From: Accumulibacter sp. | GTDB taxonomy: Bacteria; Pseudomonadota; Gammaproteobacteria; Burkholderiales; Rhodocyclaceae | Direction: 5' to 3' | Assembly (NCBI GenBank): GCA_024235715.1 | Contig: JACKLW010000007.1 | Location: forward strand, 62,001 to 126,000 | Length of the DNA: 64,000 nt | Part shown: positions 1 to 64,000 of the stretch, piece by piece | Layout: every line of letters begins with the position of its first letter | Position numbering within the stretch: position 1 is the stretch's first letter | Program-made: the position numbers and the translations under genes | The notes under the pieces: generated by a model | Seen by the model: the letters and a program-made list of their open reading frames with translations, nothing else | Told to the model about the DNA's origin: nothing | The model's database searches: none

Positions 1-1
1 G

Positions 2-727
2 GTCGTCGGCGACGACGAAGCCGGCCGGCACCTGCAGGGTCTGCTCGCAGCGAGCGGGATCGATGTCAGCCTGCATGTCGATCCAGCCATCAGCACGACC
101 GTCAAGCTGCGGGTGATTGGCCGTCAGCAGCAACTGCTGCGCATCGATTTCGAAACCTCGCCCTCGCACGAGGTCCTGCGCGCCAAGCTCGTCGAGTTCG
201 AGTCGCGTCTGCCCGCCTACGATGCGGTGATTCTTTCCGATTACGGCAAGGGTGGCCTGGCGCACATCGGCGAGATGATCCGCATGGCGCGTGCGGCCGG
301 CAAGAAAGTGCTGGTTGATCCGAAGGGCGATGATTTCTCGAAGTATGCGGGCGCGACCGTGGTCACCCCGAACCGCGCCGAATTGCGCGAAGTTGTTGGT
401 CGCTGGCAGGACGATGCAGGGCTTGCCGGCAAGGCCGAGGCGCTGCGTGCCAGCCTGGGACTCGAGGCCTTGCTGGTCACCCGCAGCGAAGAGGGCATGT
501 CGCTCTTTCATGGCGCGGGCGCGGTGCACGAGCAGGCTGTGGCGAGAGAGGTCTTTGATGTCTCCGGCGCCGGCGACACGGTCATCGCGACGCTCGCCGT
601 GATGCTCGCCGGGGGGGCCGGTTGGGCGGACGCAGTGCACGCAGCCAACGTCGCCGCCGGCGTGGTCGTTGGCAAGCTCGGGACGGCGGTCGTCAGCCGT
701 GATGAGCTTGCCGCTGCTCTGAAATGA
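2..727 (+). CDS. rfaE1: D-glycero-beta-D-manno-heptose-7-phosphate kinase, 5' truncated by window edge
   Basis: The frame is open from base 2, so the gene starts before the window; the GTG at 113 is internal. This is a PfkB/ribokinase-family kinase that phosphorylates heptose 7-phosphate at C1 in the cytoplasm during ADP-heptose synthesis for LPS inner core. The C-terminal PfkB signature DVSGAGDT, with its catalytic Asp, is visible near codon 187 of the visible part, and VVTPNRAE lies before it. The protein ends soon after the kinase fold, so the separate adenylyltransferase domain found in fused HldE is absent, as usual in betaproteobacteria with split rfaE1/rfaE2. hldD follows 9 bp downstream, so the two genes are probably co-transcribed. 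Confidence 0.93.
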   Translation, partial: VVGDDEAGRHLQGLLAASGIDVSLHVDPAISTTVKLRVIGRQQQLLRIDFETSPSHEVLRAKLVEFESRLPAYDAVILSDYGKGGLAHIGEMIRMARAAGKKVLVDPKGDDFSKYAGATVVTPNRAELREVVGRWQDDAGLAGKAEALRASLGLEALLVTRSEEGMSLFHGAGAVHEQAVAREVFDVSGAGDTVIATLAVMLAGGAGWADAVHAANVAAGVVVGKLGTAVVSRDELAAALK

Positions 728-736
728 GGTAGGTTC

Positions 737-1741
737 ATGTACACCATCGTCACCGGTGCTGCCGGTTTCATCGGCGCCAATCTGGTCAAGGCGCTCAACG
801 AACGCGGCGTGCGCCGCATCATAGCCGTCGACAATCTCAGCAGGGCTGACAAGTTCCGCAATCTCGTCGATTGTGAGATCGCCGACTACATCGACAAGAG
901 CGAATTCATCGACCGCCTGATCGCCGGTGACTTCGACGGCGATGTCGATGCCATCGTCCACCAGGGCGCCTGCTCTGACACCATGGAGAGCGATGGCCGC
1001 TACATGATGGAGAACAATTACCGCTACTCGCTGGCCATTCTCGACTGGTGCCTGGATCAGGAAGTGCAGTTGCTCTACGCATCGAGCGCGGCGACCTACG
1101 GTGGTGGCGGTGTTTTCAGGGAAGAGCGGCAATACGAGGCGCCGCTGAATGTCTACGGTTACTCGAAGTTTCTTTTCGACCAGATCGTCCGCCAGCGTCT
1201 CGCGGCCGCCGGTTCGTGCAACTCGCAGGTGGTCGGTTTCCGCTATTTCAACGTCTACGGTCCGCGCGAATCGCACAAGGGGCGGATGGCGTCGGTTGCC
1301 TTTCATCACTATCACCAGTTCCAGAACGATGGCCGGGTGAGACTCTTCGAGGGATGTGACGGCTACGCCAACGGCGAACAGCGGCGCGATTTCGTCTATG
1401 TCGACGACATCGCGCGGGTGAACCTGCACTTCCTGGACCATCCGGACAGGTCCGGCATCTTCAATGTTGGTAGCGGCCGCGCGCAGACCTTCAATGAGTT
1501 GGCCGTAGCCAATGTCAACGCCTGTCGGGCGCTGGCCGGGCAGGAAGCGCTGCCGCTCGCCGAACTGGTCAGGTGTGGCCTGATCGAGTACATACCGTTT
1601 CCGGAGGATCTGCGCGGCAAGTACCAGAACTTCACTCAGGCCGACCTCGGGCAGTTGCACAAAGCGGGCTACAAGCATGTTTTTTCCAGTGTCGAAGAGG
1701 CCGTCCCGAAGTACGTCAAATGGCTGGCTGGCGGTGCATAA
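737..1741 (+). CDS. hldD: ADP-L-glycero-D-manno-heptose 6-epimerase
   Basis: A 334-residue extended short-chain dehydrogenase of normal length. It epimerises ADP-D-glycero-D-manno-heptose at C6 in the last cytoplasmic step of ADP-heptose synthesis. The N-terminal Rossmann motif TGAAGFIG binds NADP, and the YGYSK segment (YxxxK) around residues 140-144 holds the catalytic Tyr and Lys. The start ATG is preceded by GAGG. It follows rfaE1 closely and overlaps cysM by 8 bp, giving an rfaE1-hldD-cysM operon. Confidence 0.96.
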
Positions 1742-2633
1742 GACACTCGAGGACTACGTCGGCGACACACCGCTGGTGCGCCTGAAGCGTTTGCCGGGCG
1801 CCGCTTGCGATGCGCGCGGCAATATCGTGCTGGCCAAGCTCGAGGGCAACAATCCCGCCGGCTCGGTCAAGGATAGACCGGCGCTGTCGATGATCATCCA
1901 CGCCGAGCAGCGCGGCGATATCAAACCCGGTGACACGCTGATCGAGGCCACTTCAGGCAATACCGGAATCGCCCTGGCGATGGCGGCGGCGATGCGCGGT
2001 TTCCAGATGATCCTGGTCATGCCGGAGAACCAGAGCGTCGAACGTCGACAGACGATGCGCGCCTTCGGCGCGGAACTGGTACTGACGCCGCGTGACGGCG
2101 GCATGGAACTGGCGCGAGACGTGGCCGAAAGCATGCGCAACGACGGCCGCGGCATCATCCTCGACCAGTTCGCCAACCCGGACAACCCGCTGGCCCACTA
2201 CGAAGGGACCGGGCCCGAGATCTGGCAGCAGACCGAGGGGCGCATCAGCCACTTCGTCAGCAGCATGGGAACCACCGGGACGATCATGGGCGTTTCGCGC
2301 TTCCTGAAGGAGCAGAACCCAGGTGTCTGCATTGTTGGCTGCCAGCCCGAAGAGGGGTCGCAGATTCCAGGCATCCGGAAATGGCCAGAAGCCTATCTGC
2401 CAAAGATTTTCGACCGCGCGCGCGTCGATCGTGTGGAGTCGGTTGCGCAGGGCGAAGCTGAAGAGATGACCCGGCGTCTGGCTCGCGAAGAAGGCATTTT
2501 CGCCGGCATCTCGTCCGGGGGGGCGCTGGCCGTCGCGCTGCGCCTGGCTGGAGAACTCGAGAATGCGACCATCGTCAGCATCGTTTGCGATCGTGGTGAC
2601 CGCTACCTGTCGACAGGGGTCTTCCCGGCTTGA
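1734..2633 (+). CDS. cysM: cysteine synthase B (O-acetylserine sulfhydrylase)
   Basis: A PLP enzyme that makes cysteine from O-acetylserine and sulfide or thiosulfate. GSVKDRPA holds the PLP lysine, TSGNTGIA binds the substrate carboxylate, and SSGGAL near the C terminus binds PLP phosphate. An open frame extends back to 1677, but homology begins at the GTG at 1734 ([14 protein letters not shown]), giving 299 residues, the usual CysM length. That start overlaps hldD by 8 bp, which suggests translational coupling. CysM rather than CysK is inferred from length and sequence style. Confidence 0.92.
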
Positions 2634-2765
2634 ACCCGCAAACTGCCTCCGGTCGCTCGCTTCTTGCCGGAAGCTCACATGCGTACTGGCGTTTCCGCTG
2701 ATCATGGCGGTTGTCGTCGCAGGGAGGTTCTCGGACGCGTGCTGCTTCCAGGGTAACAGCGCCAG

Positions 2766-3551
2766 ATGAAGCCGGTCCTCGCCTTTGACATCGAAACGAT
2801 TCCGGACGTTGCCGGTCTGCGGCGGCTGCACGATCTCGATCCGGCGCTGTCCGATGACGAGGTCGCCGAGCTGGCTTTTCAGCACCGGCGCGCAAGCCAC
2901 GGCAACGACTTCCTGCCGCTGCACCTGCAGCGGGTGGCGGTGATCTCGTGCGCGCTGCGGGTTGGCAAGGATTTCCGGGTGTGGTCACTGGCCGAGCCAG
3001 AGCAAAGCGAGGGCGAGATCATTCAACGCTTCTTTGACGGCATCGACAAGTTCACACCGCAGATCGTTTCCTGGAATGGTGGCGGCTTCGATCTGCCGGT
3101 GTTGCACTATCGGGGGCTGATCCATGGCGCCACTGCGCCGCGCTACTGGGATCTCGGCGATGGCGACTACCCGGACAGCCGTGAGTTCAAGTGGAACAAT
3201 TACATCAGCCGCTATCACACGCGCCATCTTGATTTGATGGACCTTCTGGCAATGTACCAGCCGCGTGCCAGCGTGCGCCTTGACGAGCTTGCCAGGCTGA
3301 TCGGTTTTCCGGGCAAGCTGGGCATGGACGGCAGCAAGGTGTGGCAGGCGTGGCTGGCTGGCGGAATGTCCGATGTGCGCGACTATTGCGAGACCGACGT
3401 GCTCAATACCTATCTCGTTTCAGTCCGCTTTCGCCTGATGCGTGGCGAGTTGTCGCGCTCCGAGTACGAGGCCGAAGTCTCGTTCGTCCGCGCCGAGCTC
3501 GAGAAGGTCGGCAAGCCGCACTGGCAGGAGTTCCTGGCAGCGTGGGAGTAG
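2766..3551 (+). CDS. predicted PolB-like 3'-5' exonuclease (DNA_pol_B_exo2 family)
   Basis: 261 residues. The N terminus begins with the DEDD exonuclease motif I (LAFDIETIPD), a SWNGGGFDLP segment follows as motif II, and CETDVLNT near residue 210 fits motif III. This matches the PF10108-type exonucleases related to the DNA polymerase B proofreading domain. It probably acts on DNA or RNA ends in the cytoplasm; no polymerase domain is present. It sits alone after cysM with a 132-bp spacer that includes AGGG before the start. Confidence 0.85.
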   Translation: MKPVLAFDIETIPDVAGLRRLHDLDPALSDDEVAELAFQHRRASHGNDFLPLHLQRVAVISCALRVGKDFRVWSLAEPEQSEGEIIQRFFDGIDKFTPQIVSWNGGGFDLPVLHYRGLIHGATAPRYWDLGDGDYPDSREFKWNNYISRYHTRHLDLMDLLAMYQPRASVRLDELARLIGFPGKLGMDGSKVWQAWLAGGMSDVRDYCETDVLNTYLVSVRFRLMRGELSRSEYEAEVSFVRAELEKVGKPHWQEFLAAWE

Positions 3552-3754
3552 TCGCCCAGGGCCGCGGCATGCTCGCTGGCCACTCTTCTGCGTGGCGGTC
3601 GGTCGCACGCATGCCGCTTTCGCCGTGGGCGCACAGACTCGGCGCGGCGGCAAGCGCATGAACCATCTTGCGAGGGCAGCCGCGGCCGTTAGCAATTTGC
3701 CGCATATATTTCACAGCTATTTTGCTTGCGGCGTCATTTTTGAGGGGGAACGGC

Positions 3755-4615
3755 ATGAAGCTGCGTCACTGGGTTGTGTCTGTTGCAACAGGTTTGGCGT
3801 TTTGCTTTCCCATGCTGACGCAGGCGGCCGGGACACTCGACAAGATCAAGGCGTCGAGGACACTGACGCTCGGATATCGTCAGGCGTCTGTCCCGTTCTC
3901 GTTTGCCGGCAAGGACAAGCAGCCCTGGGGTTACTCGGTGGACCTGTGCACCAGCGTGGCGGCAGCGATCAGCAAGCAGCTGGGGCTTGACGATCTGCAG
4001 CTGAAGTGGGTTCCCGTGACGCCGGAGACAAGAATCGGAAAAGTGGTATCCGGCGAAATCGACCTCGATTGCGGGTCAACGACGAGTTCCCTGTCGCGCA
4101 TGGAAAAAGTCGATTTCAGCCTGCCGATCTTCGTCGATGGCGGCAGTTACATGGCGCCCCGGGCGGCGGGCATCAAGAGCCTGAAGGATCTGGCCGGCAA
4201 GAAGGTCGCCGTGGCCGTCGGCACGACGACCGAGCAGAGCCTGGCAGAGGCCCTCAGGAAGAACGGAGTGAGTGCCAGACTGGTCAAGGTCAGCGACCAC
4301 CAGCAGGGGATCGACGCCATGAACGAGGGACGGGCCGACGCTTACGCCTCGGATCGCGCCTTGCTGATCGGTCTTGCGCTTGATTCGGGCAACCAGGACA
4401 CCTGGTCGCTGGGCGGCGAGATCTTCTCCTATGAGCCCTATGCGCTGATGCTGCGTCGTAACGATGCGGATTTCCGTCTGGCCGTCAACCGTGAACTGGC
4501 GCGTCTCAGCCGCAGCGGTGAGATCTACGCCATTCATGAGCGCTGGTTCGGCGTGCTGGGCAAACCGGAACCAAGGCTGGACAGCCTTTACTTCCTGAAC
4601 GGCATGCCGGAGTAG
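3755..4615 (+). CDS. periplasmic amino-acid-type substrate-binding protein (SBP_bac_3)
   Basis: 286 residues from the ATG at 3755, which has a GAGGGGG ribosome-binding site; the frame is open further upstream but without a better start. The first ~24 residues form a Sec signal peptide ending at TQAAG. The mature part has the family 3 solute-binding pattern: an N-terminal KIKASRTLTLGYR strand, PFSF and GYSVDLC. It resembles glutamate/aspartate binding proteins such as GltI. No ABC permease or ATPase genes are adjacent, so it either serves a distant transporter or is an orphan. A weak match to the dyad operator described below lies at 3620-3635. Confidence 0.85.
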   Translation: MKLRHWVVSVATGLAFCFPMLTQAAGTLDKIKASRTLTLGYRQASVPFSFAGKDKQPWGYSVDLCTSVAAAISKQLGLDDLQLKWVPVTPETRIGKVVSGEIDLDCGSTTSSLSRMEKVDFSLPIFVDGGSYMAPRAAGIKSLKDLAGKKVAVAVGTTTEQSLAEALRKNGVSARLVKVSDHQQGIDAMNEGRADAYASDRALLIGLALDSGNQDTWSLGGEIFSYEPYALMLRRNDADFRLAVNRELARLSRSGEIYAIHERWFGVLGKPEPRLDSLYFLNGMPE

Positions 4616-4626
4616 CGCGGCCGCAG

Positions 4627-5451
4627 TCAGGGCGTGACGGCTGCGCCCTGCCCGTCGTCTTCGGGTGCGACGATGTCCCGATAGGCGTACCACGTCGAGT
4701 GCCCGACCAGCGGCATGGTGACGATCAGGCCGACAAAGAAGGTGGCGAAGCCGATCAGGCCCAGGGCCCCGATGCACGTTCCCCAAAGCAACAGGGGGAC
4801 CGGGTTGCGGCCACAGGCGACGAGGCTGGCGATGGTCGCGGTGACGGCGTCGGTCTTGCGGTCGAACATCAGCGGGACGGCGATGACGCTGATCGCAAAA
4901 ACGAAAGTCGCGAAAAAGCCCCCGACGGCAAAGTAGACCAGCGCGAAGTCGAGTTGCTCGAAAGTCAGAACGGTGTGCACGACGTTGCCGAAGGTCGGCA
5001 ATCCGCCAGTAAAGAAAAGCGCAAAAACGATGATCGATGCGCGTGCCCAGACCAGCAGGACGATGGCCAGCAGGGCGGCAAAGAGACCGACGTTGGGCAG
5101 GTTCGGACGCCAGGCAGCGAGGGTCGGGGCCAGTTTTGCGGGCATGCCGAACTCGATGCGCCGGCTGAGATCGTAGAGTCCCAGCGTCAGGAACGGGCCG
5201 ACCAGCAGGAAGCCGGTAGTCAAGCCGGCGAAGAGTGCGTAGGCTTCGGCAAAAACGACCTGCATCAGCCAGCCGGCGATCGCGAAGCAGCTACCGTAGA
5301 AGAGGCTGGGCAGGCCGCTTCGGCGCAGGTCGTGGCAGCCGCCACGCATCCAGCCGACGACGGCGCCGGGCTTTACGCGGCGGATGACCGGGAAGCGGCT
5401 GGCAGGGCTATCGGCGCCTGGCGTAGTAACTGGCGTATCGTTTTCGCTCAT
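4627..5451 (-). CDS. DUF2189 family integral membrane protein
   Basis: 274 residues. A hydrophilic N terminus of ~30 residues is followed by several strongly hydrophobic segments, including GLTTGFLLVGPFLTLGLYDL, typical of DUF2189 inner-membrane proteins. The function is unknown; the family has been linked loosely to cytochrome oxidase genes, but none are present here. It converges with the binding-protein gene (11-bp gap). A possible extended -10 (TGCTATATA on the minus strand, 5572-5580) lies about 120 bp upstream. Confidence 0.82.
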   Translation of the reverse strand: MSENDTPVTTPGADSPASRFPVIRRVKPGAVVGWMRGGCHDLRRSGLPSLFYGSCFAIAGWLMQVVFAEAYALFAGLTTGFLLVGPFLTLGLYDLSRRIEFGMPAKLAPTLAAWRPNLPNVGLFAALLAIVLLVWARASIIVFALFFTGGLPTFGNVVHTVLTFEQLDFALVYFAVGGFFATFVFAISVIAVPLMFDRKTDAVTATIASLVACGRNPVPLLLWGTCIGALGLIGFATFFVGLIVTMPLVGHSTWYAYRDIVAPEDDGQGAAVTP

Positions 5452-5826
5452 CGACGGGCCTCCTCTGGTTTCGTCTGGTTGTCACCCCGTACTGCTTCGT
5501 CTCGTCGGCTTCGCTGGCCGATCTACGCTCAGTCAGCCGGCAAAGACCGCGGGCGCACCATGAGTCATCTTTATATAGCACATTGAGCACTGTTCGTAAC
5601 CCCTTGTCCAGGATCGCGAACGTGCGGCCGGAGGCCGGCGCCCACCGGCGTATCGAACGGCCGTGGCGGAGAGTCTGGCGAGGTTGCCTTGCGCGCTTGA
5701 CTCAGGGCTGCTCTCGCTTACAATTCGGGCGGGTAGCGCTTGTTCAGCGCTTCGCCCGATGCGGTGTCTCCGCCCGGCGCGTGGGTGGCAGGGCGCCATG
5801 AATCTTTCGACGCAAAGGGGTGGGAA
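5452..5826. other. intergenic region between divergent genes
   Basis: 375 bp between the DUF2189 gene (minus) and a small membrane protein gene (plus). Apart from the possible extended -10 for the minus gene at 5572-5580, I see no RNA, repeat or gene here. Confidence 0.5.
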
Positions 5827-6039
5827 ATGGATGGTCTTCTGCTGTTGTTGGGGCGTATTGCCGGCGTTGCCGGCCTGGCACTGTGCGTCGTCGCTGCGGT
5901 CACGCGGCTTGGCGGAGCTTACTACCTCGGCGGTTTCGAGTTGGCGACACTGTTGCAGGCGGGCGTGGCCGTCGTCGTCGTTGGCTGTTTTCTTCTGTTG
6001 CTGGTGCTGACGGCCCGTTCCCTGCCGGCGCGCGAGTGA
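5827..6039 (+). CDS. small two-helix membrane protein, hypothetical
   Basis: 70 residues starting at the ATG at 5827, with GGGGTGGG just upstream. Two hydrophobic segments (about residues 3-23 and 33-57) are separated by a short polar loop, and the protein ends in ARSLPARE. I do not recognise the family. It precedes rimO by 113 bp on the same strand and may share its transcript. Confidence 0.6.
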   Translation: MDGLLLLLGRIAGVAGLALCVVAAVTRLGGAYYLGGFELATLLQAGVAVVVVGCFLLLLVLTARSLPARE

Positions 6040-6152
6040 GTCATCTTCGCCGACGGGCGCGGTGAGCAAGGTGGGCGGCGATTGATCGATGCCGGCGGCC
6101 CGGCGGCAAGCTGAAGGTATACTGGCGCGCTATTCAACAGCACTGGTACGCC

Positions 6153-7478
6153 ATGTCAAAGCCGAAAAACATCGGTTTCGTTTCACTGGGTTGCCCGAAG
6201 GCGCTCGTCGATTCCGAACAGATCCTCACCAAGCTGCGTGCCGAGGGTTATCTTATCTCGCCTTCGTATGAAGGTGCCGACCTGGTCGTCGTCAATACCT
6301 GCGGCTTCATCGACGCTGCGGTCGAGGAGTCGCTCGATGCCATCGGCGAGGCGCTGAGCGAGAACGGCAAGGTGATCGTTACCGGTTGCCTTGGCGCCAG
6401 GGAGGAGGTCATCCGCAATGCGCATCCGCAGGTGCTGGCGGTGACCGGTCCGCATGCTGCGGACGAGGTGCTGCAACAGGTCCACGCCCATCTGCCGCAA
6501 CCACACGACCCGTTCAGCAGCCTGGTGCCGCCGCAGGGCATCAAGCTGACACCGCAGCATTTCGCCTACCTCAAGATTTCCGAGGGCTGTAATCACAGCT
6601 GCACCTTCTGCATCATCCCATCGATGCGTGGCCCGCTGGTCAGCCGACCGATTGGCGACGTGCTGCAGGAAGCAAGGCATCTCGCCGACGCCGGCGTGCG
6701 TGAACTGCTGGTCATTTCTCAGGACACCAGCGCCTACGGGGTCGATGTCAGGTACCGGACCGGTTTTGCCGGCGGCCGTCCGCTGCGAACACGGCTGCGT
6801 GAGCTCTGCGAGGCGCTGGGGGAACTCGGAATCTGGGTGCGTCTGCACTACGTCTATCCGTATCCGAGTGTGGACGCGCTGCTGCCGCTGATGGCCGAAG
6901 GAAAGATACTGCCGTATCTTGATGTGCCTTTCCAGCACGCCAGTGCCCGCGTTCTCAAGGCGATGAAGCGGCCGGCCAGTGCCGAGAACAATCTCGAACG
7001 CCTCAGGGCATGGCGCGCCATCTGTCCCGAGATCACGGTGCGCAGCACCTTCATTACCGGCTTCCCCGGTGAGAGCGAAGCCGAGTTCGAGGAATTGCTG
7101 GCGTTCATCGAAGAGGCTCGCCTCGATCGCGTCGGTTGCTTCGCCTATTCGGCGGTGGACGGTGCGGCGGCCAACGCGCTGCCAGGGGCGGTAGCGGAGG
7201 AAGTTCGTGAAGAGCGCAAGCGGCGTCTGATGGAACTGCAGGAGGATATCTCGGCCGAGTTGCTGGCGGCGAAGATCGGGCGCGAGATCGAGGTTCTGGT
7301 CGACGAGGTGGATGACGACGGAACGATTGCCCGTTCGGCGGCGGACGCGCCGGAAATCGACGGTCTGGTTTTCGTCAATGACTACTTCGACGCCGAACCC
7401 GGCGATTTCCTGCGCGTACGTGTGCTCGATGCCGACGAGCACGACCTTTACGCCGAGTTCGTTGCCGGCGCGGCCTGA
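6153..7478 (+). CDS. rimO: ribosomal protein S12 methylthiotransferase
   Basis: 441 residues, full length. RimO is a radical-SAM enzyme that methylthiolates Asp88/89 of ribosomal protein S12. The N-terminal MTTase domain shows GCPKAL, NTCGFID and TGCLGA, whose three cysteines ligate the first Fe-S cluster. The radical-SAM CxxxCxxC motif is CNHSCTFC near residues 146-153. A C-terminal TRAM domain ([17 protein letters not shown]) follows. It converges on the dnaE2 remnant with a 28-bp gap. Confidence 0.95.
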
Positions 7479-7506
7479 CGGCCCTGGCCGCCGCTTTTCC
7501 CGACGG

Positions 7507-10500
7507 TCAATGAAAATTGCGGCTTGCCGTCGGCAAGCGGCCAAGCAGCGAAGACAGATCGACCAGACGCTTGGCCACCAGGTGGACGACTTCACCTTCG
7601 CGTTGTACCTGCCCAAGGACGCCGAGCAGGCGTGCCCCGAGTAGCGCATGTCGCTGCTGTTCGACGAGCCGGGGGTGTACGACGATGTTGGCCAGCCCGG
7701 TTTCATCTTCCAGAGTGACGAAGACGATTCCGCTGGCGGTGCCCGGCCGTTGCCGGCAGGTGACGATGCCGGCAGCGCGGGCGAGCTGGCGGTCGGCGGC
7801 GTTCTGCAGTTGACTGGCGGAAATGAAGCGCTGTGCGGCCAGCCGACTGCGCAGCAGTGTCAAGGGGTGGCGGCCGAGAGTGAAACCGGTGGCCACGTAA
7901 TCGGCGATCATTTCCTCGGCCTCGGACGCAGTGGCGAGTTCGACAACGGCCTCCGCCGCTGGGGCGATGGCCAGCAGGTCGAGTTGTACGGCGGCGTCGG
8001 CGGCTGCCCAGGCGGCCTGCCGACGATGGCCGGCCAGACTCGCCAGAGCACCGGCAGCGGCGAGCAGCGCCAGATCCCTGTGCGTCAGCCGGGCCCGCGT
8101 CGCGAGATCGGCAACGCTGCTCGGCGGACGTTGCCGGCGGGCTGCGAGCAGGCGCTCGGCCGCGGCTTGCGGCAGGCCGGCAATGCTGCTCAGACCAAGG
8201 CGCACGGCGGGAGGAACATTGGCCGCCGTGCCTGCTGGCCGGGGGGGGTCGAGCACTGCCTCCCAGGCGCTGTCGTTGACCGTTACCGGGCGCAACTCGA
8301 CGCCATGTCGTCGCGCATCCTGCAGCAGCTGTGAAGGCGAGTAGAAACCCATTGGCTGACTGTTGAGCAGGGCGCAGAGAAAAGCTGCCGGATGGTGGCG
8401 TTTGAGCCAGGCCGAGACGTACACCAGCAAGGCGAACGAGGCGGCGTGCGACTCGGGGAAGCCATATTCGCCGAAACCGCGAATCTGCGCGAAGATGCGC
8501 TGTGCAAATGCTTCATCATGGCCACGCTGGCGCATGCCTTTGATCAGCTTCTCTTCGAAAGGCTCCAGCCCACCCTTGCGTCGCCAGGCAGCCATCGCCC
8601 GGCGCAGTTGATCGGCTTCGCCGGGGGTGAAGCCGCCGGCGACCACTGCCAGCTGCATCACCTGCTCCTGAAAGATCGGTACTCCGCAGGTGCGGCCGAG
8701 TACCGCGGCAATTTCGGGGCGCATCGGTTCGATGGCTTCCTGGCCGTGTCGGCGACGTAGATAGGGATGAACCATGTCGCCCTGGATTGGCCCCGGCCTG
8801 ACCAACGCCACTTCTATTACCAGATCGTAGAAGTTGCGCGGTCTGAGGCGCGGCAGCATCGCCATCTGCGCTCGCGATTCGATCTGGAAGACGCCGACCG
8901 TGTCCGCGGCGCAGACCATGTCGTGAGACCGCCGGATCTTCGGGCGGCACGTCCTGCAGTCGGGTGCCGACCAGGTCCAGCGCCCGGTGGATTGCCGAGA
9001 GCATGCCGAGGGCCAGGACGTCGACCTTCAGCAGCCCGAGCGCATCGAGATCGTCCTTGTCCCATTGAATCACCGTACGCTCGGGCATGGCAGCGTTTTC
9101 CACAGGCACCAGGCGTGCCAGCGGGCCGCGCGAGATCACGAAGCCGCCAACGTGCTGCGAGAGGTGGCGCGGGAATCCGCGCAGCGCGTCGGCCAGCAGC
9201 AGCCATTTGGCGACGCGCGGGGCAGACGGGTCGAGGCCGACCGAACGCAGGCGAGCGGGCAGTTGCTCCCGTTTGTCCCACCATCCCAGCGAGGTGGTCA
9301 GGGCGTCGATCTGGGCTGTACCGAAGCCGAGTGCGCGGCCGACGTCGCGCAAGGCGCCGCGGGTCCGGTAGCTGATCACCGTTGCCGCCAGCGCGGCGCG
9401 TTCACGCCCATACTTGCTGTAGAGATACTGAATGACCTCCTCGCGTCGCTGGTGCTCGAAATCGACATCGATATCCGGTGGCTCGGCGCGCTCCCGGGAG
9501 ATGAAGCGTTCGAAAAGAAGACTTGAACGTGCCGGGTCGACTTCGGTGATGCCAAGGCAGTAACAAACTGCCGAGTTGGCTGCCGAACCGCGCCCCTGGC
9601 AAAGGATGTTGCGGCTGCGTGCAAAGTTGACGATGTCGTGAACTGTCAGGAAATAGGGCTCGTAAGCGAGTTCGCCGATCAGTTCGAGTTCGTGTTCGAT
9701 GCGCTGTCGCACCTCTGGCGCCGGCGTGCCGGGGTAGCGCCGGCGCAAGCCCTTTTCGACTTCGTTGCGCAGGAAAAAGCAGCGGCTGTCTGACCCTCCG
9801 GCACCACTTCGTCGGGGTACTCGTAGCGCAGTTCGGCGAGTGAGAAGTCGCAGCGCGCGGCGATGGCCAGCGTTTCGGCCAGCAGTTCGGGCGGGTAGAG
9901 TCGTGCCAGCCGCAGGCGGCTGCGCAGGTGGCGCTCACCATTGGCGAAGAGCGCGTGGCCAGCGGCAAAAGCGTGCTTTTCAGGCGGATCGCCGTCAGCG
10001 TGTCCTGCAACGGACGGCGGGCGCGTTGGTGCATGTGCACGTCACCGGTGGCGACCGCCGGCAGGCCGCTCGCCGTGGCCAGTTCCAGCAGCATCGCCAG
10101 CCGTGTCGTGTCGTCAGGCCCGGAGTGGAGTTCTACGGCCAGCCAGGCGCGTGCCGGAAAACGGGTCGCCAGCCAGCGGCCGTCTTCCGCGCTGGCGCCA
10201 GAACCCGGAATCCACAAGGCCAGGCAATCGGGCAGGGCGCCGCTGCTGCGCAGGCAAAGTCGCCGGGATTCTCGAAGTCGCCGCGGTAGAGGCGGTATTC
10301 GCCCTTCAGCGAGCGCCGCCGCGCCAGCGTGATCAGCGCCGACAGGTTGCCGTAACCGGCGCGGTTCTGCGCCAGCAGGACCAGCCTGAGGTCCTTTCCC
10401 GGCTCGCTGCCGAGGCGAAACTCGGCGCCGACGATCAGTTGCAGGCCGCGCGCGCTGGCTGCACGATGCGCCCGCACGACGCCAGCGAGCGAGGCCTCAT

Positions 10501-10633
10501 CGGTGATCGCCAGCGCGCTGTAGCCAAGCGCCAGCGCCTGCTCGACCAGTTCTTCCGGATGCGAAGCACCGCGCAGGAAGGAGAAGTTGGAGCAGCAGTG
10601 GAGTTCGGCGTAGGGCGGCAGGGCGTCGGACAT
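7507..10633 (-). pseudogene. dnaE2: error-prone DNA polymerase DnaE2/ImuC, multiply frameshifted
   Basis: The full ~1030-residue polymerase can be read on the minus strand, but only by changing frame about four times. The PHP domain ([22 protein letters not shown]) runs from 10633 to about 10240. The next piece ([10 protein letters not shown] onward) is in another frame after an apparent 4-base loss. A shift near 9990 (run of A) and one near 9778 (run of T) follow, and an extra C near 8927 separates the VPPEDPAV and [14 protein letters not shown] segments. The last part, with the palm/fingers and OB fold, is open to the stop at 7507. DnaE2 does translesion synthesis in the SOS mutasome with ImuA/ImuB, neither of which is adjacent. 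Conservation between the breaks means the damage is recent, or the read has indel errors. Confidence 0.85.
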
Positions 10634-10699
10634 GGCGATAGCTGTATGGATTTACAGTATATCGTCGTATCCGGCTTTGTTGCAGTCTGCTCCTTCCGG

Positions 10700-11845
10700 C
10701 TACTGCTGTTTCAGATCGAGCTGGGCCAGGTCGACCCGTTTCCTGAATCCGCGGACGCGCAGCCAGGCCTTGTGCGACAGGTGCTTGACGAGCAGGCCGG
10801 GCGGCATCCGCAACCAGTGGGCGCGCACATAAATCAGCCAGCGGGCCAGAGCTGCCTGGCGGGAAGGGTGATCGGGGTGTCCCGGCAGCAGCGCCAGCGG
10901 GATCAGACGATTCATCAGCTTGCTGATCGGCCAGGCGGGCGCAGCGTCTTCCAGGTCGCGCAGCACATCCGGGGGGATCGGCGTGCCCAAGAGACGTTGC
11001 GCGTGATGCAGCCCATAGAACAGCGGGCGCTGGAAACCCAGGGCCCGTGCTCGTGGTACGAGGCTCGCCCAGAAACCGGGCTCCTGACCATGGTGGCAAA
11101 GGAGATCATGGACATCGACCAGATCGCGCAGGCGCAGACCCTCGTCGGGGTCGCCCTCGAGAAACAGGTGCACCAGGGCGTGCAGTATCATGTCGGCAGG
11201 CGCGAGAACGCGCAGCCGCGGGTCGGCGAGCGGCCGGGCTGCGGCGAACAGCGGGGCCGGATCCGAGGCCAGATGGCTGGTTTTCGGCAAGAGCCGGTGG
11301 TGGATGTCGATTTCGGTTCCTCGCTCCTGGTGACGTATGGGAGGGATCTCGTGCATCCAGACGCGGTAGTAGCGGTCGTCGTAGGGGTCGATCTCGGTCT
11401 TGAACCAGCCGCGTTTGACCAGTCTCTCCTCGATTTCCACGATCAGCTCTTCAGGTACCAGAAGATCCACGTCGGCGAAAATTCGGCCCTGCGCCGGCGG
11501 CAGGTCTGCGAGAAGATAAGCAGTTCCTTTGAGCAGAATCAGCGGTGCGTCGATCCCCTTGAGAGCCCAGAGCAAACGGTTCACTTCCCAGGATATCAGT
11601 GTCTTCCGGTGCGCGATGACATTGCGGGCGGCTCTGAGATGGGCTGCAGCACGTGGCGGGATGTCACCGAGCAGTCCTGCATGGTCCAGCGCTGATTCCA
11701 GTCGTCCCAGTACCCGGGCGCGCCGGGCGACGCGCAACAGCAGTTCCCAGTCGGCGAGGGACAGAGCGGGCAGCGTTTCCGGTGTATTCAGGGCGTCGAG
11801 CAGGAGCTTTCGCGCCCGCAGCCTTTCGCTGGCAACCTTGGCCAT
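10700..11845 (-). CDS. nucleotidyltransferase-fold protein (NTP_transf_5 type) of an HPr-rel-A cassette
   Basis: 381 residues from the ATG at 11845, which shares its A with the kinase gene's TGA (TGATG coupling); a GTG at 11848 is an alternative. LLKGTA near residue 107 is followed by GRIFADVDLLV, whose D-x-D (about 125 and 127) matches the metal-binding pair of minimal nucleotidyltransferases. The substrate is unknown. The C-terminal half is helical with Trp/Arg-rich segments. It is the last intact gene of a four-gene minus-strand cassette. Confidence 0.8.
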   Translation of the reverse strand: MAKVASERLRARKLLLDALNTPETLPALSLADWELLLRVARRARVLGRLESALDHAGLLGDIPPRAAAHLRAARNVIAHRKTLISWEVNRLLWALKGIDAPLILLKGTAYLLADLPPAQGRIFADVDLLVPEELIVEIEERLVKRGWFKTEIDPYDDRYYRVWMHEIPPIRHQERGTEIDIHHRLLPKTSHLASDPAPLFAAARPLADPRLRVLAPADMILHALVHLFLEGDPDEGLRLRDLVDVHDLLCHHGQEPGFWASLVPRARALGFQRPLFYGLHHAQRLLGTPIPPDVLRDLEDAAPAWPISKLMNRLIPLALLPGHPDHPSRQAALARWLIYVRAHWLRMPPGLLVKHLSHKAWLRVRGFRKRVDLAQLDLKQQ

Positions 11846-12762
11846 CACCCATCCATGGCGTTGGAGAGTTCGTCAAGCGCGGGAATCGCCTCGTTGAGAT
11901 CGGAGTACACCAGCGAATAGCAATCGCAGGCGCGAACCACGTCGGCAACCAGCCGGAAGGCGGCCTCGTCGAGCACTTCGTAGTTGAATGCGTTGGTCGC
12001 GACCATCAGGAAGGCCTGGCTCCTGGGCATGCTTTCGAGCCTGAGCGGCGCGTTGGCGACCCAGCGCGGGAAGATCAACCAGCGCGGTCGAGCTGGCTCC
12101 TGCCCGCGCCTGATACTGTCGAGCGGCGGCCGCACGTGCGCTACCGTCCCTTTGCGGGTTTTCAGGAAGGGGGGGCCGATGACAGCTTCCGGCCTGAATC
12201 GTCTGATCACTTCGATCGACTCGTTTTTCAGGGGGATCAGGCGCGGTATCGGGAGGAGCATGCCATCCTCGGGCCGTACCAGGCCAAATTCGTCCGAGAG
12301 CAGGCGCCATCCGGAGTGGACCAGCGCGGTGCAGAGGGTCGACTTGCCGTCACCGGGCGAGGCAGGAAACAGGATCGCCCGGCCATTACGCTCGACTACC
12401 GCCGAATGCAGGAGGAGCAGATGATGTGCACGCGTTGCCACGCACCAGTTGATTCCCCATTCGAGTGCCGGAAAGGCGTGTTCGACCGTATATGGCGCGA
12501 AAGGGAACTGCCCATCGACGCCGAAACATGCCTGGCGGCGCAGCCAGCGACGCAGCCCGCGGGGAGCGCTTATCTGGACGTGAAAGTCGCAGATTGCCGT
12601 TGTGTCCGGCAGGGGATAAGGCTCGTAAAGTTGGTGTGCGTACGCGGCGAAGGAGTCCAGATCGGAGCGGACGCTGAGATTGAACGGACCGAACTGAAGC
12701 GGGAGGCCCTCTCCTGCCAGCCGCTCTCCCGTTTCCCGGCGACTCAGGTCACCGACATTCAT
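11845..12762 (-). CDS. HprK-related kinase A (HPr-rel-A system)
   Basis: 305 residues. A Walker A motif PGDGKST lies at residues 136-142, and a Walker B-like LLSDEFG at about 154-160 follows it. This is the arrangement of HPr kinase/phosphorylase C-terminal domains, but the protein lacks the HprK N-terminal domain and no HPr gene is nearby. I recognise it as the HprK-related kinase A family, which is found beside a PqqD-like protein and a nucleotidyltransferase. The target is unknown. It overlaps the upstream PqqD-like gene by ATGA, so the genes are translationally coupled. Confidence 0.82.
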   Translation of the reverse strand: MNVGDLSRRETGERLAGEGLPLQFGPFNLSVRSDLDSFAAYAHQLYEPYPLPDTTAICDFHVQISAPRGLRRWLRRQACFGVDGQFPFAPYTVEHAFPALEWGINWCVATRAHHLLLLHSAVVERNGRAILFPASPGDGKSTLCTALVHSGWRLLSDEFGLVRPEDGMLLPIPRLIPLKNESIEVIRRFRPEAVIGPPFLKTRKGTVAHVRPPLDSIRRGQEPARPRWLIFPRWVANAPLRLESMPRSQAFLMVATNAFNYEVLDEAAFRLVADVVRACDCYSLVYSDLNEAIPALDELSNAMDG

Positions 12763-13049
12763 TGAGCGGCGCTGACGTCGTCCAGGCGCTCCACAAGGCC
12801 CAGTTCCTCCAGCCTCATGGTGGCGAACGCAAAATCGTCGGCGCTGAGTTCACCCGGACCGACGCCGAGAGCAGCTTCGGTGCGCTCCTTCGCGGCGGCC
12901 GTCGACAACGAGCCGTGCTCCAGGCATTTCAGGATCTGTGCGGTTGTCTCGTTGAAGACATGTGTTTCGGTGGAGGAAGGTTGATAGACGAGATAGACAT
13001 CGTCCCAGTCTTGCCAAATCAAACCGCGACCGGCTGCCATCAAGATCAT
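12759..13049 (-). CDS. PqqD-like protein of HPr-rel-A system
   Basis: 96 residues. The sequence shows a PqqD-like winged-helix pattern: THVFNETTAQILKCLEHG in the middle and a C-terminal helix ending FATMRLEELGLVERL. PqqD-family proteins usually bind leader peptides and present them to modifying enzymes. Here the partner genes are a kinase and a nucleotidyltransferase rather than a radical-SAM enzyme. An in-frame ATG at 13040 is a possible alternative start. The exported 157-residue protein encoded 87 bp upstream is the obvious candidate client (inference). Confidence 0.78.
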   Translation of the reverse strand: MILMAAGRGLIWQDWDDVYLVYQPSSTETHVFNETTAQILKCLEHGSLSTAAAKERTEAALGVGPGELSADDFAFATMRLEELGLVERLDDVSAAQ

Positions 13050-13136
13050 CAGTTGTGCCCGATCGGAAGGGAAATTGGTGCTCCGAATGTCTTGAGGCGA
13101 ATTTTACTCCACAGCGAAGACTTCTGGATATACCGG

Positions 13137-13610
13137 CTAAGGAATACGCCCCCCCGTCAAGGAGCTGGCACTCATCGAGCTCAAAATCGCAACCCTCTTG
13201 CCGCTCAGGTGGTTGCCTTCGGTGCCACAGTAGTACTGCCCGTCGTCTGATGGAGTTACGGGCAATACCGGCACTGGCTCGGTCAGTACTTTTGTCAGTC
13301 CGGGCTGGAGTGGGTATTCTGGGCAGACAGGCGCAGGGTCTTGGTTGATGCAGACGTCCGTCAGGTTCGCTGAAGGGAATTTCCCATCGTCGGGAATATC
13401 CACCAGTCTCGCGCCTGTACACGAAGCGGCCGCCAGCGCTCCGCTGCGCAATGTCAGGACCAGCGGCGCGGCGGCCACAGCCCCCCGAACCAGGCGTCGC
13501 CGTTTGTTCTCGAGGGTCGAAGCCGCACCTTGGATGACTGCTTCAGTGGCCGCGGGCGATAGGTTCATCGATTCCCGCGAGTCGTCAATTGATTCCTTAG
13601 CCTTCATCAT
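13137..13610 (-). CDS. small exported Cys-containing protein upstream of HPr-rel-A cassette
   Basis: 157 residues with a GGGAG ribosome-binding site. A ~35-residue polar N terminus precedes KRRRLVRGAVAAAPLVLTL, a basic plus hydrophobic stretch that resembles a long signal peptide ending at GALAAAS. The mature part is small, with four cysteines (SCTG, DVCIN, PVCPEY, YYCGTE) and many prolines, and ends LTGGRIP. I do not recognise the family. The long leader before the export signal, and its position first in the operon with a PqqD-like gene, suggest a substrate of the cassette. That is inference. Confidence 0.65.
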   Translation of the reverse strand: MMKAKESIDDSRESMNLSPAATEAVIQGAASTLENKRRRLVRGAVAAAPLVLTLRSGALAAASCTGARLVDIPDDGKFPSANLTDVCINQDPAPVCPEYPLQPGLTKVLTEPVPVLPVTPSDDGQYYCGTEGNHLSGKRVAILSSMSASSLTGGRIP

Positions 13611-14144
13611 GCTGCTCCCAAAGTTTTCTGAGCCTGGACCACACGCTGAATACCCAGCATTCTTTTTTCGTCGTTGTCGGTAAGCATCTCGACATCATCT
13701 CCAGTATCTTCGCCAGTGACTACCAGCCGGTGACGACTCGCCTATCAGCCCGTCCATCCATCGCGCCGACCGTGCCCGAAGCGAGATCTGCGTCTTCTCG
13801 ACAAGAGTCATTCTAGTGTTCGCGCCATGGGCCGATTGCGAAGTACGTCACGATCGCGCCAAGGAAGAAGGGCAGCCGTTACCGTGAGATTCCACTTTCA
13901 ATGGCCACGTTACCGTTCAACAACCTATAAGCAAACTCTATACCAGGCGGTGCGGAAAAATAAAATGTTCCCATAAATCATTTGCTTGTCTGGTCGCCGT
14001 GTGGCGTCGATCGAGACTCGAGGGCTTCGGTGTAAAAAAAACCGACACGCCTAACGAGATGGTCTTGGCGAGTTTTTCCCTCCTTCTCCTGTTTCAGGAA
14101 GGTTTTGCAGATGGTCATCGTCGTCGCGCCTGCCAGGAGTGCCG
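13611..14144. other. intergenic region, AT-richer, between the HPr-rel-A cassette and glnD
   Basis: 534 bp with no convincing gene. 13900-14045 is clearly richer in A and T than its surroundings. An A8 run at 14034-14041 is a T-run on the minus strand and, with a weak stem before it, could end glnD transcription. The promoter of the minus-strand cassette presumably lies here, but I cannot place it firmly. Confidence 0.4.
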
Positions 14145-16730
14145 TCAGACTTTCAATCGTTCCAGCAACTCGGTTTCCAGCTTGATGCGGCTGGCCGTCA
14201 TGCCGAGGTCGCCGCCACCGATCAGAAAGGTATCCTCGACGCGCTCGCCGAGGGTGGAAATCTTTGCTGTATGCAGATTAGCACCGTGCGCCGCCAAAGT
14301 CATGGCGATGGCGTACAACAGACCCGGTCGGTCGGCCGCGCTGACCGACAGGACGTAGTGAGCGCCTTTCTCATCGGGCTCGATAGTGACCAGCGGGTGT
14401 ATCGGGAAGTGTTTCACCTGTCTCGAGATGCGCCCGTTGCCCGGAGCCTCTGGTGGCCGTCCGTGGTTCAGGCACCCCTGCAGTTCGTGCTCGATGTAAC
14501 TGATCATTGCCCGATCGCTGCCCAGATCGCCGACGTTCAGCAGCATGAAGCTGTCGAGCGCGTAGCCGTGGCGGGTGGTATGGATCTTGGCGTCGACGAT
14601 GGTGTAGCCGGCGCGGCAGAAGAAGCCGACCAGGCGTGCGAAGAGATCGGGCTGGTCCGGCGCGTAGATCATCACTTCCAGTCCCTCGCCCTGTGGGTTC
14701 ATGCGCGCTTTGATCACTGCTTGCTCGACAACCGGCCGATAGTGCAGGGCGCGCGTATGCCAGGCGATCTCTTCTGCCGAATGGCGCAGGAAATAGACGG
14801 TATCGAGCTGTTTCCACAGGCGCTCGTGTACGGCGTCGGGAAGTGCGAAATAGCGCAGCAGGCGCAGTGCTTCTTGCTGCCGCTCCTCGATCAGTCCCTG
14901 CCTGACCGGGACTTCGCCGCCGGCGAGCAGGGAGCGGCAGGTACCTCTGAACAGTTGCTCGAGCAGTTGCCCCTTCCAGCTGTTCCAGACTTTCGGGCTG
15001 GTGCCGCGGATATCGGCCACCGTGAATAGATAGAGCGCCGTGAGATGACGTTCGTCCTTGACCGTTGCCGCGAATGCGCCGACGACTTCCGGGTCGCCAA
15101 TGTCCTGTTTCTGGGCAACGGTGGACATCAGGAGATGTTGTTCGACCAGCCAGCAGATCAGTTCGCTATCTTCTGCCGCGAGGCCGTGATCGTTGCAGAA
15201 GCGGGCGGCATCGACGGCCCCGAGCCGCGAGTGATCACCGCCGCGTCCCTTGGCGATGTCGTGGAAGAGCGCCGCGATATAGAGCACCCACGGGCGCTGA
15301 AAATCGCCCATCAGCTCGCTGCACAGCGGATACTCGTGGGCGAACTCGTCGGCGAGAAAGCGCCGCAGGTTGCGCAGGACACGCAGCATGTGCTGGTCCA
15401 CCGTATAGACGTGGAACAGATCGTGCTGCATCTGGCCGACGATCTTGCCAAAATTCGGCAGATAGCGGCCAAGAATGCCGAACTGATTCATCCGTCGGAT
15501 CTCATGCAGGACTCCGCGCGGCTGCTGCAGGATTTCGAGAAAGCGGGCGCGATTGCCGGGGTCAGCGCGGAACGCGCTATCGATCCGCGTCCTGGCGTGC
15601 CACAGCGCTCTCAATGTGCGTGCGGTCATCCCCTGCAAGGCCGGCAGCTTCTGCATCAGCAGAAAGGCTTCGAGAATCGCGGCCGGATCGCGCTGAAAGA
15701 CGTCCTCGTCGACCACGTCAAGGAAATCGTTGCTGTTCTGGAAGTTCGCGTTGATCGGTCGTGGTGGCTGCTGCAGTTGCGGTGAGATTGCGGTGCCGAT
15801 GTTCACCAGCAGGATGGTATTGATCTGCGTGACCTCCTTGGCCGTGCGGTAATAGCGCTGCATCAACAGCTCGCTGGCCCGGCGGGTAGCGGTCGCCTGA
15901 TAGCCGAGCTGTTCGGCGAGGGCCGTCTGGTAGTCGAAAAGGAGCCGATCTTCACGGCGTCCGACGTGAACGTGCAATTGGGTGCGCAGCTGTTGCAGAA
16001 ATACGAGGCAGCGCTGCAGCTGTGCCTCTTCTTCCTGGGTGAGGAAGCCGTACTGCGCCAGTTCATGCCAGGTGGTTCCGTAGCCCGCGGCACTGGCGAT
16101 CCACAGGATGGTGTGCAGATCGCGCAGTCCGCCGGGACCTTCCTTGCAGTTGGGTTCCAGGCTGTAGGGGGTATCGTCGTAGCGCCGGTGGCGTTCTTCC
16201 TGTTCGCTGCGCTTCGCTTCAAAAAAGGCGTGCGGATCGAGGACCTTTTCCAGCTCTGCGGCAAACTCCCCGAACAGTTCCTCACTGCCGGTCAACAGGC
16301 GGGCTTCGAGCAGCGCCGTCTGGATCGTGAGGTCGCCGGCGGCTTCGTGCGAGCACTCGTCCACGGTGCGTACACTGGGAGCGACTTCAAGGCCGATGTC
16401 ATAGAACAGGGTGACTGCCTGTTCCAGTTTCTTGATCAGAACGGCGTCGGGTGTTGCCGGTAGAAGCAGCAGCAGATCGACGTCCGAGGCAGGATAGAGT
16501 TCGCCGCGTCCGTAACCGCCGACGGCGAGCAGAGCCAGCGATGACGGCAGGTCCAGCCCCTGCCACAGGTCGCAGAGAACCTGGTCGATCAGGCAGCAGC
16601 GTTCACGCAACAGACGCGGTGCATCGCCACTGGCCAGATAACGATCGCGGATCGTCGTCTGCTCCCGTTGCAGTCGTAAACGGTAGCCTGCAACCAGCGC
16701 CAGCGGGTCTCTGGTCGTATCGCTGTCCAC
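14145..16730 (-). CDS. glnD: [protein-PII] uridylyltransferase / uridylyl-removing enzyme
   Basis: 861 residues, full length. GlnD uridylylates and deuridylylates PII proteins in response to glutamine and so controls nitrogen assimilation. The nucleotidyltransferase motif [16 protein letters not shown] lies at residues 71-86 with D83 and D85. The HD hydrolase motif [13 protein letters not shown] is near residue 489. Two C-terminal ACT domains begin near residues 680 and 790. It lies 3 bp downstream of map on the same strand. Confidence 0.96.
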
Positions 16731-16733
16731 GGG

Positions 16734-17537
16734 CTAAGACCGCAGCCCGTCGGCTGGCTGGCGCGTACCGGCGGACATGGTAAGGACCTCGTAGCCGGTT
16801 TCGGTGACCAGGATGGTATGCTCCCATTGGGCCGACAGGCTGTGGTCCTTGGTGACGATGGTCCAGCCGTCAGCCATGGTTCTGATCGCCGCTTTGCCGG
16901 CATTGATCATTGGCTCGATGGTGAAGATCATACCGGCCTCCAGGCGAACACCGGTGTGCGGTCGCCCATAGTGGAGAACCTGCGGTTCTTCGTGGAAATT
17001 TGCGCCGATGCCATGACCGCAGAACTCGCGTACCACCGAGTAGCCTGATTTTTCGGCCTGTTGCTGAATGGCATGACCGATGTCACCGAGGTGTGCGCCG
17101 GCCCGCACCTGTGCGATGCCCAGCCAAAGGCATTCGAAGGTGATCTCGCACAGCCGCCGTGCCTGTACCGAGGTGTCTCCGACCGGAAACATGCGACTGC
17201 TGTCACCGTGATAGCCGTCCTTGATCACCGTGACATCGATATTGACGATGTCGCCGTTCTTCAACTGTCGCTCCCCGGGCACGCCGTGGCAGACCTGGTG
17301 GTTTACGGAGGTGCAAACGGATTTCGGATACGGCCGGTAGCCTGGCGGCGCATAGTTGAGTGGTGCCGGTATGCTGCCCTGCACATCCACCATGTAGTCG
17401 TGGCAAAGGCGATCCAGCTCGCCAGTGGTGATTCCTGATCTGACGTGTGGCGTGATGTAGTCGAGTACTTCGGCCGTGAGCCGGCCTGCGACGCGCATCT
17501 TTTCGATTTCCTGCGGGGTCTTGAGTGAAATGCTCAT
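16734..17537 (-). CDS. map: methionine aminopeptidase, type I
   Basis: 267 residues, type I MetAP. It removes the initiator methionine from nascent proteins using a dinuclear metal centre. Ligand-bearing segments are visible: NIDVTVIKDGYHGDSSRMF (two Asp), EFCGHGIG (His), FTIEPMI (Glu) and QWEHTILVT (Glu). It is divergent from rpsB across a 345-bp spacer, a classic proteobacterial layout. Confidence 0.96.
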   Translation of the reverse strand: MSISLKTPQEIEKMRVAGRLTAEVLDYITPHVRSGITTGELDRLCHDYMVDVQGSIPAPLNYAPPGYRPYPKSVCTSVNHQVCHGVPGERQLKNGDIVNIDVTVIKDGYHGDSSRMFPVGDTSVQARRLCEITFECLWLGIAQVRAGAHLGDIGHAIQQQAEKSGYSVVREFCGHGIGANFHEEPQVLHYGRPHTGVRLEAGMIFTIEPMINAGKAAIRTMADGWTIVTKDHSLSAQWEHTILVTETGYEVLTMSAGTRQPADGLRS

Positions 17538-17670
17538 GCGTTTTGGCCGGCGCGAAAGTTAAGAGGGGGAAGGATAAAGGAAGCCACAGGCTTAGGCAAT
17601 TTGCCGCGCGGTGAAGGCGATTGTTCCCGCCCTGCCGGGCGCGGGGCGGGAGAAGGGCATGCGAACGCAT

Positions 17671-17700
17671 TTGAACTACAGCTGCGCTTGATGGTACTAT
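17671..17700 (+). promoter_or_regulatory. sigma-70 promoter for the rpsB-tsf operon
   Basis: TTGAAC at 17671-17676 and TACTAT at 17695-17700 are separated by 18 bp, a good sigma-70 pair. Transcription would start near 17707 and leave a leader of about 175 nt before rpsB, long enough for S2 autoregulation as known in other proteobacteria. The regulation is inferred; I did not identify the leader fold. Confidence 0.6.
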
Positions 17701-17882
17701 CGCCCGGTTTTGCTGGCCGCTGTCAGCAAGGCAGGAAGGCGCGCCGCTTTGCCGCGCCGGGGTGCGCCGAAGTGGCCGCCTTATTACGCACATCCGCCTG
17801 TTCAAGGGTGTCTGCCAGGACAGCACGGCAGGCTGTAGCTGGGCGGATGGTGGTCCAACCCTGATATTGAGAGTAAAAACAT

Positions 17883-18626
17883 ATGTCTACAACGATGCGT
17901 CAGATGCTCGAGGCCGGTGTTCACTTTGGCCACCAGACACGATTCTGGAACCCCAGGATGGCGCCATTCATTTTTGGCGCCCGCAACAAGATCCACATTG
18001 TCAACCTTGAGAAGACGCTTGCCAAATACAACGAGGCGATGGCCTTTGTTCGCAAGCTGTCCGCCAACAAGGGCAACATCCTTTTCGTCGGAACCAAGCG
18101 GCAGGCCCGGGAAATCATGGCCGAGGAAGCATCGCGATGTGCTTCTCCCTACGTCGACCAGCGTTGGTTGGGAGGCATGCTGACCAACTTCAAGACGATC
18201 AAGCAGTCGATCAAGCGTCTCAAGGAGATGGAAGCCATGGTCGAGGATGGCTCTCTGGAGCGTCTCGGCAAGAAGGAAGCGTTGATGACGACGCGCGAAC
18301 TCGACAAGATGCTCAAGTCGATTGGTGGTATCAAGGATATGGTCACCCTGCCCGACGCACTGTTCGTGATTGATGTCGGCTACCACAAGATTGCCATCAC
18401 CGAGGCGAGCAAGCTGGGTATCCCGGTGGTGGCGGTCGTCGATACCAACCATTCGCCGGAGGGCGTCGACTACGTCATTCCCGGCAACGACGATTCTTCG
18501 CGCGCCATCCGTCTCTATGCGCGCGGCGTCGCCGATGCTGTCCTCGAGGGGCGCAGTCAGTTTGTCGAGGAAATCATCGAAGCGGTTTCGGGCGAGGAAT
18601 TCATTGAAGAGGCAAGCGACGACTGA
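17883..18626 (+). CDS. rpsB: 30S ribosomal protein S2
   Basis: 247 residues. It begins [20 protein letters not shown], the canonical S2 start, and carries the S2 signature [11 protein letters not shown]. It is a small-subunit protein required for S1 assembly. The start has GAGAG upstream and a promoter at 17671. tsf follows, as in nearly all proteobacteria. Confidence 0.98.
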
Positions 18627-18695
18627 TCGCCGATTGCTGCAGTCGTGCGTGCGGGAAGTCGCCGCCGGCTGATCTTGAACATGTTCAGCAAGGCG

Positions 18696-18714
18696 CGGCC
18701 GGCTCTTCCGGCCG
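18696..18714 (+). other. hairpin in the rpsB-tsf spacer
   Basis: A perfect 7-bp GC stem (18696-18702 with 18708-18714) and 5-nt loop, without a U-tract. It is suited to transcript stabilisation or partial attenuation between rpsB and tsf. No function is proven by the sequence. Confidence 0.45.
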
Positions 18715-18735
18715 TGTCCGCAAGTGGAGAATGAA

Positions 18736-19629
18736 ATGGCGGAAATTACCGCAAGCATGGTGAAGGAACTGCGCGAAAGGACCGACGCGCCGATGATGGA
18801 ATGCAAACGGGCGCTTACCGAGGCTGCTGGCGACCTGAGCAAGGCCGAGGAAATCCTGCGAGTCAAGCTGGGTTCGAAGGCCAGCAAGGCAGCAAGCCGG
18901 ATTGCCGCCGAAGGTGTCGTGGCCGTCCACTTGTCGGAGGACGGCAGGACTGGTGTGCTGATCGAAGTCAACTCGGAGACCGACTTCGTCGCCAAGAACG
19001 ACGATTTCCTGAAGCTGGCGAACGATTGCGCAGCGCTGGTCGCCAAGCATGATCCGGCCGATGTTGCTGCCTTGTCGGCCCTGCCGATGGGTGACGGTAC
19101 CGTCGAGTCGACGCGCGCCGCGCTGGTCGGCAAGATCGGTGAGAACATGTCGATCCGGCGCTTCGTCCGGATGACCGCGAAGGGACGACTGGCCTCGTAT
19201 ATCCACGGCGGGGCGAAGATCGGTGTGCTGCTCGATTACCTCGGTGGTGACGAGCAACTGGGCAGGGATCTGGCGATGCAGATCGCTGCCGGCAAGCCGA
19301 AGGCGCTGGATGCGGCCGGTGTCGACGCCGAGTTGATCGAGAGCGAACGTCGTATCGCGATCGAGAAGGCGAAGGAAGCGGGCAAGCCGGAAGCGATGCT
19401 CGAGAAAATCGCCGAAGGTTCGGTGCAGAAGTTCCTCAATGAGGTCACTCTGCTCGGCCAGGTCTTTGTCAAGGCCGACGATGGCAAGCAGACAATCGCC
19501 CAATTGCTCAAGGGCAAAGCCGCGTCGGTGACCGGGTTCACGCTCTTCGTCGTCGGCGAAGGCATCGCCAGGAAGAGCAACGACTTCGCTGCCGAGGTGG
19601 CTGCCCAGGCTGCCGCTGCCCAGAAATAG
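18736..19629 (+). CDS. tsf: translation elongation factor Ts
   Basis: 297 residues from ATG 18736 (GGAGA upstream); a GTG at 18724 in frame is less likely. EF-Ts recycles EF-Tu by GDP/GTP exchange. The N-terminal UBA-like region and the [12 protein letters not shown] signature are present, followed by the core [12 protein letters not shown]. It is second in the rpsB operon. Confidence 0.97.
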
Positions 19630-19672
19630 CAGCAGACCCGTTTCCAGAACTCGCCGAAGGAGCCCGACGCCA

Positions 19673-20395
19673 ATGTCCAAGAAAGCACCAAGATACAAGC
19701 GTATCCTGCTCAAGCTCTCCGGTGAGGCCCTCATGGGGTCCGACGCATACGGCATTAACCGGCAAACCATTTCGGGTATTGTTGCGGAAATCAAGGTCAT
19801 CGTCGATATGGGCGTGCAGGTCGGCGTCGTTATCGGCGGTGGCAACATCTTCCGCGGTGTGGCGCCCGCGGCCTCCGGCATGGATCGCGCGCAGGCTGAC
19901 TACATGGGCATGCTGGCGACCGTCATGAACGGTCTGGCACTGCACGATGCCATGCGCTCCGCGGGAATGGTTTCGCGCGTGCAGTCGGCTCTGAACATCG
20001 AGCAGGTGGTGGAACCCTACATTCGTGCCAAGGCGATCCGCTACCTCGAGCAGGGCCGAACGGTAATCTTCTCCGGGGGTACCGGGAATCCGTTCTTTAC
20101 CACGGATACCGCGGCCGCCTTGCGTGGTGCGGAAATCGGTGCTGAAATCGTGCTCAAGGCGACCAAGGTTGACGGTATCTACTCGGCAGATCCAAAGAAG
20201 GACCCGCTGGCGATCCGCTATGACCGGATCAGCTTCGATGAGGCGATCGCCCAGAATCTGGCGGTCATGGATGCGACGGCTTTCGCCCTGTGTCGAGACC
20301 AGAAGTTGCCGGTCAACGTCTTTTCGATTTTCAAACCGGGTGCGTTGGAGCGGGTTACGATGGGCGGGCACGAAGGCACCCTGGTGTATTGCTGA
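19673..20395 (+). CDS. pyrH: uridylate kinase (UMP kinase)
   Basis: 240 residues of the amino-acid-kinase fold; it phosphorylates UMP to UDP. The GEAL motif near the N terminus ([10 protein letters not shown]), the GGGNIFRG loop and the KATKVDGIY segment mark PyrH. GAAGGAG precedes the ATG. It lies between tsf and frr in the standard order. Confidence 0.97.
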
Positions 20396-20406
20396 CGGAG
20401 AGCGAG

Positions 20407-20967
20407 ATGTCCATAGCAGATGTGAACAAGACGACCGAAAGAAAAATGCAGAAGTCTCTGGAGGCACTCAGGGTGGACCTGGCAAAAGTGCGCACCGGGC
20501 GCGCCCACACCGGCTTGCTCGACCACGTGCAGGTCGAGTACTACGGCGCGCTGGTACCGATCAACAGTGTCGCCAGCGTGACCGTGATCGACGCTCGCGC
20601 TCTTGGTGTTCAGACCTGGGAAAAAGGCATGTCGGCCAAGGTCGAGAAAGCAATTCGCGACTGTGACCTGGGACTCAATCCCTCCACTCAAGGCGATCTG
20701 ATCCGGGTGCCGATGCCCGCGTTGACCGAGGACCGGCGCCGTGAATTGATCAAGGTCGTGAAAGCCGAGGCCGAGGGGTCAAAGGTGGCAATTCGCAACC
20801 TGCGCCGTGACGCCATTGCGACGCTGAAAGACATGCTGAAAAACAAGGAGTGCTCGGAGGATGAAGAGCACCGCGCCCAGGACGACATACAGAAGCTCAC
20901 CGATCGCTACGTCGCGGAAATCGACAAACAGCTGAGTCACAAGGAAACCGAGTTGATGGCCATCTAG
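20407..20967 (+). CDS. frr: ribosome recycling factor
   Basis: 186 residues from ATG 20407. RRF splits post-termination ribosomes with [23 protein letters not shown] and the C-terminal three-helix region ([12 protein letters not shown]) are typical. The frame is open upstream into pyrH, but the start fits at MSIADVNK with GGAGAGCGAG before it. The pyrH stop is 11 bp upstream. Confidence 0.97.
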
Positions 20968-20990
20968 GGGCGGCCGGACGAGTACGGAAA

Positions 20991-21785
20991 ATGGCCTTCT
21001 TCGCCAGCTCCACAAGGGATGTTCCGCCGACGACGGCGGTGCCACGGCATGTGGCAATCATCATGGACGGCAACGGACGCTGGGCCAAGAAACGCTTGTT
21101 GCCGCGTTTCGCCGGACACCACCGCGGTGTTGAAACGGTGCGTGCCACCGTCAAGACCTGTCTCGAGCGGGGTATCGGGTTTCTCACTCTTTTTGCGTTC
21201 AGTTCCGAGAACTGGCGTCGCCCGCAGGAAGAAGTCTCGTTGCTGATGCAGCTCTTCGTGCGTGCCTTGAAGCAGGAAGTCAGCAAACTCGCACGTAACG
21301 GCGTGCGTTTGCGGGTCGTCGGCGACCTGTCGCGTTTTGAGCCCGAATTGCAGGCGCTGATTCGTGCGTCGGAGCGAAGGACGGCCGACAACAGCCGCCT
21401 GATCCTGACCGTTGCCGCAAATTATGGCGGGCGGTGGGACATCATTCAGGCGATCAACCGGATGCTGAGCAGTGATCCGCAGCGAAGCGGCGAATGGAGC
21501 GAGAGTGATCTCGCGCCACATCTGGCCATGAGCTACGCACCCGAGCCTGATCTCTTCATCCGCACCGGTGGCGAGCAGCGAATCAGCAATTTCCTGCTCT
21601 GGCAACTGGCGTATTCGGAGTTGTACTTCACGGATGTGCTCTGGCCGGAATTCGACGCGGCCGCTTTCGACGGGGCGCTGGCCTGGTACCAGCACCGTGA
21701 ACGTCGATTCGGGCGAACCAGCGAGCAGTTGCTTGACAACCTGCCCGATACGGCATCAGCGAAGGACCCGCGCATAGATGCTTAA
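20991..21785 (+). CDS. uppS: isoprenyl (undecaprenyl diphosphate) synthase
   Basis: 264 residues. This cis-prenyltransferase makes undecaprenyl diphosphate, the lipid carrier for peptidoglycan and O-antigen. The [14 protein letters not shown] motif has the catalytic Asp at residue 26, and [15 protein letters not shown] is the C-terminal signature. Its end overlaps cdsA by 8 bp. Confidence 0.96.
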
Positions 21786-22617
21786 GACGCGGGTCATCAC
21801 CGCGGTTTTTCTGTTGGCCGCTTTCCTGTTCGCGCTCTTCTATCTGCCGCCCATGGGGTGGCTGGGTTTCGTGACGGTGATCGCCGCGGTCGCCGCCTGG
21901 GAGTGGGGTGCCCTGATGCGTCTCGGTGCCAGCGCACGCATCTGGCTGGCGCTCATTCTGTTCCTCGTCTGTGTTCTGCTGAGCGCTTTCGAGCCGGCAG
22001 CGGTCGGGCTTGGCGTGGGCTTTTCGCCAGCGGCGGCGTGGCGCCTGGGTTGGGTTCTCTACCTGCCTGCGGCGGCGTTCTGGCTGCTCGTCGTGCCGAT
22101 CTGGCTAAACCGGCGCTGGCCGTTGTCGAACGTCGTGCTCGGCCTGGCGACCGGCGGTGCGTTGATTCTGCCGACCTGGCTGGCACTGGTGCAATTGCGG
22201 CAAGCGGGTCCGCTGGCGCTGCTGGCAGTCATGGTCGTCGTCTGGCTGGCGGATATCGGTGCCTATTTCGTCGGTCGACGCTTCGGCAAGCACAAACTGG
22301 CGCCGAACATCAGCCCTGGCAAGACCTGGGAGGGGGCGATTGGTGGCGGCGTTGCGGTCCTTGCCTATGGCTTCCTGCTGTCGGCCAGGTTGCCTGCGGC
22401 CTTGGCCGGCAATGATCTGCTTTTGCTGGCAGTCCTGCTTCTCCTGACCCTGATCAGCGTCCTTGGCGACCTCTTCGAGTCGCTGCTCAAACGCCAGGCG
22501 GGACTGAAGGACAGCAGCAGTGTGCTGCCAGGCCATGGCGGCGTGCTCGACCGTATCGACAGCCTCACTTCGACGCTGCCGCTCGTGGCGCTGGTGTGGC
22601 TGATGACCGGCCGGTGA
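21778..22617 (+). CDS. cdsA: phosphatidate cytidylyltransferase
   Basis: 279 residues with about eight hydrophobic segments. It makes CDP-diacylglycerol from phosphatidic acid and CTP in the inner membrane, the branch point of phospholipid synthesis. The C-terminal CDS signature is visible as [14 protein letters not shown], with ISPGKTWEG and LADIGAYF before it. It overlaps uppS and is followed directly by dxr. Confidence 0.96.
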
Positions 22618-22619
22618 GG

Positions 22620-23816
22620 ATGTCGGGGAGCAAGGTGCAGAATCTCACCATTCTCGGATCGACCGGGTCGATCGGGGTCAACACCCTGGATGTCGTTCGC
22701 CGCCACCCGCAACGTTACCGGCTGGTCGCGCTGTGCGCGCATCGGCAGCTTGACCGCTTGTTCGAGCAGTGCGTCGAGTTTCGGCCATGCCATGCAGTCC
22801 TTGGCGACGCCGTATTGGCCGCCGAGCTTGCTGCCCGCCTGGCCGCCGTGGGATGCCGGACCGCCGTTGCGTACGGCCCCGAGGCCCTGCTGCGCGCGGC
22901 CGCTCTGCCGGAAGTCGACACCGTGATGGCCGCCATCGTCGGTGCGGCAGGTTTGCCGCCAACCCTGGCGGCGGCAGTCGCCGGCAAGAAGATTCTCCTG
23001 GCCAACAAGGAAGCCCTGGTCATGGCCGGTGCGGTGTTCATGCGTGCGGTCCGCGAAAATGGTGCCATTCTTCTGCCGATAGACAGTGAACACAACGCTA
23101 TTTTTCAGTCGCTTCCTGGCGATTATTCAGGTGATATAGATGACAGTGGCGTGCTTGGTCTGTTCCTCACCGCCTCGGGTGGCCCTTTTCGCCTGACCGC
23201 GGTTGCGGACCTCGATTCGGTCAGCCCCGAGCAGGCCTGCGCACATCCCAACTGGGTCATGGGACAAAAGATCTCGGTCGATTCGGCGACGATGATGAAC
23301 AAGGGCCTGGAGGTGATCGAGGCGCACTGGCTTTTCAACGTTCCTGCGGACAAAATCGAGGTGGTCATCCATCCGGAAAGCGTCGTCCATTCCTTGGTCA
23401 GGTACGCGGATGGCTCGGTAATCGCCGAGTTGGGCAATCCGGACATGCGCACGCCGATCGCACACGCCCTGGCCTATCCGCGGCGCATTGCGGCCGGCGT
23501 CGAGCCGCTCGACTTGTTCAAGGTGGCGTCGCTCCATTTCGAGAGGCCGGACTTCGGGCGCTTCCCCTGTCTCGCCCTGGCCTATCGGGCGCTGGCTGAC
23601 GGTGGCTGTGCGCCGACGACGCTGAATGCGGCCAACGAGGTCGCGGTCCAGGCTTTTCTCGACCGAAGAATCGGATTCACCACGATTCCGCGCATCATTG
23701 CCGGCGCCATGGACCAGCTACCGGCAAGCCGGACGCTTGAATCGCTGGCCGACGTTCTCGCCGCCGACCGGGCAGCGCGCGAAGCCGCCGAGCAGCTCAT
23801 AGTGGGGCGCGCGTGA
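22620..23816 (+). CDS. dxr: 1-deoxy-D-xylulose 5-phosphate reductoisomerase
   Basis: 398 residues from ATG 22620, which has GTGAGGA just upstream; the frame is open to 22596. It converts DXP to MEP with NADPH in the non-mevalonate isoprenoid pathway. ILGSTGSIG binds NADPH, and [19 protein letters not shown] and the metal-binding [11 protein letters not shown] are present. It supplies precursors for uppS upstream. GTGA overlap with rseP. Confidence 0.97.
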
Positions 23817-25186
23817 CGGTGAGCGGCTTTCTCTACTACCTGGCTGCGTTTGCTCTGGTCCTCGGCATTCTGGTCGTGGTCCACGAATTCGGGCACTACC
23901 TCGCCGCTCGTTGGGCCGGCGTCAAGGTGCTGCGCTTTTCGGTTGGTTTCGGACGACCGCTCTGGGCGAAACGATTCGGGCGGGATGGGACCGAGTGGGC
24001 CATTGCCGCGTTCCCGCTGGGCGGTTACGTGAAGATGGTCGACGAGCGCGAGGGCGAAGTTGCAGCGGAGGACCTGCCGCGAAGCTTCAACAGGCAGCCG
24101 GTGCTCTGGCGAATGGTCATTGTTGCCGCCGGGCCGGCGGCGAATTTTGTGCTCGCCGTGCTGCTTTACTGGGTGCTTTTCTGGCACGGTACCGAGGAGT
24201 ACAAGCCACGGCTGGCTGCGCCGGCTGTGGCAACTGCGGCTGCGGCGGCAGGCCTGGAAGACGGTGAGTTGGTGCTCAAGGTCGCTGGCGGAGCGGTCAA
24301 GACCTGGCAGGACATGCGCTGGCTGCTCCTGCAGCGAGCCGTGGATCAGGACCTCATCGATCTTGAGGTGATCAATTCGCGCAAGGAAATCAATATTCGC
24401 CGCCTTGATGTCTCGCCGATCCGTGAGTCCGGTTGGGAGGGGGACGCGTTGGGACGGTTGGGATTGGGCCTCTACCGTCCCAGACTGCCGGCCGTCTTCG
24501 GCACGGTAAGCCGGAACGGCGCTGCGGCCGACGCCGATCTGCGTTCCGGAGACAAGGTGCTCGCCGTCGACGGGGAGGAAATCGGTAGCTGGACGGACTT
24601 CGTGCGCATTGTTCGCGAGTCGCCGGGGAGGCAGCTGGCTCTGGATCTGTTGCGTGATGGCCAGCGCATCACGATCACCGTTACCCCGGCTGCCGTCGAG
24701 GACGGGGGGCAGCAGGTGGGACGGATCGGGGTCGCGGTCAGTGATGGCGCCCGCTCGCGGTCCGAGTTGATGGTGACCGTCAGTTACCCTCCCGCGACGG
24801 CCCTGGGCAAGGCGATCGTCGAGACCTGGGACAAGTCGGCGTTCACCCTGCTGATGATCGGCAAGATGATCACCGGTGAAGTGTCGTGGCGCAACATCAG
24901 CGGACCGGTGACCATTGCCGACTACGCCGGCCGGTCGGCGCAACTGGGGCTGGACTATTACATCAAGTTCCTCGCCCTGGTGAGCATCAGTCTCGGTGTG
25001 CTGAATCTGTTGCCGATCCCGATTCTGGATGGAGGGCATTTATTGTATTATCTCGTCGAAATCATCAGGCGTGGGCCGCTTTCCGAACGCACCATGGAAA
25101 TCGGCCAGCAGATCGGCATGGCACTCCTGTTCATGCTGATGGCCTTCGCTTTCTACAACGACATCAATCGACTGTTTTCCGGCTGA
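23813..25186 (+). CDS. rseP: site-2 protease RseP (sigma-E pathway intramembrane metalloprotease)
   Basis: 457 residues. An inner-membrane zinc protease that cuts anti-sigma factor RseA in the envelope-stress cascade. HEFGH at residues 24-28 supplies the catalytic His and Glu, two PDZ-like regions lie in the middle, and the C-terminal LPIPILDGG holds the third zinc ligand. It starts with GTG overlapping the dxr stop. bamA lies 4 bp downstream. Confidence 0.96.
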
Positions 25187-25190
25187 GCCC

Positions 25191-27476
25191 ATGAAGAAGA
25201 CCATGCTCGCAGGGCTGCTTGCCGCCCTTTTTGCCGCCTCGGGCGCCGCAGCGATGGAACCGTTTACGGTCGAGGACGTTCGCGTCGAAGGCATTCAACG
25301 TGTCGAAGCGGGAACGGTGTTCAGCTACCTGCCGGTAAAAGTCGGCGAAACGATGAACGACGAGAAGGCGGCACAGGTCATCAAGACGCTGTTCGCGACC
25401 GGGTTCTTCAAGGATGTTCGCATCGAGGTTGACGGTCGGGTGCTGATCGTTGTCGTTCAGGAGCGCCCGGCGATCGCGCAGATAGACTTCGTCGGCCTGA
25501 AGGAGTTCGACAAGGAGCAGCTGATCAAGGGCCTCAAGGAGGTCGGAATAGCAGTCTCGCGAACCTTCGACCGTGCCACCCTCGAGAAGGCAGAACAGGA
25601 GTTGAAGCGCCAGTATCTTTCGCGGGGCAGGTACGCAGTGGCAATTACCACTACCATCACGCCGCTCGACCGGAACCGCGTGGCGATCAACTTCAATATC
25701 GAAGAAGGCGAAACGGCCAAGATCAGGCAGATCAACATTGTCGGTGCAGACGCCCTGAAGGAAAAGGATCTGCTGGGCGCGATGGAGCTGAAAACGCCAA
25801 CCTGGATCAGCTGGTACACCAAGAGCGACCAGTACTCGAAGCAGAAGCTTGCGGCGGATCTCGAAACGCTGCGTTCCTACTACCTCGATCGCGGCTTTCT
25901 GGAATTCAATGTCGAGTCCACCCAGGTGTCGATCAGCCCGGACAAGAAAGACATTTACATCACGATCAGTATCAAGGAAGGCAGCCGCTACCTCGTTTCC
26001 TCGGTGAAGCTGGCCGGTGATCTGGTGCTGCCGGAGGAGGCGTTCAGGGAGTCGGTAAAGATCAAGGCGGGCGATGTCTTCTCGCGCGAAAAACTCAACG
26101 AAAGCACAAAGTCGATTGCCGACAAGCTGGGCGGCGAGGGATACGCTTTTGCCAACGTTAACGCCGCTCCGGAGCTTGACAAGGAAAAGCACCTCGTGGC
26201 GTTTACAATCTTCGTCGATCCGGGAAAACGCGCCTACGTCCGGCGGATCAACATCACCGGCAACACCAAGACGCGCGACGAGGTGATTCGCCAGGAAATG
26301 CGCCAGATGGAGGGCGCCTGGTACGACACGGACCGCGTCGCTGCTTCCCGTCAGCGGATCGACCGGACCGACTATTTCAGCGAGGTCACCGTTGAGACGC
26401 CGCCCGTTCCGGGGACAATCGACCAGGTGGATGTGAACGTCAATGTGGCCGAAAAGTCGACCGGCAACATCTCGCTCGGCGCCGGCTATTCGAGTTCGGA
26501 GAAGGTCGTTCTCTCGGGCTCGATCTCGCAGTCGAACATTTTCGGCAGCGGCAAGTTCCTTTCCCTGCAGGTCAACACCGGCAAGTTGAACCGCACGCTG
26601 GGCATCAACTACACGAATCCCTATTTCACGGTTGACGGCATCAGCCAGGGCTTCGACCTTTACTACCGGACGCTCAATCCGACATCCCTCGGCTACGCCT
26701 TTCAGTCCACGTCCTACGGTGGCGGTATTCGCTTCGGCTATCCGATTGGGGAAAAGGAAACGCTCAATTTCGGTCTGGCGATTGATCAGACCACCATCGA
26801 CATCACGCCGATCACCTTGGCGACCCCGATCCAGTACATTCAGTTCCAGGCTCAGCACGGCGACTCGAACGTCACTCTGCCGGCGACCATCGGGTGGACC
26901 AGCGACACCAGGAACAGCGCCATCTATCCGACGACTGGCGGCGTTCAGCGGGCAGGGTTGGAGGTGGCTATCCCGGGCCTCGACCTGACGTTCTATCGAG
27001 CGACCTATCAGCATCAGCGTTACTTCCAGTTGGCCAAGGACTTCGTGTTGATGCTCAACGCCGACCTTGGCTATGCGGACGGTCTTTCAGGGCAGAGCCT
27101 GCCTTTCTACAAGAACTTCTACGCCGGCGGCGTCGGTTCGGTTCGTGGATACGATACTGCGAGCCTGGGTCCGGTCGATCCGCTGTATCCGGACACCCGT
27201 CTTGGCGGAACACGCAAGGTGGTCTTCAATTCGGAAATCCTGATGCCGTTTCCGGGCGTCGACAAGTCATTCCGCTTCGGGCCGTTCTTTGACGCCGGCA
27301 ACGTTTTCACCGACAACTATACGTACGCGGACGAAGGGTTGCGGATGTCAGCCGGACTCACTGCCGCGTGGATTTCGCCGCTCGGGCCGTTGAAGTTCAG
27401 CTACGGCCAGCCATTCAACGAGAAAAACAATGATAAACTCCAGAAGTTCCAGTTTCAGTTTGGGACCACCTTTTAA
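25191..27476 (+). CDS. bamA: outer-membrane protein assembly factor BamA
   Basis: 761 residues. A signal peptide (residues ~1-21, ending GAAA) is followed by five POTRA domains to about residue 420 and a C-terminal 16-strand barrel ending in Phe (FQFGTTF), the Bam recognition end. BamA inserts beta-barrel proteins into the outer membrane. GSVRGYD in the barrel corresponds to the conserved loop-6 V/IRGF region (here VRGY). It lies between rseP and skp in the standard envelope cluster. Confidence 0.96.
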   Translation: MKKTMLAGLLAALFAASGAAAMEPFTVEDVRVEGIQRVEAGTVFSYLPVKVGETMNDEKAAQVIKTLFATGFFKDVRIEVDGRVLIVVVQERPAIAQIDFVGLKEFDKEQLIKGLKEVGIAVSRTFDRATLEKAEQELKRQYLSRGRYAVAITTTITPLDRNRVAINFNIEEGETAKIRQINIVGADALKEKDLLGAMELKTPTWISWYTKSDQYSKQKLAADLETLRSYYLDRGFLEFNVESTQVSISPDKKDIYITISIKEGSRYLVSSVKLAGDLVLPEEAFRESVKIKAGDVFSREKLNESTKSIADKLGGEGYAFANVNAAPELDKEKHLVAFTIFVDPGKRAYVRRINITGNTKTRDEVIRQEMRQMEGAWYDTDRVAASRQRIDRTDYFSEVTVETPPVPGTIDQVDVNVNVAEKSTGNISLGAGYSSSEKVVLSGSISQSNIFGSGKFLSLQVNTGKLNRTLGINYTNPYFTVDGISQGFDLYYRTLNPTSLGYAFQSTSYGGGIRFGYPIGEKETLNFGLAIDQTTIDITPITLATPIQYIQFQAQHGDSNVTLPATIGWTSDTRNSAIYPTTGGVQRAGLEVAIPGLDLTFYRATYQHQRYFQLAKDFVLMLNADLGYADGLSGQSLPFYKNFYAGGVGSVRGYDTASLGPVDPLYPDTRLGGTRKVVFNSEILMPFPGVDKSFRFGPFFDAGNVFTDNYTYADEGLRMSAGLTAAWISPLGPLKFSYGQPFNEKNNDKLQKFQFQFGTTF

Positions 27477-27491
27477 TTCGGGAGAACTAGC

Positions 27492-28007
27492 TTGAACAAG
27501 ACGATTGCCAGACTGCTGGTTGCGTTGATGGCCTCGCTGCCAGTGTCTTATGCGTCGGCGGTGGAACAACTCAAGGTTGGCTACGTGAACACCCAGCGTC
27601 TTTTTCGTGACGCACCGGCAGCGGTTCGAGCTGCCAAGAAGATCGAGCAGGAATTCTCCAAGCGTGACCAGGACTTGCAGCGTCTGGCCAAGCAGGTTCA
27701 GGGCTTGCAGGAGGCACTTGAGAAGAACGGCCTGACGATGGCAGAAGCGGATCGCCGTGCGAAGGAAAAGGATCTCGGCGAGTTGTCGCGAGAGTTCCAG
27801 CGCAAGCAGCGCGAGTTCCGTGAGGATCTGAACCTGCGCCAGAACGAAGAGAATGCGGCGATCATCGAAAAGGCCAACCAGGCAATCAAGCAACTCGCCG
27901 AGAACGAAAAGTATGACTTGATCGTCCAGGATGTGGTGTGGGTGAGCCCGAAGCTGGACATCACCGACAAGGTGATCAAGGCCCTGTCCGATTCCAGCGG
28001 ACGGTAA
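27492..28007 (+). CDS. skp: periplasmic chaperone Skp/OmpH
   Basis: 171 residues. It starts with TTG at 27492 behind a good GGGAG site; no ATG is close. A signal peptide (1-24) precedes LKVGYVNTQRLF, and long charged helices with coiled-coil character (about residues 50-135) form the tentacles that hold unfolded outer-membrane proteins. It delivers clients to BamA, encoded just upstream. Confidence 0.94.
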   Translation: MNKTIARLLVALMASLPVSYASAVEQLKVGYVNTQRLFRDAPAAVRAAKKIEQEFSKRDQDLQRLAKQVQGLQEALEKNGLTMAEADRRAKEKDLGELSREFQRKQREFREDLNLRQNEENAAIIEKANQAIKQLAENEKYDLIVQDVVWVSPKLDITDKVIKALSDSSGR

Positions 28008-28037
28008 GCGCTTCCATGGTCAAGCAATGGGGTTGAG

Positions 28038-29069
28038 GTGTCCGGAGGTCTGCGGCTAGACGAGATCGTCGCGTGTCTCGGTGGCGTGCTCGAAGGTGAT
28101 GGATCGGTCGTCGTGTCGCAGGTTGGCAGCCTTCTTTCGGCGGGCGAAGGCCGCATCGCCTTTCTCGCCAACCCGAGGTACAGGCAGCAACTGCAGGAGA
28201 CCCAAGCAGCGGCGGTGATCGTGCCGCCGCAGTTTTCCGATGCGACGCCGCTGCCAAGAATCGTTCATTCAAACCCCTACGCGTATTACGCCCGCGTCGT
28301 CGCGCTGCTCAATCCACCTCTGCGACGCCGGCCCGGTGTTCATCCAGGTGCGGTGGTCCATTCGGCGCTGCCGTCATCGGCCAGCATCGGTGAGAACGTC
28401 GTCATCGGCGAGGGCGCGTGTATTGGCGAGAACGTCACCCTGCATCCCGGCTGTGTCGTCGGCGACGGCGTTTCGATCGGCGATGACTCGCTGCTCTACC
28501 CCAATGTGGTGGTCTATCACGGTTGCATAATCGGCAAGCGGGCGATCATACATGCCGGTGCGGTCATTGGTGCCGACGGTTTTGGTTTCGCCAAGGACGG
28601 CGAGCGCTGGCTGAAGATTCCGCAGATCGGTCGGGTGGTCATCGGTGACGATGTCGAGATCGGGGTCAATACGTCCATCGATCGCGGCGCACTCGACGAC
28701 ACGGTCATCGGTGACGGCGTCAAACTCGACAATCAGATTCAGATTGGCCACAACGTCAGCATCGGGGACCATGCTGCAATGGCCGGTTGTGTCGGAATTG
28801 CCGGCAGCACGAGGATCGGCCGTCGCTGTACCGTCGGCGGCGCGGGGATGATCGTTGGTCACCTCGAACTGGCCGACGACGTGCATATTTCCGCGGGCAG
28901 CATGGTGACCAGAAACCTGCCCAGTCCGGGTCAGTACACCAGCATATTTCCGCTCGAAGGGCACCAGCAGTGGCTACGCAATGCGGCCCAGATCAAGCGC
29001 CTGGCAAGGCTCGCCGAGCGCGTCACCGAACTTGAAAAGAAACTCGAACTGAGGGAGAAAACGTCTTGA
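28038..29069 (+). CDS. lpxD: UDP-3-O-(3-hydroxyacyl)glucosamine N-acyltransferase
   Basis: 343 residues, GTG start. It adds the second acyl chain in lipid A synthesis. The N-terminal uridine-binding domain is followed by many left-handed beta-helix hexapeptide repeats ([17 protein letters not shown] style) and a C-terminal helix. The catalytic His region [12 protein letters not shown] is present. Part of the lpxD-fabZ-lpxA-lpxB set. Confidence 0.96.
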
Positions 29070-29524
29070 ACGCAATGGACATCCGCGAGATCCTGGAGCA
29101 TCTGCCACACCGCTATCCCTTTCTGCTGGTCGACCGTGTGGTCGACTTCGAACTCGGCAAGTCCATCCATGCTTACAAGAACGTGACGGTCAATGAGCCA
29201 TTCTTCGTCGGCCATTTCCCGCATAACCCGGTAATGCCCGGCGTGCTGATCATGGAGGCGCTGGCGCAGGCGGCAGGCATCCTGTCGTTCAAGACGATGG
29301 GCGCCAAGCCCGACGCGAATTCCGTCTTCTACTTCGTCGCTATCGACGCCGCACGCTTCAAGAAGCCGGTGACTGCCGGTGATCAGTTGCATTTGCATGT
29401 GCAGATCCAGCGTCAGATGCGCGGTATCTGGAAATACAAGGCGCAGGCGCGCGTTGATGGCGAGGTCGTCGCCGAGGCCGACCTGATGTGCGCCAAGCGC
29501 GAGGTCACCGGAGCAGGCGGGTGA
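29066..29524 (+). CDS. fabZ: 3-hydroxyacyl-ACP dehydratase FabZ
   Basis: 152 residues of the hotdog fold. It dehydrates 3-hydroxyacyl-ACP in fatty acid synthesis and competes with lipid A synthesis for that substrate. [13 protein letters not shown] and [19 protein letters not shown] carry the catalytic His and Glu. TTG at 29066 (GGGAG 9 nt upstream, overlapping the lpxD stop) is preferred over ATG 29075, which is too far from a Shine-Dalgarno. Confidence 0.95.
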
Positions 29525-30303
29525 CCGCAGCGATGATCCATCAGAGCGCACTCGTCGATCGTGGCGCACAGCTCGGCGCCAACGTATCGGTTGGCGCGTA
29601 TTCGATCATCGGTGAACACGTGGAAATCGGCGACAACACGGTGATCGGTCCGCATGTCGTTATTTCCGGGCGAACGCGCATCGGTCGTGACAACCGCATC
29701 TTCCAGTTCAATTCCCTGGGCGAAGCGCCGCAGGACAAGAAATACGACGGTGAGCCGACCCGGCTCGAGATCGGCGACCGGAACACGATTCGCGAGTTCT
29801 GCACCTTCAATCTGGGCACGGCCCAGGATGTCGGCATCACCCGCGTCGGCGATGACAACTGGATCATGGCCTATGTCCATATCGCGCATGATTGCCAGGT
29901 GGGCAATCGCACCGTTTTTGCCAACAACGCGCAACTGGCCGGCCACGTTCACATCGGCGACTGGGCGATTCTCGGCGGCTACACCGGCGTGCACCAGTTC
30001 TGCCGGGTTGGTGCCCACACCATGACCGCCGTCGGGACGGTGGTCCTGCAGGACATTCCGCCGTTCGTGATGGCCGCCGGCAACACCGCGAGCCCCTTCG
30101 GGATCAACGCCGAGGGGCTCAAACGGCGCGGTTTTTCCGCGCAGGCGCTGCTGGCCCTCAAACGGGCCTACCGGACGCTCTACAAGTCGGGCCTGATGCT
30201 TGACGAGGCACGCGCCAAGCTTGATGAAGAAGTACTCGTCCATCCGGAACTGCAGCCACTGGTCGACTTCCTCGCGGTATCCAGGCGCGGCATCATACGA
30301 TGA
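29521..30303 (+). CDS. lpxA: UDP-N-acetylglucosamine acyltransferase
   Basis: 260 residues if translation starts at GTG 29521, which forms a GTGA overlap with fabZ and has GGAG 7 nt upstream; ATG 29533 is the alternative and lacks a clear site. It catalyses the first step of lipid A synthesis. Hexapeptide repeats fill the N-terminal two thirds, with HIAHDCQVG around the catalytic His. The C-terminal helices begin near [11 protein letters not shown]. Confidence 0.95.
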
Positions 30304-31487
30304 CCGCGTTCGTGCCGGTTCGGATCGCGATGGTCGCTGGCGAGGCCTCCGGCGACCTGCTGGCCAGTCAGCTGATGCAGGCGCTGCAGGCGCGACTCCC
30401 CGGCGCCGTGTTCTTCGGGATCGGTGGTCCGAAGATGCTCGGCATGGGCTTCCAGGCCTGGCATCCGCTGGAAAAGCTGGCCGTGCGCGGTTACGTCGAG
30501 GTGCTCAGGCACTATCGCGAAATCGCCGGTATTCGCAGGGATCTCAAGCGCCGCCTGCTCGCTGACCCGCCGGACGTTTTCATTGGTGTTGACGCGCCGG
30601 ACTTCAATCTCTCGCTTGAAAAGGCGCTGAAGCGGCAGGGTATTCCGAGCATCCACTACGTCAGTCCGTCGATATGGGCCTGGCGCGGCGAGCGTATCCA
30701 CGCCATCGCCGCGGCCGTTTCGCGCATGCTGGCGCTGTTTCCATTCGAGGCGGCGCTCTACGAGAAGCAGCGCATCCCGGTGACCTACGTCGGCCATCCA
30801 CTGGCAGACATGCTTCCTCTTGAAGACTGCCGGGATATGGCACGGACGCTGCTCGGGGTGGCGCCAGCAGAGCCGGTTTTCGCACTCCTGCCCGGCAGTC
30901 GCCAGTCCGAACTCCAGTACATGGCGGACACCTTCGTCGAGACTGCGCGACTGATCCACAAGCAGATTCCCGATGCCGTCTTCCTGGCGCCGCTGACGAC
31001 GCGCGAAACGCGCCTGTTGTTCGAACGTGCCCTGCACCGTCGGCAAGCGAAGCAACTGCCCATTCGCCTGCTGTTTGGACACGCCCACGAGGCGATGATG
31101 GCCGCCGATGCTGTCCTGGTTGCCAGTGGAACGGCGACGCTCGAGGCCGCACTGCTCAAGAGACCGATGGCCATCGTGTACAAGATGGCGCCATTGTCGT
31201 ACCGGATGATGCGGCGGATGGGCTACCTGCCCTACGTCGGCTTGCCCAATGTCCTGGCCGGGAAGTTCGTGGTTCCGGAATTCATCCAGGACGAAGCGAC
31301 GCCAGAGAACCTTGCGCAGGCGCTGCTCAATCTCTACGCCGACAAGGCGTTGTGCGAACGTATCAAGCTGGTCTTTCGCGAGATCCATCTGCAACTGCGC
31401 CAGAATGCTGCGCAGAAGGCCGCTGTAGCGATCATCGCTTCGCTGCCATTGGTGGCGCGCGAAAATGCCGTTCCTGCGGCCGCCTGA
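30300..31487 (+). CDS. lpxB: lipid-A-disaccharide synthase
   Basis: 395 residues, GT-B glycosyltransferase of family GT19. It joins UDP-diacylglucosamine and lipid X into the lipid A disaccharide at the inner membrane. [10 protein letters not shown] near the N terminus and [10 protein letters not shown] are family signatures. ATGA overlap with lpxA; rnhB begins inside its end. Confidence 0.96.
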
Positions 31488-32067
31488 AGGTCTGGTTTGC
31501 GGCGTGGATGAAGCTGGCCGTGGGCCTTTGGCGGGACCGGTGGTGGCTGCCGCAGTGATTCTCGATCCCGCCAGGCCGATTTCCGGGCTGAACGATTCGA
31601 AGAAGCTCACGGCCTTGCGGCGGGCGGCGCTCGCTGAGCAGATCCGCGCGACAGCACTGGCCTGGGCTGTTGCCGAAGCCTCTGTCGAGGAAATTGATCG
31701 TGTCAATATCCTGCAGGCCAGCCTGCTTGCAATGCAGCGGGCGGTGGTGGCGTTGGCCGGTGCCGATGGTCCAGTAGTCCCAAGCCATGCACTGGTCGAC
31801 GGTAATCAATGTCCACGGCTGCCGTGCTCTGTCGAGGCCGTCGTCGGCGGCGATGGCAAGGTCGCGGCGATCGCCGCCGCATCAATTCTCGCCAAGACGA
31901 CCCGCGACGCAGGCATGCGCGTACTTCACGACATCTATCCTGAATACGGCTTCGATCGCCACAAGGGCTACCCGACCGCGCTCCATCTCAAGGCCCTGCG
32001 CGAGCACGGTGCGTGCCTGGCACATCGCCGCAGCTACGCACCGGTGGCCCGACTGTGCCGCTCATGA
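31465..32067 (+). CDS. rnhB: ribonuclease HII
   Basis: 200 residues. It cleaves RNA in RNA-DNA hybrids and starts removal of misincorporated ribonucleotides. [15 protein letters not shown] carries the first two acidic residues, LNDSKKL is conserved, and VDGN supplies another Asp. It overlaps lpxB by 23 bp. Confidence 0.96.
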
Positions 32068-32852
32068 GGCCGATCACCTCACGCGACAATGCGCATTACA
32101 AGGCGCTGCTCCGGCTGTGCCGCAGCGGCCGAGAGCGTCGCAAGAGCGGTCGCGTGCTGCTCGACGGCATGCATCTGATCGAGGCCTACGAGCAACACCG
32201 TGGCAACCCGGAAGAAGTGCTGGTCAGCGAAAGCGGTGCCAGGCGGCCCGAAAACGCCCGCTATCTCGAAGGCAGGGCGGCTGCGGCGGTCACCTGCCTG
32301 GCCGACGCGCTTTTCGACGCTCTGGCTGTGGTGGATACTCCGAGCGGAATCATGGCCATCGTCTCTCTACCGCAGCCGGCAGGCAACTTCGATCATGACG
32401 GCGATGCCGTACTCCTCGACGGCATCCAGGATCCGGGAAATCTCGGTTCCATCCTGCGCAGCGCCGCCGCAGCCGGTTTCCACCAGATACTGCTGTCGGA
32501 CGATTGCGCGCAAGCGTGGTCTCCGAAGACGCTGCGGGCGGCGATGGGTGCGCATTTCCAGCTCGACATCCATGAGCACAGCGATCTGGCGGGATTTCTT
32601 GCTGTCTATCGCGGCCAGTCGGTCGCGACAGTAATCGCCGCGTCAGGCAGCATCTACGGCGCCGGTCTGGGACAACCGTTGGCCTGGGTTTTTGGCAACG
32701 AAGGGACTGGTGTGAGGTCTGCCGTAGCGGCCGCGGTTGATCTGCAATTGCACATCCCGATGCGCGATGGCAGTGAATCGCTGAATGTTGCCGCAGCCGC
32801 GGCGGTTTGCCTCTTTGAGACGCTGCGGCGCCGCCAGACGGGCCAGCCGTAA
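32064..32852 (+). CDS. SpoU/TrmH-family RNA 2'-O-methyltransferase
   Basis: 262 residues from ATG 32064, in ATGA overlap with rnhB; the frame is open to 32013. The N-terminal RNA-binding region is followed by the SPOUT knot motifs: [27 protein letters not shown] and [10 protein letters not shown]. It should methylate a ribose in rRNA or tRNA using SAM; the target nucleotide cannot be read from sequence. It ends the long essential gene run. Confidence 0.9.
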
Positions 32853-33759
32853 CCCGCGAGAACCCCGTCCAGGGATGATCGACCGGAGCTGTTCCATCGA
32901 CAGCCGCCTCACCATTCCGCCCGCCGCGTCGTGCTATCGATTCCCAGGGGGCATCCCCAAACGTGACGCGGGTGCAGGAAATGCCCCTGCCGTTGGGTCA
33001 TCGTGTCGGTAAACTTTGCACTTGAACGGCAGCTCGCCTGGGTGAGGCAAGACAAGCGCTTTATGTCATAGGCTTGAGAAATCTAGCATGAATATTGCTT
33101 GATGATCCGAGTAGGAATGTACGTGACGCGTTCGCCATCGGTCACCACCGGACCGTTCCCAGGCCACGCGCTGTGGAAGGCACCGGCACAGTTGTTCTCG
33201 CGCGGGGGGCCAAGGCGAGACCTGCCCGGTGGAGGTGGTCGGCAGACCAAACGGGGCAAGGCCGACGGAGATTGCGGACGACGCGGGAGCAGGGCCGGTT
33301 CATTGATCAAACGCAGGGCATCTGGCAGCGATGCGCGGCAGGACGACGCTGTGCCATGTTGATGGGGCGGCAGGTTTGCGGAGAAGTGGGACAGGCAACG
33401 CTCTCGTTGAGCGCCGACCCAACTTTGCGCCAGCGTGGCGACTCGCGTTGACCAAGACATCGTGAGCTTCAGCCGCCGCGCAATGAGGCAGGCATCCGAC
33501 AAACGAGGACGGGTTCGCCTGCAGCCGAGCCATGTGCGCCGCCGCGAGCGCCAAAAAGCGGCCAACTTCGCCGGGTGGGGGCAACTTGCCGGCCAGGTGA
33601 TGCGCGTACGAGACTCTGGCCGATCCTCTTGCCTGGCATTCGCCGGGCGCGAGGATTAGACTGTCGTCCACCAGAAGTGTGGCGGTCGCCGCGCGACCGG
33701 TGCCGCGCGCGGGTTTCTTTTTTTGGCAGTGATGAAATGGTTTCCGAGGAAGCGTCTGG
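32853..33759. other. long intergenic region without a supported gene
   Basis: 907 bp between the rRNA methyltransferase and the type I secretion operon. The open frames here have shadow-like, Arg/Pro-rich translations and no homology I recognise. 33050-33115 is AT-rich and promoter-like. A terminator-like hairpin sits at 33689-33724, just before the secretion genes, so a small RNA or a long attenuated leader is possible. Confidence 0.45.
33689..33724 (+). terminator. rho-independent terminator-like hairpin upstream of the secretion operon
   Basis: CCGCGCG (33689-33695) pairs with CGCGCGG (33706-33712) across a 10-nt loop and is followed by GTTTCTTTTTTT. On the plus strand it would stop transcription 35 bp before the ABC transporter gene. 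No gene upstream needs it, so it may end an unannotated RNA or attenuate the operon leader. Confidence 0.55.
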
Positions 33760-35535
33760 ATGACCGAGTCCTTGCAGCGCCCCGAACTCGAGCGGGCCCT
33801 TCTGTCGTTCCGCCGGGCTTTCCTCACTGTCGGGGCCTTCAGTTTTTTCACCAATCTGCTGATGCTGACGCCGGCGATCTACATGCTGCAGCTCTACGAT
33901 CGGGCGCTGGGCAGCCGCAATCCCACGACGCTGCTGATGCTGACCCTGATCGCGCTGGGTTTGCTGGCGCTGATGTCGCTACTCGAGTGGATTCGGTCGA
34001 TGGTTCTGGTGCGGGTTGGCGCACGCCTCGATCTCGACATCAACGGCCGCGTCTTCGATGCCACCTTCGAACGTAACCTGCGCCAGGCAGGCCAGAACCC
34101 GGCGCAGGCGCTGCACGATCTGGCGTCGATGCGGCAGACGCTGACCGGCGCCGGCCTGATTGCCCTGACCGACGCTCCGTGGATACCGATCTACGTGCTG
34201 GTGATATTCATGATGCACACGCATCTCGGCGTTTTCGCCCTGATCGGCATCATGTTGCTGGTCATGCTGGCGATAATCAATGAACGCATCTCGGCAGCGC
34301 CGCTGGGCGAGGCGCAGAAGCTCGGCATCGCCGCCAATGCGCAGGCCAACAGCCATCTTCGCAATGCCGAAGTAATCGAAGCCATGGGCATGCTGCCCGC
34401 CATTCGTGGCCGCTGGTTCAAGTTGCACCAGAAGTTCCTGACGCAACAGGCGCTGGCCAGCGATCGAGCCGGCATGCTCAACGCCATTACGCGCTTCGTG
34501 CGGATCTCGCTGCAATCGCTCGCCCTTGGCTATGGGGCCCTGTTGACCATCGACGGCGAGATCACCGCCGGCATGATGATTGCCGGCTCGATTCTCGTCG
34601 GCCGGGCGCTGGCGCCTGTCGAAGCGCTGATCGGCAACTGGAAGCCACTCGTCTCCGCACGCGCCGCCTATGGGCGGCTGTCGGAACTGTTGCGCATCTA
34701 TCCCGCCCGGGTCGCCGGGATGGCTTTGCCCAGGCCTCGGGGCGATGTGCTCGTCGAGCACGCCACCACCGCCGCGCCGGGCAGCAAGACGCCGATCCTC
34801 AAGAACGTCAGTTTCAAGATCGGGGCCGGTGAAGTCGTCGCCGTCATCGGACCCAGCGCCTCCGGCAAATCCACCCTCGCGCGCTTGCTGGTCGGTATCT
34901 GGCCGGCGCTGGCCGGTTCCGTACGCCTCGACGGTTCCGAAGTCTACAAGTGGAACAAGGACGAACTCGGTCCCTATCTGGGCTACCTGCCGCAGGACAT
35001 CGAACTGTTCGACGGCACTGTCGCCGAGAATATAGCCCGCTTCGGTGAGGTCGATTCGGAACAGGTCATTGCTGCCGCACACGCGGCCGGCGTCCATGAA
35101 CTGATCCTGCTCCTGCCGTACGGCTACGACACGCCGCTCGGTGATTCCGGCAGCGCGCTTTCCGGTGGCCAGAAGCAGCGCATCGGGCTCGCCCGCGCGC
35201 TCTATGGTGACCCGGCGCTGATCGTCCTCGACGAGCCCAACTCCAATCTCGACGACCAGGGTGAGGCAGCGCTGGCCGAAACGATCCGGCGCCTGAAGGC
35301 CAGAAGGCGGACCGTGGTGATCGTCACCCACCGCATGACCACACTACTGGTCGCCGACAGCATTCTGGTGCTGCAGGAGGGAACGGTGAAGGCGCACGGT
35401 CCGCGCGAGCAGGTGCTCGAAGCCATGCGATCAGCCAGTACACCGGCTGCCGGCCGCGCGCCGCAGGCTGCACGGCCAAGGCCGCCTGTGGCGGCAGTTG
35501 ATGAAGCGCCTTCGGCAACGGTTGCCAGCGCATGA
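33760..35535 (+). CDS. prtD: type I secretion ABC transporter (PrtD/HlyB-like permease-ATPase)
   Basis: 591 residues. An N-terminal six-helix transmembrane domain (residues ~20-300) is fused to an ABC ATPase: Walker A GPSASGKST near 364, signature LSGGQKQ near 466, Walker B LIVLDEP near 486. There is no N-terminal C39 peptidase, so this is the PrtD class that exports unprocessed RTX-type proteins. First gene of a three-gene T1SS operon. The C terminus is an Ala/Pro-rich tail of ~40 residues. Confidence 0.92.
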   Translation: MTESLQRPELERALLSFRRAFLTVGAFSFFTNLLMLTPAIYMLQLYDRALGSRNPTTLLMLTLIALGLLALMSLLEWIRSMVLVRVGARLDLDINGRVFDATFERNLRQAGQNPAQALHDLASMRQTLTGAGLIALTDAPWIPIYVLVIFMMHTHLGVFALIGIMLLVMLAIINERISAAPLGEAQKLGIAANAQANSHLRNAEVIEAMGMLPAIRGRWFKLHQKFLTQQALASDRAGMLNAITRFVRISLQSLALGYGALLTIDGEITAGMMIAGSILVGRALAPVEALIGNWKPLVSARAAYGRLSELLRIYPARVAGMALPRPRGDVLVEHATTAAPGSKTPILKNVSFKIGAGEVVAVIGPSASGKSTLARLLVGIWPALAGSVRLDGSEVYKWNKDELGPYLGYLPQDIELFDGTVAENIARFGEVDSEQVIAAAHAAGVHELILLLPYGYDTPLGDSGSALSGGQKQRIGLARALYGDPALIVLDEPNSNLDDQGEAALAETIRRLKARRRTVVIVTHRMTTLLVADSILVLQEGTVKAHGPREQVLEAMRSASTPAAGRAPQAARPRPPVAAVDEAPSATVASA

Positions 35536-35551
35536 TTGGCGAACCAGCAGG

Positions 35552-36967
35552 ATGACGACCAACATGTTCGAGCGCAAGCGCAGCTCCGGCAGTGAGATCG
35601 CCAATGTTACCGCCGTGAGCCAGCGCAGCCATCTCGGCGACGCCAGGGCTGACAACGCGGGCGAAGTCGTGCCGACCGTCGATATCAACCACGGCCGGGC
35701 TGCGCGACTCGGCTGGCTGGTACTGGTCACTGGCTTCGGCGGCTTCATTCTCTGGGCCAGCCTGGCGCCACTCGACCAGGGCGTGCCGAGCAGCGGCAAA
35801 GTGGTTGTCACCGGCAATCGCAAGACGGTTCAGAACCTCAGCCCGGGAATGGTCCAGGCGATCCTGGTCAAGGACGGCGACGAGGTCAACAGCGGCGACG
35901 TCCTGGTTCGGCTCGACCCGACGACAGCGCGCTCCGAGTACGAAGTGGCGCATAGTCAATGGCTGGTCGCCAAGGCCACCGAAGCACGCCTGCTCGCCGA
36001 AATCCAGGGACAGTCGGACATTCTCTTTCCCGAGGAACTGTCGAAGGAACAGAATGATCCGCGCGCAGCGAGCGCAATGGCCGTACAGAGCCAGCTGCTG
36101 CGTTCCCGCCAGGCGGGCTTGCGCGCCGAACTCGCCGCCATGGACAACACGCTGGCCGGTCTGCAGTCCTACGCCAAAGGCCTGGACGCGACACGTCGCG
36201 CCAAGGACGCCCAATCGAAACTGCTGCGCGAAGAACTCAAGGGACTGCGCGATCTGGCCGCCGAAGGCTACCTGCCGCGCAATCGCCTGTCCGAGCAGGA
36301 ACGCCTGCTGGCGCAACTCAGCGGCGCCATCTCGGAAGACCTCGGCAATCTTGGGCGCGCGCAGCAGAGCATCGGCGAGATCAGGATGCGCATCGTCGCC
36401 CGCGAACAGGAGTATCGGAAGGACGTCGAGACCGCCCTGGCCGAAGTCCAGAAGGAAACCAGCAGCCTCGAAAGCCGCCTCAAGGGTCTCGCCTACCAAC
36501 TCGCCAACACCGACGTTCGCGCGCCCTCGGAAGGGATCATCGTCGGCCTGAGCATCCATACCATAGGCGGCGTCCTCGCCCAGGGCACGCCGCTGATGGA
36601 TGTCGTGCCCAAGAACGAGCCGCTGCGCATCGACGTGAACATTCCCACCACCCTGATCGACAAGGTCCGGCTCGGCCTGCCGGTAGAGATCACCTTTCCA
36701 GCGTTCAATCAGCGCACTACCCCCCAGATTCCGGGAGAGTTTGTGCACGTCGCCGCCGACGCCACCACCGACCCGGAAGGCCGGGTGCCGCCGTTCTACC
36801 GCGGCCAGGTCGTGGTCACCGCCGCGGGCATGAAGAAGCTGAGGGCGCACGAGATCAAGGCTGGAATGCCCGCCGAAGTGTTCATCAAGACCGGCGAGCG
36901 AACGATGCTGAACTATCTGTTCAAGCCGCTGCGCGACCGCTTCAACTCGGCACTGACCGAAGAATGA
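35552..36967 (+). CDS. prtE: type I secretion membrane fusion protein (PrtE/HlyD family)
   Basis: 471 residues if it starts at ATG 35552; ATG 35564 and an upstream TTG are alternatives, none with an ideal ribosome-binding site. One transmembrane helix near residues 55-75 is followed by a periplasmic biotinyl-lipoyl-like hairpin (LSPGMVQAILVKDGDEV), long coiled coils and a C-terminal barrel. It bridges PrtD and the TolC-like protein. Second gene of the operon. Confidence 0.92.
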   Translation: MTTNMFERKRSSGSEIANVTAVSQRSHLGDARADNAGEVVPTVDINHGRAARLGWLVLVTGFGGFILWASLAPLDQGVPSSGKVVVTGNRKTVQNLSPGMVQAILVKDGDEVNSGDVLVRLDPTTARSEYEVAHSQWLVAKATEARLLAEIQGQSDILFPEELSKEQNDPRAASAMAVQSQLLRSRQAGLRAELAAMDNTLAGLQSYAKGLDATRRAKDAQSKLLREELKGLRDLAAEGYLPRNRLSEQERLLAQLSGAISEDLGNLGRAQQSIGEIRMRIVAREQEYRKDVETALAEVQKETSSLESRLKGLAYQLANTDVRAPSEGIIVGLSIHTIGGVLAQGTPLMDVVPKNEPLRIDVNIPTTLIDKVRLGLPVEITFPAFNQRTTPQIPGEFVHVAADATTDPEGRVPPFYRGQVVVTAAGMKKLRAHEIKAGMPAEVFIKTGERTMLNYLFKPLRDRFNSALTEE

Positions 36968-38295
36968 ACATCCGACCCTGGCTGGCAGCGCTCGGTTGCA
37001 CGCTGGCGCTTTGCTCATCGGCGGCGTTCGCCGTCGGCCTGCTCGATGCCTACCGGGCAGCGCGGCAGAACGATCCGGCATTCACCGCCGCACGTTACGA
37101 ACGCGAAGCCGGTCAGTATGCAGCGGACATCGGCCGTGCCGGTCTCCTGCCGAACATCTCGATCACCGGTTCCTTCGCCAGGAATACCGGTGAGCGCGAG
37201 TCGACGGTGGTTAACGTCACCCAGTCGCTCGACTACGACGACAAGCAGGCGGCGATCGTCCTGCGCCAGCCGCTGTTCAACTACGAGAGCTACGTCCGCT
37301 ATCAGCAGGGCGGCGTCCAGGCTGCCTACAGCGACGCTGTTTTTGGCCGCAAGGAAGCCGAACTCGCCAGCAAGCTGTCAACCGCCTACTTCGATGCGCT
37401 GCTGGCCCTCGAGCAACTCGCCCTGACCGAGTCGGAAATTGCCGCCTACGGCGCGCAGCGCGAGCTTGCCGAGCGCCGGATGAAGGGCGGCGAGGGCACG
37501 TTGACCGATATTGCCGAAGCCGAGTCGCGGCTGCAGTTTGCCGAGGCAGGCCGCGCCGAGGCCCTCGATCGCGTCGCCGTTACTACACGCGTTTTGCAGG
37601 GCATCACCGGCACGCCGATGCGCGACCTCTGGGCGCTTCACCCGGACTTCATGCCGACCGGGATCGAGCCCGCTCGTCTCGATGAGTGGTCGGCGCTGGC
37701 ACAGGACAACAGTCCGGAGATCCGCGCGCGTCAGAAAGCTCTCGAACACGCCAGCCTGGAAGTCGAACGTAATCGTGCGGGGCACCTGCCACAACTGGAC
37801 TTCGTGGCGCGTGCCATGCGCGCCGAGAACGAGACCATTTCAACGCTCAACCAGAAGAGCTCGATAACCGCAGTCGGCGTCCAGCTCAACGTGCCGCTGT
37901 ACGCGGGGGGGCGGGTGAACGCGCTGACCGGGCAGGCGGTCGCCAACCGCGGGCGCGCGCAGGCCGAACTTGCGCTCGCCGTGAACGAGGTCATGGTCGA
38001 GGTCGAACGGCAGTTTTTCGCCGTACAGACCGGCGTCAGCAAGGTTGCCGCGTATCGAAAGGCGGTCGACGCGAGCGTGGTGGCCGTCACGGGCAACAAG
38101 CGCGGCATGGCCGCCGGTATTCGAACCAACACCGACGTGCTCGATGCCGAACGCCTGATGTTCGTTGCCCGGCGCGATTTTGCGCGGGCGCGCTACGAGT
38201 TCCTGGTCAGCACGCTGCAGCTGAAAGCCGCCGCCGGGGTGCTGTCGGAAAAAGCTATCGCCGAAATCCAGGCCTTGCTGGTACCAGGGTCTTGA
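36964..38295 (+). CDS. TolC-family outer-membrane channel of the type I secretion system
   Basis: 443 residues with a signal peptide of ~22 residues (ending AFA). It is a TolC/PrtF-type protein with the duplicated helix-strand pattern: LLDAYRAARQNDPAF at the start and NVPLYAGGRVNALT in the second half. It forms the trimeric outer-membrane exit duct. ATGA overlap with the fusion-protein gene completes the operon. The secreted substrate is not encoded next to it. Confidence 0.93.
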   Translation: MNIRPWLAALGCTLALCSSAAFAVGLLDAYRAARQNDPAFTAARYEREAGQYAADIGRAGLLPNISITGSFARNTGERESTVVNVTQSLDYDDKQAAIVLRQPLFNYESYVRYQQGGVQAAYSDAVFGRKEAELASKLSTAYFDALLALEQLALTESEIAAYGAQRELAERRMKGGEGTLTDIAEAESRLQFAEAGRAEALDRVAVTTRVLQGITGTPMRDLWALHPDFMPTGIEPARLDEWSALAQDNSPEIRARQKALEHASLEVERNRAGHLPQLDFVARAMRAENETISTLNQKSSITAVGVQLNVPLYAGGRVNALTGQAVANRGRAQAELALAVNEVMVEVERQFFAVQTGVSKVAAYRKAVDASVVAVTGNKRGMAAGIRTNTDVLDAERLMFVARRDFARARYEFLVSTLQLKAAAGVLSEKAIAEIQALLVPGS

Positions 38296-38461
38296 CGGGC
38301 ATGCGCCGGATGGGCGCGCAGCAGGTGCCCAAGGCGAGCGACGTCAGGCAATCCGGAAGACCGCGCGAGGATCGAGCGGCACATGGTACGCAGCGGCGCG
38401 GACAACGCCCGACGCTGGACAAATTGGTCACCGGGAGCGGCGTCGTGCCCGCACGACAGGT

Positions 38462-38490
38462 TTGGTGTTCGCGTGGCGTTCTGCTAGAAT
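38462..38490 (+). promoter_or_regulatory. promoter of tRNA-Ser
   Basis: TTGGTG (38462-38467), a 17-bp spacer and TAGAAT (38485-38490). The first base of the tRNA follows 13 bp later, so the mature 5' end lies close to the transcription start. Confidence 0.65.
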
Positions 38491-38502
38491 CCGCGGTCTT
38501 GC

Positions 38503-38593
38503 GGAGAGATGGATGAGTGGTTTAAGTCGCACGCCTGGAAAGCGTGTTTAGGATAATATCCTAACGCGGGTTCGAATCCCGCTCTCTCCGCCA
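38503..38593 (+). tRNA. tRNA-Ser (anticodon GGA)
   Basis: The acceptor arm GGAGAGA (38503-38509) pairs perfectly with TCTCTCC (38583-38589). The anticodon loop is CTGGAAA, giving GGA for serine UCC/UCU. A long variable arm (GGATAATATCC) marks a class II tRNA, the T loop is GGTTCGAATCC, and CCA is encoded at 38591-38593. Confidence 0.95.
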
Positions 38594-38856
38594 GCAACGT
38601 GGCGTAAGCATATCAAAAATAATAGTAGATGCTTAGGCTGGGCGGACCAGCAAACAACCCCCCAATGGAAGGTACTCCGACGATTTCTCCCCAGAGGAGA
38701 AGCGGGGCCATCGAGGCCGTGTCGGTGCGTCGCCTGACAGCGTGCCTCGGGTGGATCGGTGCGCGGGTTTGCACATTCCGGAAGTCGGCCCTTGTCTCGA
38801 AGAGACAACGGCATCGAGCCATGACGCGGCGGGTGGCCGAGACCGTCGGCAGACCG

Positions 38857-39564
38857 CTAGCCCATTCCGCGGGCATAGGTGGCGTTGTCGGCCTCGTAGC
38901 ACCCGCAGGCAGCGGCTTCCAGGCCGCCGCGGTCGAGGATCGTGATGTTCCCGCGAGTGTAGCTGATCAGCTTTCTATTCTGCAGCGAAGTGGCGGCCTT
39001 GGTCACGCCGACCCGCCGCACGCCCAGCATGGAGGCCAGGAAAGCGTGGGTGCCATGAAAAGCGTCCGCGTGCGCCCGGTCCTGCGTCATCAACAGGCAT
39101 CGGGCGAGACGGGCTTCGACGACATGAAAGCGGGTGCAGGCGCTTGATTGCGCGAGTTGGCCCATCACTACGTGAAGGTAACGCTTGAGCACCCCGTGCA
39201 GCGCCGGACTGAGTCCGAGCTCGCGGCGAAACGAAGTCGCCTCTATCCGCAGGGCAAGTCCTTCGCCCTGTACGAGGGCGCTGAGCGGCGAAATGTCCAC
39301 CCCGAGTATGAGGGAGATGCCGAGCATGCCTTCGTCGCCGACCAGACCCACCTCCAGGCTGGCACAGCCGTCGATCGGCGTTACCAGGGAAATGTAACTC
39401 GTCGTTGGAAAGAAGACGTGGCGAATGCGCTCGCCGGGTTCGGCAAGAACCTCGGCAAACGCCAGTTCGACCGGCTCGCAGGCGGCCAGAATATGCCGCC
39501 GGTCCTTGCGCGGCAGGGCCTCGATCAGACGATTGGCGGCAGCAGCAGCCTGAGTTATTGGCAC
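38857..39564 (-). CDS. Crp/Fnr-family transcriptional regulator (copy 1)
   Basis: 235 residues from GTG 39564, which has a strong GGGGAGGGG site; ATG 39579 would place that site inside the gene. The N-terminal cNMP-binding-like beta roll contains RHVFFPTTSYISLV and GLVGDEGMLG. A C-terminal winged helix has LASMLGVRRVGVTKAA as the likely recognition helix. No FNR-type N-terminal Cys cluster is seen. It is a paralogue of the regulator at 42740-43489, with the same GVRRxGVT helix. A copy of the dyad operator lies ~145 bp upstream at 39709. Confidence 0.88.
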   Translation of the reverse strand: MPITQAAAAANRLIEALPRKDRRHILAACEPVELAFAEVLAEPGERIRHVFFPTTSYISLVTPIDGCASLEVGLVGDEGMLGISLILGVDISPLSALVQGEGLALRIEATSFRRELGLSPALHGVLKRYLHVVMGQLAQSSACTRFHVVEARLARCLLMTQDRAHADAFHGTHAFLASMLGVRRVGVTKAATSLQNRKLISYTRGNITILDRGGLEAAACGCYEADNATYARGMG

Positions 39565-39708
39565 GTCGCCCCTCCCCATGCAAAGAAGAAACCGGCAAGC
39601 GACGGCCTGGTGGCGTTAGCCCCGTGTCGGACGCGGACCGGGAGCGAACAGTGTCGCCCGGATGAACACTTCATGGCGCATAGCGTGCATCGAAGACCGA
39701 CGCCCGTC

Positions 39709-39724
39709 TGGGCGCTAGCGCACA
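39709..39724. promoter_or_regulatory. dyad operator between Crp/Fnr copy 1 and the SnoaL-like gene
   Basis: TGGGCG-CTAG-CGCACA matches 11 of the 12 fixed positions of TGTNCG-N4-CGNACA. GA follows on the plus side, and CAGAC is readable on the minus side too, so the site could serve both divergent genes (39564 minus, 39915 plus). Confidence 0.6.
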
Positions 39725-39914
39725 GAACAGCGCTGCCACGCGCTGCGTGCGGCGCGGCGGGAGCGGCAGTACTAGCGATGCTATCCGGCAAATCGCGACC
39801 CATGCCGGCCCAAACTCGGCGATTGACGGCTGCACCCGGCGTCAGCCATACTCCCCGAAGGCTCGTTGTATTTCCTATCCTTTATGGTCCAACCGACCCG
39901 AGAAAGGCGCTGCA

Positions 39915-40316
39915 ATGACGAGGAACGAGTCGGCCAAGGTCGAAGACATGTGCCGCAAGTACGTGACCGCCCTGCAACATGGTGATATCGAGGCACTGCT
40001 CGAACTCTTCTCCGACGAGGCGAGCGCCACTTCACCGATTTCCGGCAGGCAGCTCGCGCGCGACTTCTATGCCTACGTTATGCGGGTGACGAGCGCTCGT
40101 TCGATCGTGATCAAGACGATCTTCATCGGCACTTCCGAGCCGCTTCGGGCGGCGATCCACCTTGCCTACACGCGCACGGTCGGAAACGGTGAGCCGGCCA
40201 CAATCGAGGGCGTCGATGTTTTCGAGTTGAGCAAGGACGGTGACAAGTTCGACGGGGTGACGATCATCTACGACACCGCGCCGGTGCGGGTCGACTTCGA
40301 CCCGCGAGGGGCGTAG
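39915..40316 (+). CDS. SnoaL/ketosteroid-isomerase-like (NTF2 superfamily) protein
   Basis: 133 residues from ATG 39915, with GAGAAAGG upstream. The pattern VEDMCRKYVTALQHGDIEALLELFSDEA is the N-terminal helix pair of the SnoaL-like cone fold, and GVDVFELSKDGDKFDGVTIIYD matches the C-terminal strands. The ligand or reaction is unknown. The frame is open to 39747, but those codons are not protein-like. Divergent from the first Crp/Fnr gene. Confidence 0.75.
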   Translation: MTRNESAKVEDMCRKYVTALQHGDIEALLELFSDEASATSPISGRQLARDFYAYVMRVTSARSIVIKTIFIGTSEPLRAAIHLAYTRTVGNGEPATIEGVDVFELSKDGDKFDGVTIIYDTAPVRVDFDPRGA

Positions 40317-40350
40317 CGCTTCGGCCCGCGAAGCACGCAGGCGCGCGGAC

Positions 40351-42555
40351 ATGGTTCGATCGGCGGACACCTCCATGTCGGACAAATCACCCGCAGCGCT
40401 GTCGGTGTGGCCCGTTGCGGCTGCTGGGGCGCTGGGCATCCTGGCGGGCTTGTTCCTGGGCGACTACGCGCAAGTGTTTCGTCCGGTGGGCAAGGCCTAC
40501 GTGCTCATGCTCGAGGTCGCGGTCTATCCGTACCTGATCTGCTCGCTGCTGCATGGTCTGGGCAGCATGTCGCCCGCGGGCGCTCTGAAGTTGTTCAGGC
40601 TCGGGTGGAAGTTCTACGCTGCACTGTGGATCGTGACCTTCGCGGTTCTCGTTGCGCTCTCCATGGGAATTCCCGCGGCGATGCCCACGAGTCTGGAGCC
40701 TCGAGCCGAGACGGCGGCCGGCCCGGACCTGCTGACGCTATTGATTCCCAGCGACCCCTTTGCCTCGCTGTCGATGAACTACGTGCCGGCGGTGGTGCTG
40801 TTCTGCTTCTTCTTCGGGATCGCGCTGCAGCACGTTCGGGAGAAGACGGAACTGTTGTCGGTGCTGGAGAGCATTCGCCTTACCAGTCTGCAGTTCTGGA
40901 ATGCAGTCGTCCGCTTTGCGCCCCTCGCCGTGTTCGCGCTGTTTGCCGATCTCGCGGGCACGCTTCACCTCCGAGGCCTCGAAGAGCTGTCCATCTATTT
41001 CCTTCTGCTCTTTGCAGGTTGCCTGATCCTCGCCTTCTGGATCTTGCCGGCATGCATCTCGATCTTCGTCCCGGTCAAGCACACCGAGATCGTGCGAGAT
41101 CTGCGCTCGGCCTTCCTGATCGTCGTCGCGACGACCCTTTCCGTCTCGGCGCTGCCTTACATCAGCGCGGCGACCGAGCGGCTCGCCAAGGCCAGCGGTG
41201 CCGACGGGCCCGACATGGCCAATGTCATCCGCACCAACCTTGCCGTGGCCTATCCGCTGGGCCAGCTCGGCAATTTCTTCGTCTACCTGTTCATCCTGTT
41301 CGCGATGTTCCGCTTCGGCGTGGCGCCCGACCCGTCCGTCGCGGTCGCGCTCCCGCTGGTCTCGCTGCTGTCCGGCATCGGCTCGCCGACCTCGTCGGTG
41401 GATGCGGTGGATTTCCTGTCGAAATGGTTGGGGCTGCCTTCGCAGACCACCGCGCTCTATGTGAGCCTGATGACCCTGACGCGCTATGGTCAGGTGGTCG
41501 TGTCGGTGGCCGGGTTTGCGTTCCTGAGCTTCGGCGTCACCCTTGCCTACGGCGGAAAGCTGCAGTTGCGCTGGCGTCGGTTGTCGTGGGTGCTCATTGC
41601 GCCAGCGGCCATCCTCGCGCTGTGCATCGTCGGCGCCCGCGGTTTCGGCGCCTGGTTGCTCGATGATTCGCCCGACCCCTATCTGGCACTGGCACTCGAT
41701 CCTGCACTCACCAGGGGCGTTGCGGTCTCGGTCGATGCGCCAGCCAAGGCGCCTGTGGTCACAGAAACGAGGGTGCTGGCCCGCATTCAGCGATCAGGCG
41801 AGCTGCGGGTGGGCTACAACGACAACATCATGCCGTTCTGCTATCGGAACGCTGCCGGCGAACTGGTTGGCTACGACGTGGCCCATGCCTACCAACTGGC
41901 GCGGGATCTCAACGTCGCCCTCGCGTTCGTCCGCTTCGACTGGGGCGACCTGGCGTCGGATCTGAAGTCGGGTCGCATCGACATCGCGATGACGGGCGTC
42001 TACGTGACCGACGAGCGCCTGCTCGATTTGACGGTTTCGACGCCGTACTTCCAGAGCCCGCTCGCGCTTTTCATGCCGCGTCAACGCGCTCAGGGCTTCA
42101 AGACCCGTTCCGACCTTCTCGAGCGCAGCGGGTTGAGGATCGGCGTCTATGACTCACCCGTGCTGGTGCCGAGGTTGAAGCGGACGTTCCCCAATGCCGA
42201 AATCGTGACGACGCTCGAATACCGCAACGGCGCCCTACCGGATTTCGCGAGGATCGATGCCGCGCTGTGGACGCTGGTCCAGGCCAAGGCCCTGGCGGTG
42301 TCCAATCCAGATCTGATCGCCGTGGCGCCTGCGGATGCTGGCAATCCGTATCTGTTCGCCTACATCATGCCGCCCGGCGCCGATGAGTTTTCCAAGTTCG
42401 TGAACTACTGGCTGGAACTCAAGAAAGCGGATGGATTCGAGCGGCGCCAGCGCGAATATTGGATCGATTTGCTGCCGCCAATCCCACCCGAGCCCCGGTG
42501 GTCGGTTTTGAGGAACATGCTTGGCTTTCACAGGAAGGCGGAGGCGGACCGCTAA
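40351..42555 (+). CDS. dicarboxylate symporter (SDF/DctA-type) fused to a periplasmic solute-binding domain
   Basis: 734 residues; ATG 40351 and ATG 40375 are both possible starts. Residues ~15-440 hold about eight to ten hydrophobic segments of the sodium/proton:dicarboxylate symporter fold, including PLGQLGNFFVYLFILFAMF and SLLSGIGSPTSSVDAVDFL. From about residue 473 (RIQRSGELRVGYNDNIMPF) to 705 it is a family 3 periplasmic binding domain with YDVAHAYQLARDL and SGRIDIAMTGVYVTDER. The two modules normally belong to different transporter classes. It probably binds an organic or amino acid outside and passes it to its own symporter. Confidence 0.85.
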   Translation: MVRSADTSMSDKSPAALSVWPVAAAGALGILAGLFLGDYAQVFRPVGKAYVLMLEVAVYPYLICSLLHGLGSMSPAGALKLFRLGWKFYAALWIVTFAVLVALSMGIPAAMPTSLEPRAETAAGPDLLTLLIPSDPFASLSMNYVPAVVLFCFFFGIALQHVREKTELLSVLESIRLTSLQFWNAVVRFAPLAVFALFADLAGTLHLRGLEELSIYFLLLFAGCLILAFWILPACISIFVPVKHTEIVRDLRSAFLIVVATTLSVSALPYISAATERLAKASGADGPDMANVIRTNLAVAYPLGQLGNFFVYLFILFAMFRFGVAPDPSVAVALPLVSLLSGIGSPTSSVDAVDFLSKWLGLPSQTTALYVSLMTLTRYGQVVVSVAGFAFLSFGVTLAYGGKLQLRWRRLSWVLIAPAAILALCIVGARGFGAWLLDDSPDPYLALALDPALTRGVAVSVDAPAKAPVVTETRVLARIQRSGELRVGYNDNIMPFCYRNAAGELVGYDVAHAYQLARDLNVALAFVRFDWGDLASDLKSGRIDIAMTGVYVTDERLLDLTVSTPYFQSPLALFMPRQRAQGFKTRSDLLERSGLRIGVYDSPVLVPRLKRTFPNAEIVTTLEYRNGALPDFARIDAALWTLVQAKALAVSNPDLIAVAPADAGNPYLFAYIMPPGADEFSKFVNYWLELKKADGFERRQREYWIDLLPPIPPEPRWSVLRNMLGFHRKAEADR

Positions 42556-42739
42556 AGCCTCGGTGAGCCACTGCAGCCCAGGTGCGGCCTTTTGGAGGTC
42601 TGGGCCTATCCGCCTCCTTGGGGCGCCGGCGGGCCGGCGGTAAACCTGCTGCGGCTGACCAGCGGCGCGAAGATTGCAAGCCGGCTGCCAAGAAGCCGAC
42701 GCTCGCGGGAGCGATTGTGACGGCACCCGATCCTTCGGT

Positions 42740-43489
42740 CTACCAGGCGATCACCTCGGGGAGCAGGCGCTCGAACTCCTTTCTGACCACCGCGTAGCAC
42801 TCGCAGCAGCGCGCTTCAAGGCGCGCCCGGTCGAGTATCGTGATGCGCCCGCGCTGATAGGCGATCAGGCCGGCCCGCTGTAAATTGCCGGCGGCCTCGG
42901 TAACGCCTTCGCGGCGCACGCCGAGCATGTTGGCGATCAGTTCCTGCGTCATGACCAGCTCGTTCGAGGGCAGGCGGTCGATTGAGAGCAGCAGCCAGCG
43001 GCACAGCTGCTGGTCGAGCGAATGGTGGCGGTTGCATACCGCCGTCTGTGCCATCTGCGTCAGCAGCGCCTGGGTGTAGCGCAGCAACAGGCGCTGCATC
43101 GGGCCGGCGCGATAGAACTCATCCTTGAGCAATTGCCCCTTCAGGCGGTAGGCGTGGCCGGCGCTTTGCACAACCGCGCGGCTTGACGTCGTTTCGCCGC
43201 CCATGAACAGGGACACGCCGACGATCCCCTCGTTGCCGACGACGGCGATTTCAGCCGATGAGCCGTCCTCCATGACATAGAGCAGGGACACGATCGAGGT
43301 GGTGGGGAAATAGACGTGGCGCATCTGGACGCCAGACTCGTACAGCGCCGCGGCGAGCGGCATCGGGACCAGTTCCAGGTTGGGAACGAGGCGCGCGCAC
43401 TCATCCGCCGGCAGGGCGGCGAGCAGGTGGTTCTGGCGCGGGTCATGCGTGTCAGCCGGCCTGGCAGGCAATTGAGCGATCGACGGCAT
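42740..43489 (-). CDS. Crp/Fnr-family transcriptional regulator (copy 2)
   Basis: 249 residues from ATG 43489, preceded by GGGAGA at good spacing; ATG 43507 is in frame but has no site. It has the same architecture as copy 1: beta roll with RHVYFPTTSIVSLLYVMEDG and VVGNEGIVGVSLF, then winged helix with IANMLGVRREGVTEAA. No CRP-type cAMP pocket motif is obvious. The TGTACG-TCAG-CGTACA dyad at 43589 lies 100 bp upstream, suggesting autoregulation. I propose it, or copy 1, binds the repeated operator of this region (inference). Confidence 0.9.
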   Translation of the reverse strand: MPSIAQLPARPADTHDPRQNHLLAALPADECARLVPNLELVPMPLAAALYESGVQMRHVYFPTTSIVSLLYVMEDGSSAEIAVVGNEGIVGVSLFMGGETTSSRAVVQSAGHAYRLKGQLLKDEFYRAGPMQRLLLRYTQALLTQMAQTAVCNRHHSLDQQLCRWLLLSIDRLPSNELVMTQELIANMLGVRREGVTEAAGNLQRAGLIAYQRGRITILDRARLEARCCECYAVVRKEFERLLPEVIAW

Positions 43490-43588
43490 GGCGGTTCTCC
43501 CATTCATAAGTAGTGGTCGGGCGACCTCGTCGATGCGCTCGCATCGGCCATTCGTGGTGTATTGAGTATACGCGCCTCGTACCGGCGA

Positions 43589-43604
43589 TGTACGTCAGCG
43601 TACA
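43589..43604 (+). promoter_or_regulatory. dyad operator, perfect match
   Basis: TGTACG-TCAG-CGTACA is a perfect inverted repeat (12 of 12 fixed positions) followed by GACGAC. It lies between the second Crp/Fnr gene (minus, 100 bp) and the 96-residue gene at 43721 (plus, 117 bp). Confidence 0.7.
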
Positions 43605-43720
43605 GACGACAGCAGGCGTTCGGCGCAGGCTCTGCACGCTCATGGCAGGAAGCGGGATCGGTCTCACTCGCGGCAGCGGCGTTGCCTGTCTTCAATTGTC
43701 ATCCAGTCACCGGAACACGC

Positions 43721-44011
43721 ATGGACAACCATCAACTCACTATCGAAGTGGCTCAGGAGTTTCATCGGCGCATGGAGGCGATCATCGTTGCCGTCCAGGC
43801 AGGGATGTGGAAGAACGGTGTGCACGACCTGCTCGGCTACGCGACCGACTTCGCCGTCGGCGAGGCACGCGGACGGCAGACCCTGGTCCTGAAGAGCCGC
43901 AGCCGTTCGAGCTATTTGCGGCTTCAATGGGCTACCGTTCTCGGCGACGGGCCCGCTGATCGACAACTCGTCGACGACGCCGTTGCGAGCGCGATCAACG
44001 AACTGGCTTGA
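43721..44011 (+). CDS. hypothetical protein, 96 aa
   Basis: Starts at ATG 43721 (MDNHQLTIEVAQEFHRRM). Mixed alpha/beta composition with no signal peptide or transmembrane helix; charged C-terminal half. I do not recognise the family. Its codon use matches the region, and the perfect dyad operator 117 bp upstream supports it being a real regulated gene. Upstream in-frame codons to 43562 are poor. Confidence 0.55.
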   Translation: MDNHQLTIEVAQEFHRRMEAIIVAVQAGMWKNGVHDLLGYATDFAVGEARGRQTLVLKSRSRSSYLRLQWATVLGDGPADRQLVDDAVASAINELA

Positions 44012-44301
44012 CCGCTTGCGGCCGCCGCACCTGCGCGGCAGCGCCGTGCCCAGGAGCGCCCGGAGAACGTGCTGAAGCCGGTGGCTGACGGGTGGCAGCG
44101 AGCGATCGCCCAGAGTACAGTCCAGGCCGCCGCCTCGATCTCGGGGTGGCAGGTAGCCGGGTCGCCACCCGATGTCGTGTCTTTCCGCACAGCTCGGGCA
44201 AGAGGAACGCGCAGCCTCGGCGCGGCATTCCTCCTGCATTGGCGCAATGCCCGCGATTCGCGCCGTTTGGCACGCGCGGGCACCCTGTCTGGCTGCGCCT
44301 G

Positions 44302-44317
44302 TGTGCGCTGGCGAACA
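44302..44317 (+). promoter_or_regulatory. dyad operator upstream of osmB-like lipoprotein gene
   Basis: TGTGCG-CTGG-CGAACA (12 of 12) followed by GAG, 195 bp before ATG 44512. The rest of the spacer 44012-44511 holds nothing I can support. Confidence 0.65.
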
Positions 44318-44511
44318 GAGCGCCAAAGCGCTCGTGCGTAAGCTCGTGTTTTCCGGGCCGGCAAATCCTCGGCGTTTGTGCCTTGGCGATGCGTGACGAT
44401 TGATAGCAGCGCCCTGGCGAACCGAACTGTTTGCCCGGCAAGTCGCCAGCCGTCGTGAAGTATGCGCTGCTTCACGGAGACACCATGTTCAACCAGGCAA
44501 GGAGCAAGCTC

Positions 44512-44730
44512 ATGAAGACGATTCGCAGAGTTGCGTTCAGTTCACTCGCCGTAGCCGTGCTTTTCGGCCCTGGCGGTTGTGCGGAGATGTCGGCGCAGGA
44601 CAAGAGCACCAGCATTGACGCTGGCGCCGACGCTATCGGCGTAGCCAATCTTCCCGACGGCAGCAGCGTCGGAACTGTTGGCGGCGCACCTGTTGGCGGG
44701 GTGATCGGCCACGACGTAGGCAAGAAGTGA
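44512..44730 (+). CDS. OsmB-like small lipoprotein
   Basis: 72 residues from ATG 44512 (AAGGAG 6 nt upstream). A signal peptide ends in the lipobox GPGGC, giving a lipid-modified Cys near residue 22. The C terminus DGSSVGTVGGAPVGGVIGH matches the end of OsmB-type lipoproteins. The first glycine zipper, normally AIGAGAGA, is degraded here to SIDAGADAIG. Probably an envelope osmotic-stress protein. A second, IS-interrupted paralogue is at 58309. Confidence 0.75.
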   Translation: MKTIRRVAFSSLAVAVLFGPGGCAEMSAQDKSTSIDAGADAIGVANLPDGSSVGTVGGAPVGGVIGHDVGKK

Positions 44731-44869
44731 TGCGCAGCGCGATGCGGCTCGCTTCTCCGGCTGGACTCTCGCGCCCGCTCGTTACCCTGATCCCGCAGTC
44801 GACGCGACGCACATGGTCGCTCCCGTTGCGGGCCAATCGATTTACCAGAATCACCAGGAGGTATCAGAG

Positions 44870-45064
44870 ATGAAACACGGCGGATCAATTGGCACAGCCT
44901 TGCTCATGAGCGCGCTGCTCATCGCACTGCCCGGCTGCCAGAAGCAGGAAGGCCCGGCCGAACAAGCCGGAAAGGAAATGGACAAGGCGGTAGAGAAGGC
45001 TGGACAGCAGATCGAGAAGGCCGGTGGCGCCATTCAGGACGCTGCCAAGGGCGACAAGCAATAG
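44870..45064 (+). CDS. small lipoprotein with helical repeat
   Basis: 64 residues from ATG 44870 with GGAGG. Signal peptide and lipobox ALPGC, then a charged amphipathic helix with repeated GKEMDKAVEKAGQQIEKAGG units. It resembles the N-terminal half of the BON lipoprotein at 60156-60584, which has the same GPAEQAGK/GPAESAGK segment after the Cys. Function unknown; likely periplasmic stress. Confidence 0.7.
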   Translation: MKHGGSIGTALLMSALLIALPGCQKQEGPAEQAGKEMDKAVEKAGQQIEKAGGAIQDAAKGDKQ

Positions 45065-45282
45065 GATGGTGGCAAATGCCTGGCAAATGCGCGCGACGTG
45101 TCGTCGCGCGCGACCGAACGTGGCGTGTTCTCGCCGCGAGCCGCGTTGGCTCGGCGAGATCAGATAAAGCTCATCGTTCCTGAATCGTCTGCATGGCTCC
45201 GATTGCGCATCACCTCCCTCGTGAACTGCCGATCACACATCCGGCGCCCCGGCCATCCCCTGCTGAGGTGAAAACTGCGCCA

Positions 45283-45298
45283 TGTTCGCTGGCGTAAA
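45283..45298 (+). promoter_or_regulatory. dyad operator upstream of the collagen-like gene
   Basis: TGTTCG-CTGG-CGTAAA (11 of 12) followed by GAG, 220 bp upstream of ATG 45519. The rest of 45065-45518 contains no gene I can support. Confidence 0.55.
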
Positions 45299-45518
45299 GA
45301 GCCGGCTGCAAGGCACGCGTAGTCTCCTTGAAAACGGCGAGGCGCAGAATTGGCGTACTCCTGGCGGCGGCATTTGCAAGTCGGCTGCTGATCCGCTGCC
45401 GTAGCGGCGATGGCCTGATCTGCCGACGCTGATTGATTCCATCGGGAAGTGATCAATAAAGGGGGATTGCTCGTCGTGAGGTGGGTAGTGGTCGCACGCC
45501 CAACCCAAGGAATTACCA

Positions 45519-45807
45519 TGAGATATTCGAAGCTGACGGCCGCAACCCGTATGACGCTCGCTTCACCGTTCCAGCGGGCTCGCCCGGACCGCAAGGCGCT
45601 AAGGGTGTCATGCGAGGTATGGGGGCAACGGGCGGTACCGGTGCAACGGGAGGCACGGGCGCGACGAGGTACACCGGCGCAACTGGTGATACGGGAGCAA
45701 CCGGCAGCACCGGTGCGAGGGGCAGCACCGGCGCGAAAGGTCGTACAACGGGCGACACCCCGTGGTCGTCGTTCCGGGTCGCTGAGGACGCCCGAGGCGA
45801 GTCATGA
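45519..45807 (+). pseudogene. collagen-like repeat protein, frameshifted near its start
   Basis: ATG 45519 has an AAGGAA site and begins [16 protein letters not shown], which looks like a signal peptide, but this frame soon leaves the coding signal. The adjacent frame reads [10 protein letters not shown] and then Gly-x-y collagen triplets ([31 protein letters not shown]) to the stop at 45807. One extra T near 45554 would join them into [16 protein letters not shown]. So this is a short exported collagen-like protein gene with a one-base loss, or a sequencing indel. Confidence 0.6.
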
Positions 45808-45888
45808 ACGGGAGTTCGCGGCTCGCCCCGCCAGCGGACGCGGAGACGGATCTGCAATGAAGGCATCCAGCCCGTTGAAGCCCGGGCC

Positions 45889-48108
45889 ATGAACGATTTT
45901 CCGACCAGCGAGCTTCTCGTCAATGACGATCCAGCCGATGCTCGACTGGCCCATGCCGCGCTGCGTCGCAGCGAGGCTCGCTTCCGCGCCATGAGCGATG
46001 CCTCTCCTCTGGGCGTTTTCGTCTCCGACGCGCAGGGTCGTTGCGACTACAGCAATGTCGCGTATCAGAAGATATCGGGGCGCTGTTTCGAGCAGACGCT
46101 GGGCACGACGTGGAGCATGGCCATACACCCCGAAGATCGCCAGCGCGTTCTTGCCGCATGGCACGCCGCCGCGCGCGCTCAGGAGCCCTTCCACTCGGAG
46201 GTCCGCTTCCTGCGTGAAGACGGGAGCGTCGTCTGGACGCGCCTGAACGCGGCCCCCCTGGGGGACGGCGGGACGGCGCAGGCTCACGTGTGGACGGTTG
46301 AAGACATCAGCGTGCGCAAGTCGCTGGAGTTCGTGCTGTGCGCGGCGGAAGAGGCCTTGTTCGAGGAGAAGGAGCGGGCCCAGGTGACCCTCAACTCCAT
46401 TGGTGACGCGGTGCTGACCACTGACCTTCTCGGAAACGTGAGCTATCTGAATCTGGTCGCCGAGGCGATGACCGGGTGGTCTCGCGAGGATGCCCTGGGC
46501 CGGCCGCTTTCCGAGGTGTTCGCGATCATCGACGGCACGACACGCCAGGCCGCTGCGAATCCGGCTCAACGCGCCATCGAGGAGGACAGGAGTGTGGGGC
46601 TGATCGCCGATTGTTTACTGGTGCGCCGCGATGGAGTCGAGTCCGCCATCGAGGATTCCGCCGCGCCGATCCACAACCGCTACGGTCAGGTTACCGGCGC
46701 CGTGATCGTCTTCCACGACGTCAGCCAATCGCGAGCCATGACGCTCAAGATGGCCCATCTGGCCCAACACGACGTTCTCACCGGCTTGCCCAATCGCTTG
46801 CTGATGACGGAACGGCTTTCGCTGGCCATCGGTCTGGCCCAAAGGCACGGCAAGCAGGTCGCGCTGCTGTTCCTGGACATGGATCGTTTCAAACACATCA
46901 ACGATTCGCTGGGGCACGTCGTTGGCGACGAATTGCTGCAGTCGGTTGCAGGCCGCCTGGTAGCGTGTGTGCGCGCCACCGACACGGTATGTCGCCACGG
47001 CGGTGACGAGTTCGTGATCCTTCTGGCGGACATCGATAAGCCGCAGGATGCGGCCCATGTTGCGGAGAAGCTGCACGTGGCGTCCGCCGTGCCGCACCTC
47101 GTCGGCGGGCACGAACTCCACGTGACCTTGAGCATCGGCATCAGCGTCTATCCGGATGACGGTAGCGACGCGAATACCGTGATGGGCAACGCCGACACCG
47201 CGATGTATCACGCCAAGGCGGGTGGGCGAAACACCTACCGTTTCTTCACGGCCGACATGAACGCCCGGGCGGCGCGCCGGCTGTTGGTGGAAGGCAGCCT
47301 GCGCCGCGCCCTGAAGCAGGACGAGTTCGTGCTCCATTACCAGCCACAGATAGATCTCGTTTCAGGCGCCATGACCGGTGCCGAGGCGCTTATCCGCTGG
47401 TGGGATCCCGATCTTGGACTGGTCTACCCGGGGGACTTCATAAGCATTGCGGAAGAGTGTGGCCTCATCGTGCCGATTGGCCGCTGGGTGCTGCGCGAGG
47501 CCTGCAGGCAGGTCCAGGCCTGGCGCGATGCGGGCCTCCAGGCGGTGCCGGTGGCGGTCAACATTGCCGCGGTCGAGTTCAGACAAAGGGATTTTGTTGA
47601 AGGCATTGCCACGATCCTGCAGGAGACCGGTTTGGCTTCCCGTTATCTCGAACTGGAACTGACGGAAAGCGTTCTCATGCACAACGCCGAGTCCTCGGGA
47701 TCGGTACTTGAAGCGCTCGAGGCGATGGGCGTGAGCCTGGCCGTCGACGACTTCGGTACCGGCTATTCCAGTCTCAGCTATCTGAAGCGCTTCCCGATTG
47801 GAACCCTGAAGATCGACAAATCCTTCGTGCGCGACATCGCCACCGATGCCAATGACGCCACCATCGTGAGCGCCGTGATCGGGATGGGGAGAAACCTCAA
47901 GCAGCGGGTCATTGCCGAGGGCGTGGAAACCCGCGAGCAGCTCGCCTTCCTTCAGACGCAGCGATGCGGCGAGGGGCAAGGCTTTGAGTTGAGTTACCCC
48001 CTGTCCGCCGACGACTTCACGCGCCTGCTGGCCGGCGGGGACGACTTGCAGCCATGGTGTCGGCCGGCTGGGTGGGATCAGGGCCCGGTGTCGCCCTGCG
48101 CCTGCTGA
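45889..48108 (+). CDS. PAS-PAS-GGDEF-EAL cyclic-di-GMP signalling protein
   Basis: 739 residues, no transmembrane helix, so cytoplasmic. Two PAS domains (about 25-145 and 165-285) sense an unknown signal. The GGDEF domain has an intact HGGDEF at ~369-374, so cyclase activity is plausible. The EAL domain has GAEALIRW at ~496-503, and DDFGTGYSSLSYLKRFP and IDKSFV are intact, so phosphodiesterase activity is plausible. The balance is unknown. Start ATG 45889 has no strong ribosome-binding site. Confidence 0.92.
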   Translation: MNDFPTSELLVNDDPADARLAHAALRRSEARFRAMSDASPLGVFVSDAQGRCDYSNVAYQKISGRCFEQTLGTTWSMAIHPEDRQRVLAAWHAAARAQEPFHSEVRFLREDGSVVWTRLNAAPLGDGGTAQAHVWTVEDISVRKSLEFVLCAAEEALFEEKERAQVTLNSIGDAVLTTDLLGNVSYLNLVAEAMTGWSREDALGRPLSEVFAIIDGTTRQAAANPAQRAIEEDRSVGLIADCLLVRRDGVESAIEDSAAPIHNRYGQVTGAVIVFHDVSQSRAMTLKMAHLAQHDVLTGLPNRLLMTERLSLAIGLAQRHGKQVALLFLDMDRFKHINDSLGHVVGDELLQSVAGRLVACVRATDTVCRHGGDEFVILLADIDKPQDAAHVAEKLHVASAVPHLVGGHELHVTLSIGISVYPDDGSDANTVMGNADTAMYHAKAGGRNTYRFFTADMNARAARRLLVEGSLRRALKQDEFVLHYQPQIDLVSGAMTGAEALIRWWDPDLGLVYPGDFISIAEECGLIVPIGRWVLREACRQVQAWRDAGLQAVPVAVNIAAVEFRQRDFVEGIATILQETGLASRYLELELTESVLMHNAESSGSVLEALEAMGVSLAVDDFGTGYSSLSYLKRFPIGTLKIDKSFVRDIATDANDATIVSAVIGMGRNLKQRVIAEGVETREQLAFLQTQRCGEGQGFELSYPLSADDFTRLLAGGDDLQPWCRPAGWDQGPVSPCAC

Positions 48109-48123
48109 CGACACCGGGCCCTG
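48079..48123 (+). terminator. strong 15-bp hairpin overlapping the stop codon of the GGDEF-EAL gene
   Basis: CAGGGCCCGGTGTCG (48079-48093) and its exact reverse complement (48109-48123) flank a 15-nt loop that contains the TGA stop. There is no U-tract, so it may be a 3'-end stabiliser or factor-assisted terminator. The 5' arm encodes the last residues of the protein. Confidence 0.6.
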
Positions 48124-48189
48124 AACCAGCGTCCGCGTCCCGATGACGGGCGCGGATTGTGCAAGCTCCAGCGAACTCCTCGACCTTTT

Positions 48190-48264
48190 CTAGCGAAGCC
48201 CGAAGAACGACAGGACGAAGAGAACGATGACGACTAGACCGACGAGATAAATGATGCTGTTCAT
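48190..48264 (-). CDS. 24-residue single-helix membrane protein
   Basis: ATG 48264 follows an excellent GGAGGAAA site. The product begins MNSIIYLVGLVVIVL and ends SFFGLR, a single hydrophobic helix with a C-terminal Arg. Very similar tiny proteins are widespread in proteobacteria near stress genes, by my recognition. Function unknown. The dyad operator at 48362 lies ~100 bp upstream. Confidence 0.7.
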   Translation of the reverse strand: MNSIIYLVGLVVIVLFVLSFFGLR

Positions 48265-48361
48265 GGGGTTTCCTCCGGAAGGGGTCAACAGGACCGAATC
48301 GCGCGAATGCGGCGACTCAAAGTCACCGTTCCCCACGCTACTCGTATTGGTCCAGACACTC

Positions 48362-48377
48362 TGTACGTTGCCGCACA
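48362..48377 (-). promoter_or_regulatory. dyad operator for the 24-residue gene
   Basis: On the minus strand it reads TGTGCG-GCAA-CGTACA (12 of 12) followed by GAG, pointing at the small minus-strand gene at 48264. Confidence 0.65.
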
Positions 48378-48528
48378 AATGGACACCTCATGTGCGCCAC
48401 AATGTCCATCTTCCGCGCTCGGCCACCTGTCGTGCCCCGCAGGGCGCCGTTGGGGCTCGCGACCAGCAAACGCATGCTCCCAGCCTACCGACCGGTAGCG
48501 TCGGGGGGGCGCTACCCTGGCCGTCTTG

Positions 48529-48544
48529 CGTGTGCTACCGAACA
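48529..48544 (+). promoter_or_regulatory. dyad operator for the 48677 gene
   Basis: CGTGTG-CTAC-CGAACA (10 of 12; the left half is shifted) followed by GACGAC, 133 bp upstream of ATG 48677. Together with the site at 48362 it makes a divergent pair in one 412-bp spacer. Confidence 0.5.
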
Positions 48545-48676
48545 GACGACAGGGCCTTCTCTGTCGCAACATGGCACGCGATCGGATTTTTGCCAGGCAG
48601 GCTGCAGGTGCGACGCTGCGCAACAATCCTTCTGGCGTGCCTAACAGGGTCTCGGCCCATCAATCGGAGTTTCGAC

Positions 48677-49099
48677 ATGAACAACAAATTTCTAGTCCAG
48701 GGCCTGCTGATCACTGCGATGACCTTTGGGTCGTTTGTGACCTATGCCGGAGCTGATGACGGACCCATCGTCCACCAGACGGGTGGTTTGCCCTATGTGT
48801 CGGGCGGGGTGGGCGAGGAGTCGCTGCAGCGGCTCAGAGACCAAGCCAGCGAGTTCAACCTGAAGCTGGTATTCGCCATGAACTCGGGAGCATTCCTGAG
48901 CAACGTGCGGGTTAGCATCGCTGACGCAAAGGGCAAGACGCTCCTCGAGGCTGTCTCCGATGGACCGTGGTTCCTGGCGAAATTGCCGGTGGGCAAGTAT
49001 CGGGTGGTCGCAACTTATGCAGGCAAAGCGATCGAGCGGTCCATCGCCGTCGACCGCTCAGCGCTCAGAACGGCCGATTTCCGTTGGGAGCATGAGTAA
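48677..49099 (+). CDS. exported protein with carboxypeptidase-regulatory-like (beta-sandwich) region
   Basis: 140 residues from ATG 48677 (GGAG upstream). Signal peptide of ~25 residues ending TYAGA. The mature part has the pattern FLSNVRVSIADAKGKTLLEA, GPWFLAKLPVGKYRVVATYAGK, which is the strand arrangement of carboxypeptidase regulatory-like domains. Probably a periplasmic protein of unknown partner. Long upstream open codons (to 48251) are not coding. Confidence 0.7.
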   Translation: MNNKFLVQGLLITAMTFGSFVTYAGADDGPIVHQTGGLPYVSGGVGEESLQRLRDQASEFNLKLVFAMNSGAFLSNVRVSIADAKGKTLLEAVSDGPWFLAKLPVGKYRVVATYAGKAIERSIAVDRSALRTADFRWEHE

Positions 49100-49430
49100 T
49101 GGCATCGGCACGGTCGCTGCCAGGCAGCTTGCTTGCTGCGCAGAACCGCCTAAGGACGGGGATCAGGCTTCATGATCTACTCACCCGGCTCGCCGTCCAG
49201 GCACAGGTGAAGCGCTGGCTCGCGCCGCGCCGGGTCATGCACCCGGACTTGCCCTCGCGACTGGCGTTGGGAAGTGATCCGTCCCCCGGTGAAGTGCGCC
49301 GGGCGGCACCGTGATTCCCCGGCTGTCGCGCGGTACGGGGTCGCGGCAGCGAACAAGCGGCCGCGACGCAGGACGCAGGACGCCTGATCGGCCATTCGGC
49401 CGTTCGGATCACGAACACAAGGACCTCTAC

Positions 49431-49643
49431 ATGAACTGGAACATCGTCGAAGGCAACTGGAAGCACTTCAAGGGGAAGGTAAAAGGGCAGTGGCGCAGCC
49501 TCACCGAAAGGAACCTCGACGTGATTGCCGGCAAGCGCGTCGAACTCGCGGCCAGGATTCAGAAGACCTACGGCACCACCGAGGAAGAGGCCGAGGCGCA
49601 GATCAAGCGCTTCGAGGAGCGCAACAAGGATTACCGACCGTAG
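49431..49643 (+). CDS. CsbD-family stress protein (copy 1)
   Basis: 70 residues. MNWNIVEGNWKHFKGKVKGQW is the CsbD start, followed by a second helix with DVIAGKR and EEEAEAQIKRFEERNKDY. CsbD proteins are small, soluble and induced by general stress; their biochemical role is unknown. It is about 60% like the copy at 62984 by eye. A weak dyad match (9 of 12) lies at 49340-49355. 49100-49430 otherwise holds nothing supported. Confidence 0.88.
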   Translation: MNWNIVEGNWKHFKGKVKGQWRSLTERNLDVIAGKRVELAARIQKTYGTTEEEAEAQIKRFEERNKDYRP

Positions 49644-49848
49644 AAAGCCCGAGCGCCGTTCAGCACCGTGCGCAGCTCCGCGCTGTGCACTACGTCAGGT
49701 TTGCCGAGGCAGGTACTTTCTCTACAGGACCCAGATCATGGCCAGCTCTCGACGCTTCACTGACTTCATTCCGTCACCTCCGCCAATTGCCGGCGCGGTG
49801 CAATCTGCCAAATCGTTTCACGCTTTTCAACCACAAGGAACCATTGCC

Positions 49849-50133
49849 ATGTCAAAAAGAGACGACTACATCGAGAAGATGAAACTTCAACTCGATGAAG
49901 CGAATGCAAAGATGAACGAGCTGGAAGCCAAGGCAAGAGAAGCCAAGGCCGATGCGCGCGAGAAGTACGCGCAGGAAATGGGCAAGCTGCGCCAGCAGTC
50001 CCAAATGGCACTCAGCAAGCTCGAAGAACTGAGAGTCTCTGGCGAGGACTCCTGGGATTCGATGGTTGCGGAAATGGAAAAGATTCGCGACGCCTTCGTT
50101 CATTCCTTCAAGTACTTCAAGTCGCAGCTCTAG
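49849..50133 (+). CDS. coiled-coil protein, hypothetical (MSKRDDYIEKMK family)
   Basis: 94 residues from ATG 49849 (AAGGAA upstream), almost wholly charged helix with coiled-coil heptads from residue 5 to 65, ending VHSFKYFKSQL. Similar proteins are common in PHA-producing betaproteobacteria next to stress genes. An in-frame ATG at 49738 (MASSRRFTDF) could add 37 residues. It converges on the next gene with a 17-bp overlap. Confidence 0.75.
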   Translation: MSKRDDYIEKMKLQLDEANAKMNELEAKAREAKADAREKYAQEMGKLRQQSQMALSKLEELRVSGEDSWDSMVAEMEKIRDAFVHSFKYFKSQL

Positions 50134-50467
50134 GCCGAACCCCAGGATCGACGAGCGAAAAACCGTCTCGAAGCGTGCGCGCGCGGGCACTTTGTCGCGC
50201 GCCATCTTCGGCAGTTGTCCGGAGTGGTCGTCCAGGTCCGGCGCCTGCGCGCGCGCCCGGCGCGATTGCCGGCGCGGGGCGCGCACGACGCGCCAGGGAT
50301 GCGCGCAGATGATCAACGGCCATCTTCCAGTAGGCAGACGATTCGGGCGTGGCGCACTCGTCAATGGCATGGCGCAGGGCCGCCATCCAGAGGACCTCGG
50401 CCTTGTCGCCACGAACCCCGGCTTTTCTGGCGAGCCATGGCAGGATCTTTGGGTAGTTCTGTCTCAT
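50117..50467 (-). CDS. hypothetical protein, 116 aa
   Basis: Begins MRQNYPKILPWLARKAGV, with a compact helical N-terminal ~60 residues including ALRHAIDECATPESSAYWKMAVDHL. The last ~50 residues are Arg/Ala/Pro-rich low complexity and may result from a frameshift after residue ~60. GAGAA precedes the start. I recognise it only as a conserved betaproteobacterial protein of unknown role. Confidence 0.6.
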   Translation of the reverse strand: MRQNYPKILPWLARKAGVRGDKAEVLWMAALRHAIDECATPESSAYWKMAVDHLRASLARRARPAPAIAPGARAGAGPGRPLRTTAEDGARQSARARTLRDGFSLVDPGVRPRAAT

Positions 50468-50571
50468 TTCATTCTCTTCGGTTCGCCGTCATCAAGCGTG
50501 GTCAAGCGCTTTTCGTCCGGCTGTGTTGTGAACTCCCGGAAGCAGGCGCTCCAGGAACGGCATTGACCAAG

Positions 50572-50593
50572 AAAAAGCCCCGGCTTGCGGGGC
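50572..50593 (-). terminator. rho-independent terminator of the phasin gene
   Basis: On the minus strand GCCCCG (50593-50588) and CGGGGC (50582-50577) form a 6-bp stem with a 5-nt loop, followed by TTTTT (50576-50572). It lies ~35 bp after the phasin stop. Confidence 0.75.
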
Positions 50594-50626
50594 TCTTCTT
50601 CACAATCAAGCCGACGCTTTCCTTGG

Positions 50627-51115
50627 TCACACGCTCTTCTTCGACATAGAGGCCATCGAGTTGGCGATTCTGGCCGTTACGTCACCAGCCACTTTGGTGT
50701 TGGCATCCGTCATGTCGGTAATCTGCTTCGCAAAGCCCTTGAACTGTTCGAAGCCCTTGAGCCACCCCGCGCTGGGGGTTGAACCCTCGCCATGCGGAGA
50801 GAAGTAGGATGCCATGAGATTACTGACCTCTTTCTGCGTTTCGGCGGCGATGTCCTGCACCCCCTTGAGGTAGGCGGCGGCGTTGTTGGTCGCCGTTCCA
50901 GCCGCGCTCGCCGGCGGATTCTGCTGCTGCTTCGCGTCTTTGGTCTGGCTCAAGGAGCCGACGGCGGCGGTGCCGCCTTCCAAGGCAGCGCGCGTCGCAT
51001 TGAGGTTCAGGGTGGCCAAACGTTCAACGTTGGAAAACGCCAGTTTCGATAACGTCATGAAGGCTTTGGCGTTGATCTCGGCGGCGCCGATCAGGTCCGG
51101 GCTGGCAGAAGGCAT
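50627..51115 (-). CDS. phaP: phasin-family protein (PHA granule-associated)
   Basis: 162 residues with a TAGGAG site. INAKAFMTLSKLAFSNVERLATLNLNATRA is the phasin-2 N-terminal helix, and AAAYLKGVQDIAAETQKEVSNLM is the second helix; the middle is Gln/Ala-rich. Phasins coat polyhydroxyalkanoate granules and control their number and size. This supports a PHA-storing host. The spacer 51116-51446 upstream contains only a weak dyad match at 51430-51445 (8 of 12). Confidence 0.85.
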   Translation of the reverse strand: MPSASPDLIGAAEINAKAFMTLSKLAFSNVERLATLNLNATRAALEGGTAAVGSLSQTKDAKQQQNPPASAAGTATNNAAAYLKGVQDIAAETQKEVSNLMASYFSPHGEGSTPSAGWLKGFEQFKGFAKQITDMTDANTKVAGDVTARIANSMASMSKKSV

Positions 51116-51446
51116 GGTGTTGCTCCTATGGGGAATGAAAATAGGAACTCAGCGGTACTGGTATGCCCCCTTTGAACAGCGGTTCAGACAACCACGAACT
51201 CTGAATCCCAAGAGCAGCTTAGGAGAAAAATTCCACAGACACTGTTGGCTGGCGTACATAGCGGCAGACTTTTCATTCCTTCTTTACTGCCAGGGGAAGG
51301 CAGCGATCACCCCTATCAGTCGGTCGGGCCGGTTGCAAACTGCCTTCCCTGAGGCGTCCAATCTTAGGCCGATCACGTTATTCAATCGCGCCGCGTGTTT
51401 TCCCGCGATACGTCGTCTCAAGTGCCGTCTGGGCGTTGGCGATGCA

Positions 51447-52736
51447 TCAGCCATCTCGCCAGAAACGGTTCATCAGCGGCTTGACGCTGATGCCGTGGAC
51501 GAGGATCGACATCGTGACGACGATCAGGGTCATGTGGATGAGTTCCAGCGCCACGTCTTCCGGGAGGCCGTGTTCGATGGCGTACATGAGGTAGTAGAGC
51601 GAGCCTATTCCACGCACCCCGAACCAGCCCACCATGCCGCGAACGCGCGCTGGCGTACGCGAACCCAGCAGCCCGAACGCTACGCTGAGCGGGCGGGCGA
51701 CGAGGAACAGGAACAGGGCGAGGCTCACGGCTCGCCAACTCCACGAATCAAGGAACAGCGAGCCCCCGACGAGCAGGATCAGCAGCAGTTCCGAGATTCG
51801 CTCGAGATGCTCCTTGAAGACCAGAGACCCTTCGCTGACCGTCGGCACGGGATCGCCACCACCAGAGGTGGCGACCGGGTCGTACCCGGCCAGCCCTCGT
51901 TCCCGGTTGGCGGCCCGCGCATTGATCAGCCTCACTTCGGTCTGTCGCAGCGAGACGGCCGCAAAGAACACCGCAAGAAACCCCCAGGCGTTGAGCAGTT
52001 CGCTGAGTCCGTAAACGACACCGATCAGTCCGAGGCCGAGAAAATCGTCCATGAGCTCGTGGTCGAAACGTCTGCTGCGCAGAATCCAGCCGAGCCGGCC
52101 GAGAGCGGAACCGAGGACAGCGCCGATCGCGGTCCCGGCTACAGTCGCCCACAGCACATCCACCAGCGCCCAGTGCATGCCGAAATCGCCGAGCTCGTGC
52201 AAGCCGAGCAAACCCAGGCCGAGCATCACGAACGGGAAGGCGCTGCCGTCATTCATGCCGGCTTCGCAGGTGAGATCGAAGCGCAGGCGGTCGCGGTCGC
52301 CGGGATGACGGATCTGGACATCGGTGGCGAGGACCGGATCCGTTGGCGCCACAATGGCGCCGAGAAGCACCGCTGCGCCGAGGGACAGCCCGAGCACGTA
52401 GTGGGCAAAGGCGGCAACCAGGGCCACCGTGAGGGCCATCGATGCCGATGCCAGAAGCAGCGGTGTGCGCCAGCGGTCGAGCCGCATTGGCGCCGGCATC
52501 TTGACCCCGGCGGCAAAGAGCGAAATCAGCACCGCCACTTCGGTCAGCACTTCCAGCAGTGCCGATTCCTTGAGCGGGTTGAAGTGAAAGGCGTTGAGCA
52601 GCGTCGGCCCGACGAGCAGGCCGATCGCCAGGTAGATGATCGCCGAGGTGACCGGCAGGCGTTTGATGAACGACGGGGTCAGACCCATGACGAGCAACAG
52701 TCCGCCCACCAGCAGGAACCACAGTGCTCCAGTCAT
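51447..52736 (-). CDS. CPA1-family cation:proton antiporter
   Basis: 429 residues, about twelve hydrophobic segments. GAIVAPTDPVLATDVQI contains the TDP-type ion-binding motif, and EAGMNDGSAFPFVMLG holds the paired ND. GWFGVRGIGSLYYL is the conserved Arg helix. It exchanges Na+ or K+ for H+ at the inner membrane. No C-terminal TrkA domain. AGGGGGAAG precedes the start. Confidence 0.9.
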   Translation of the reverse strand: MTGALWFLLVGGLLLVMGLTPSFIKRLPVTSAIIYLAIGLLVGPTLLNAFHFNPLKESALLEVLTEVAVLISLFAAGVKMPAPMRLDRWRTPLLLASASMALTVALVAAFAHYVLGLSLGAAVLLGAIVAPTDPVLATDVQIRHPGDRDRLRFDLTCEAGMNDGSAFPFVMLGLGLLGLHELGDFGMHWALVDVLWATVAGTAIGAVLGSALGRLGWILRSRRFDHELMDDFLGLGLIGVVYGLSELLNAWGFLAVFFAAVSLRQTEVRLINARAANRERGLAGYDPVATSGGGDPVPTVSEGSLVFKEHLERISELLLILLVGGSLFLDSWSWRAVSLALFLFLVARPLSVAFGLLGSRTPARVRGMVGWFGVRGIGSLYYLMYAIEHGLPEDVALELIHMTLIVVTMSILVHGISVKPLMNRFWRDG

Positions 52737-52808
52737 CGCAGCTTCCCCCTTTGAATGTCTCGAATGCGGTGCAGCCTTGACCCGGGGGGCTAACCCGTTG
52801 TCATTGAT

Positions 52809-53648
52809 CTAGTCATTCGCCTCGCCGTTCCTGCACCAGGCTGTCGACACTTCGTCGGTGCGGACGAGAAAGCTCTTGAGAATGCTCGGTCCGAAGGTGG
52901 TGACCATCGCGACGTCGGCGGCATCGCGGCCGCGTGCGATCAGGACGCGGCCGATGCGAGGAACGTTGTTGCGCGCGTCGAAGGTGTACCAGCGGCCGCC
53001 GAGATACACGTCGAACCAGCCCGAGAAGTCCATCGGACCCGGCACCGGCGTGATGCCGATGTCGCCCAGATAGCCGGTACAGTAGCGGGCCGGTATGTTC
53101 ATGCAGCGGCAGAACGTGATGGCCAGATGAGCGTAGTCGCGGCAAACGCCGGCGCGCTCGTTGTATGTCTCCCAGGCCGTCTTGGTCGGGCGTGCGAACT
53201 GGTAGCCGAAGCGGATGCGCTGGTTGACAAAATCGCAGATCGCCTGCACGCGCGCCCAGCCGGGCGGCGTGTGCTCGAACAGACGCCATGCCTCGGTGGA
53301 CAGTCGATCGGTTTCACAATAGCGGCTGCCGAGCAGAAAGACCAGCGTCTCTTCCGGCAGTTCCTGCAGGGGAATCTGTTGCGCCTCCGTAGCGACGTCG
53401 TCCACCCGACCCGAATCGCGAACGACGCCGTCGGCGAAGATGCGGATGTCGCCGCGCGGCGCGACGATTCGGCTGCACCAGTTGCCGAAGCCGTCGCGAT
53501 AGGCAACCACTGGTACCGCTGGATCGGTCATCAGGTGGGCAGGCACCACGACGTCGTTCATCCGCGAGGAGTGGATGTCGAGCGTCAGGATCATCGGCGT
53601 CGGCTGCGCGCAGGCATAGACGATGTCATAGCCGATGCGTATTTGCAT
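52809..53648 (-). CDS. transglutaminase-like protein
   Basis: 279 residues, cytoplasmic. The N-terminal beta domain (1-125) is followed by a transglutaminase/protease-like core with GVCRDYAHLAITFCR, Cys at 169. The core continues MDFSGWFDVYLGGRWYTFDARNN, where the His expected in the catalytic triad is not obvious (S209-G210, then N227-N228). It may be inactive or use another His. An AGGAAG site precedes the start. Function unknown. Confidence 0.85.
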   Translation of the reverse strand: MQIRIGYDIVYACAQPTPMILTLDIHSSRMNDVVVPAHLMTDPAVPVVAYRDGFGNWCSRIVAPRGDIRIFADGVVRDSGRVDDVATEAQQIPLQELPEETLVFLLGSRYCETDRLSTEAWRLFEHTPPGWARVQAICDFVNQRIRFGYQFARPTKTAWETYNERAGVCRDYAHLAITFCRCMNIPARYCTGYLGDIGITPVPGPMDFSGWFDVYLGGRWYTFDARNNVPRIGRVLIARGRDAADVAMVTTFGPSILKSFLVRTDEVSTAWCRNGEAND

Positions 53649-53793
53649 TGGTGCTTCCTGGTGACAGGTGACTTCTTGGGCAACAGGTCACGTAGTGGGT
53701 GTTCAGCGCAGCGCCGACCCCAGCGTGGTCACGATGGCACGGCACAAGTGTCGCCATAACTGCGGCTGCGCGAGCACCAACGCCGGGTCAGGT

Positions 53794-54123
53794 TCAATCG
53801 CGATCCCGACATGCCGGCTGGGCGCGAAACGGCGACGCATCGCAGAGCTCAATCCGTCGTTGTTCCCCTGGTGCGGGTGATTCCTGGCAGATGAGGTCGA
53901 TCGACAGTCCAACCGAAAGCTTGCCGCGAATCGGCGAGCCTGACGACAAATGAGTGTATTTCACAGAGTCCACAAGCTTCGTCGCATGCATGATGATACG
54001 TTCGATGAGCGGCTCGCCGTATTCTGTTTCGCCGCGCCCGGTGAACACGCCGATGATCGTCCGGCAGTCTGACCTCGCATCACCCAGCGCGCGGATGAGC
54101 ATAGCAAACGACGCAACCGCCAT
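53794..54123 (-). CDS. hypothetical protein, 109 aa, doubtful
   Basis: An open frame 45 bp downstream of a CsbD gene on the same strand. The middle part (IIGVFTGRGETEYGEPLIERIIMHATKLVDS) looks protein-like, but there is no good ribosome-binding site and no family I recognise; the C terminus is irregular. The rest of 53649-54168 holds nothing else supported. Confidence 0.3.
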   Translation of the reverse strand: MAVASFAMLIRALGDARSDCRTIIGVFTGRGETEYGEPLIERIIMHATKLVDSVKYTHLSSGSPIRGKLSVGLSIDLICQESPAPGEQRRIELCDASPFRAQPACRDRD

Positions 54124-54168
54124 TGGCGGCTGCTTCGTGAAACGGATGGGCAGCCATGCCCCTTGGGA

Positions 54169-54372
54169 CTACGGTTTCAAGGCATCCTTGATCGCGTCCT
54201 TGGCATCTTCGAGGTTCTCTTTCAGGTCGCCGAAATGTTCCTGCGCCTTGCCTTCAGCCTGGTGTTTCAGGCCCTTTGCCTGCTGCTTCTTTCTGCCCAT
54301 GAGTTTGCCGACCTCTTCCTGAATCTTGCCGCCCACGTCTTTTGCTGCGCCCTTGACTTGATCTTTGTTCAT
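54169..54372 (-). CDS. CsbD-family stress protein (copy 2)
   Basis: 67 residues with an AGGAG site. MNKDQVKGAAKDVGGKIQEE then a Lys/Glu-rich helix, ending LEDAKDAIKDALKP. This is the shorter, more hydrophilic CsbD subtype than the other two copies. Operator 54506 lies 134 bp upstream. Confidence 0.85.
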   Translation of the reverse strand: MNKDQVKGAAKDVGGKIQEEVGKLMGRKKQQAKGLKHQAEGKAQEHFGDLKENLEDAKDAIKDALKP

Positions 54373-54505
54373 TGTGAACTCCTGACTTATGGTTTATCCG
54401 TCTGATACCCGAGCCAGCTGCGGTTCGTCCTGCGGCTCCTGATCATCAAACAAGCGATGCCCGGCGTCGACGCACAGAGCCTAAGATCAAACGGGGATCG
54501 AGTTC

Positions 54506-54521
54506 TGTGCGCTGGCCGACA
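54506..54521 (-). promoter_or_regulatory. dyad operator for CsbD copy 2
   Basis: On the minus strand TGTCGG-CCAG-CGCACA (11 of 12) followed by GAAC, pointing at the minus-strand CsbD gene. Confidence 0.6.
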
Positions 54522-54827
54522 TAGGCGTTTACGTCCAGCGATCTGCATCAGGTGGTCCGCATTCAGTATTTCAGTATTCAGGGTGTTGTCCGATCCGGCC
54601 TTCGACAGCTATCCGGTGCTCCCGCAGCCGGTCAATCACCGCTGCAAATTTCGGATGCCAGGAAAACAACCAGCGACCTGCCGAACGAGGCTCGGTGTCG
54701 GACGAGCAGCGCAGGGCTCGTGGTCTGCGGTCTATCCTCGCAGGTACTGCGCGAGGGACGCGCTGGCTCCCTGATAGCCGCGCCCAGCCGCTCACAGCCG
54801 TCGTCGCGGTGCTCGAGCGCGGTCATG

Positions 54828-54843
54828 TGTGCGCTGTCGTACA
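54828..54843 (+). promoter_or_regulatory. dyad operator upstream of the 55003 ORF
   Basis: TGTGCG-CTGT-CGTACA (12 of 12) followed by GGCGG, 160 bp before ATG 55003. With the site at 54506 it forms a divergent pair. Apart from these two sites, 54373-55002 shows nothing I can support. Confidence 0.6.
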
Positions 54844-55002
54844 GGCGGTGCCGGGCCATGCGCCCACGCTTTCAGTTGCATCTGCCGTTTCGACGCAATC
54901 CGCTCACAGATGACTGCGGCCGGCGTACTGCGGCCTTCTCCGCCTGTCGCTCTGACCACGTCCGGATCGCCGGTGCAGGCGCTTTCGTAAAGGACACACC
55001 TC

Positions 55003-55200
55003 ATGACCAGCTATAGACGCTTCATCGGTTTCATGTCGCCGCCTGCGCCCACGGGCGACGCGGCGTTTCTTGCACGCTTCGCAACGCTCGCAGTCCGTCG
55101 TCCCGGCGAGTTGGCAAAAAGTCGACAGGAGGCAGCTCTCGTCGACTGCGCAGAGGAACGCGGCCCGACGGTGTCCGGCGTCGGGGCGAAACGCTCGTGA
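55003..55200 (+). CDS. small hypothetical protein, possibly a decayed gene
   Basis: 65 residues beginning MTSYRRFIGFMSPPAP, with AAAGGA upstream. The leader resembles that at 49738 (MASSRRFTDFIPSPPP), which precedes the 49849 gene, and the DNA just before both ATGs is similar. The remainder is not obviously protein-like. It may be the 5' remnant of a lost stress gene. Confidence 0.4.
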   Translation: MTSYRRFIGFMSPPAPTGDAAFLARFATLAVRRPGELAKSRQEAALVDCAEERGPTVSGVGAKRS

Positions 55201-55295
55201 CTCGATCGACGACTACACGCAGCTGTACGTCGTGGTCGGTGCTCCTGCAGACGGTTGCTCGTCGAGCCCGATCTTGCAGCCGCCGGAATGAGTAC

Positions 55296-55311
55296 TGTGT
55301 GTCAGCGAACA
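55296..55311 (+). promoter_or_regulatory. dyad operator upstream of the 55460 pseudogene / GlsB / BON cluster
   Basis: TGTGTG-TCAG-CGAACA (11 of 12) followed by GACCG, 164 bp before the GTG at 55460. It could drive the three-gene run to 56408. Confidence 0.6.
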
Positions 55312-55459
55312 GACCGCGTTCGTCGTCGTGAATACGCTGCCAGTGCGCATTTGACACGATGCGCGAGTCGCACGCAGCAAGATTCGCTTGTCGCGAGCCT
55401 TTCCGGATTGCGGTCGTGATGATCGTGATGCAAACAGAACGAACTGAAAGGAAGGCAAG

Positions 55460-55701
55460 GTGCAAACCGTAGCCAGCGAGTCGCCACATCTGCTGACGTG
55501 GTTGGCAGGTGTGTCGATCATCGTCCTCTGTCTGGCCGGCGTTGCGGCCATCATGGGCCGGATTCCAACAAGAGCCCTGCGCCGGCAGCAGCGAGCGCAT
55601 TTGTGGGCGCGAACTGCGCCGATTGCGGCGTAATCGAATCGAGTCGGGTGGTCGACACGCCGGGTGCGAGCAGCGTGCCTGTCATACCGTCGCGCGGCTG
55701 A
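55460..55701 (+). pseudogene. membrane-anchored CxxCG protein, frameshifted
   Basis: GTG 55460 (AAGGAAGG upstream) opens a frame with a membrane helix (LAGVSIIVLCLAGVAAIM). Near 55565 the coding signal moves to another frame, which reads NKSPAPAAASAFVGANCADCGVIESSRVV and stops at 55701. The CxxCGVxES motif matches the intact protein at 57459-57932 (CPECGVVESTRLI). So it is a broken, shorter paralogue. Confidence 0.6.
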
Positions 55702-55806
55702 CGCAGGCTGCGCAACCCGGTGTGGAGATGCTTCAGCGGCTTTTGGGCCCAGCCGCTGGATACTGGAAATGGTGTGGCCCGACAGCTGCAGATACAGGAG
55801 GAAAAC

Positions 55807-56097
55807 ATGTCGTTACTGCTATGGAGCGTACTTGGACTGATCGCCGGGCTCATCGCCAGCAATCTGGTTGCCGGAACTGCGCGGCCTGCCGTCATGGATG
55901 TCGTCGTTGGGGTTGTCGGCGCAGTGGTCGGTGGCTGGTTCTTCAACACCTTCGGGACCGCTGCTGTAGGCGGATTCAAACTCTACAGCCTGCTTGTCGC
56001 CGTCGTCGGCGCAGGTGCGCTGCTGCTGGTCTACCACGCGGTCTTGCGTAGTCTTCGGGAAGCTCTGTTCAACCTCGATCTGGAGAATGAATCATGA
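55807..56097 (+). CDS. GlsB/YeaQ/YmgE (transglycosylase-associated) family membrane protein
   Basis: 96 residues from ATG 55807 with a strong AGGAGG site. Three hydrophobic segments: LLLWSVLGLIAGLIASNLV, VVVGVVGAVVGGWFFN and LLVAVVGAGALLLVY, with Gly-rich helix packing. This inner-membrane family is general-stress induced and of unknown biochemical role. ATGA overlap with the BON lipoprotein. Confidence 0.8.
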   Translation: MSLLLWSVLGLIAGLIASNLVAGTARPAVMDVVVGVVGAVVGGWFFNTFGTAAVGGFKLYSLLVAVVGAGALLLVYHAVLRSLREALFNLDLENES

Positions 56098-56408
56098 AAA
56101 TTCTTGGCAAGTATCTTTCCGCGCTCTTCCTGGCCGTAACGCTGGTCTCCGCCGCGGGTTGCGTGTCAAGCTCGAAGCAGGAGGGGGCCGGTGAGTACGT
56201 GGACGACAGCGTCATCACCAGCAAGGTGAAAGCGGCCATCTTCAACGAGCCCAGCCTGAAGTCCGCCGAGATCAACGTCGAGACCTTCAAGGGGGCGGTT
56301 CAACTGAGCGGCTTCGTGAGTTCGCAGGCCGCGATCAGTAAAGCGCTTGAGGTGGCACGCGCCGTCGGCGGCGTAAGCTCGGTCAAGAACGACATGCGGG
56401 TCAAGTGA
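56094..56408 (+). CDS. BON-domain lipoprotein (copy 1)
   Basis: 104 residues. Signal peptide with lipobox SAAGC, then one BON domain: DDSVITSKVKAAIFNEPSLKSAEINVETFKGAVQLSGFV and a Gly-containing C-terminal strand. BON domains bind membranes or ligands in the periplasm; OsmY-like. Co-translated with the GlsB-type gene. Confidence 0.88.
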   Translation: MKILGKYLSALFLAVTLVSAAGCVSSSKQEGAGEYVDDSVITSKVKAAIFNEPSLKSAEINVETFKGAVQLSGFVSSQAAISKALEVARAVGGVSSVKNDMRVK

Positions 56409-56947
56409 GGAGGGATGGCAAGACGGCAATTCGCGGCCACCGCCGGGCGCCGTCATCCGGTGGTGGTCGTGACCCGTCTGCCTCAATCGAAACAACTTCC
56501 ACGCCCGAGCCGACGGGTGTGGGAGAATGGCGCGCGATCACCCGCCGATCACCTGCTGCAGCACCCCGCGTGCTAGCGATGCCGTCGTGTTTGCCTGCCT
56601 CGCCATCCACCGCGAATCGCGATGCGCAGTCTCGGGCCACCGACGACCACGGCGTGCGGCGCTACCCCGCCCACGCTCCGCGTCGCGCTGGGCCGGCAGG
56701 AACTGGCACTGACCTCGATCGCCACCATAGCCGCGGTCTTCGCACCGGAATGGGCACAGCTTTATTTCATCACCCTGTTGCTCGGCTTGAAGATCTCCAA
56801 CCGATGGGTGACTTCCCCGGCGTGTGAGATATGAGCGCCAGCGCACAGAAAAAGTCCCGAGCTTCAGTAATTATTGTCTCCATGGTCGGCAATCCGAAAC
56901 GGAGTGGCCGATAGGTGGTGTGTTTTTAATGGTGCTGGAGTCTCGAT
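56409..56947. other. intergenic region containing a dyad operator (56832-56847)
   Basis: 539 bp. TGAGCG-CCAG-CGCACA at 56832-56847 (11 of 12) followed by GA lies 101 bp before ATG 56948. No supported gene in the rest; open frames are Arg/Pro-rich and unconvincing. Confidence 0.5.
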
Positions 56948-57427
56948 ATGAAAATGAATACAGGTATTGGTGGTGCGCTGACAATGATCGCTGCCCTGAC
57001 ACTTGGCGCGTGCACGAATCTGCAGTCTTCGCCGTATCTCCCGAATGACGGTGGTGCCGGATCGAGCTATAACCATCCGGGGTATGGCGTCGTGCAATCA
57101 ATTGACGTTGTGCAACAGGAGAATTCCGGTGGCGGGAGCGACATCGGCTTGGGCACCATCGCCGGCGCCTTGATCGGTGGCGTTGTCGGTAACCAGATTG
57201 GTGGCGGCCGTGGTAAAACCGTTGCGACAGTCGCCGGTGTGGCAGGCGGCGCCTATGCAGGCCATGAACTTGAAAAGAAAAACCGGCAGCAACAGACGGT
57301 CGATGCGTACAAAATCACGGTGCGCATGGATGACGGTTCTTATCAGGCATTGATGCAAGACACCAATAGCAATTTCCGCGTCGGTGATCGGGTACGGTAT
57401 GAAAATGGCAATCTGTACCGTTATTGA
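56948..57427 (+). CDS. SlyB/Pcp-like glycine-zipper 2TM outer-membrane lipoprotein
   Basis: 159 residues from ATG 56948 (GGAG). Signal peptide with lipobox TLGAC; glycine zipper LGTIAGALIGGVVGNQIGGG and a second helix VAGVAGGAYAGHELEKK; C-terminal domain YKITVRMDDGSYQAL and VGDRVRYENGNLYRY. Matches the SlyB/PCP family, which stabilises the outer membrane under stress. Base composition is lower in GC than the first half of the window. Confidence 0.88.
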   Translation: MKMNTGIGGALTMIAALTLGACTNLQSSPYLPNDGGAGSSYNHPGYGVVQSIDVVQQENSGGGSDIGLGTIAGALIGGVVGNQIGGGRGKTVATVAGVAGGAYAGHELEKKNRQQQTVDAYKITVRMDDGSYQALMQDTNSNFRVGDRVRYENGNLYRY

Positions 57428-57458
57428 TCAGGTCATTTGCCATGTCCGCGGCTTCACG

Positions 57459-57932
57459 ATGCTGCGCGTGGCGAACATCAAGCGTCACGTCAGCAGGGTT
57501 CCAAATCCACAGTTGGTGATCGCCGGCATTGCAGTGTTTCTGATTGGAACTTTTGCAATCGGCATCGTGATGGTTCGGGAACCTGGATCGGATGACGTGC
57601 TTGGCGTTGCGCCAGGTGTCCAATCCGCATTCACCGATTTTACCGGGCGGAGCGATGATGCCGGGCGCGTCAGATCACGGTGCCCGGAATGCGGCGTCGT
57701 CGAGTCGACGCGGCTGATTCAAAAGCCAGGCGAAGAAATCGATGCGGACCTGTCAGGCCCGATGGCAAGGATTGGAAACCGGGGTGCGCAGGAGCATTCG
57801 ATAACAGCTACCGAAGTCACCATTCGTATGATTGATGGAGCAAGGCAGCATTTTCTGGATGGCAAGCACACAAATTGGCGACGGGGTGAGCGCGTAATTT
57901 TCATCGCCGGTGCAAACAGGCCCAACGAGTAA
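57459..57932 (+). CDS. SlyB-related membrane protein with CxxCG motif, lacking the glycine zipper
   Basis: 157 residues from ATG 57459; no clear ribosome-binding site, so earlier in-frame starts back to 57384 are possible. One membrane helix (VIAGIAVFLIGTFAIGIVM), then CPECGVVESTRLI and a C-terminal TEVTIRMIDGARQHF domain similar to the end of SlyB-type proteins. The zipper region between them is missing. The two Cys could bind metal or form a disulfide. Downstream of the SlyB-like gene by 31 bp. Confidence 0.65.
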   Translation: MLRVANIKRHVSRVPNPQLVIAGIAVFLIGTFAIGIVMVREPGSDDVLGVAPGVQSAFTDFTGRSDDAGRVRSRCPECGVVESTRLIQKPGEEIDADLSGPMARIGNRGAQEHSITATEVTIRMIDGARQHFLDGKHTNWRRGERVIFIAGANRPNE

Positions 57933-57961
57933 AGCTGCGCCCGGAAATTGAATGTCGTTTG

Positions 57962-57977
57962 TGTGCGTCAGCAAACA
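57962..57977 (+). promoter_or_regulatory. dyad operator upstream of 58151/osmB
   Basis: TGTGCG-TCAG-CAAACA (11 of 12) followed by GACGG, 189 bp before ATG 58151. Confidence 0.6.
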
Positions 57978-58150
57978 GACGGTGAATCTCGTACACACCA
58001 ACTTGTTGCCATCGGAGTCAGCAATGGTGTGATTCATGCGCCGTGGCAATAGGCGTGGCGTATACCAGCGTGTTTCTGACAAAGACAAGTGCCTGCACGG
58101 CAAGACTTGTCGAACCATCACATCCATTTTCATCACATGAAGGAACAAAA

Positions 58151-58312
58151 ATGAATACGTTCAACATCAAAGCCGTCGCAATCGCAATCAGCATGACATT
58201 CAGTGCGGGCGCCATGGCAGAAGCCATATCGAAGAGCGAATACAAGGCCGGCAAAGACAAGATCGCGATCGAATCAGGTAACACCATATCTACAAAAGAG
58301 GTAAGTCCATGA
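58151..58312 (+). CDS. small exported protein, likely C-terminally truncated
   Basis: 53 residues from ATG 58151 (AAGGAA). Signal peptide ending SAGAMA, then ISKSEYKAGKDKIAIE. That segment resembles the start of a longer secreted Lys-rich family I recall from Burkholderiales and Rhodocyclales, which goes on for ~60-100 more residues. Here it ends abruptly, in ATGA overlap with the osmB-like gene, so an internal deletion is likely. Confidence 0.5.
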   Translation: MNTFNIKAVAIAISMTFSAGAMAEAISKSEYKAGKDKIAIESGNTISTKEVSP

Positions 58313-58430
58313 AAACGAATCAAAGAATTACGCTAGGTGCTGTTGTGGCGATGTTTCTCCTCGGTTTGGGGGGATGTGCCGGGATGTCGAATCAGGACAA
58401 GAACACGGCCATTGGCGCCGGCGCTGGTGC

Positions 58431-58438
58431 CGTAGGTG
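58431..58438. repeat. target-site duplication of the ISL3 element (left copy)
   Basis: CGTAGGTG, repeated exactly at 59900-59907 on the other side of the element. Confidence 0.85.
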
Positions 58439-59899
58439 GGCTCTATGTCGTTTCGTGTGGAACGGGCGCTGGTTTTGGCGGTTTGAGGGGGCGGTGATGT
58501 CAAGGGCGGACGCAGTCCGGGCGAAGCCGAACCCTTTACATCGCTGCCCGCTCGCTTACGCTTCCTCCGGGCCGAGGAAGGCAGTCTGCCGCCCTCGGCA
58601 TGGAGGACAATAGCGGCCTTTTCCGTTGCGACTGGTTCCGGATGATTGAAACGCTGTTCACCCAGGCTCTGGGTCTCGTTGCTCCTTGGCAGGTCGATGA
58701 AGTCATCTTCAAGCCGGAGTGCGGACGGATCGACTTCGAGGTCCGATTTGGCGCGGCCGTCCACGCCTGTCCGGCCTGTGGTGCGGCGGCGCAGCCGCTG
58801 CACGACCGCTTGGCGCGCTCTTGGCGCCATCTGGATTTCTTCCAGTACGAAGCCCACCTGCATGCCGAGGTGCCCCGAGTAGCCTGTGCCGGTTGTGGCA
58901 AGGTGACGCAGGTCGCCGTGCCCTGGGCGCGTGAAGGCAGTGGCTTCACCCTGCTGTTCGAGGCCTTGACACTGATGCTGGCGCCGACCATGTCGGTCCT
59001 TGCCGCCGGCCGACCGCTGCGCGTGCGCAGTCGCCGACTGTGGCGCGTGATCAATCATCATGTGGGCCGGGCGCGCGCCCAGGAAAGTCATGCCAGGGTT
59101 CGCGCGATCGGCGTCGATGAGACCGCGAGCAAGCGCGGTCAGATGTACATCTCTGTTTTTTATGACCTCGACGCACAGCGTCTGCTGTTCGCGACGCCGG
59201 GCCGGGACAAGGCCACGCTCGGGAAGTTCGCCAGCGACCTGAGGGCGCATGGTGGCCAGCCCACCGCGATTACCCATGTCAGCATGGACATGAGCGGCTC
59301 GTTTCAGGCCGGCGCCGCCGCGCACTTTCCGGCAGCCGAGGTCTGCTTTGACCGCTTTCACGTCGTTGCTCTGAGCAGCACGGCGCTGGACGAGGTGCGG
59401 CGCGCCGAGGTCAAGAGCGCACCCGAACTCAAAGGCACCCGCTGGGGCCTGCACAAGAAACCCGCCGACTGGACCGTCAAGCAAACCGACACCATGCACT
59501 GGTTGCAGCGCTCGAACCTCAAGACCGCACGGGCTTGGCGGATCAAGCAGGCGCTGCGCTCCATCTACCTCACGGCCACCACACCTGCCGAGGCTCAGCC
59601 CTTGCTCAAGCGCTGGCTCAGCTGGGCCAGCCGCTGCCCACTGGAACCCTTCAAGCGCCTCGGTAGAACCATCACCAAGCATCTCCCTGGCGTCCTCAAC
59701 GGCTTCCAGACAGGCAAACACAACGGCCGTGTCGAGGCGATGAATCGAGCCCTTCAGGAGGCTCGCGCAAGGGCACGCGGCTATCGCCGCGTCGAAAACT
59801 TCATCGCCATGGCCTACCTCATCGCCGGGAAACTCACTCACTTGCCCGCTTCTCCGTTCGCCCAATTCTCGCTCGTTCCACACAAAACGACCTAAACCC
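58439..59899 (+). mobile_element. ISL3-family insertion sequence, complete
   Basis: 1461 bp. The left end GGCTCTATGTCGTTTCGTGT and the reverse complement of the right end GGGTTTAGGTCGTTTTGTGT form imperfect inverted repeats of ~30 bp, both continuing into GGAACG. An 8-bp direct repeat CGTAGGTG flanks it (58431-58438 and 59900-59907), the size expected for ISL3. It carries one transposase gene. Confidence 0.9.
58642..59895 (+). CDS. ISL3-family transposase
   Basis: 417 residues from ATG 58642 (MIETLFTQALGL); ATG 58600 would add 14. An N-terminal zinc ribbon has CPACG and CAGCGKV. The DDE catalytic residues lie in AIGVDETASKRG, VSMDMSGSFQAG and a C-terminal GRVEAMNRALQEARARARGYRR. The gene ends 4 bp before the element's right end. 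Full length, likely active. Confidence 0.92.
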   Translation: MIETLFTQALGLVAPWQVDEVIFKPECGRIDFEVRFGAAVHACPACGAAAQPLHDRLARSWRHLDFFQYEAHLHAEVPRVACAGCGKVTQVAVPWAREGSGFTLLFEALTLMLAPTMSVLAAGRPLRVRSRRLWRVINHHVGRARAQESHARVRAIGVDETASKRGQMYISVFYDLDAQRLLFATPGRDKATLGKFASDLRAHGGQPTAITHVSMDMSGSFQAGAAAHFPAAEVCFDRFHVVALSSTALDEVRRAEVKSAPELKGTRWGLHKKPADWTVKQTDTMHWLQRSNLKTARAWRIKQALRSIYLTATTPAEAQPLLKRWLSWASRCPLEPFKRLGRTITKHLPGVLNGFQTGKHNGRVEAMNRALQEARARARGYRRVENFIAMAYLIAGKLTHLPASPFAQFSLVPHKTT

Positions 59900-60155
59900 C
59901 GTAGGTGGTGCCGTGCTGACGGGTGGTAGTGCGATTGGAACGGTCGGTGGCGCTGCGGTTGGTGGCGTCATCGGTCACGAAGTCAGCAAATAGTAGGGTT
60001 TGGTAATCGTTTACGTGTGACGCGCCTGATGACAGCTGCGTCACACGTGAGCATTGGTTCAACCGGAACCGACATGCAGTTGCGCAAAACTTGTCTCGTG
60101 ATCGGCGCTTTGAAAATTCATCGTGATCTCCAAACTGCTCTAAGACCAATCACGT

Positions 60156-60584
60156 TTATTTGGCCAGCTTGATAACCAGCTCGTTCTGCACTTCTTTAAC
60201 GCCAGGCACCGCTGCGGCCAATGCTTTTGCCTTGTCACTGTTTGCGGGAGAGTCAGCCGAGCCACTGAGAGTCACTACGCCTTGTACAGTATCCACACTG
60301 ATTTGCAGCGTGTCGAGACCTGGTTCTGCAAAAATCCCTGCTTTGACCTTGGCCGTGATTTCAGTATCGTCGATGGCTATACCCGCTTTTTCACTTTGAT
60401 CGCCGACTTTTGCGCCGATCTTGTCGACTGCTGCGTCAACTTGCTTACCGGCACTAGCTGCCGTCTGGTCAATTTGCTTTCCTGCACTTTCCGCAGGTCC
60501 TGGCTGTTTTGTGTCGCATCCGGCAAGCCCCGCAACGAGTAGCAGTGAAATACCCAGCACTCTGAAATTGATGATAGTTGTCAT
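60156..60584 (-). CDS. BON-domain lipoprotein (copy 2)
   Basis: 142 residues with an AAAGGAA site. Signal peptide with lipobox LAGC, a helical linker with repeated GKQIDQTAASAGKQVDAAVDKI units like the lipoprotein at 44870, then a BON domain: DDTEITAKVKAGIFAEPGLDTL and GVVTLSGSADSP. OsmY-like periplasmic stress protein. A degenerate dyad (9 of 12) lies at 60698-60713, 115 bp upstream. Spacers 59994-60155 and 60585-60777 hold nothing else. Confidence 0.88.
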   Translation of the reverse strand: MTTIINFRVLGISLLLVAGLAGCDTKQPGPAESAGKQIDQTAASAGKQVDAAVDKIGAKVGDQSEKAGIAIDDTEITAKVKAGIFAEPGLDTLQISVDTVQGVVTLSGSADSPANSDKAKALAAAVPGVKEVQNELVIKLAK

Positions 60585-60777
60585 TTTATTTCCTTTGAGA
60601 GATGAATCATGTCGTTAATAATAATCTCCGGATTCGATTGGCGTGTCTTATCCGGCCTTCCGCCCATCGCACTATCCCACGTCCCCTCAGCGTCTTCAGT
60701 GCATTACTGAACAGGGTCTGCAGACGGACGGGTTTCAACCTCGGTGTTGGCGATTCAGTGCAGATCAAATGAACACG

Positions 60778-60936
60778 CTATATCCTGCCCATCAGCAACA
60801 GAACAAGAAGGATCACAACTGCCATGCCAAGACCACCGCTTGGACCATAACCCCATCCCCGACTATGGGGCCAGGTCGGGATGGCGCCAATAAGCATGAA
60901 TACCAGAACGATCAGCAGTATTGTTCCCAATGACAT
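60778..60936 (-). CDS. DUF3309-family small membrane protein
   Basis: 52 residues from ATG 60936 with GGAGGAGG. MSLGTILLIVLVFMLIGAIP, a central WPHSRGWGYGPSGG loop and a second helix ending LLLLMGRI are the DUF3309 pattern. Function unknown; often beside stress genes. Operator 61106 lies ~170 bp upstream. Confidence 0.85.
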   Translation of the reverse strand: MSLGTILLIVLVFMLIGAIPTWPHSRGWGYGPSGGLGMAVVILLVLLLMGRI

Positions 60937-61105
60937 TTGATGCCTCCTCCAGTTGATTTTGGTCACACGGTGTCAGAGAATAAAGTGTTTCCAGTCGCCC
61001 TTTCGAAGCGCTGTTTCCTTGTCGGAGTAGACGATGATCGCTATCGATACCGGCAGTCAACGCCACGTCCTTGCCCGACATGCTACTCAAGCACGACGGG
61101 CTGTC

Positions 61106-61121
61106 TGTTCGCTAGGACACA
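61106..61121 (-). promoter_or_regulatory. dyad operator for the DUF3309 gene
   Basis: On the minus strand TGTGTC-CTAG-CGAACA (10 of 12) followed by GACAG, pointing at the minus-strand gene at 60936. Confidence 0.5.
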
Positions 61122-61140
61122 CTGGACAAAAGGGTGCAGG

Positions 61141-61156
61141 AGTACGCTTGCGTACC
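61141..61156 (+). promoter_or_regulatory. dyad operator cut off from its gene by IS4
   Basis: AGTACG-CTTG-CGTACC (10 of 12; GTACGC and GCGTAC form a perfect inner palindrome) followed by GACAG. The IS4-family element inserts 60 bp downstream, so any plus-strand target is now separated. Confidence 0.45.
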
Positions 61157-61206
61157 GACAGCTGGTCTGGAGAGGACCAGGAGAAAGAGCAACGGAAGGT
61201 CGTGTG

Positions 61207-61216
61207 CGGTGAAGCC
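61207..61216. repeat. target-site duplication of the IS4 element (left copy)
   Basis: CGGTGAAGCC, repeated exactly at 62631-62640. Confidence 0.85.
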
Positions 61217-61243
61217 CAATGCTCTCAACTTACCAGAACATAG

Positions 61244-62347
61244 TCATATTCCATTTTTGTAAGCGTGGGATAGATGGGGCTTTTGAGTGAAGTTTCTGGG
61301 GTATGACCGGTCTGGTTTTATGCGGACGAGGTTCTTGATGAGTTCGTCGAAGACGGAGGTGATATTTTCGAGAGCATCTCGACCCTGGAGGAGCCAGCGT
61401 CCGAGGGTACGTTTGATACGAGAGAAGGCGTCGCCGCGGTTGATGAAGTAACGTGCGCAGATGTTGGGATCGAGAGATTCACTGGCGGCGTGGACGGCCA
61501 GAGCATTGATGTTGTCGCAGAGGATTTTAGCGCTGAAGTCTTGTTGTGCGGCCAGCCAGGACATGCCCGAGAGTTGCTCCAGTGCCAGACGGTGCTTGAT
61601 CCGTTTGAACGCCTCCTCGATTCGCCACCGAGAGTGATAGAGGCCCCCGAACGCGGCGGCGGGGAAGGCGTTCATGTCGAGGAGCGAGGTGACGAGGACG
61701 CGCACCTTGTGGCCGAACACCTGGCGAATGAGGCGAACTTCGCTCGGCGTGGCGGCGATTTCGTAGTCGAGCGCGTCCTGTTTGCAGGGGGCTGGCAGCA
61801 TCACAACCTGCTCGGCCAAGCCCGATCGGCGGAATGCTTGGATAGCGCTGAAATTGAGGCTATCGGCCCGCATGCAGAAATGGCGTTCTCGCTGCAACAA
61901 GACGGCGAAGAGCCAGTAGGCCGGATAACCTCGGTCGAGTACCAGGATGTCATTGGAACGGAGCTTGCCGAGGTGTTCGAAGAGCATCTGACGCTCGCCG
62001 GTGTTGGGGGAATAGAGCTTGGCAGCCAGGGTCATTTCGATACCGGGCAGATAGAGCGCGAAGCCAATGGCGTCGACTATGTGGCGGACGAATCGCTTGC
62101 CGTCACGGGTCTTCCCGAAGAGGGTCAAGCGCAGGACTGTGGCATCACCGGCGACGACGCGCAGGCCGTACCAGAGGGGAAAGCCGAACTGCGCATCGAC
62201 CAAGGCCAGGAAATGATCGTTGAGGACCTCAAAGGCTGCGACCGACACCTGCATTCGGGCTTTGGCAAAGGCCTGCGCCGAGACTTCTCGCATCAGATCG
62301 GCGCGGTTGGCCAGGTTGGCAAAGAACGCGTCCAGTTCCGACTGCAC
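61244..62347 (-). CDS. IS4-family transposase, N terminus uncertain
   Basis: 367 residues from GTG 62347. DDE residues are seen in VVAGDATVLRL, DILVLDRGYPAYW and YHSRWRIEEAFKRIKHRL (the IS4 YREK-type segment). Homologous-looking sequence continues upstream in the same frame (LTEKAFSRTGVLSFPRLIACLL) for ~55 codons with no start codon. The nearest ATG, 62496, is in another frame and joins only across an A6/T6 run at 62458-62463. So the gene is either frameshifted or uses ribosomal slippage. Confidence 0.85.
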   Translation of the reverse strand: MQSELDAFFANLANRADLMREVSAQAFAKARMQVSVAAFEVLNDHFLALVDAQFGFPLWYGLRVVAGDATVLRLTLFGKTRDGKRFVRHIVDAIGFALYLPGIEMTLAAKLYSPNTGERQMLFEHLGKLRSNDILVLDRGYPAYWLFAVLLQRERHFCMRADSLNFSAIQAFRRSGLAEQVVMLPAPCKQDALDYEIAATPSEVRLIRQVFGHKVRVLVTSLLDMNAFPAAAFGGLYHSRWRIEEAFKRIKHRLALEQLSGMSWLAAQQDFSAKILCDNINALAVHAASESLDPNICARYFINRGDAFSRIKRTLGRWLLQGRDALENITSVFDELIKNLVRIKPDRSYPRNFTQKPHLSHAYKNGI

Positions 62348-62522
62348 TTTGGAGGTGTATCCGCCGAGCAGGCAGGCAATCAGGCGGGGGAAACTGAGGA
62401 CACCTGTTCGTGAGAACGCTTTTTCTGTCAGACGCGACTTGACGAAAAAAGCGTGAGAAAAAAGGAAGTTAGAAAATGAGTTAACGACGTTGACATAAAG
62501 ATCGCTGCATATAAAATTTTAC

Positions 62523-62545
62523 ATCCGTATCAATGGGATACGGAT
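62523..62545. other. hairpin just inside the IS4 right end
   Basis: ATCCGTAT (62523-62530) and ATACGGAT (62538-62545) with a 7-nt loop lie upstream of the transposase. Such hairpins in IS4-type elements limit read-through transcription into the transposase; here that is inference. Confidence 0.5.
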
Positions 62546-62854
62546 TCTGCCGGGAGCCTTCCAGGCGCGCAACCCGTTTCTTTATTTGCTGATCGAATTA
62601 TGACAATGGCGCGCTAGGTTGGGAGCATTGCGGTGAAGCCCCGCTTACCCGCTCGATTGCAATGCAGTGCTCGTTTCTGCAGTTGTGACGGCCTGCCAAC
62701 TACAAGCCGTCGTCAGCAGGCGTGATGACTGGGGAAATGGCTGCAACCCATGGCTATGTCGAAATGACGAGGGGACAGCTGTTGAAAGACAGAACAAACG
62801 TAGTCGGCGATCCCGACATGCTGGTCAAGGAAGCAGTAGATTTTTCCTTGATTG

Positions 62855-62870
62855 TGTTCGCCAGCGCACA
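62855..62870 (+). promoter_or_regulatory. dyad operator upstream of CsbD copy 3
   Basis: TGTTCG-CCAG-CGCACA (12 of 12) followed by GACGG, 114 bp before ATG 62984. The rest of 62631-62983 holds no gene I can support. Confidence 0.65.
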
Positions 62871-62983
62871 GACGGTTCTTGAGCAGGCGGGTAGCCTGAG
62901 ATTGTCGTCAATACCGATGATGGATGCTGAACTGGCAATCTCGCTGGTGGCATCCGGGATGGAATTTTGAAGAGGAAATCGAT

Positions 62984-63208
62984 ATGAACTGGGATATCGT
63001 TGAAGGAAACTGGAAACAATTCAAAGGCAGGGTAAAGGTTCAGTGGGGCAAGCTTACTGACGACCAGCTTGATGTGATTGCCGGCAAACGTATCGATCTG
63101 GCCGGCAGGATTCAGGAGAGCTACGGCGTCACGACAGACGAAGCCGAAAAGCAGATCAAGAACTTTGAAGAACTCAACAAGGACTACCGTCCAAGCGATC
63201 CTTCCTGA
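62984..63208 (+). CDS. CsbD-family stress protein (copy 3)
   Basis: 74 residues from ATG 62984 (GAGGAAA). MNWDIVEGNWKQFKGRVKVQW, DVIAGKRIDLAGRIQESYG and DEAEKQIKNFEELNKDYRP align end to end with copy 1 at 49431. A full-length CsbD protein. Confidence 0.9.
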   Translation: MNWDIVEGNWKQFKGRVKVQWGKLTDDQLDVIAGKRIDLAGRIQESYGVTTDEAEKQIKNFEELNKDYRPSDPS

Positions 63209-64000
63209 TCCGGTTATGTTGAATACGGCGATCGGGCACGGATCGTGCCAGGTTCGTCAATACAGTCGATTATTCTGGTCGCCAGTCGTCGCTATAGGCG
63301 ACGGAAGGCGCGCCGAAAAATGATCGAACGAGTGTCGGCATTTTCGAATTTGCGAGTTGTTCTGCGATCTGTTTACAGGGACCTTCGCCCTTGCGCAAAG
63401 GATGTCGCGGCGTCGGCGTAGCTTGGCAGGCTGACATGACTCCACACCAATTCATCGCGATTCAAGTCCGGAGCAGATCCGGACAAGAAATGCAGCGCGA
63501 GACGCGCGTTAGTCGTGTTCACGAACTCTCTTACGCGGACGCCCCTGGGGCCGGCCAGCCATCGACGATCGGATGGGCCGGCCTTGTTCTCGAGACCATC
63601 ACCCGTTTGCCCAGTTCGGCAAGCAGGTCGGCGTTAGGCGCGTCTTGGTGCGCGCAGGACCAGAACGCATCGCTCGCATTGCCGGCGGACGCGGCGCTGA
63701 TCGCTTCTCTTAGGCCTGGGCTCGAGGACCGGCGTTTGTCCGCGCACGCCGCAATTCTTGCCGTGAACGGTATCGCGCCGAAAGCCAGACCCGTCCCGGA
63801 AGAACAGCTCGATCGGTTGCGCCGTCGTCTGCTCGGCAATGGCTGGATGCGTCTCGCACTGCCAGCGTTCAAATCAGCCGGATGTCTTTCCGGGTCGGGT
63901 GATCAGATGAACGGCCATCCCTGTTCGTGAAACATGAACTGGTCATGGGCTGTGAGGATCCATGCTTGCCGCCCTGCCTACGGATCAATGAGTAGGCACG
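63209..64000. other. distal region with no supported gene
   Basis: 792 bp. Open frames on both strands (for example 63391-63930 plus and 63531-63872 minus) lack a recognisable family, good start or consistent coding pattern. I see no RNA gene, repeat or terminator. Confidence 0.4.

Follow-up and report, generated by a model that had tools for sequence, protein, structure and literature searches.

At class II promoters, CRP recognizes TGTGA-N6-TCACA from an activator position at −41.5, and the class II site of FNR, FixK and Anr is TTGAT-N4-ATCAA. In Escherichia coli, stress genes of the OsmB/OsmY type are usually placed under sigma-S, for which a C at −8 is typical. The locus described here, in a window of 64,000 nucleotides (the whole stretch of Accumulibacter DNA analysed), contains repeated copies of another dyad, TGTNCGN4CGNACA(GAC). 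With a probability of roughly 0.86, this dyad is the operator of a Crp/Fnr-family activator, RegA, acting in class II fashion on small stress and envelope targets. No description of such an operator was found in the literature searched, where subscription journals were thinly covered, so that an earlier prediction is possible; five papers contain one of the motif strings, which in the two bacterial ones belong to primers (PMC9201469, PMC12632255).

Copies of the dyad and neighbouring genes

The motif, TGTNCG-N4-CGNACA, has 10 fixed bases and was confirmed as real by computation. All fourteen sites listed in an earlier, sequence-only reading of this DNA are present at their coordinates. That reading counted 12 fixed positions, a figure reached only if the two Ns are scored as matches; five of the listed sites (43589, 44302, 48362, 54828 and 62855) are exact, at 10/10. 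The remaining listed sites match at 9/10 (39709, 45283, 54506, 55296, 56832 and 57962) or 8/10 (48529, 61106 and 61141). The operators and genes of the window are as follows.

38857..39579 (−): regB, another gene of Crp/Fnr type, with 39% identity to regA (PF13545 52.2 bits), predicted regA target
39709..39724 (−): operator upstream of regB, 9/10, matrix score 22.9; its −10-like A...T hexamer, CACGCT, keeps the fixed offset (29, minus side) and faces regB
42740..43507 (−): regA, encoding a Crp/Fnr-family regulator of 255 aa, the candidate activator that would read the motif
43589..43604 (+): exact operator separating regA from a divergent 96-aa ORF (43721-44011 +); its −10-like CAGGCT (43626-43631) is directed away from regA
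44302..44317 (+): exact operator before the OsmB-like gene; −10-like TAAGCT at 44339-44344
44431..44730 (+): OsmB-like lipoprotein (NCBIfam PRK10540 OsmB 69.6 bits, below the cut-off of 98); the true start of the ORF as listed is likely an internal ATG
45283..45298 (+): operator, 9/10; −10-like TAGTCT at 45320-45325; before a putative reading frame, collagen-like according to the sequence-only reading
48362..48377 (−): exact operator upstream of a hydrophobic 24-aa ORF (48190-48264 −); −10-like TAGCGT
48529..48544 (+): 8/10 operator upstream of an ORF that is carboxypeptidase-regulatory-like (48677-49099 +; PF13620 22.8 bits, below cut-off); no −10 at the fixed offset
51243..51258 (−): operator absent from the earlier list, 9/10, before a phasin gene (50627-51115 −; PF09361 53 bits); −10-like TAAGCT
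54506..54521 (−): operator, 9/10, before a CsbD gene (54169-54372 −; PF05532 63.7 bits); TAGGCT one base beyond the usual offset
54828..54843 (+): exact operator with GG suffix before a 65-aa ORF (55003-55200 +; no Pfam match); −10-like CACGCT
55296..55311 (+): operator, 9/10; −10-like TACGCT; small putative ORFs downstream and, beyond them, transglycosylase-associated and BON genes (55720-56408 +)
56832..56847 (+): operator, 9/10, before a glycine-zipper 2TM gene (56948-57427 +; PF05433 37 bits); −10-like AATTAT
57962..57977 (+): operator, 9/10; −10-like CAACTT; before a small ORF (58043-58312 +; no Pfam match) and an OsmB-like ORF (58309-58497 +)
61106..61121 (−): weak 8/10 copy that scores 15.6 and has no evident target
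62855..62870 (+): exact operator before a CsbD gene (62924-63208 +; 59.3 bits); −10-like TAGCCT at 62892-62897

Two transposase genes also lie among the motif copies. Over the genome, where exact copies alone were counted, 7 of 13 fall inside about 20 kb; an additional exact copy is located just beyond the window end, at 126090 of contig C7. When up to two mismatches are allowed, the whole window yields 56 matches against 40.6 expected, a weak excess that 2 of 100 shuffles reach. A position matrix was built from the regA-upstream sites of other genomes, the host genome being left out. Its matches in the window number 15, all of them within 38-64 kb and none in 1-38 kb, whereas permuting its columns 200 times yields on average 0.87 and at most 7 matches in 38-64 kb. 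Among the 15 are thirteen of the 14 listed sites, 61141 being the one missed, together with 51243 and 51571, the latter an exact copy within a Na/H-exchanger gene. The 50 sites of the matrix (from 50 of the 78 loci with at least 300 bp upstream) were picked using the consensus of the sequence-only reading, so the de novo palindrome, suffix/residue-200 and −10 tests described below are more independent.

The outcomes by which the sequence-only reading could have been refuted were not seen in the tests made. The motif is not equally frequent inside genes, being 6.6 times denser outside called genes in the 80 regA loci and the region studied here, although 91 of 268 sites lie inside such genes, the calls being approximate. 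A dispersed repeat or mobile-element end without regulatory function, a reading that the two transposase genes could favour, is barely credible in view of the flanks: they are unrelated, 159 of 164 sites being retained when less than 60% identity is required, and the only conserved columns outside the dyad are those of the GA side and the −10. Moreover, related genes in other loci have such sites in front of them as well. Rfam models found tRNA and nothing else in 38-64 kb, and a search for a repeat of the final 16-25 bases of tRNA-Ser found none in the window or in loci L014 and L015.

Position of the dyad within promoters

Computation also reveals a fixed promoter geometry. At offsets 30 and 34 on the GA side, a −10-like A and T pair is found in 120 of 164 contexts, against 9 of 164 on the non-GA side and a mean of 6.7 at other offsets; the pair persists without the own genome (111/153) and among sites with flanks less than 60% identical (115/159). 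Measured against a sigma-70-type −10 and its predicted start, this single distance puts the dyad centre at −41.5. The gene-proximal GA belongs to the promoter itself, being −35 sequence at a fixed distance from the −10. The CRP-like geometry that had been proposed for the dyad is supported, with class II spacing at these 120 sites.

RegA, a Crp/Fnr-family dimer encoded inside the cluster, would bind TGTNCGN4CGNACA(GAC). At most GA-bearing sites this dyad overlaps the −35, its GAC suffix takes up −33 to −31, and a 17-bp spacer leads to a weak −10 (A at −11, T at −7). From an operator centred at −41.5 over the −35, RegA would act as a class II activator of the CRP/FNR type, touching RNA polymerase directly. 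Repressors also sit over the −35, which is overlapped in most GA-bearing cases (120/164), and a factor bound to the dyad might instead block RNA polymerase there; indeed, regA's own site may repress regA. However, a repressor would not need a single spacing, and −41.5 is the class II activator position. Moreover, the −10 is poor, with a full TAnnnT in 60 of 164 contexts and C, rather than A, as the commonest base at −8 (62/118), as expected of activator-dependent promoters. Repression as the general function of the dyad is thus improbable.

Orientation toward the downstream gene, with GA on the gene-proximal side, is supported. Of 40 intergenic sites that score at least 17 and have a single unambiguous target, regA and regB excluded, 32 carry GA on the side of the gene and 10 on the far side, one site being allowed to count both ways (29/36 and 10/36 without the own genome). 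The sites of regA itself fall off the rule, with GA proximal in 5 of 17 and facing away in 6 of 17. At regA, the A...T pair is directed toward the gene in 4 of 50 cases and away from it in 23 of 50, and self-activation of regA is unsupported because the first orientation is so rare.

The outer letters of the dyad also fit TGT-N10-ACA, given as the consensus of the NifA upstream activating sequence in PMC4999443, and a NifA-type element serving sigma-54 promoters was considered. A sigma-54-like −24/−12 element occurs in 0 of 162 contexts within 250 bp downstream, but equally in 0 of 162 upstream controls, the pattern being strict and the test weak. Stronger evidence against it is the link with regA, together with a −10 that stays at one offset; neither is a feature of NifA/sigma-54 systems, and this explanation is left with a negligible probability. 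ECF-type promoters were rejected (1 of 162 contexts).

Association with regA and target genes

The tie between motif and regA emerges from computation on the best 80 of 584 regA relatives found. In these 80 loci, 64 exact dyads have spacing 4 and 0-4 have each of twelve other spacings; TGTNCG is the best of 30 letter permutations of the half-site (64; next 9). A site of at least 9/10 lies in the 300 bp upstream of 50 of 78 relatives, against 73 of 1993 background windows, and TGTNCG at spacing 4 ranks first in a de novo palindrome count (20/78 vs 5/360 controls). No upstream site at score 14 was found for 26 of 77 tested relatives, of which 9 are Burkholderiaceae by their titles and the others are spread over many groups, nor for 5 of 12 plasmid loci. 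Relatives of regA occur on plasmids and on conjugative elements such as pKLC102, with a GH94 (cyclic-glucan-synthase-like) gene nearby.

Across 200 genomes of the order, the motif with GA averages 3.23 sites in the 65 that have a regA relative and 0.55 in the 135 that lack one, the reversed-pattern control giving 0.29 and 0.32, respectively; all 17 genomes with at least 5 sites carry a relative. Among 369 genomes of the class, the composite promoter gives 61 matches against 7 for its reversed control, and the predicted gap, one of five allowed, accounts for 41 of the 61 (37/57 without the own genome). It is present in 31 of these genomes, and regA (E <= 1e-70) in 25 of the 31 but in 14 of the 338 composite-negative ones. 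Conversely, the pattern, for which exact matches alone were counted, is missing from 14 of 39 genomes with regA, and regA is missing from 6 of the 31 that have the pattern. The same motif, kept at one distance from the promoter, also occurs in other RegA-carrying bacteria.

RegA has a C-terminal Crp-type HTH (PF13545 HTH_Crp_2, 58.8 bits, cut-off 27) and an N-terminal cNMP-binding-type domain (PF00027 cNMP_binding, 31.1 bits, cut-off 27.5). Its profile alignment spans most of chains 4cyd/4byy, sequence similarity to solved Crp-family proteins being only weak; the NCBIfam search gave an NtcA match alone, below cut-off. Cysteines C158, C169, C235 and C237 are invariant in A1 and A2. Residue 200 aligns with the E in the SRETV of GlxR and was taken as CRP E181. 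With E at this position, 49 of 67 relatives have an upstream site and 18 have none, against 2 of 10 with a site when the residue is S or P (Fisher 0.002), a link that leans largely on one helix type (RRS, 0/7 with a site) and on statistics that ignore kinship. A de novo search for another motif upstream of the ten S/P-at-200 loci and five plasmid loci gave nothing above 2 of 15 regions.

The motif could in principle be read by RegB, or by both paralogues in competition, regA being merely one regulated gene. The regB-family genes share regA loci and have a site within 300 bp upstream at score 14 in 24 of 35 cases, and order genomes with only relatives of at most 52% have 1.54 sites (n=13) against 0.55 without a relative. 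Nevertheless, 13 genomes with regA (at least 65%) and no listed relative at or below 51% average 3.31 sites, five of them having 5-9, in a tally from which fragments shorter than about 150 aa were removed manually, with the exception of G073. The recognition helix is RRE in RegA and RRV in RegB, with V at the place of E, and in other loci the −10-like A...T of the sites upstream of regB is directed to regB in 19 of 23 usable cases, as for a target. Reading by RegB is thus unlikely, if slightly less so than repression, and RegA is preferred as the activator.

The targets were defined from 120 composite promoters, 24 without a called downstream gene and 96 with one, the automatic choice taking in some doubtful reading frames. 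Pfam was run on the 88 targets from other genomes, the 8 of the own genome being outside the scan, and computation shows an enrichment: 15 HTH_Crp_2, 11 BON and 9 glycine zipper proteins, none of these families being among those matched by at least 2 of 86 control genes (set A4: 88 drawn, two dropped as also targets, the regA family kept out). Names such as OsmB-like and stress coiled-coil were given to target clusters by likeness to window proteins and not by a per-cluster scan. The operator common to many promoters, including those of CsbD, BON and OsmB-like genes, stands in other genomes too, where it recurs before BON, OsmB-like/glycine-zipper and CsbD genes. The label of an envelope-stress regulon is unsupported as stated, as sites also precede a phasin gene, a second Crp/Fnr gene and many uncharacterized small proteins. 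The sequence-only reading is partly supported; its account did not include the candidate regulator gene inside the stretch or the promoter nature of GA.

Predicted RegA targets would be regB and the BON, OsmB-like and other glycine-zipper, CsbD and phasin genes; from the computed pattern we infer direct binding by RegA, activation, a stress role and a signal. More tentatively, RegA and RegB might form a two-step Crp/Fnr cascade, a dedicated and partly mobile stress or stationary-phase programme that works on weak promoters of sigma-S-like type (C at −8) in many Beta- and Gammaproteobacteria; a general-stress switch of wide distribution would then have gone unnoticed.

Comparison with known systems

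A concrete operator, a candidate regulator and a promoter layout are thereby available for a Crp/Fnr subfamily with a relative in 65 of the 200 order genomes searched, roughly one in three, together with a candidate control for many small stress genes (CsbD, BON, OsmB-like) so far without assigned regulation. Since TGTNCGN4CGNACAGA-N19-TANNNT can be scanned in any genome, the regulon is directly testable.

As at CRP class II promoters, a 16-bp dyad ending in TGT/ACA is centred at −41.5 over the −35, and the residues corresponding to R180 and E181 in the Crp-type HTH of RegA are likewise R and E; both are listed as contact residues of CRP in PMC12531629. Unlike in CRP, the half-site is TGTNCG and not TGTGA, and the place of R185 is mostly E. 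With FNR, FixK and Anr the system shares the N4 centre, the class II position and the protein superfamily, but the half-site differs and RegA has no NCBIfam FNR-model match at E <= 0.001. The target proteins (OsmB-like, BON) resemble those of the E. coli OsmB/OsmY genes, and C is likewise commonest at −8; in contrast to those genes, a dedicated Crp/Fnr-type operator lies here within the promoter.

Copies of the dyad in the window and in the genome

The fourteen copies of the dyad TGTNCG-N4-CGNACA proposed by the sequence-only reading between 39.7 and 62.9 kb are all present; the dyad exists, with ten fixed letters and not the twelve then counted, and five of those copies are perfect, six carry one mismatch and three carry two. 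Over the whole window a loose count of the motif gave only a mild excess (56 against 40.6 expected, reached by 2 of 100 shuffles). The exact copies are strongly clustered, as 7 of the 13 found in the 4.14-Mb genome lie inside about 20 kb of the window's contig, one of them just past the window end. A position matrix built from sites upstream of regA relatives in other genomes scored the six remaining exact copies lower (9.6-15.2), and these may be chance occurrences. The same matrix gave 15 matches in the window, all at 38-64 kb, with zero in the first 38 kb. Thirteen were among the fourteen copies proposed and two were additional:

51243, matrix match ahead of a phasin gene
51571, matrix match within an antiporter gene

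The cluster contains two Crp/Fnr-family genes with sites in their upstream spacers, and for that reason the association of the motif with regA was tested in other genomes:

42740-43507, minus strand, regA
38857-39579, minus strand, regB
43589, perfect site in the spacer upstream of regA
39709, site upstream of regB

Between regB and regA, at 40351-42555, a sodium:dicarboxylate symporter domain is fused to a family 3 solute-binding domain.

Association of the motif with regA relatives

The loci analyzed were the best 80 of 584 regA relatives in public genomes, with flanks of up to 10 kb. Within these best 80, a spacing of four yielded 64 dyads, 24 of them no more than 500 bp ahead of regA, while twelve alternative spacings yielded 0-4 each; the half-site letters also outscored 29 alternative permutations, the runner-up reaching 9. 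Sites matching at least 9 of 10 letters were located within 300 bp upstream of 50 of 78 regA relatives; among 1993 background windows, 73 had one. When short gapped palindromes were counted blind, TGTNCG with spacing four ranked first (20 of 78 regA upstream regions; 5 of 360 control segments). Among 200 genomes of the order Burkholderiales, the 65 with a regA relative averaged 3.23 motif-plus-GA sites and the 135 without one 0.55; the reversed pattern showed no difference (0.29 vs 0.32). A regA relative is present in every one of the 17 genomes that hold at least five such sites. Thirteen genomes with regA and without a listed relative at 51% identity or less averaged 3.31 sites, so that regB seems not to be required for sites to exist.

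The association is incomplete. The upstream site is absent in 26 of 77 regA relatives, about a third, and 91 of 268 sites fall inside genes called by homology and longest reading frame. On plasmids, 5 of 12 loci lack nearby sites; all 12 together hold 19 matches, against 2 in reversed sequence. Residue 200 of RegA aligns with the E of the GlxR SRETV helix, through which we take it to correspond to CRP E181. It is E in most relatives, and the upstream site accompanies E in 49 of 67 cases and S or P in 2 of 10, which hints, mostly on the strength of a single helix type, that RegA would itself read the site. The seven relatives with helix RRSGVTEAALKLQ (L129, L132, L138, L143, L148, L149 and L164) have no upstream site and may read a different operator; no alternative operator was found for them. 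Four cysteines, C158, C169, C235 and C237, including a C-terminal CECY, are invariant in alignments of 20 and 43 sequences, and a redox or metal role is possible.

Promoter geometry on the GA side

The GA suffix, formerly described as gene-proximal, is promoter DNA. When 164 asymmetric sites were oriented by GA alone and the sequence beyond was examined, A stood at +30 from the dyad centre in 127 and T at +34 in 128. Both occurred jointly in 120 on the GA side and in 9 on the opposite side; other distances averaged 6.7. This placement fits a -10 hexamer at -12 to -7 that supplies the A and the T; the dyad centre then falls at -41.5, and the GAC at -33 to -31 becomes that of a TTGACA separated by a 17-bp spacer. 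The pair persisted without the window's own genome (111/153) or after removal of sites with similar flanks (115/159), and was rarer at sites flanked by GA twice (23 of 66 sides) or not at all (18 of 62 sides).

A search of 369 gammaproteobacterial genomes for the composite promoter TGTNCGN4CGNACAGA-N19-TANNNT allowed any gap of 17 to 21 in place of the N19. Of the 61 matches, 41 showed the predicted 19, with 20 in 9, 21 in 7, 18 in 4 and 17 in none; the reversed composite gave 7 matches. regA was carried by 25 of 31 composite-positive genomes vs 14 of 338 negative ones, and by 23 of 29 positives after the window's own genome and one positive of the same order were dropped. Composite promoters are clustered over 50-90 kb in two genomes (G281, C1, 1.81-1.90 Mb, 6 of 6 matches; G446, C1, 116-166 kb, 6 of 7); the 6 matches of a third, G213, are scattered over four contigs.

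With a score cut of 16, which left out 61106 (15.6), 11 of the 15 window matrix matches have A...T at the fixed distance on one side (39709, 43589, 44302, 45283, 48362, 51243, 54828, 55296, 56832, 57962 and 62855). The site at 54506 has TAGGCT one base beyond the usual distance, and at 48529 and 51571 the pair is absent on either side.

For CRP and FNR, a dimer with its centre at -41.5 is established as the class II activator arrangement. Weak -10 elements, in which C is the commonest base at -8 (62/118; 0.29 in nearby sequence), fit activator dependence as well as a sigma-S preference. At regA's own site A...T points away from regA in 23 of 50 cases and toward it in 4, and the upstream neighbour is divergent in 35 of 49. 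Upstream of regB, A...T points toward the gene in 19 of 23 and away in 3, and regB looks like a typical target.

Predicted targets, genomic setting and regulator type

Among the 88 proteins from other genomes whose genes follow composite promoters, Pfam matches included HTH_Crp_2 (15), BON (11), glycine-zipper 2TM (9) and CsbD (2). The families with two or more matches among 86 control genes drawn from those same loci include none of the four; the control listing covered 25 of 147 families and reached single-member ones. Since regA-family genes were left out of the control draw, the HTH_Crp_2 count is not a fair contrast, whereas the BON and glycine-zipper counts are. Control genes also matched DUF3309 (2 of 86) and DUF5670 (3 of 86), two small families likewise named in gene sets of this sort, so they are not shown to be specific targets. 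By sequence cluster, a site was found upstream of OsmB-like genes (5/5 and 4/6), a coiled-coil stress family (3/3), phasins (3/3), CsbD (3/8) and DUF3309-like genes (3/10). The targets have a stress and envelope flavour, which falls short of proving an envelope-stress response. In the likely picture, for which we infer RegA binding, activation and the signal, a signal would lead RegA to activate regB and a set of small stress/envelope genes.

The cluster (38.6-64 kb) begins right after a tRNA gene and includes two transposases, and may therefore be a genomic island, although the tRNA end did not recur as an exact copy anywhere in the window or up to about 38 kb past it:

38503-38593, tRNA-Ser
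58600-59895, transposase, ISL3 type
61244-62347, transposase, DDE_Tnp_1

An approximately 8.5-kb gene annotated GH94/'glucoamylase family', cyclic-glucan-synthase-like by size and name, lies near a regA relative on P. aeruginosa pKLC102, a Paraburkholderia plasmid and an Acidovorax plasmid (loci L166, 9983-10702; L169, 11989-12708; L170, 12037-12711). A fatty acid desaturase is also close by on pKLC102 and the Paraburkholderia plasmid.

No description of the dyad operator was found in the open literature, a scope outside which a relevant 2013 motif survey falls; motif strings in two bacterial papers were rejected as prior operator reports, the strings being primers. From sequence, we file operator and regulator under the Crp/Fnr class II activator type: compared with those activators, the predicted operator is of the same kind but its half-site is unusual.
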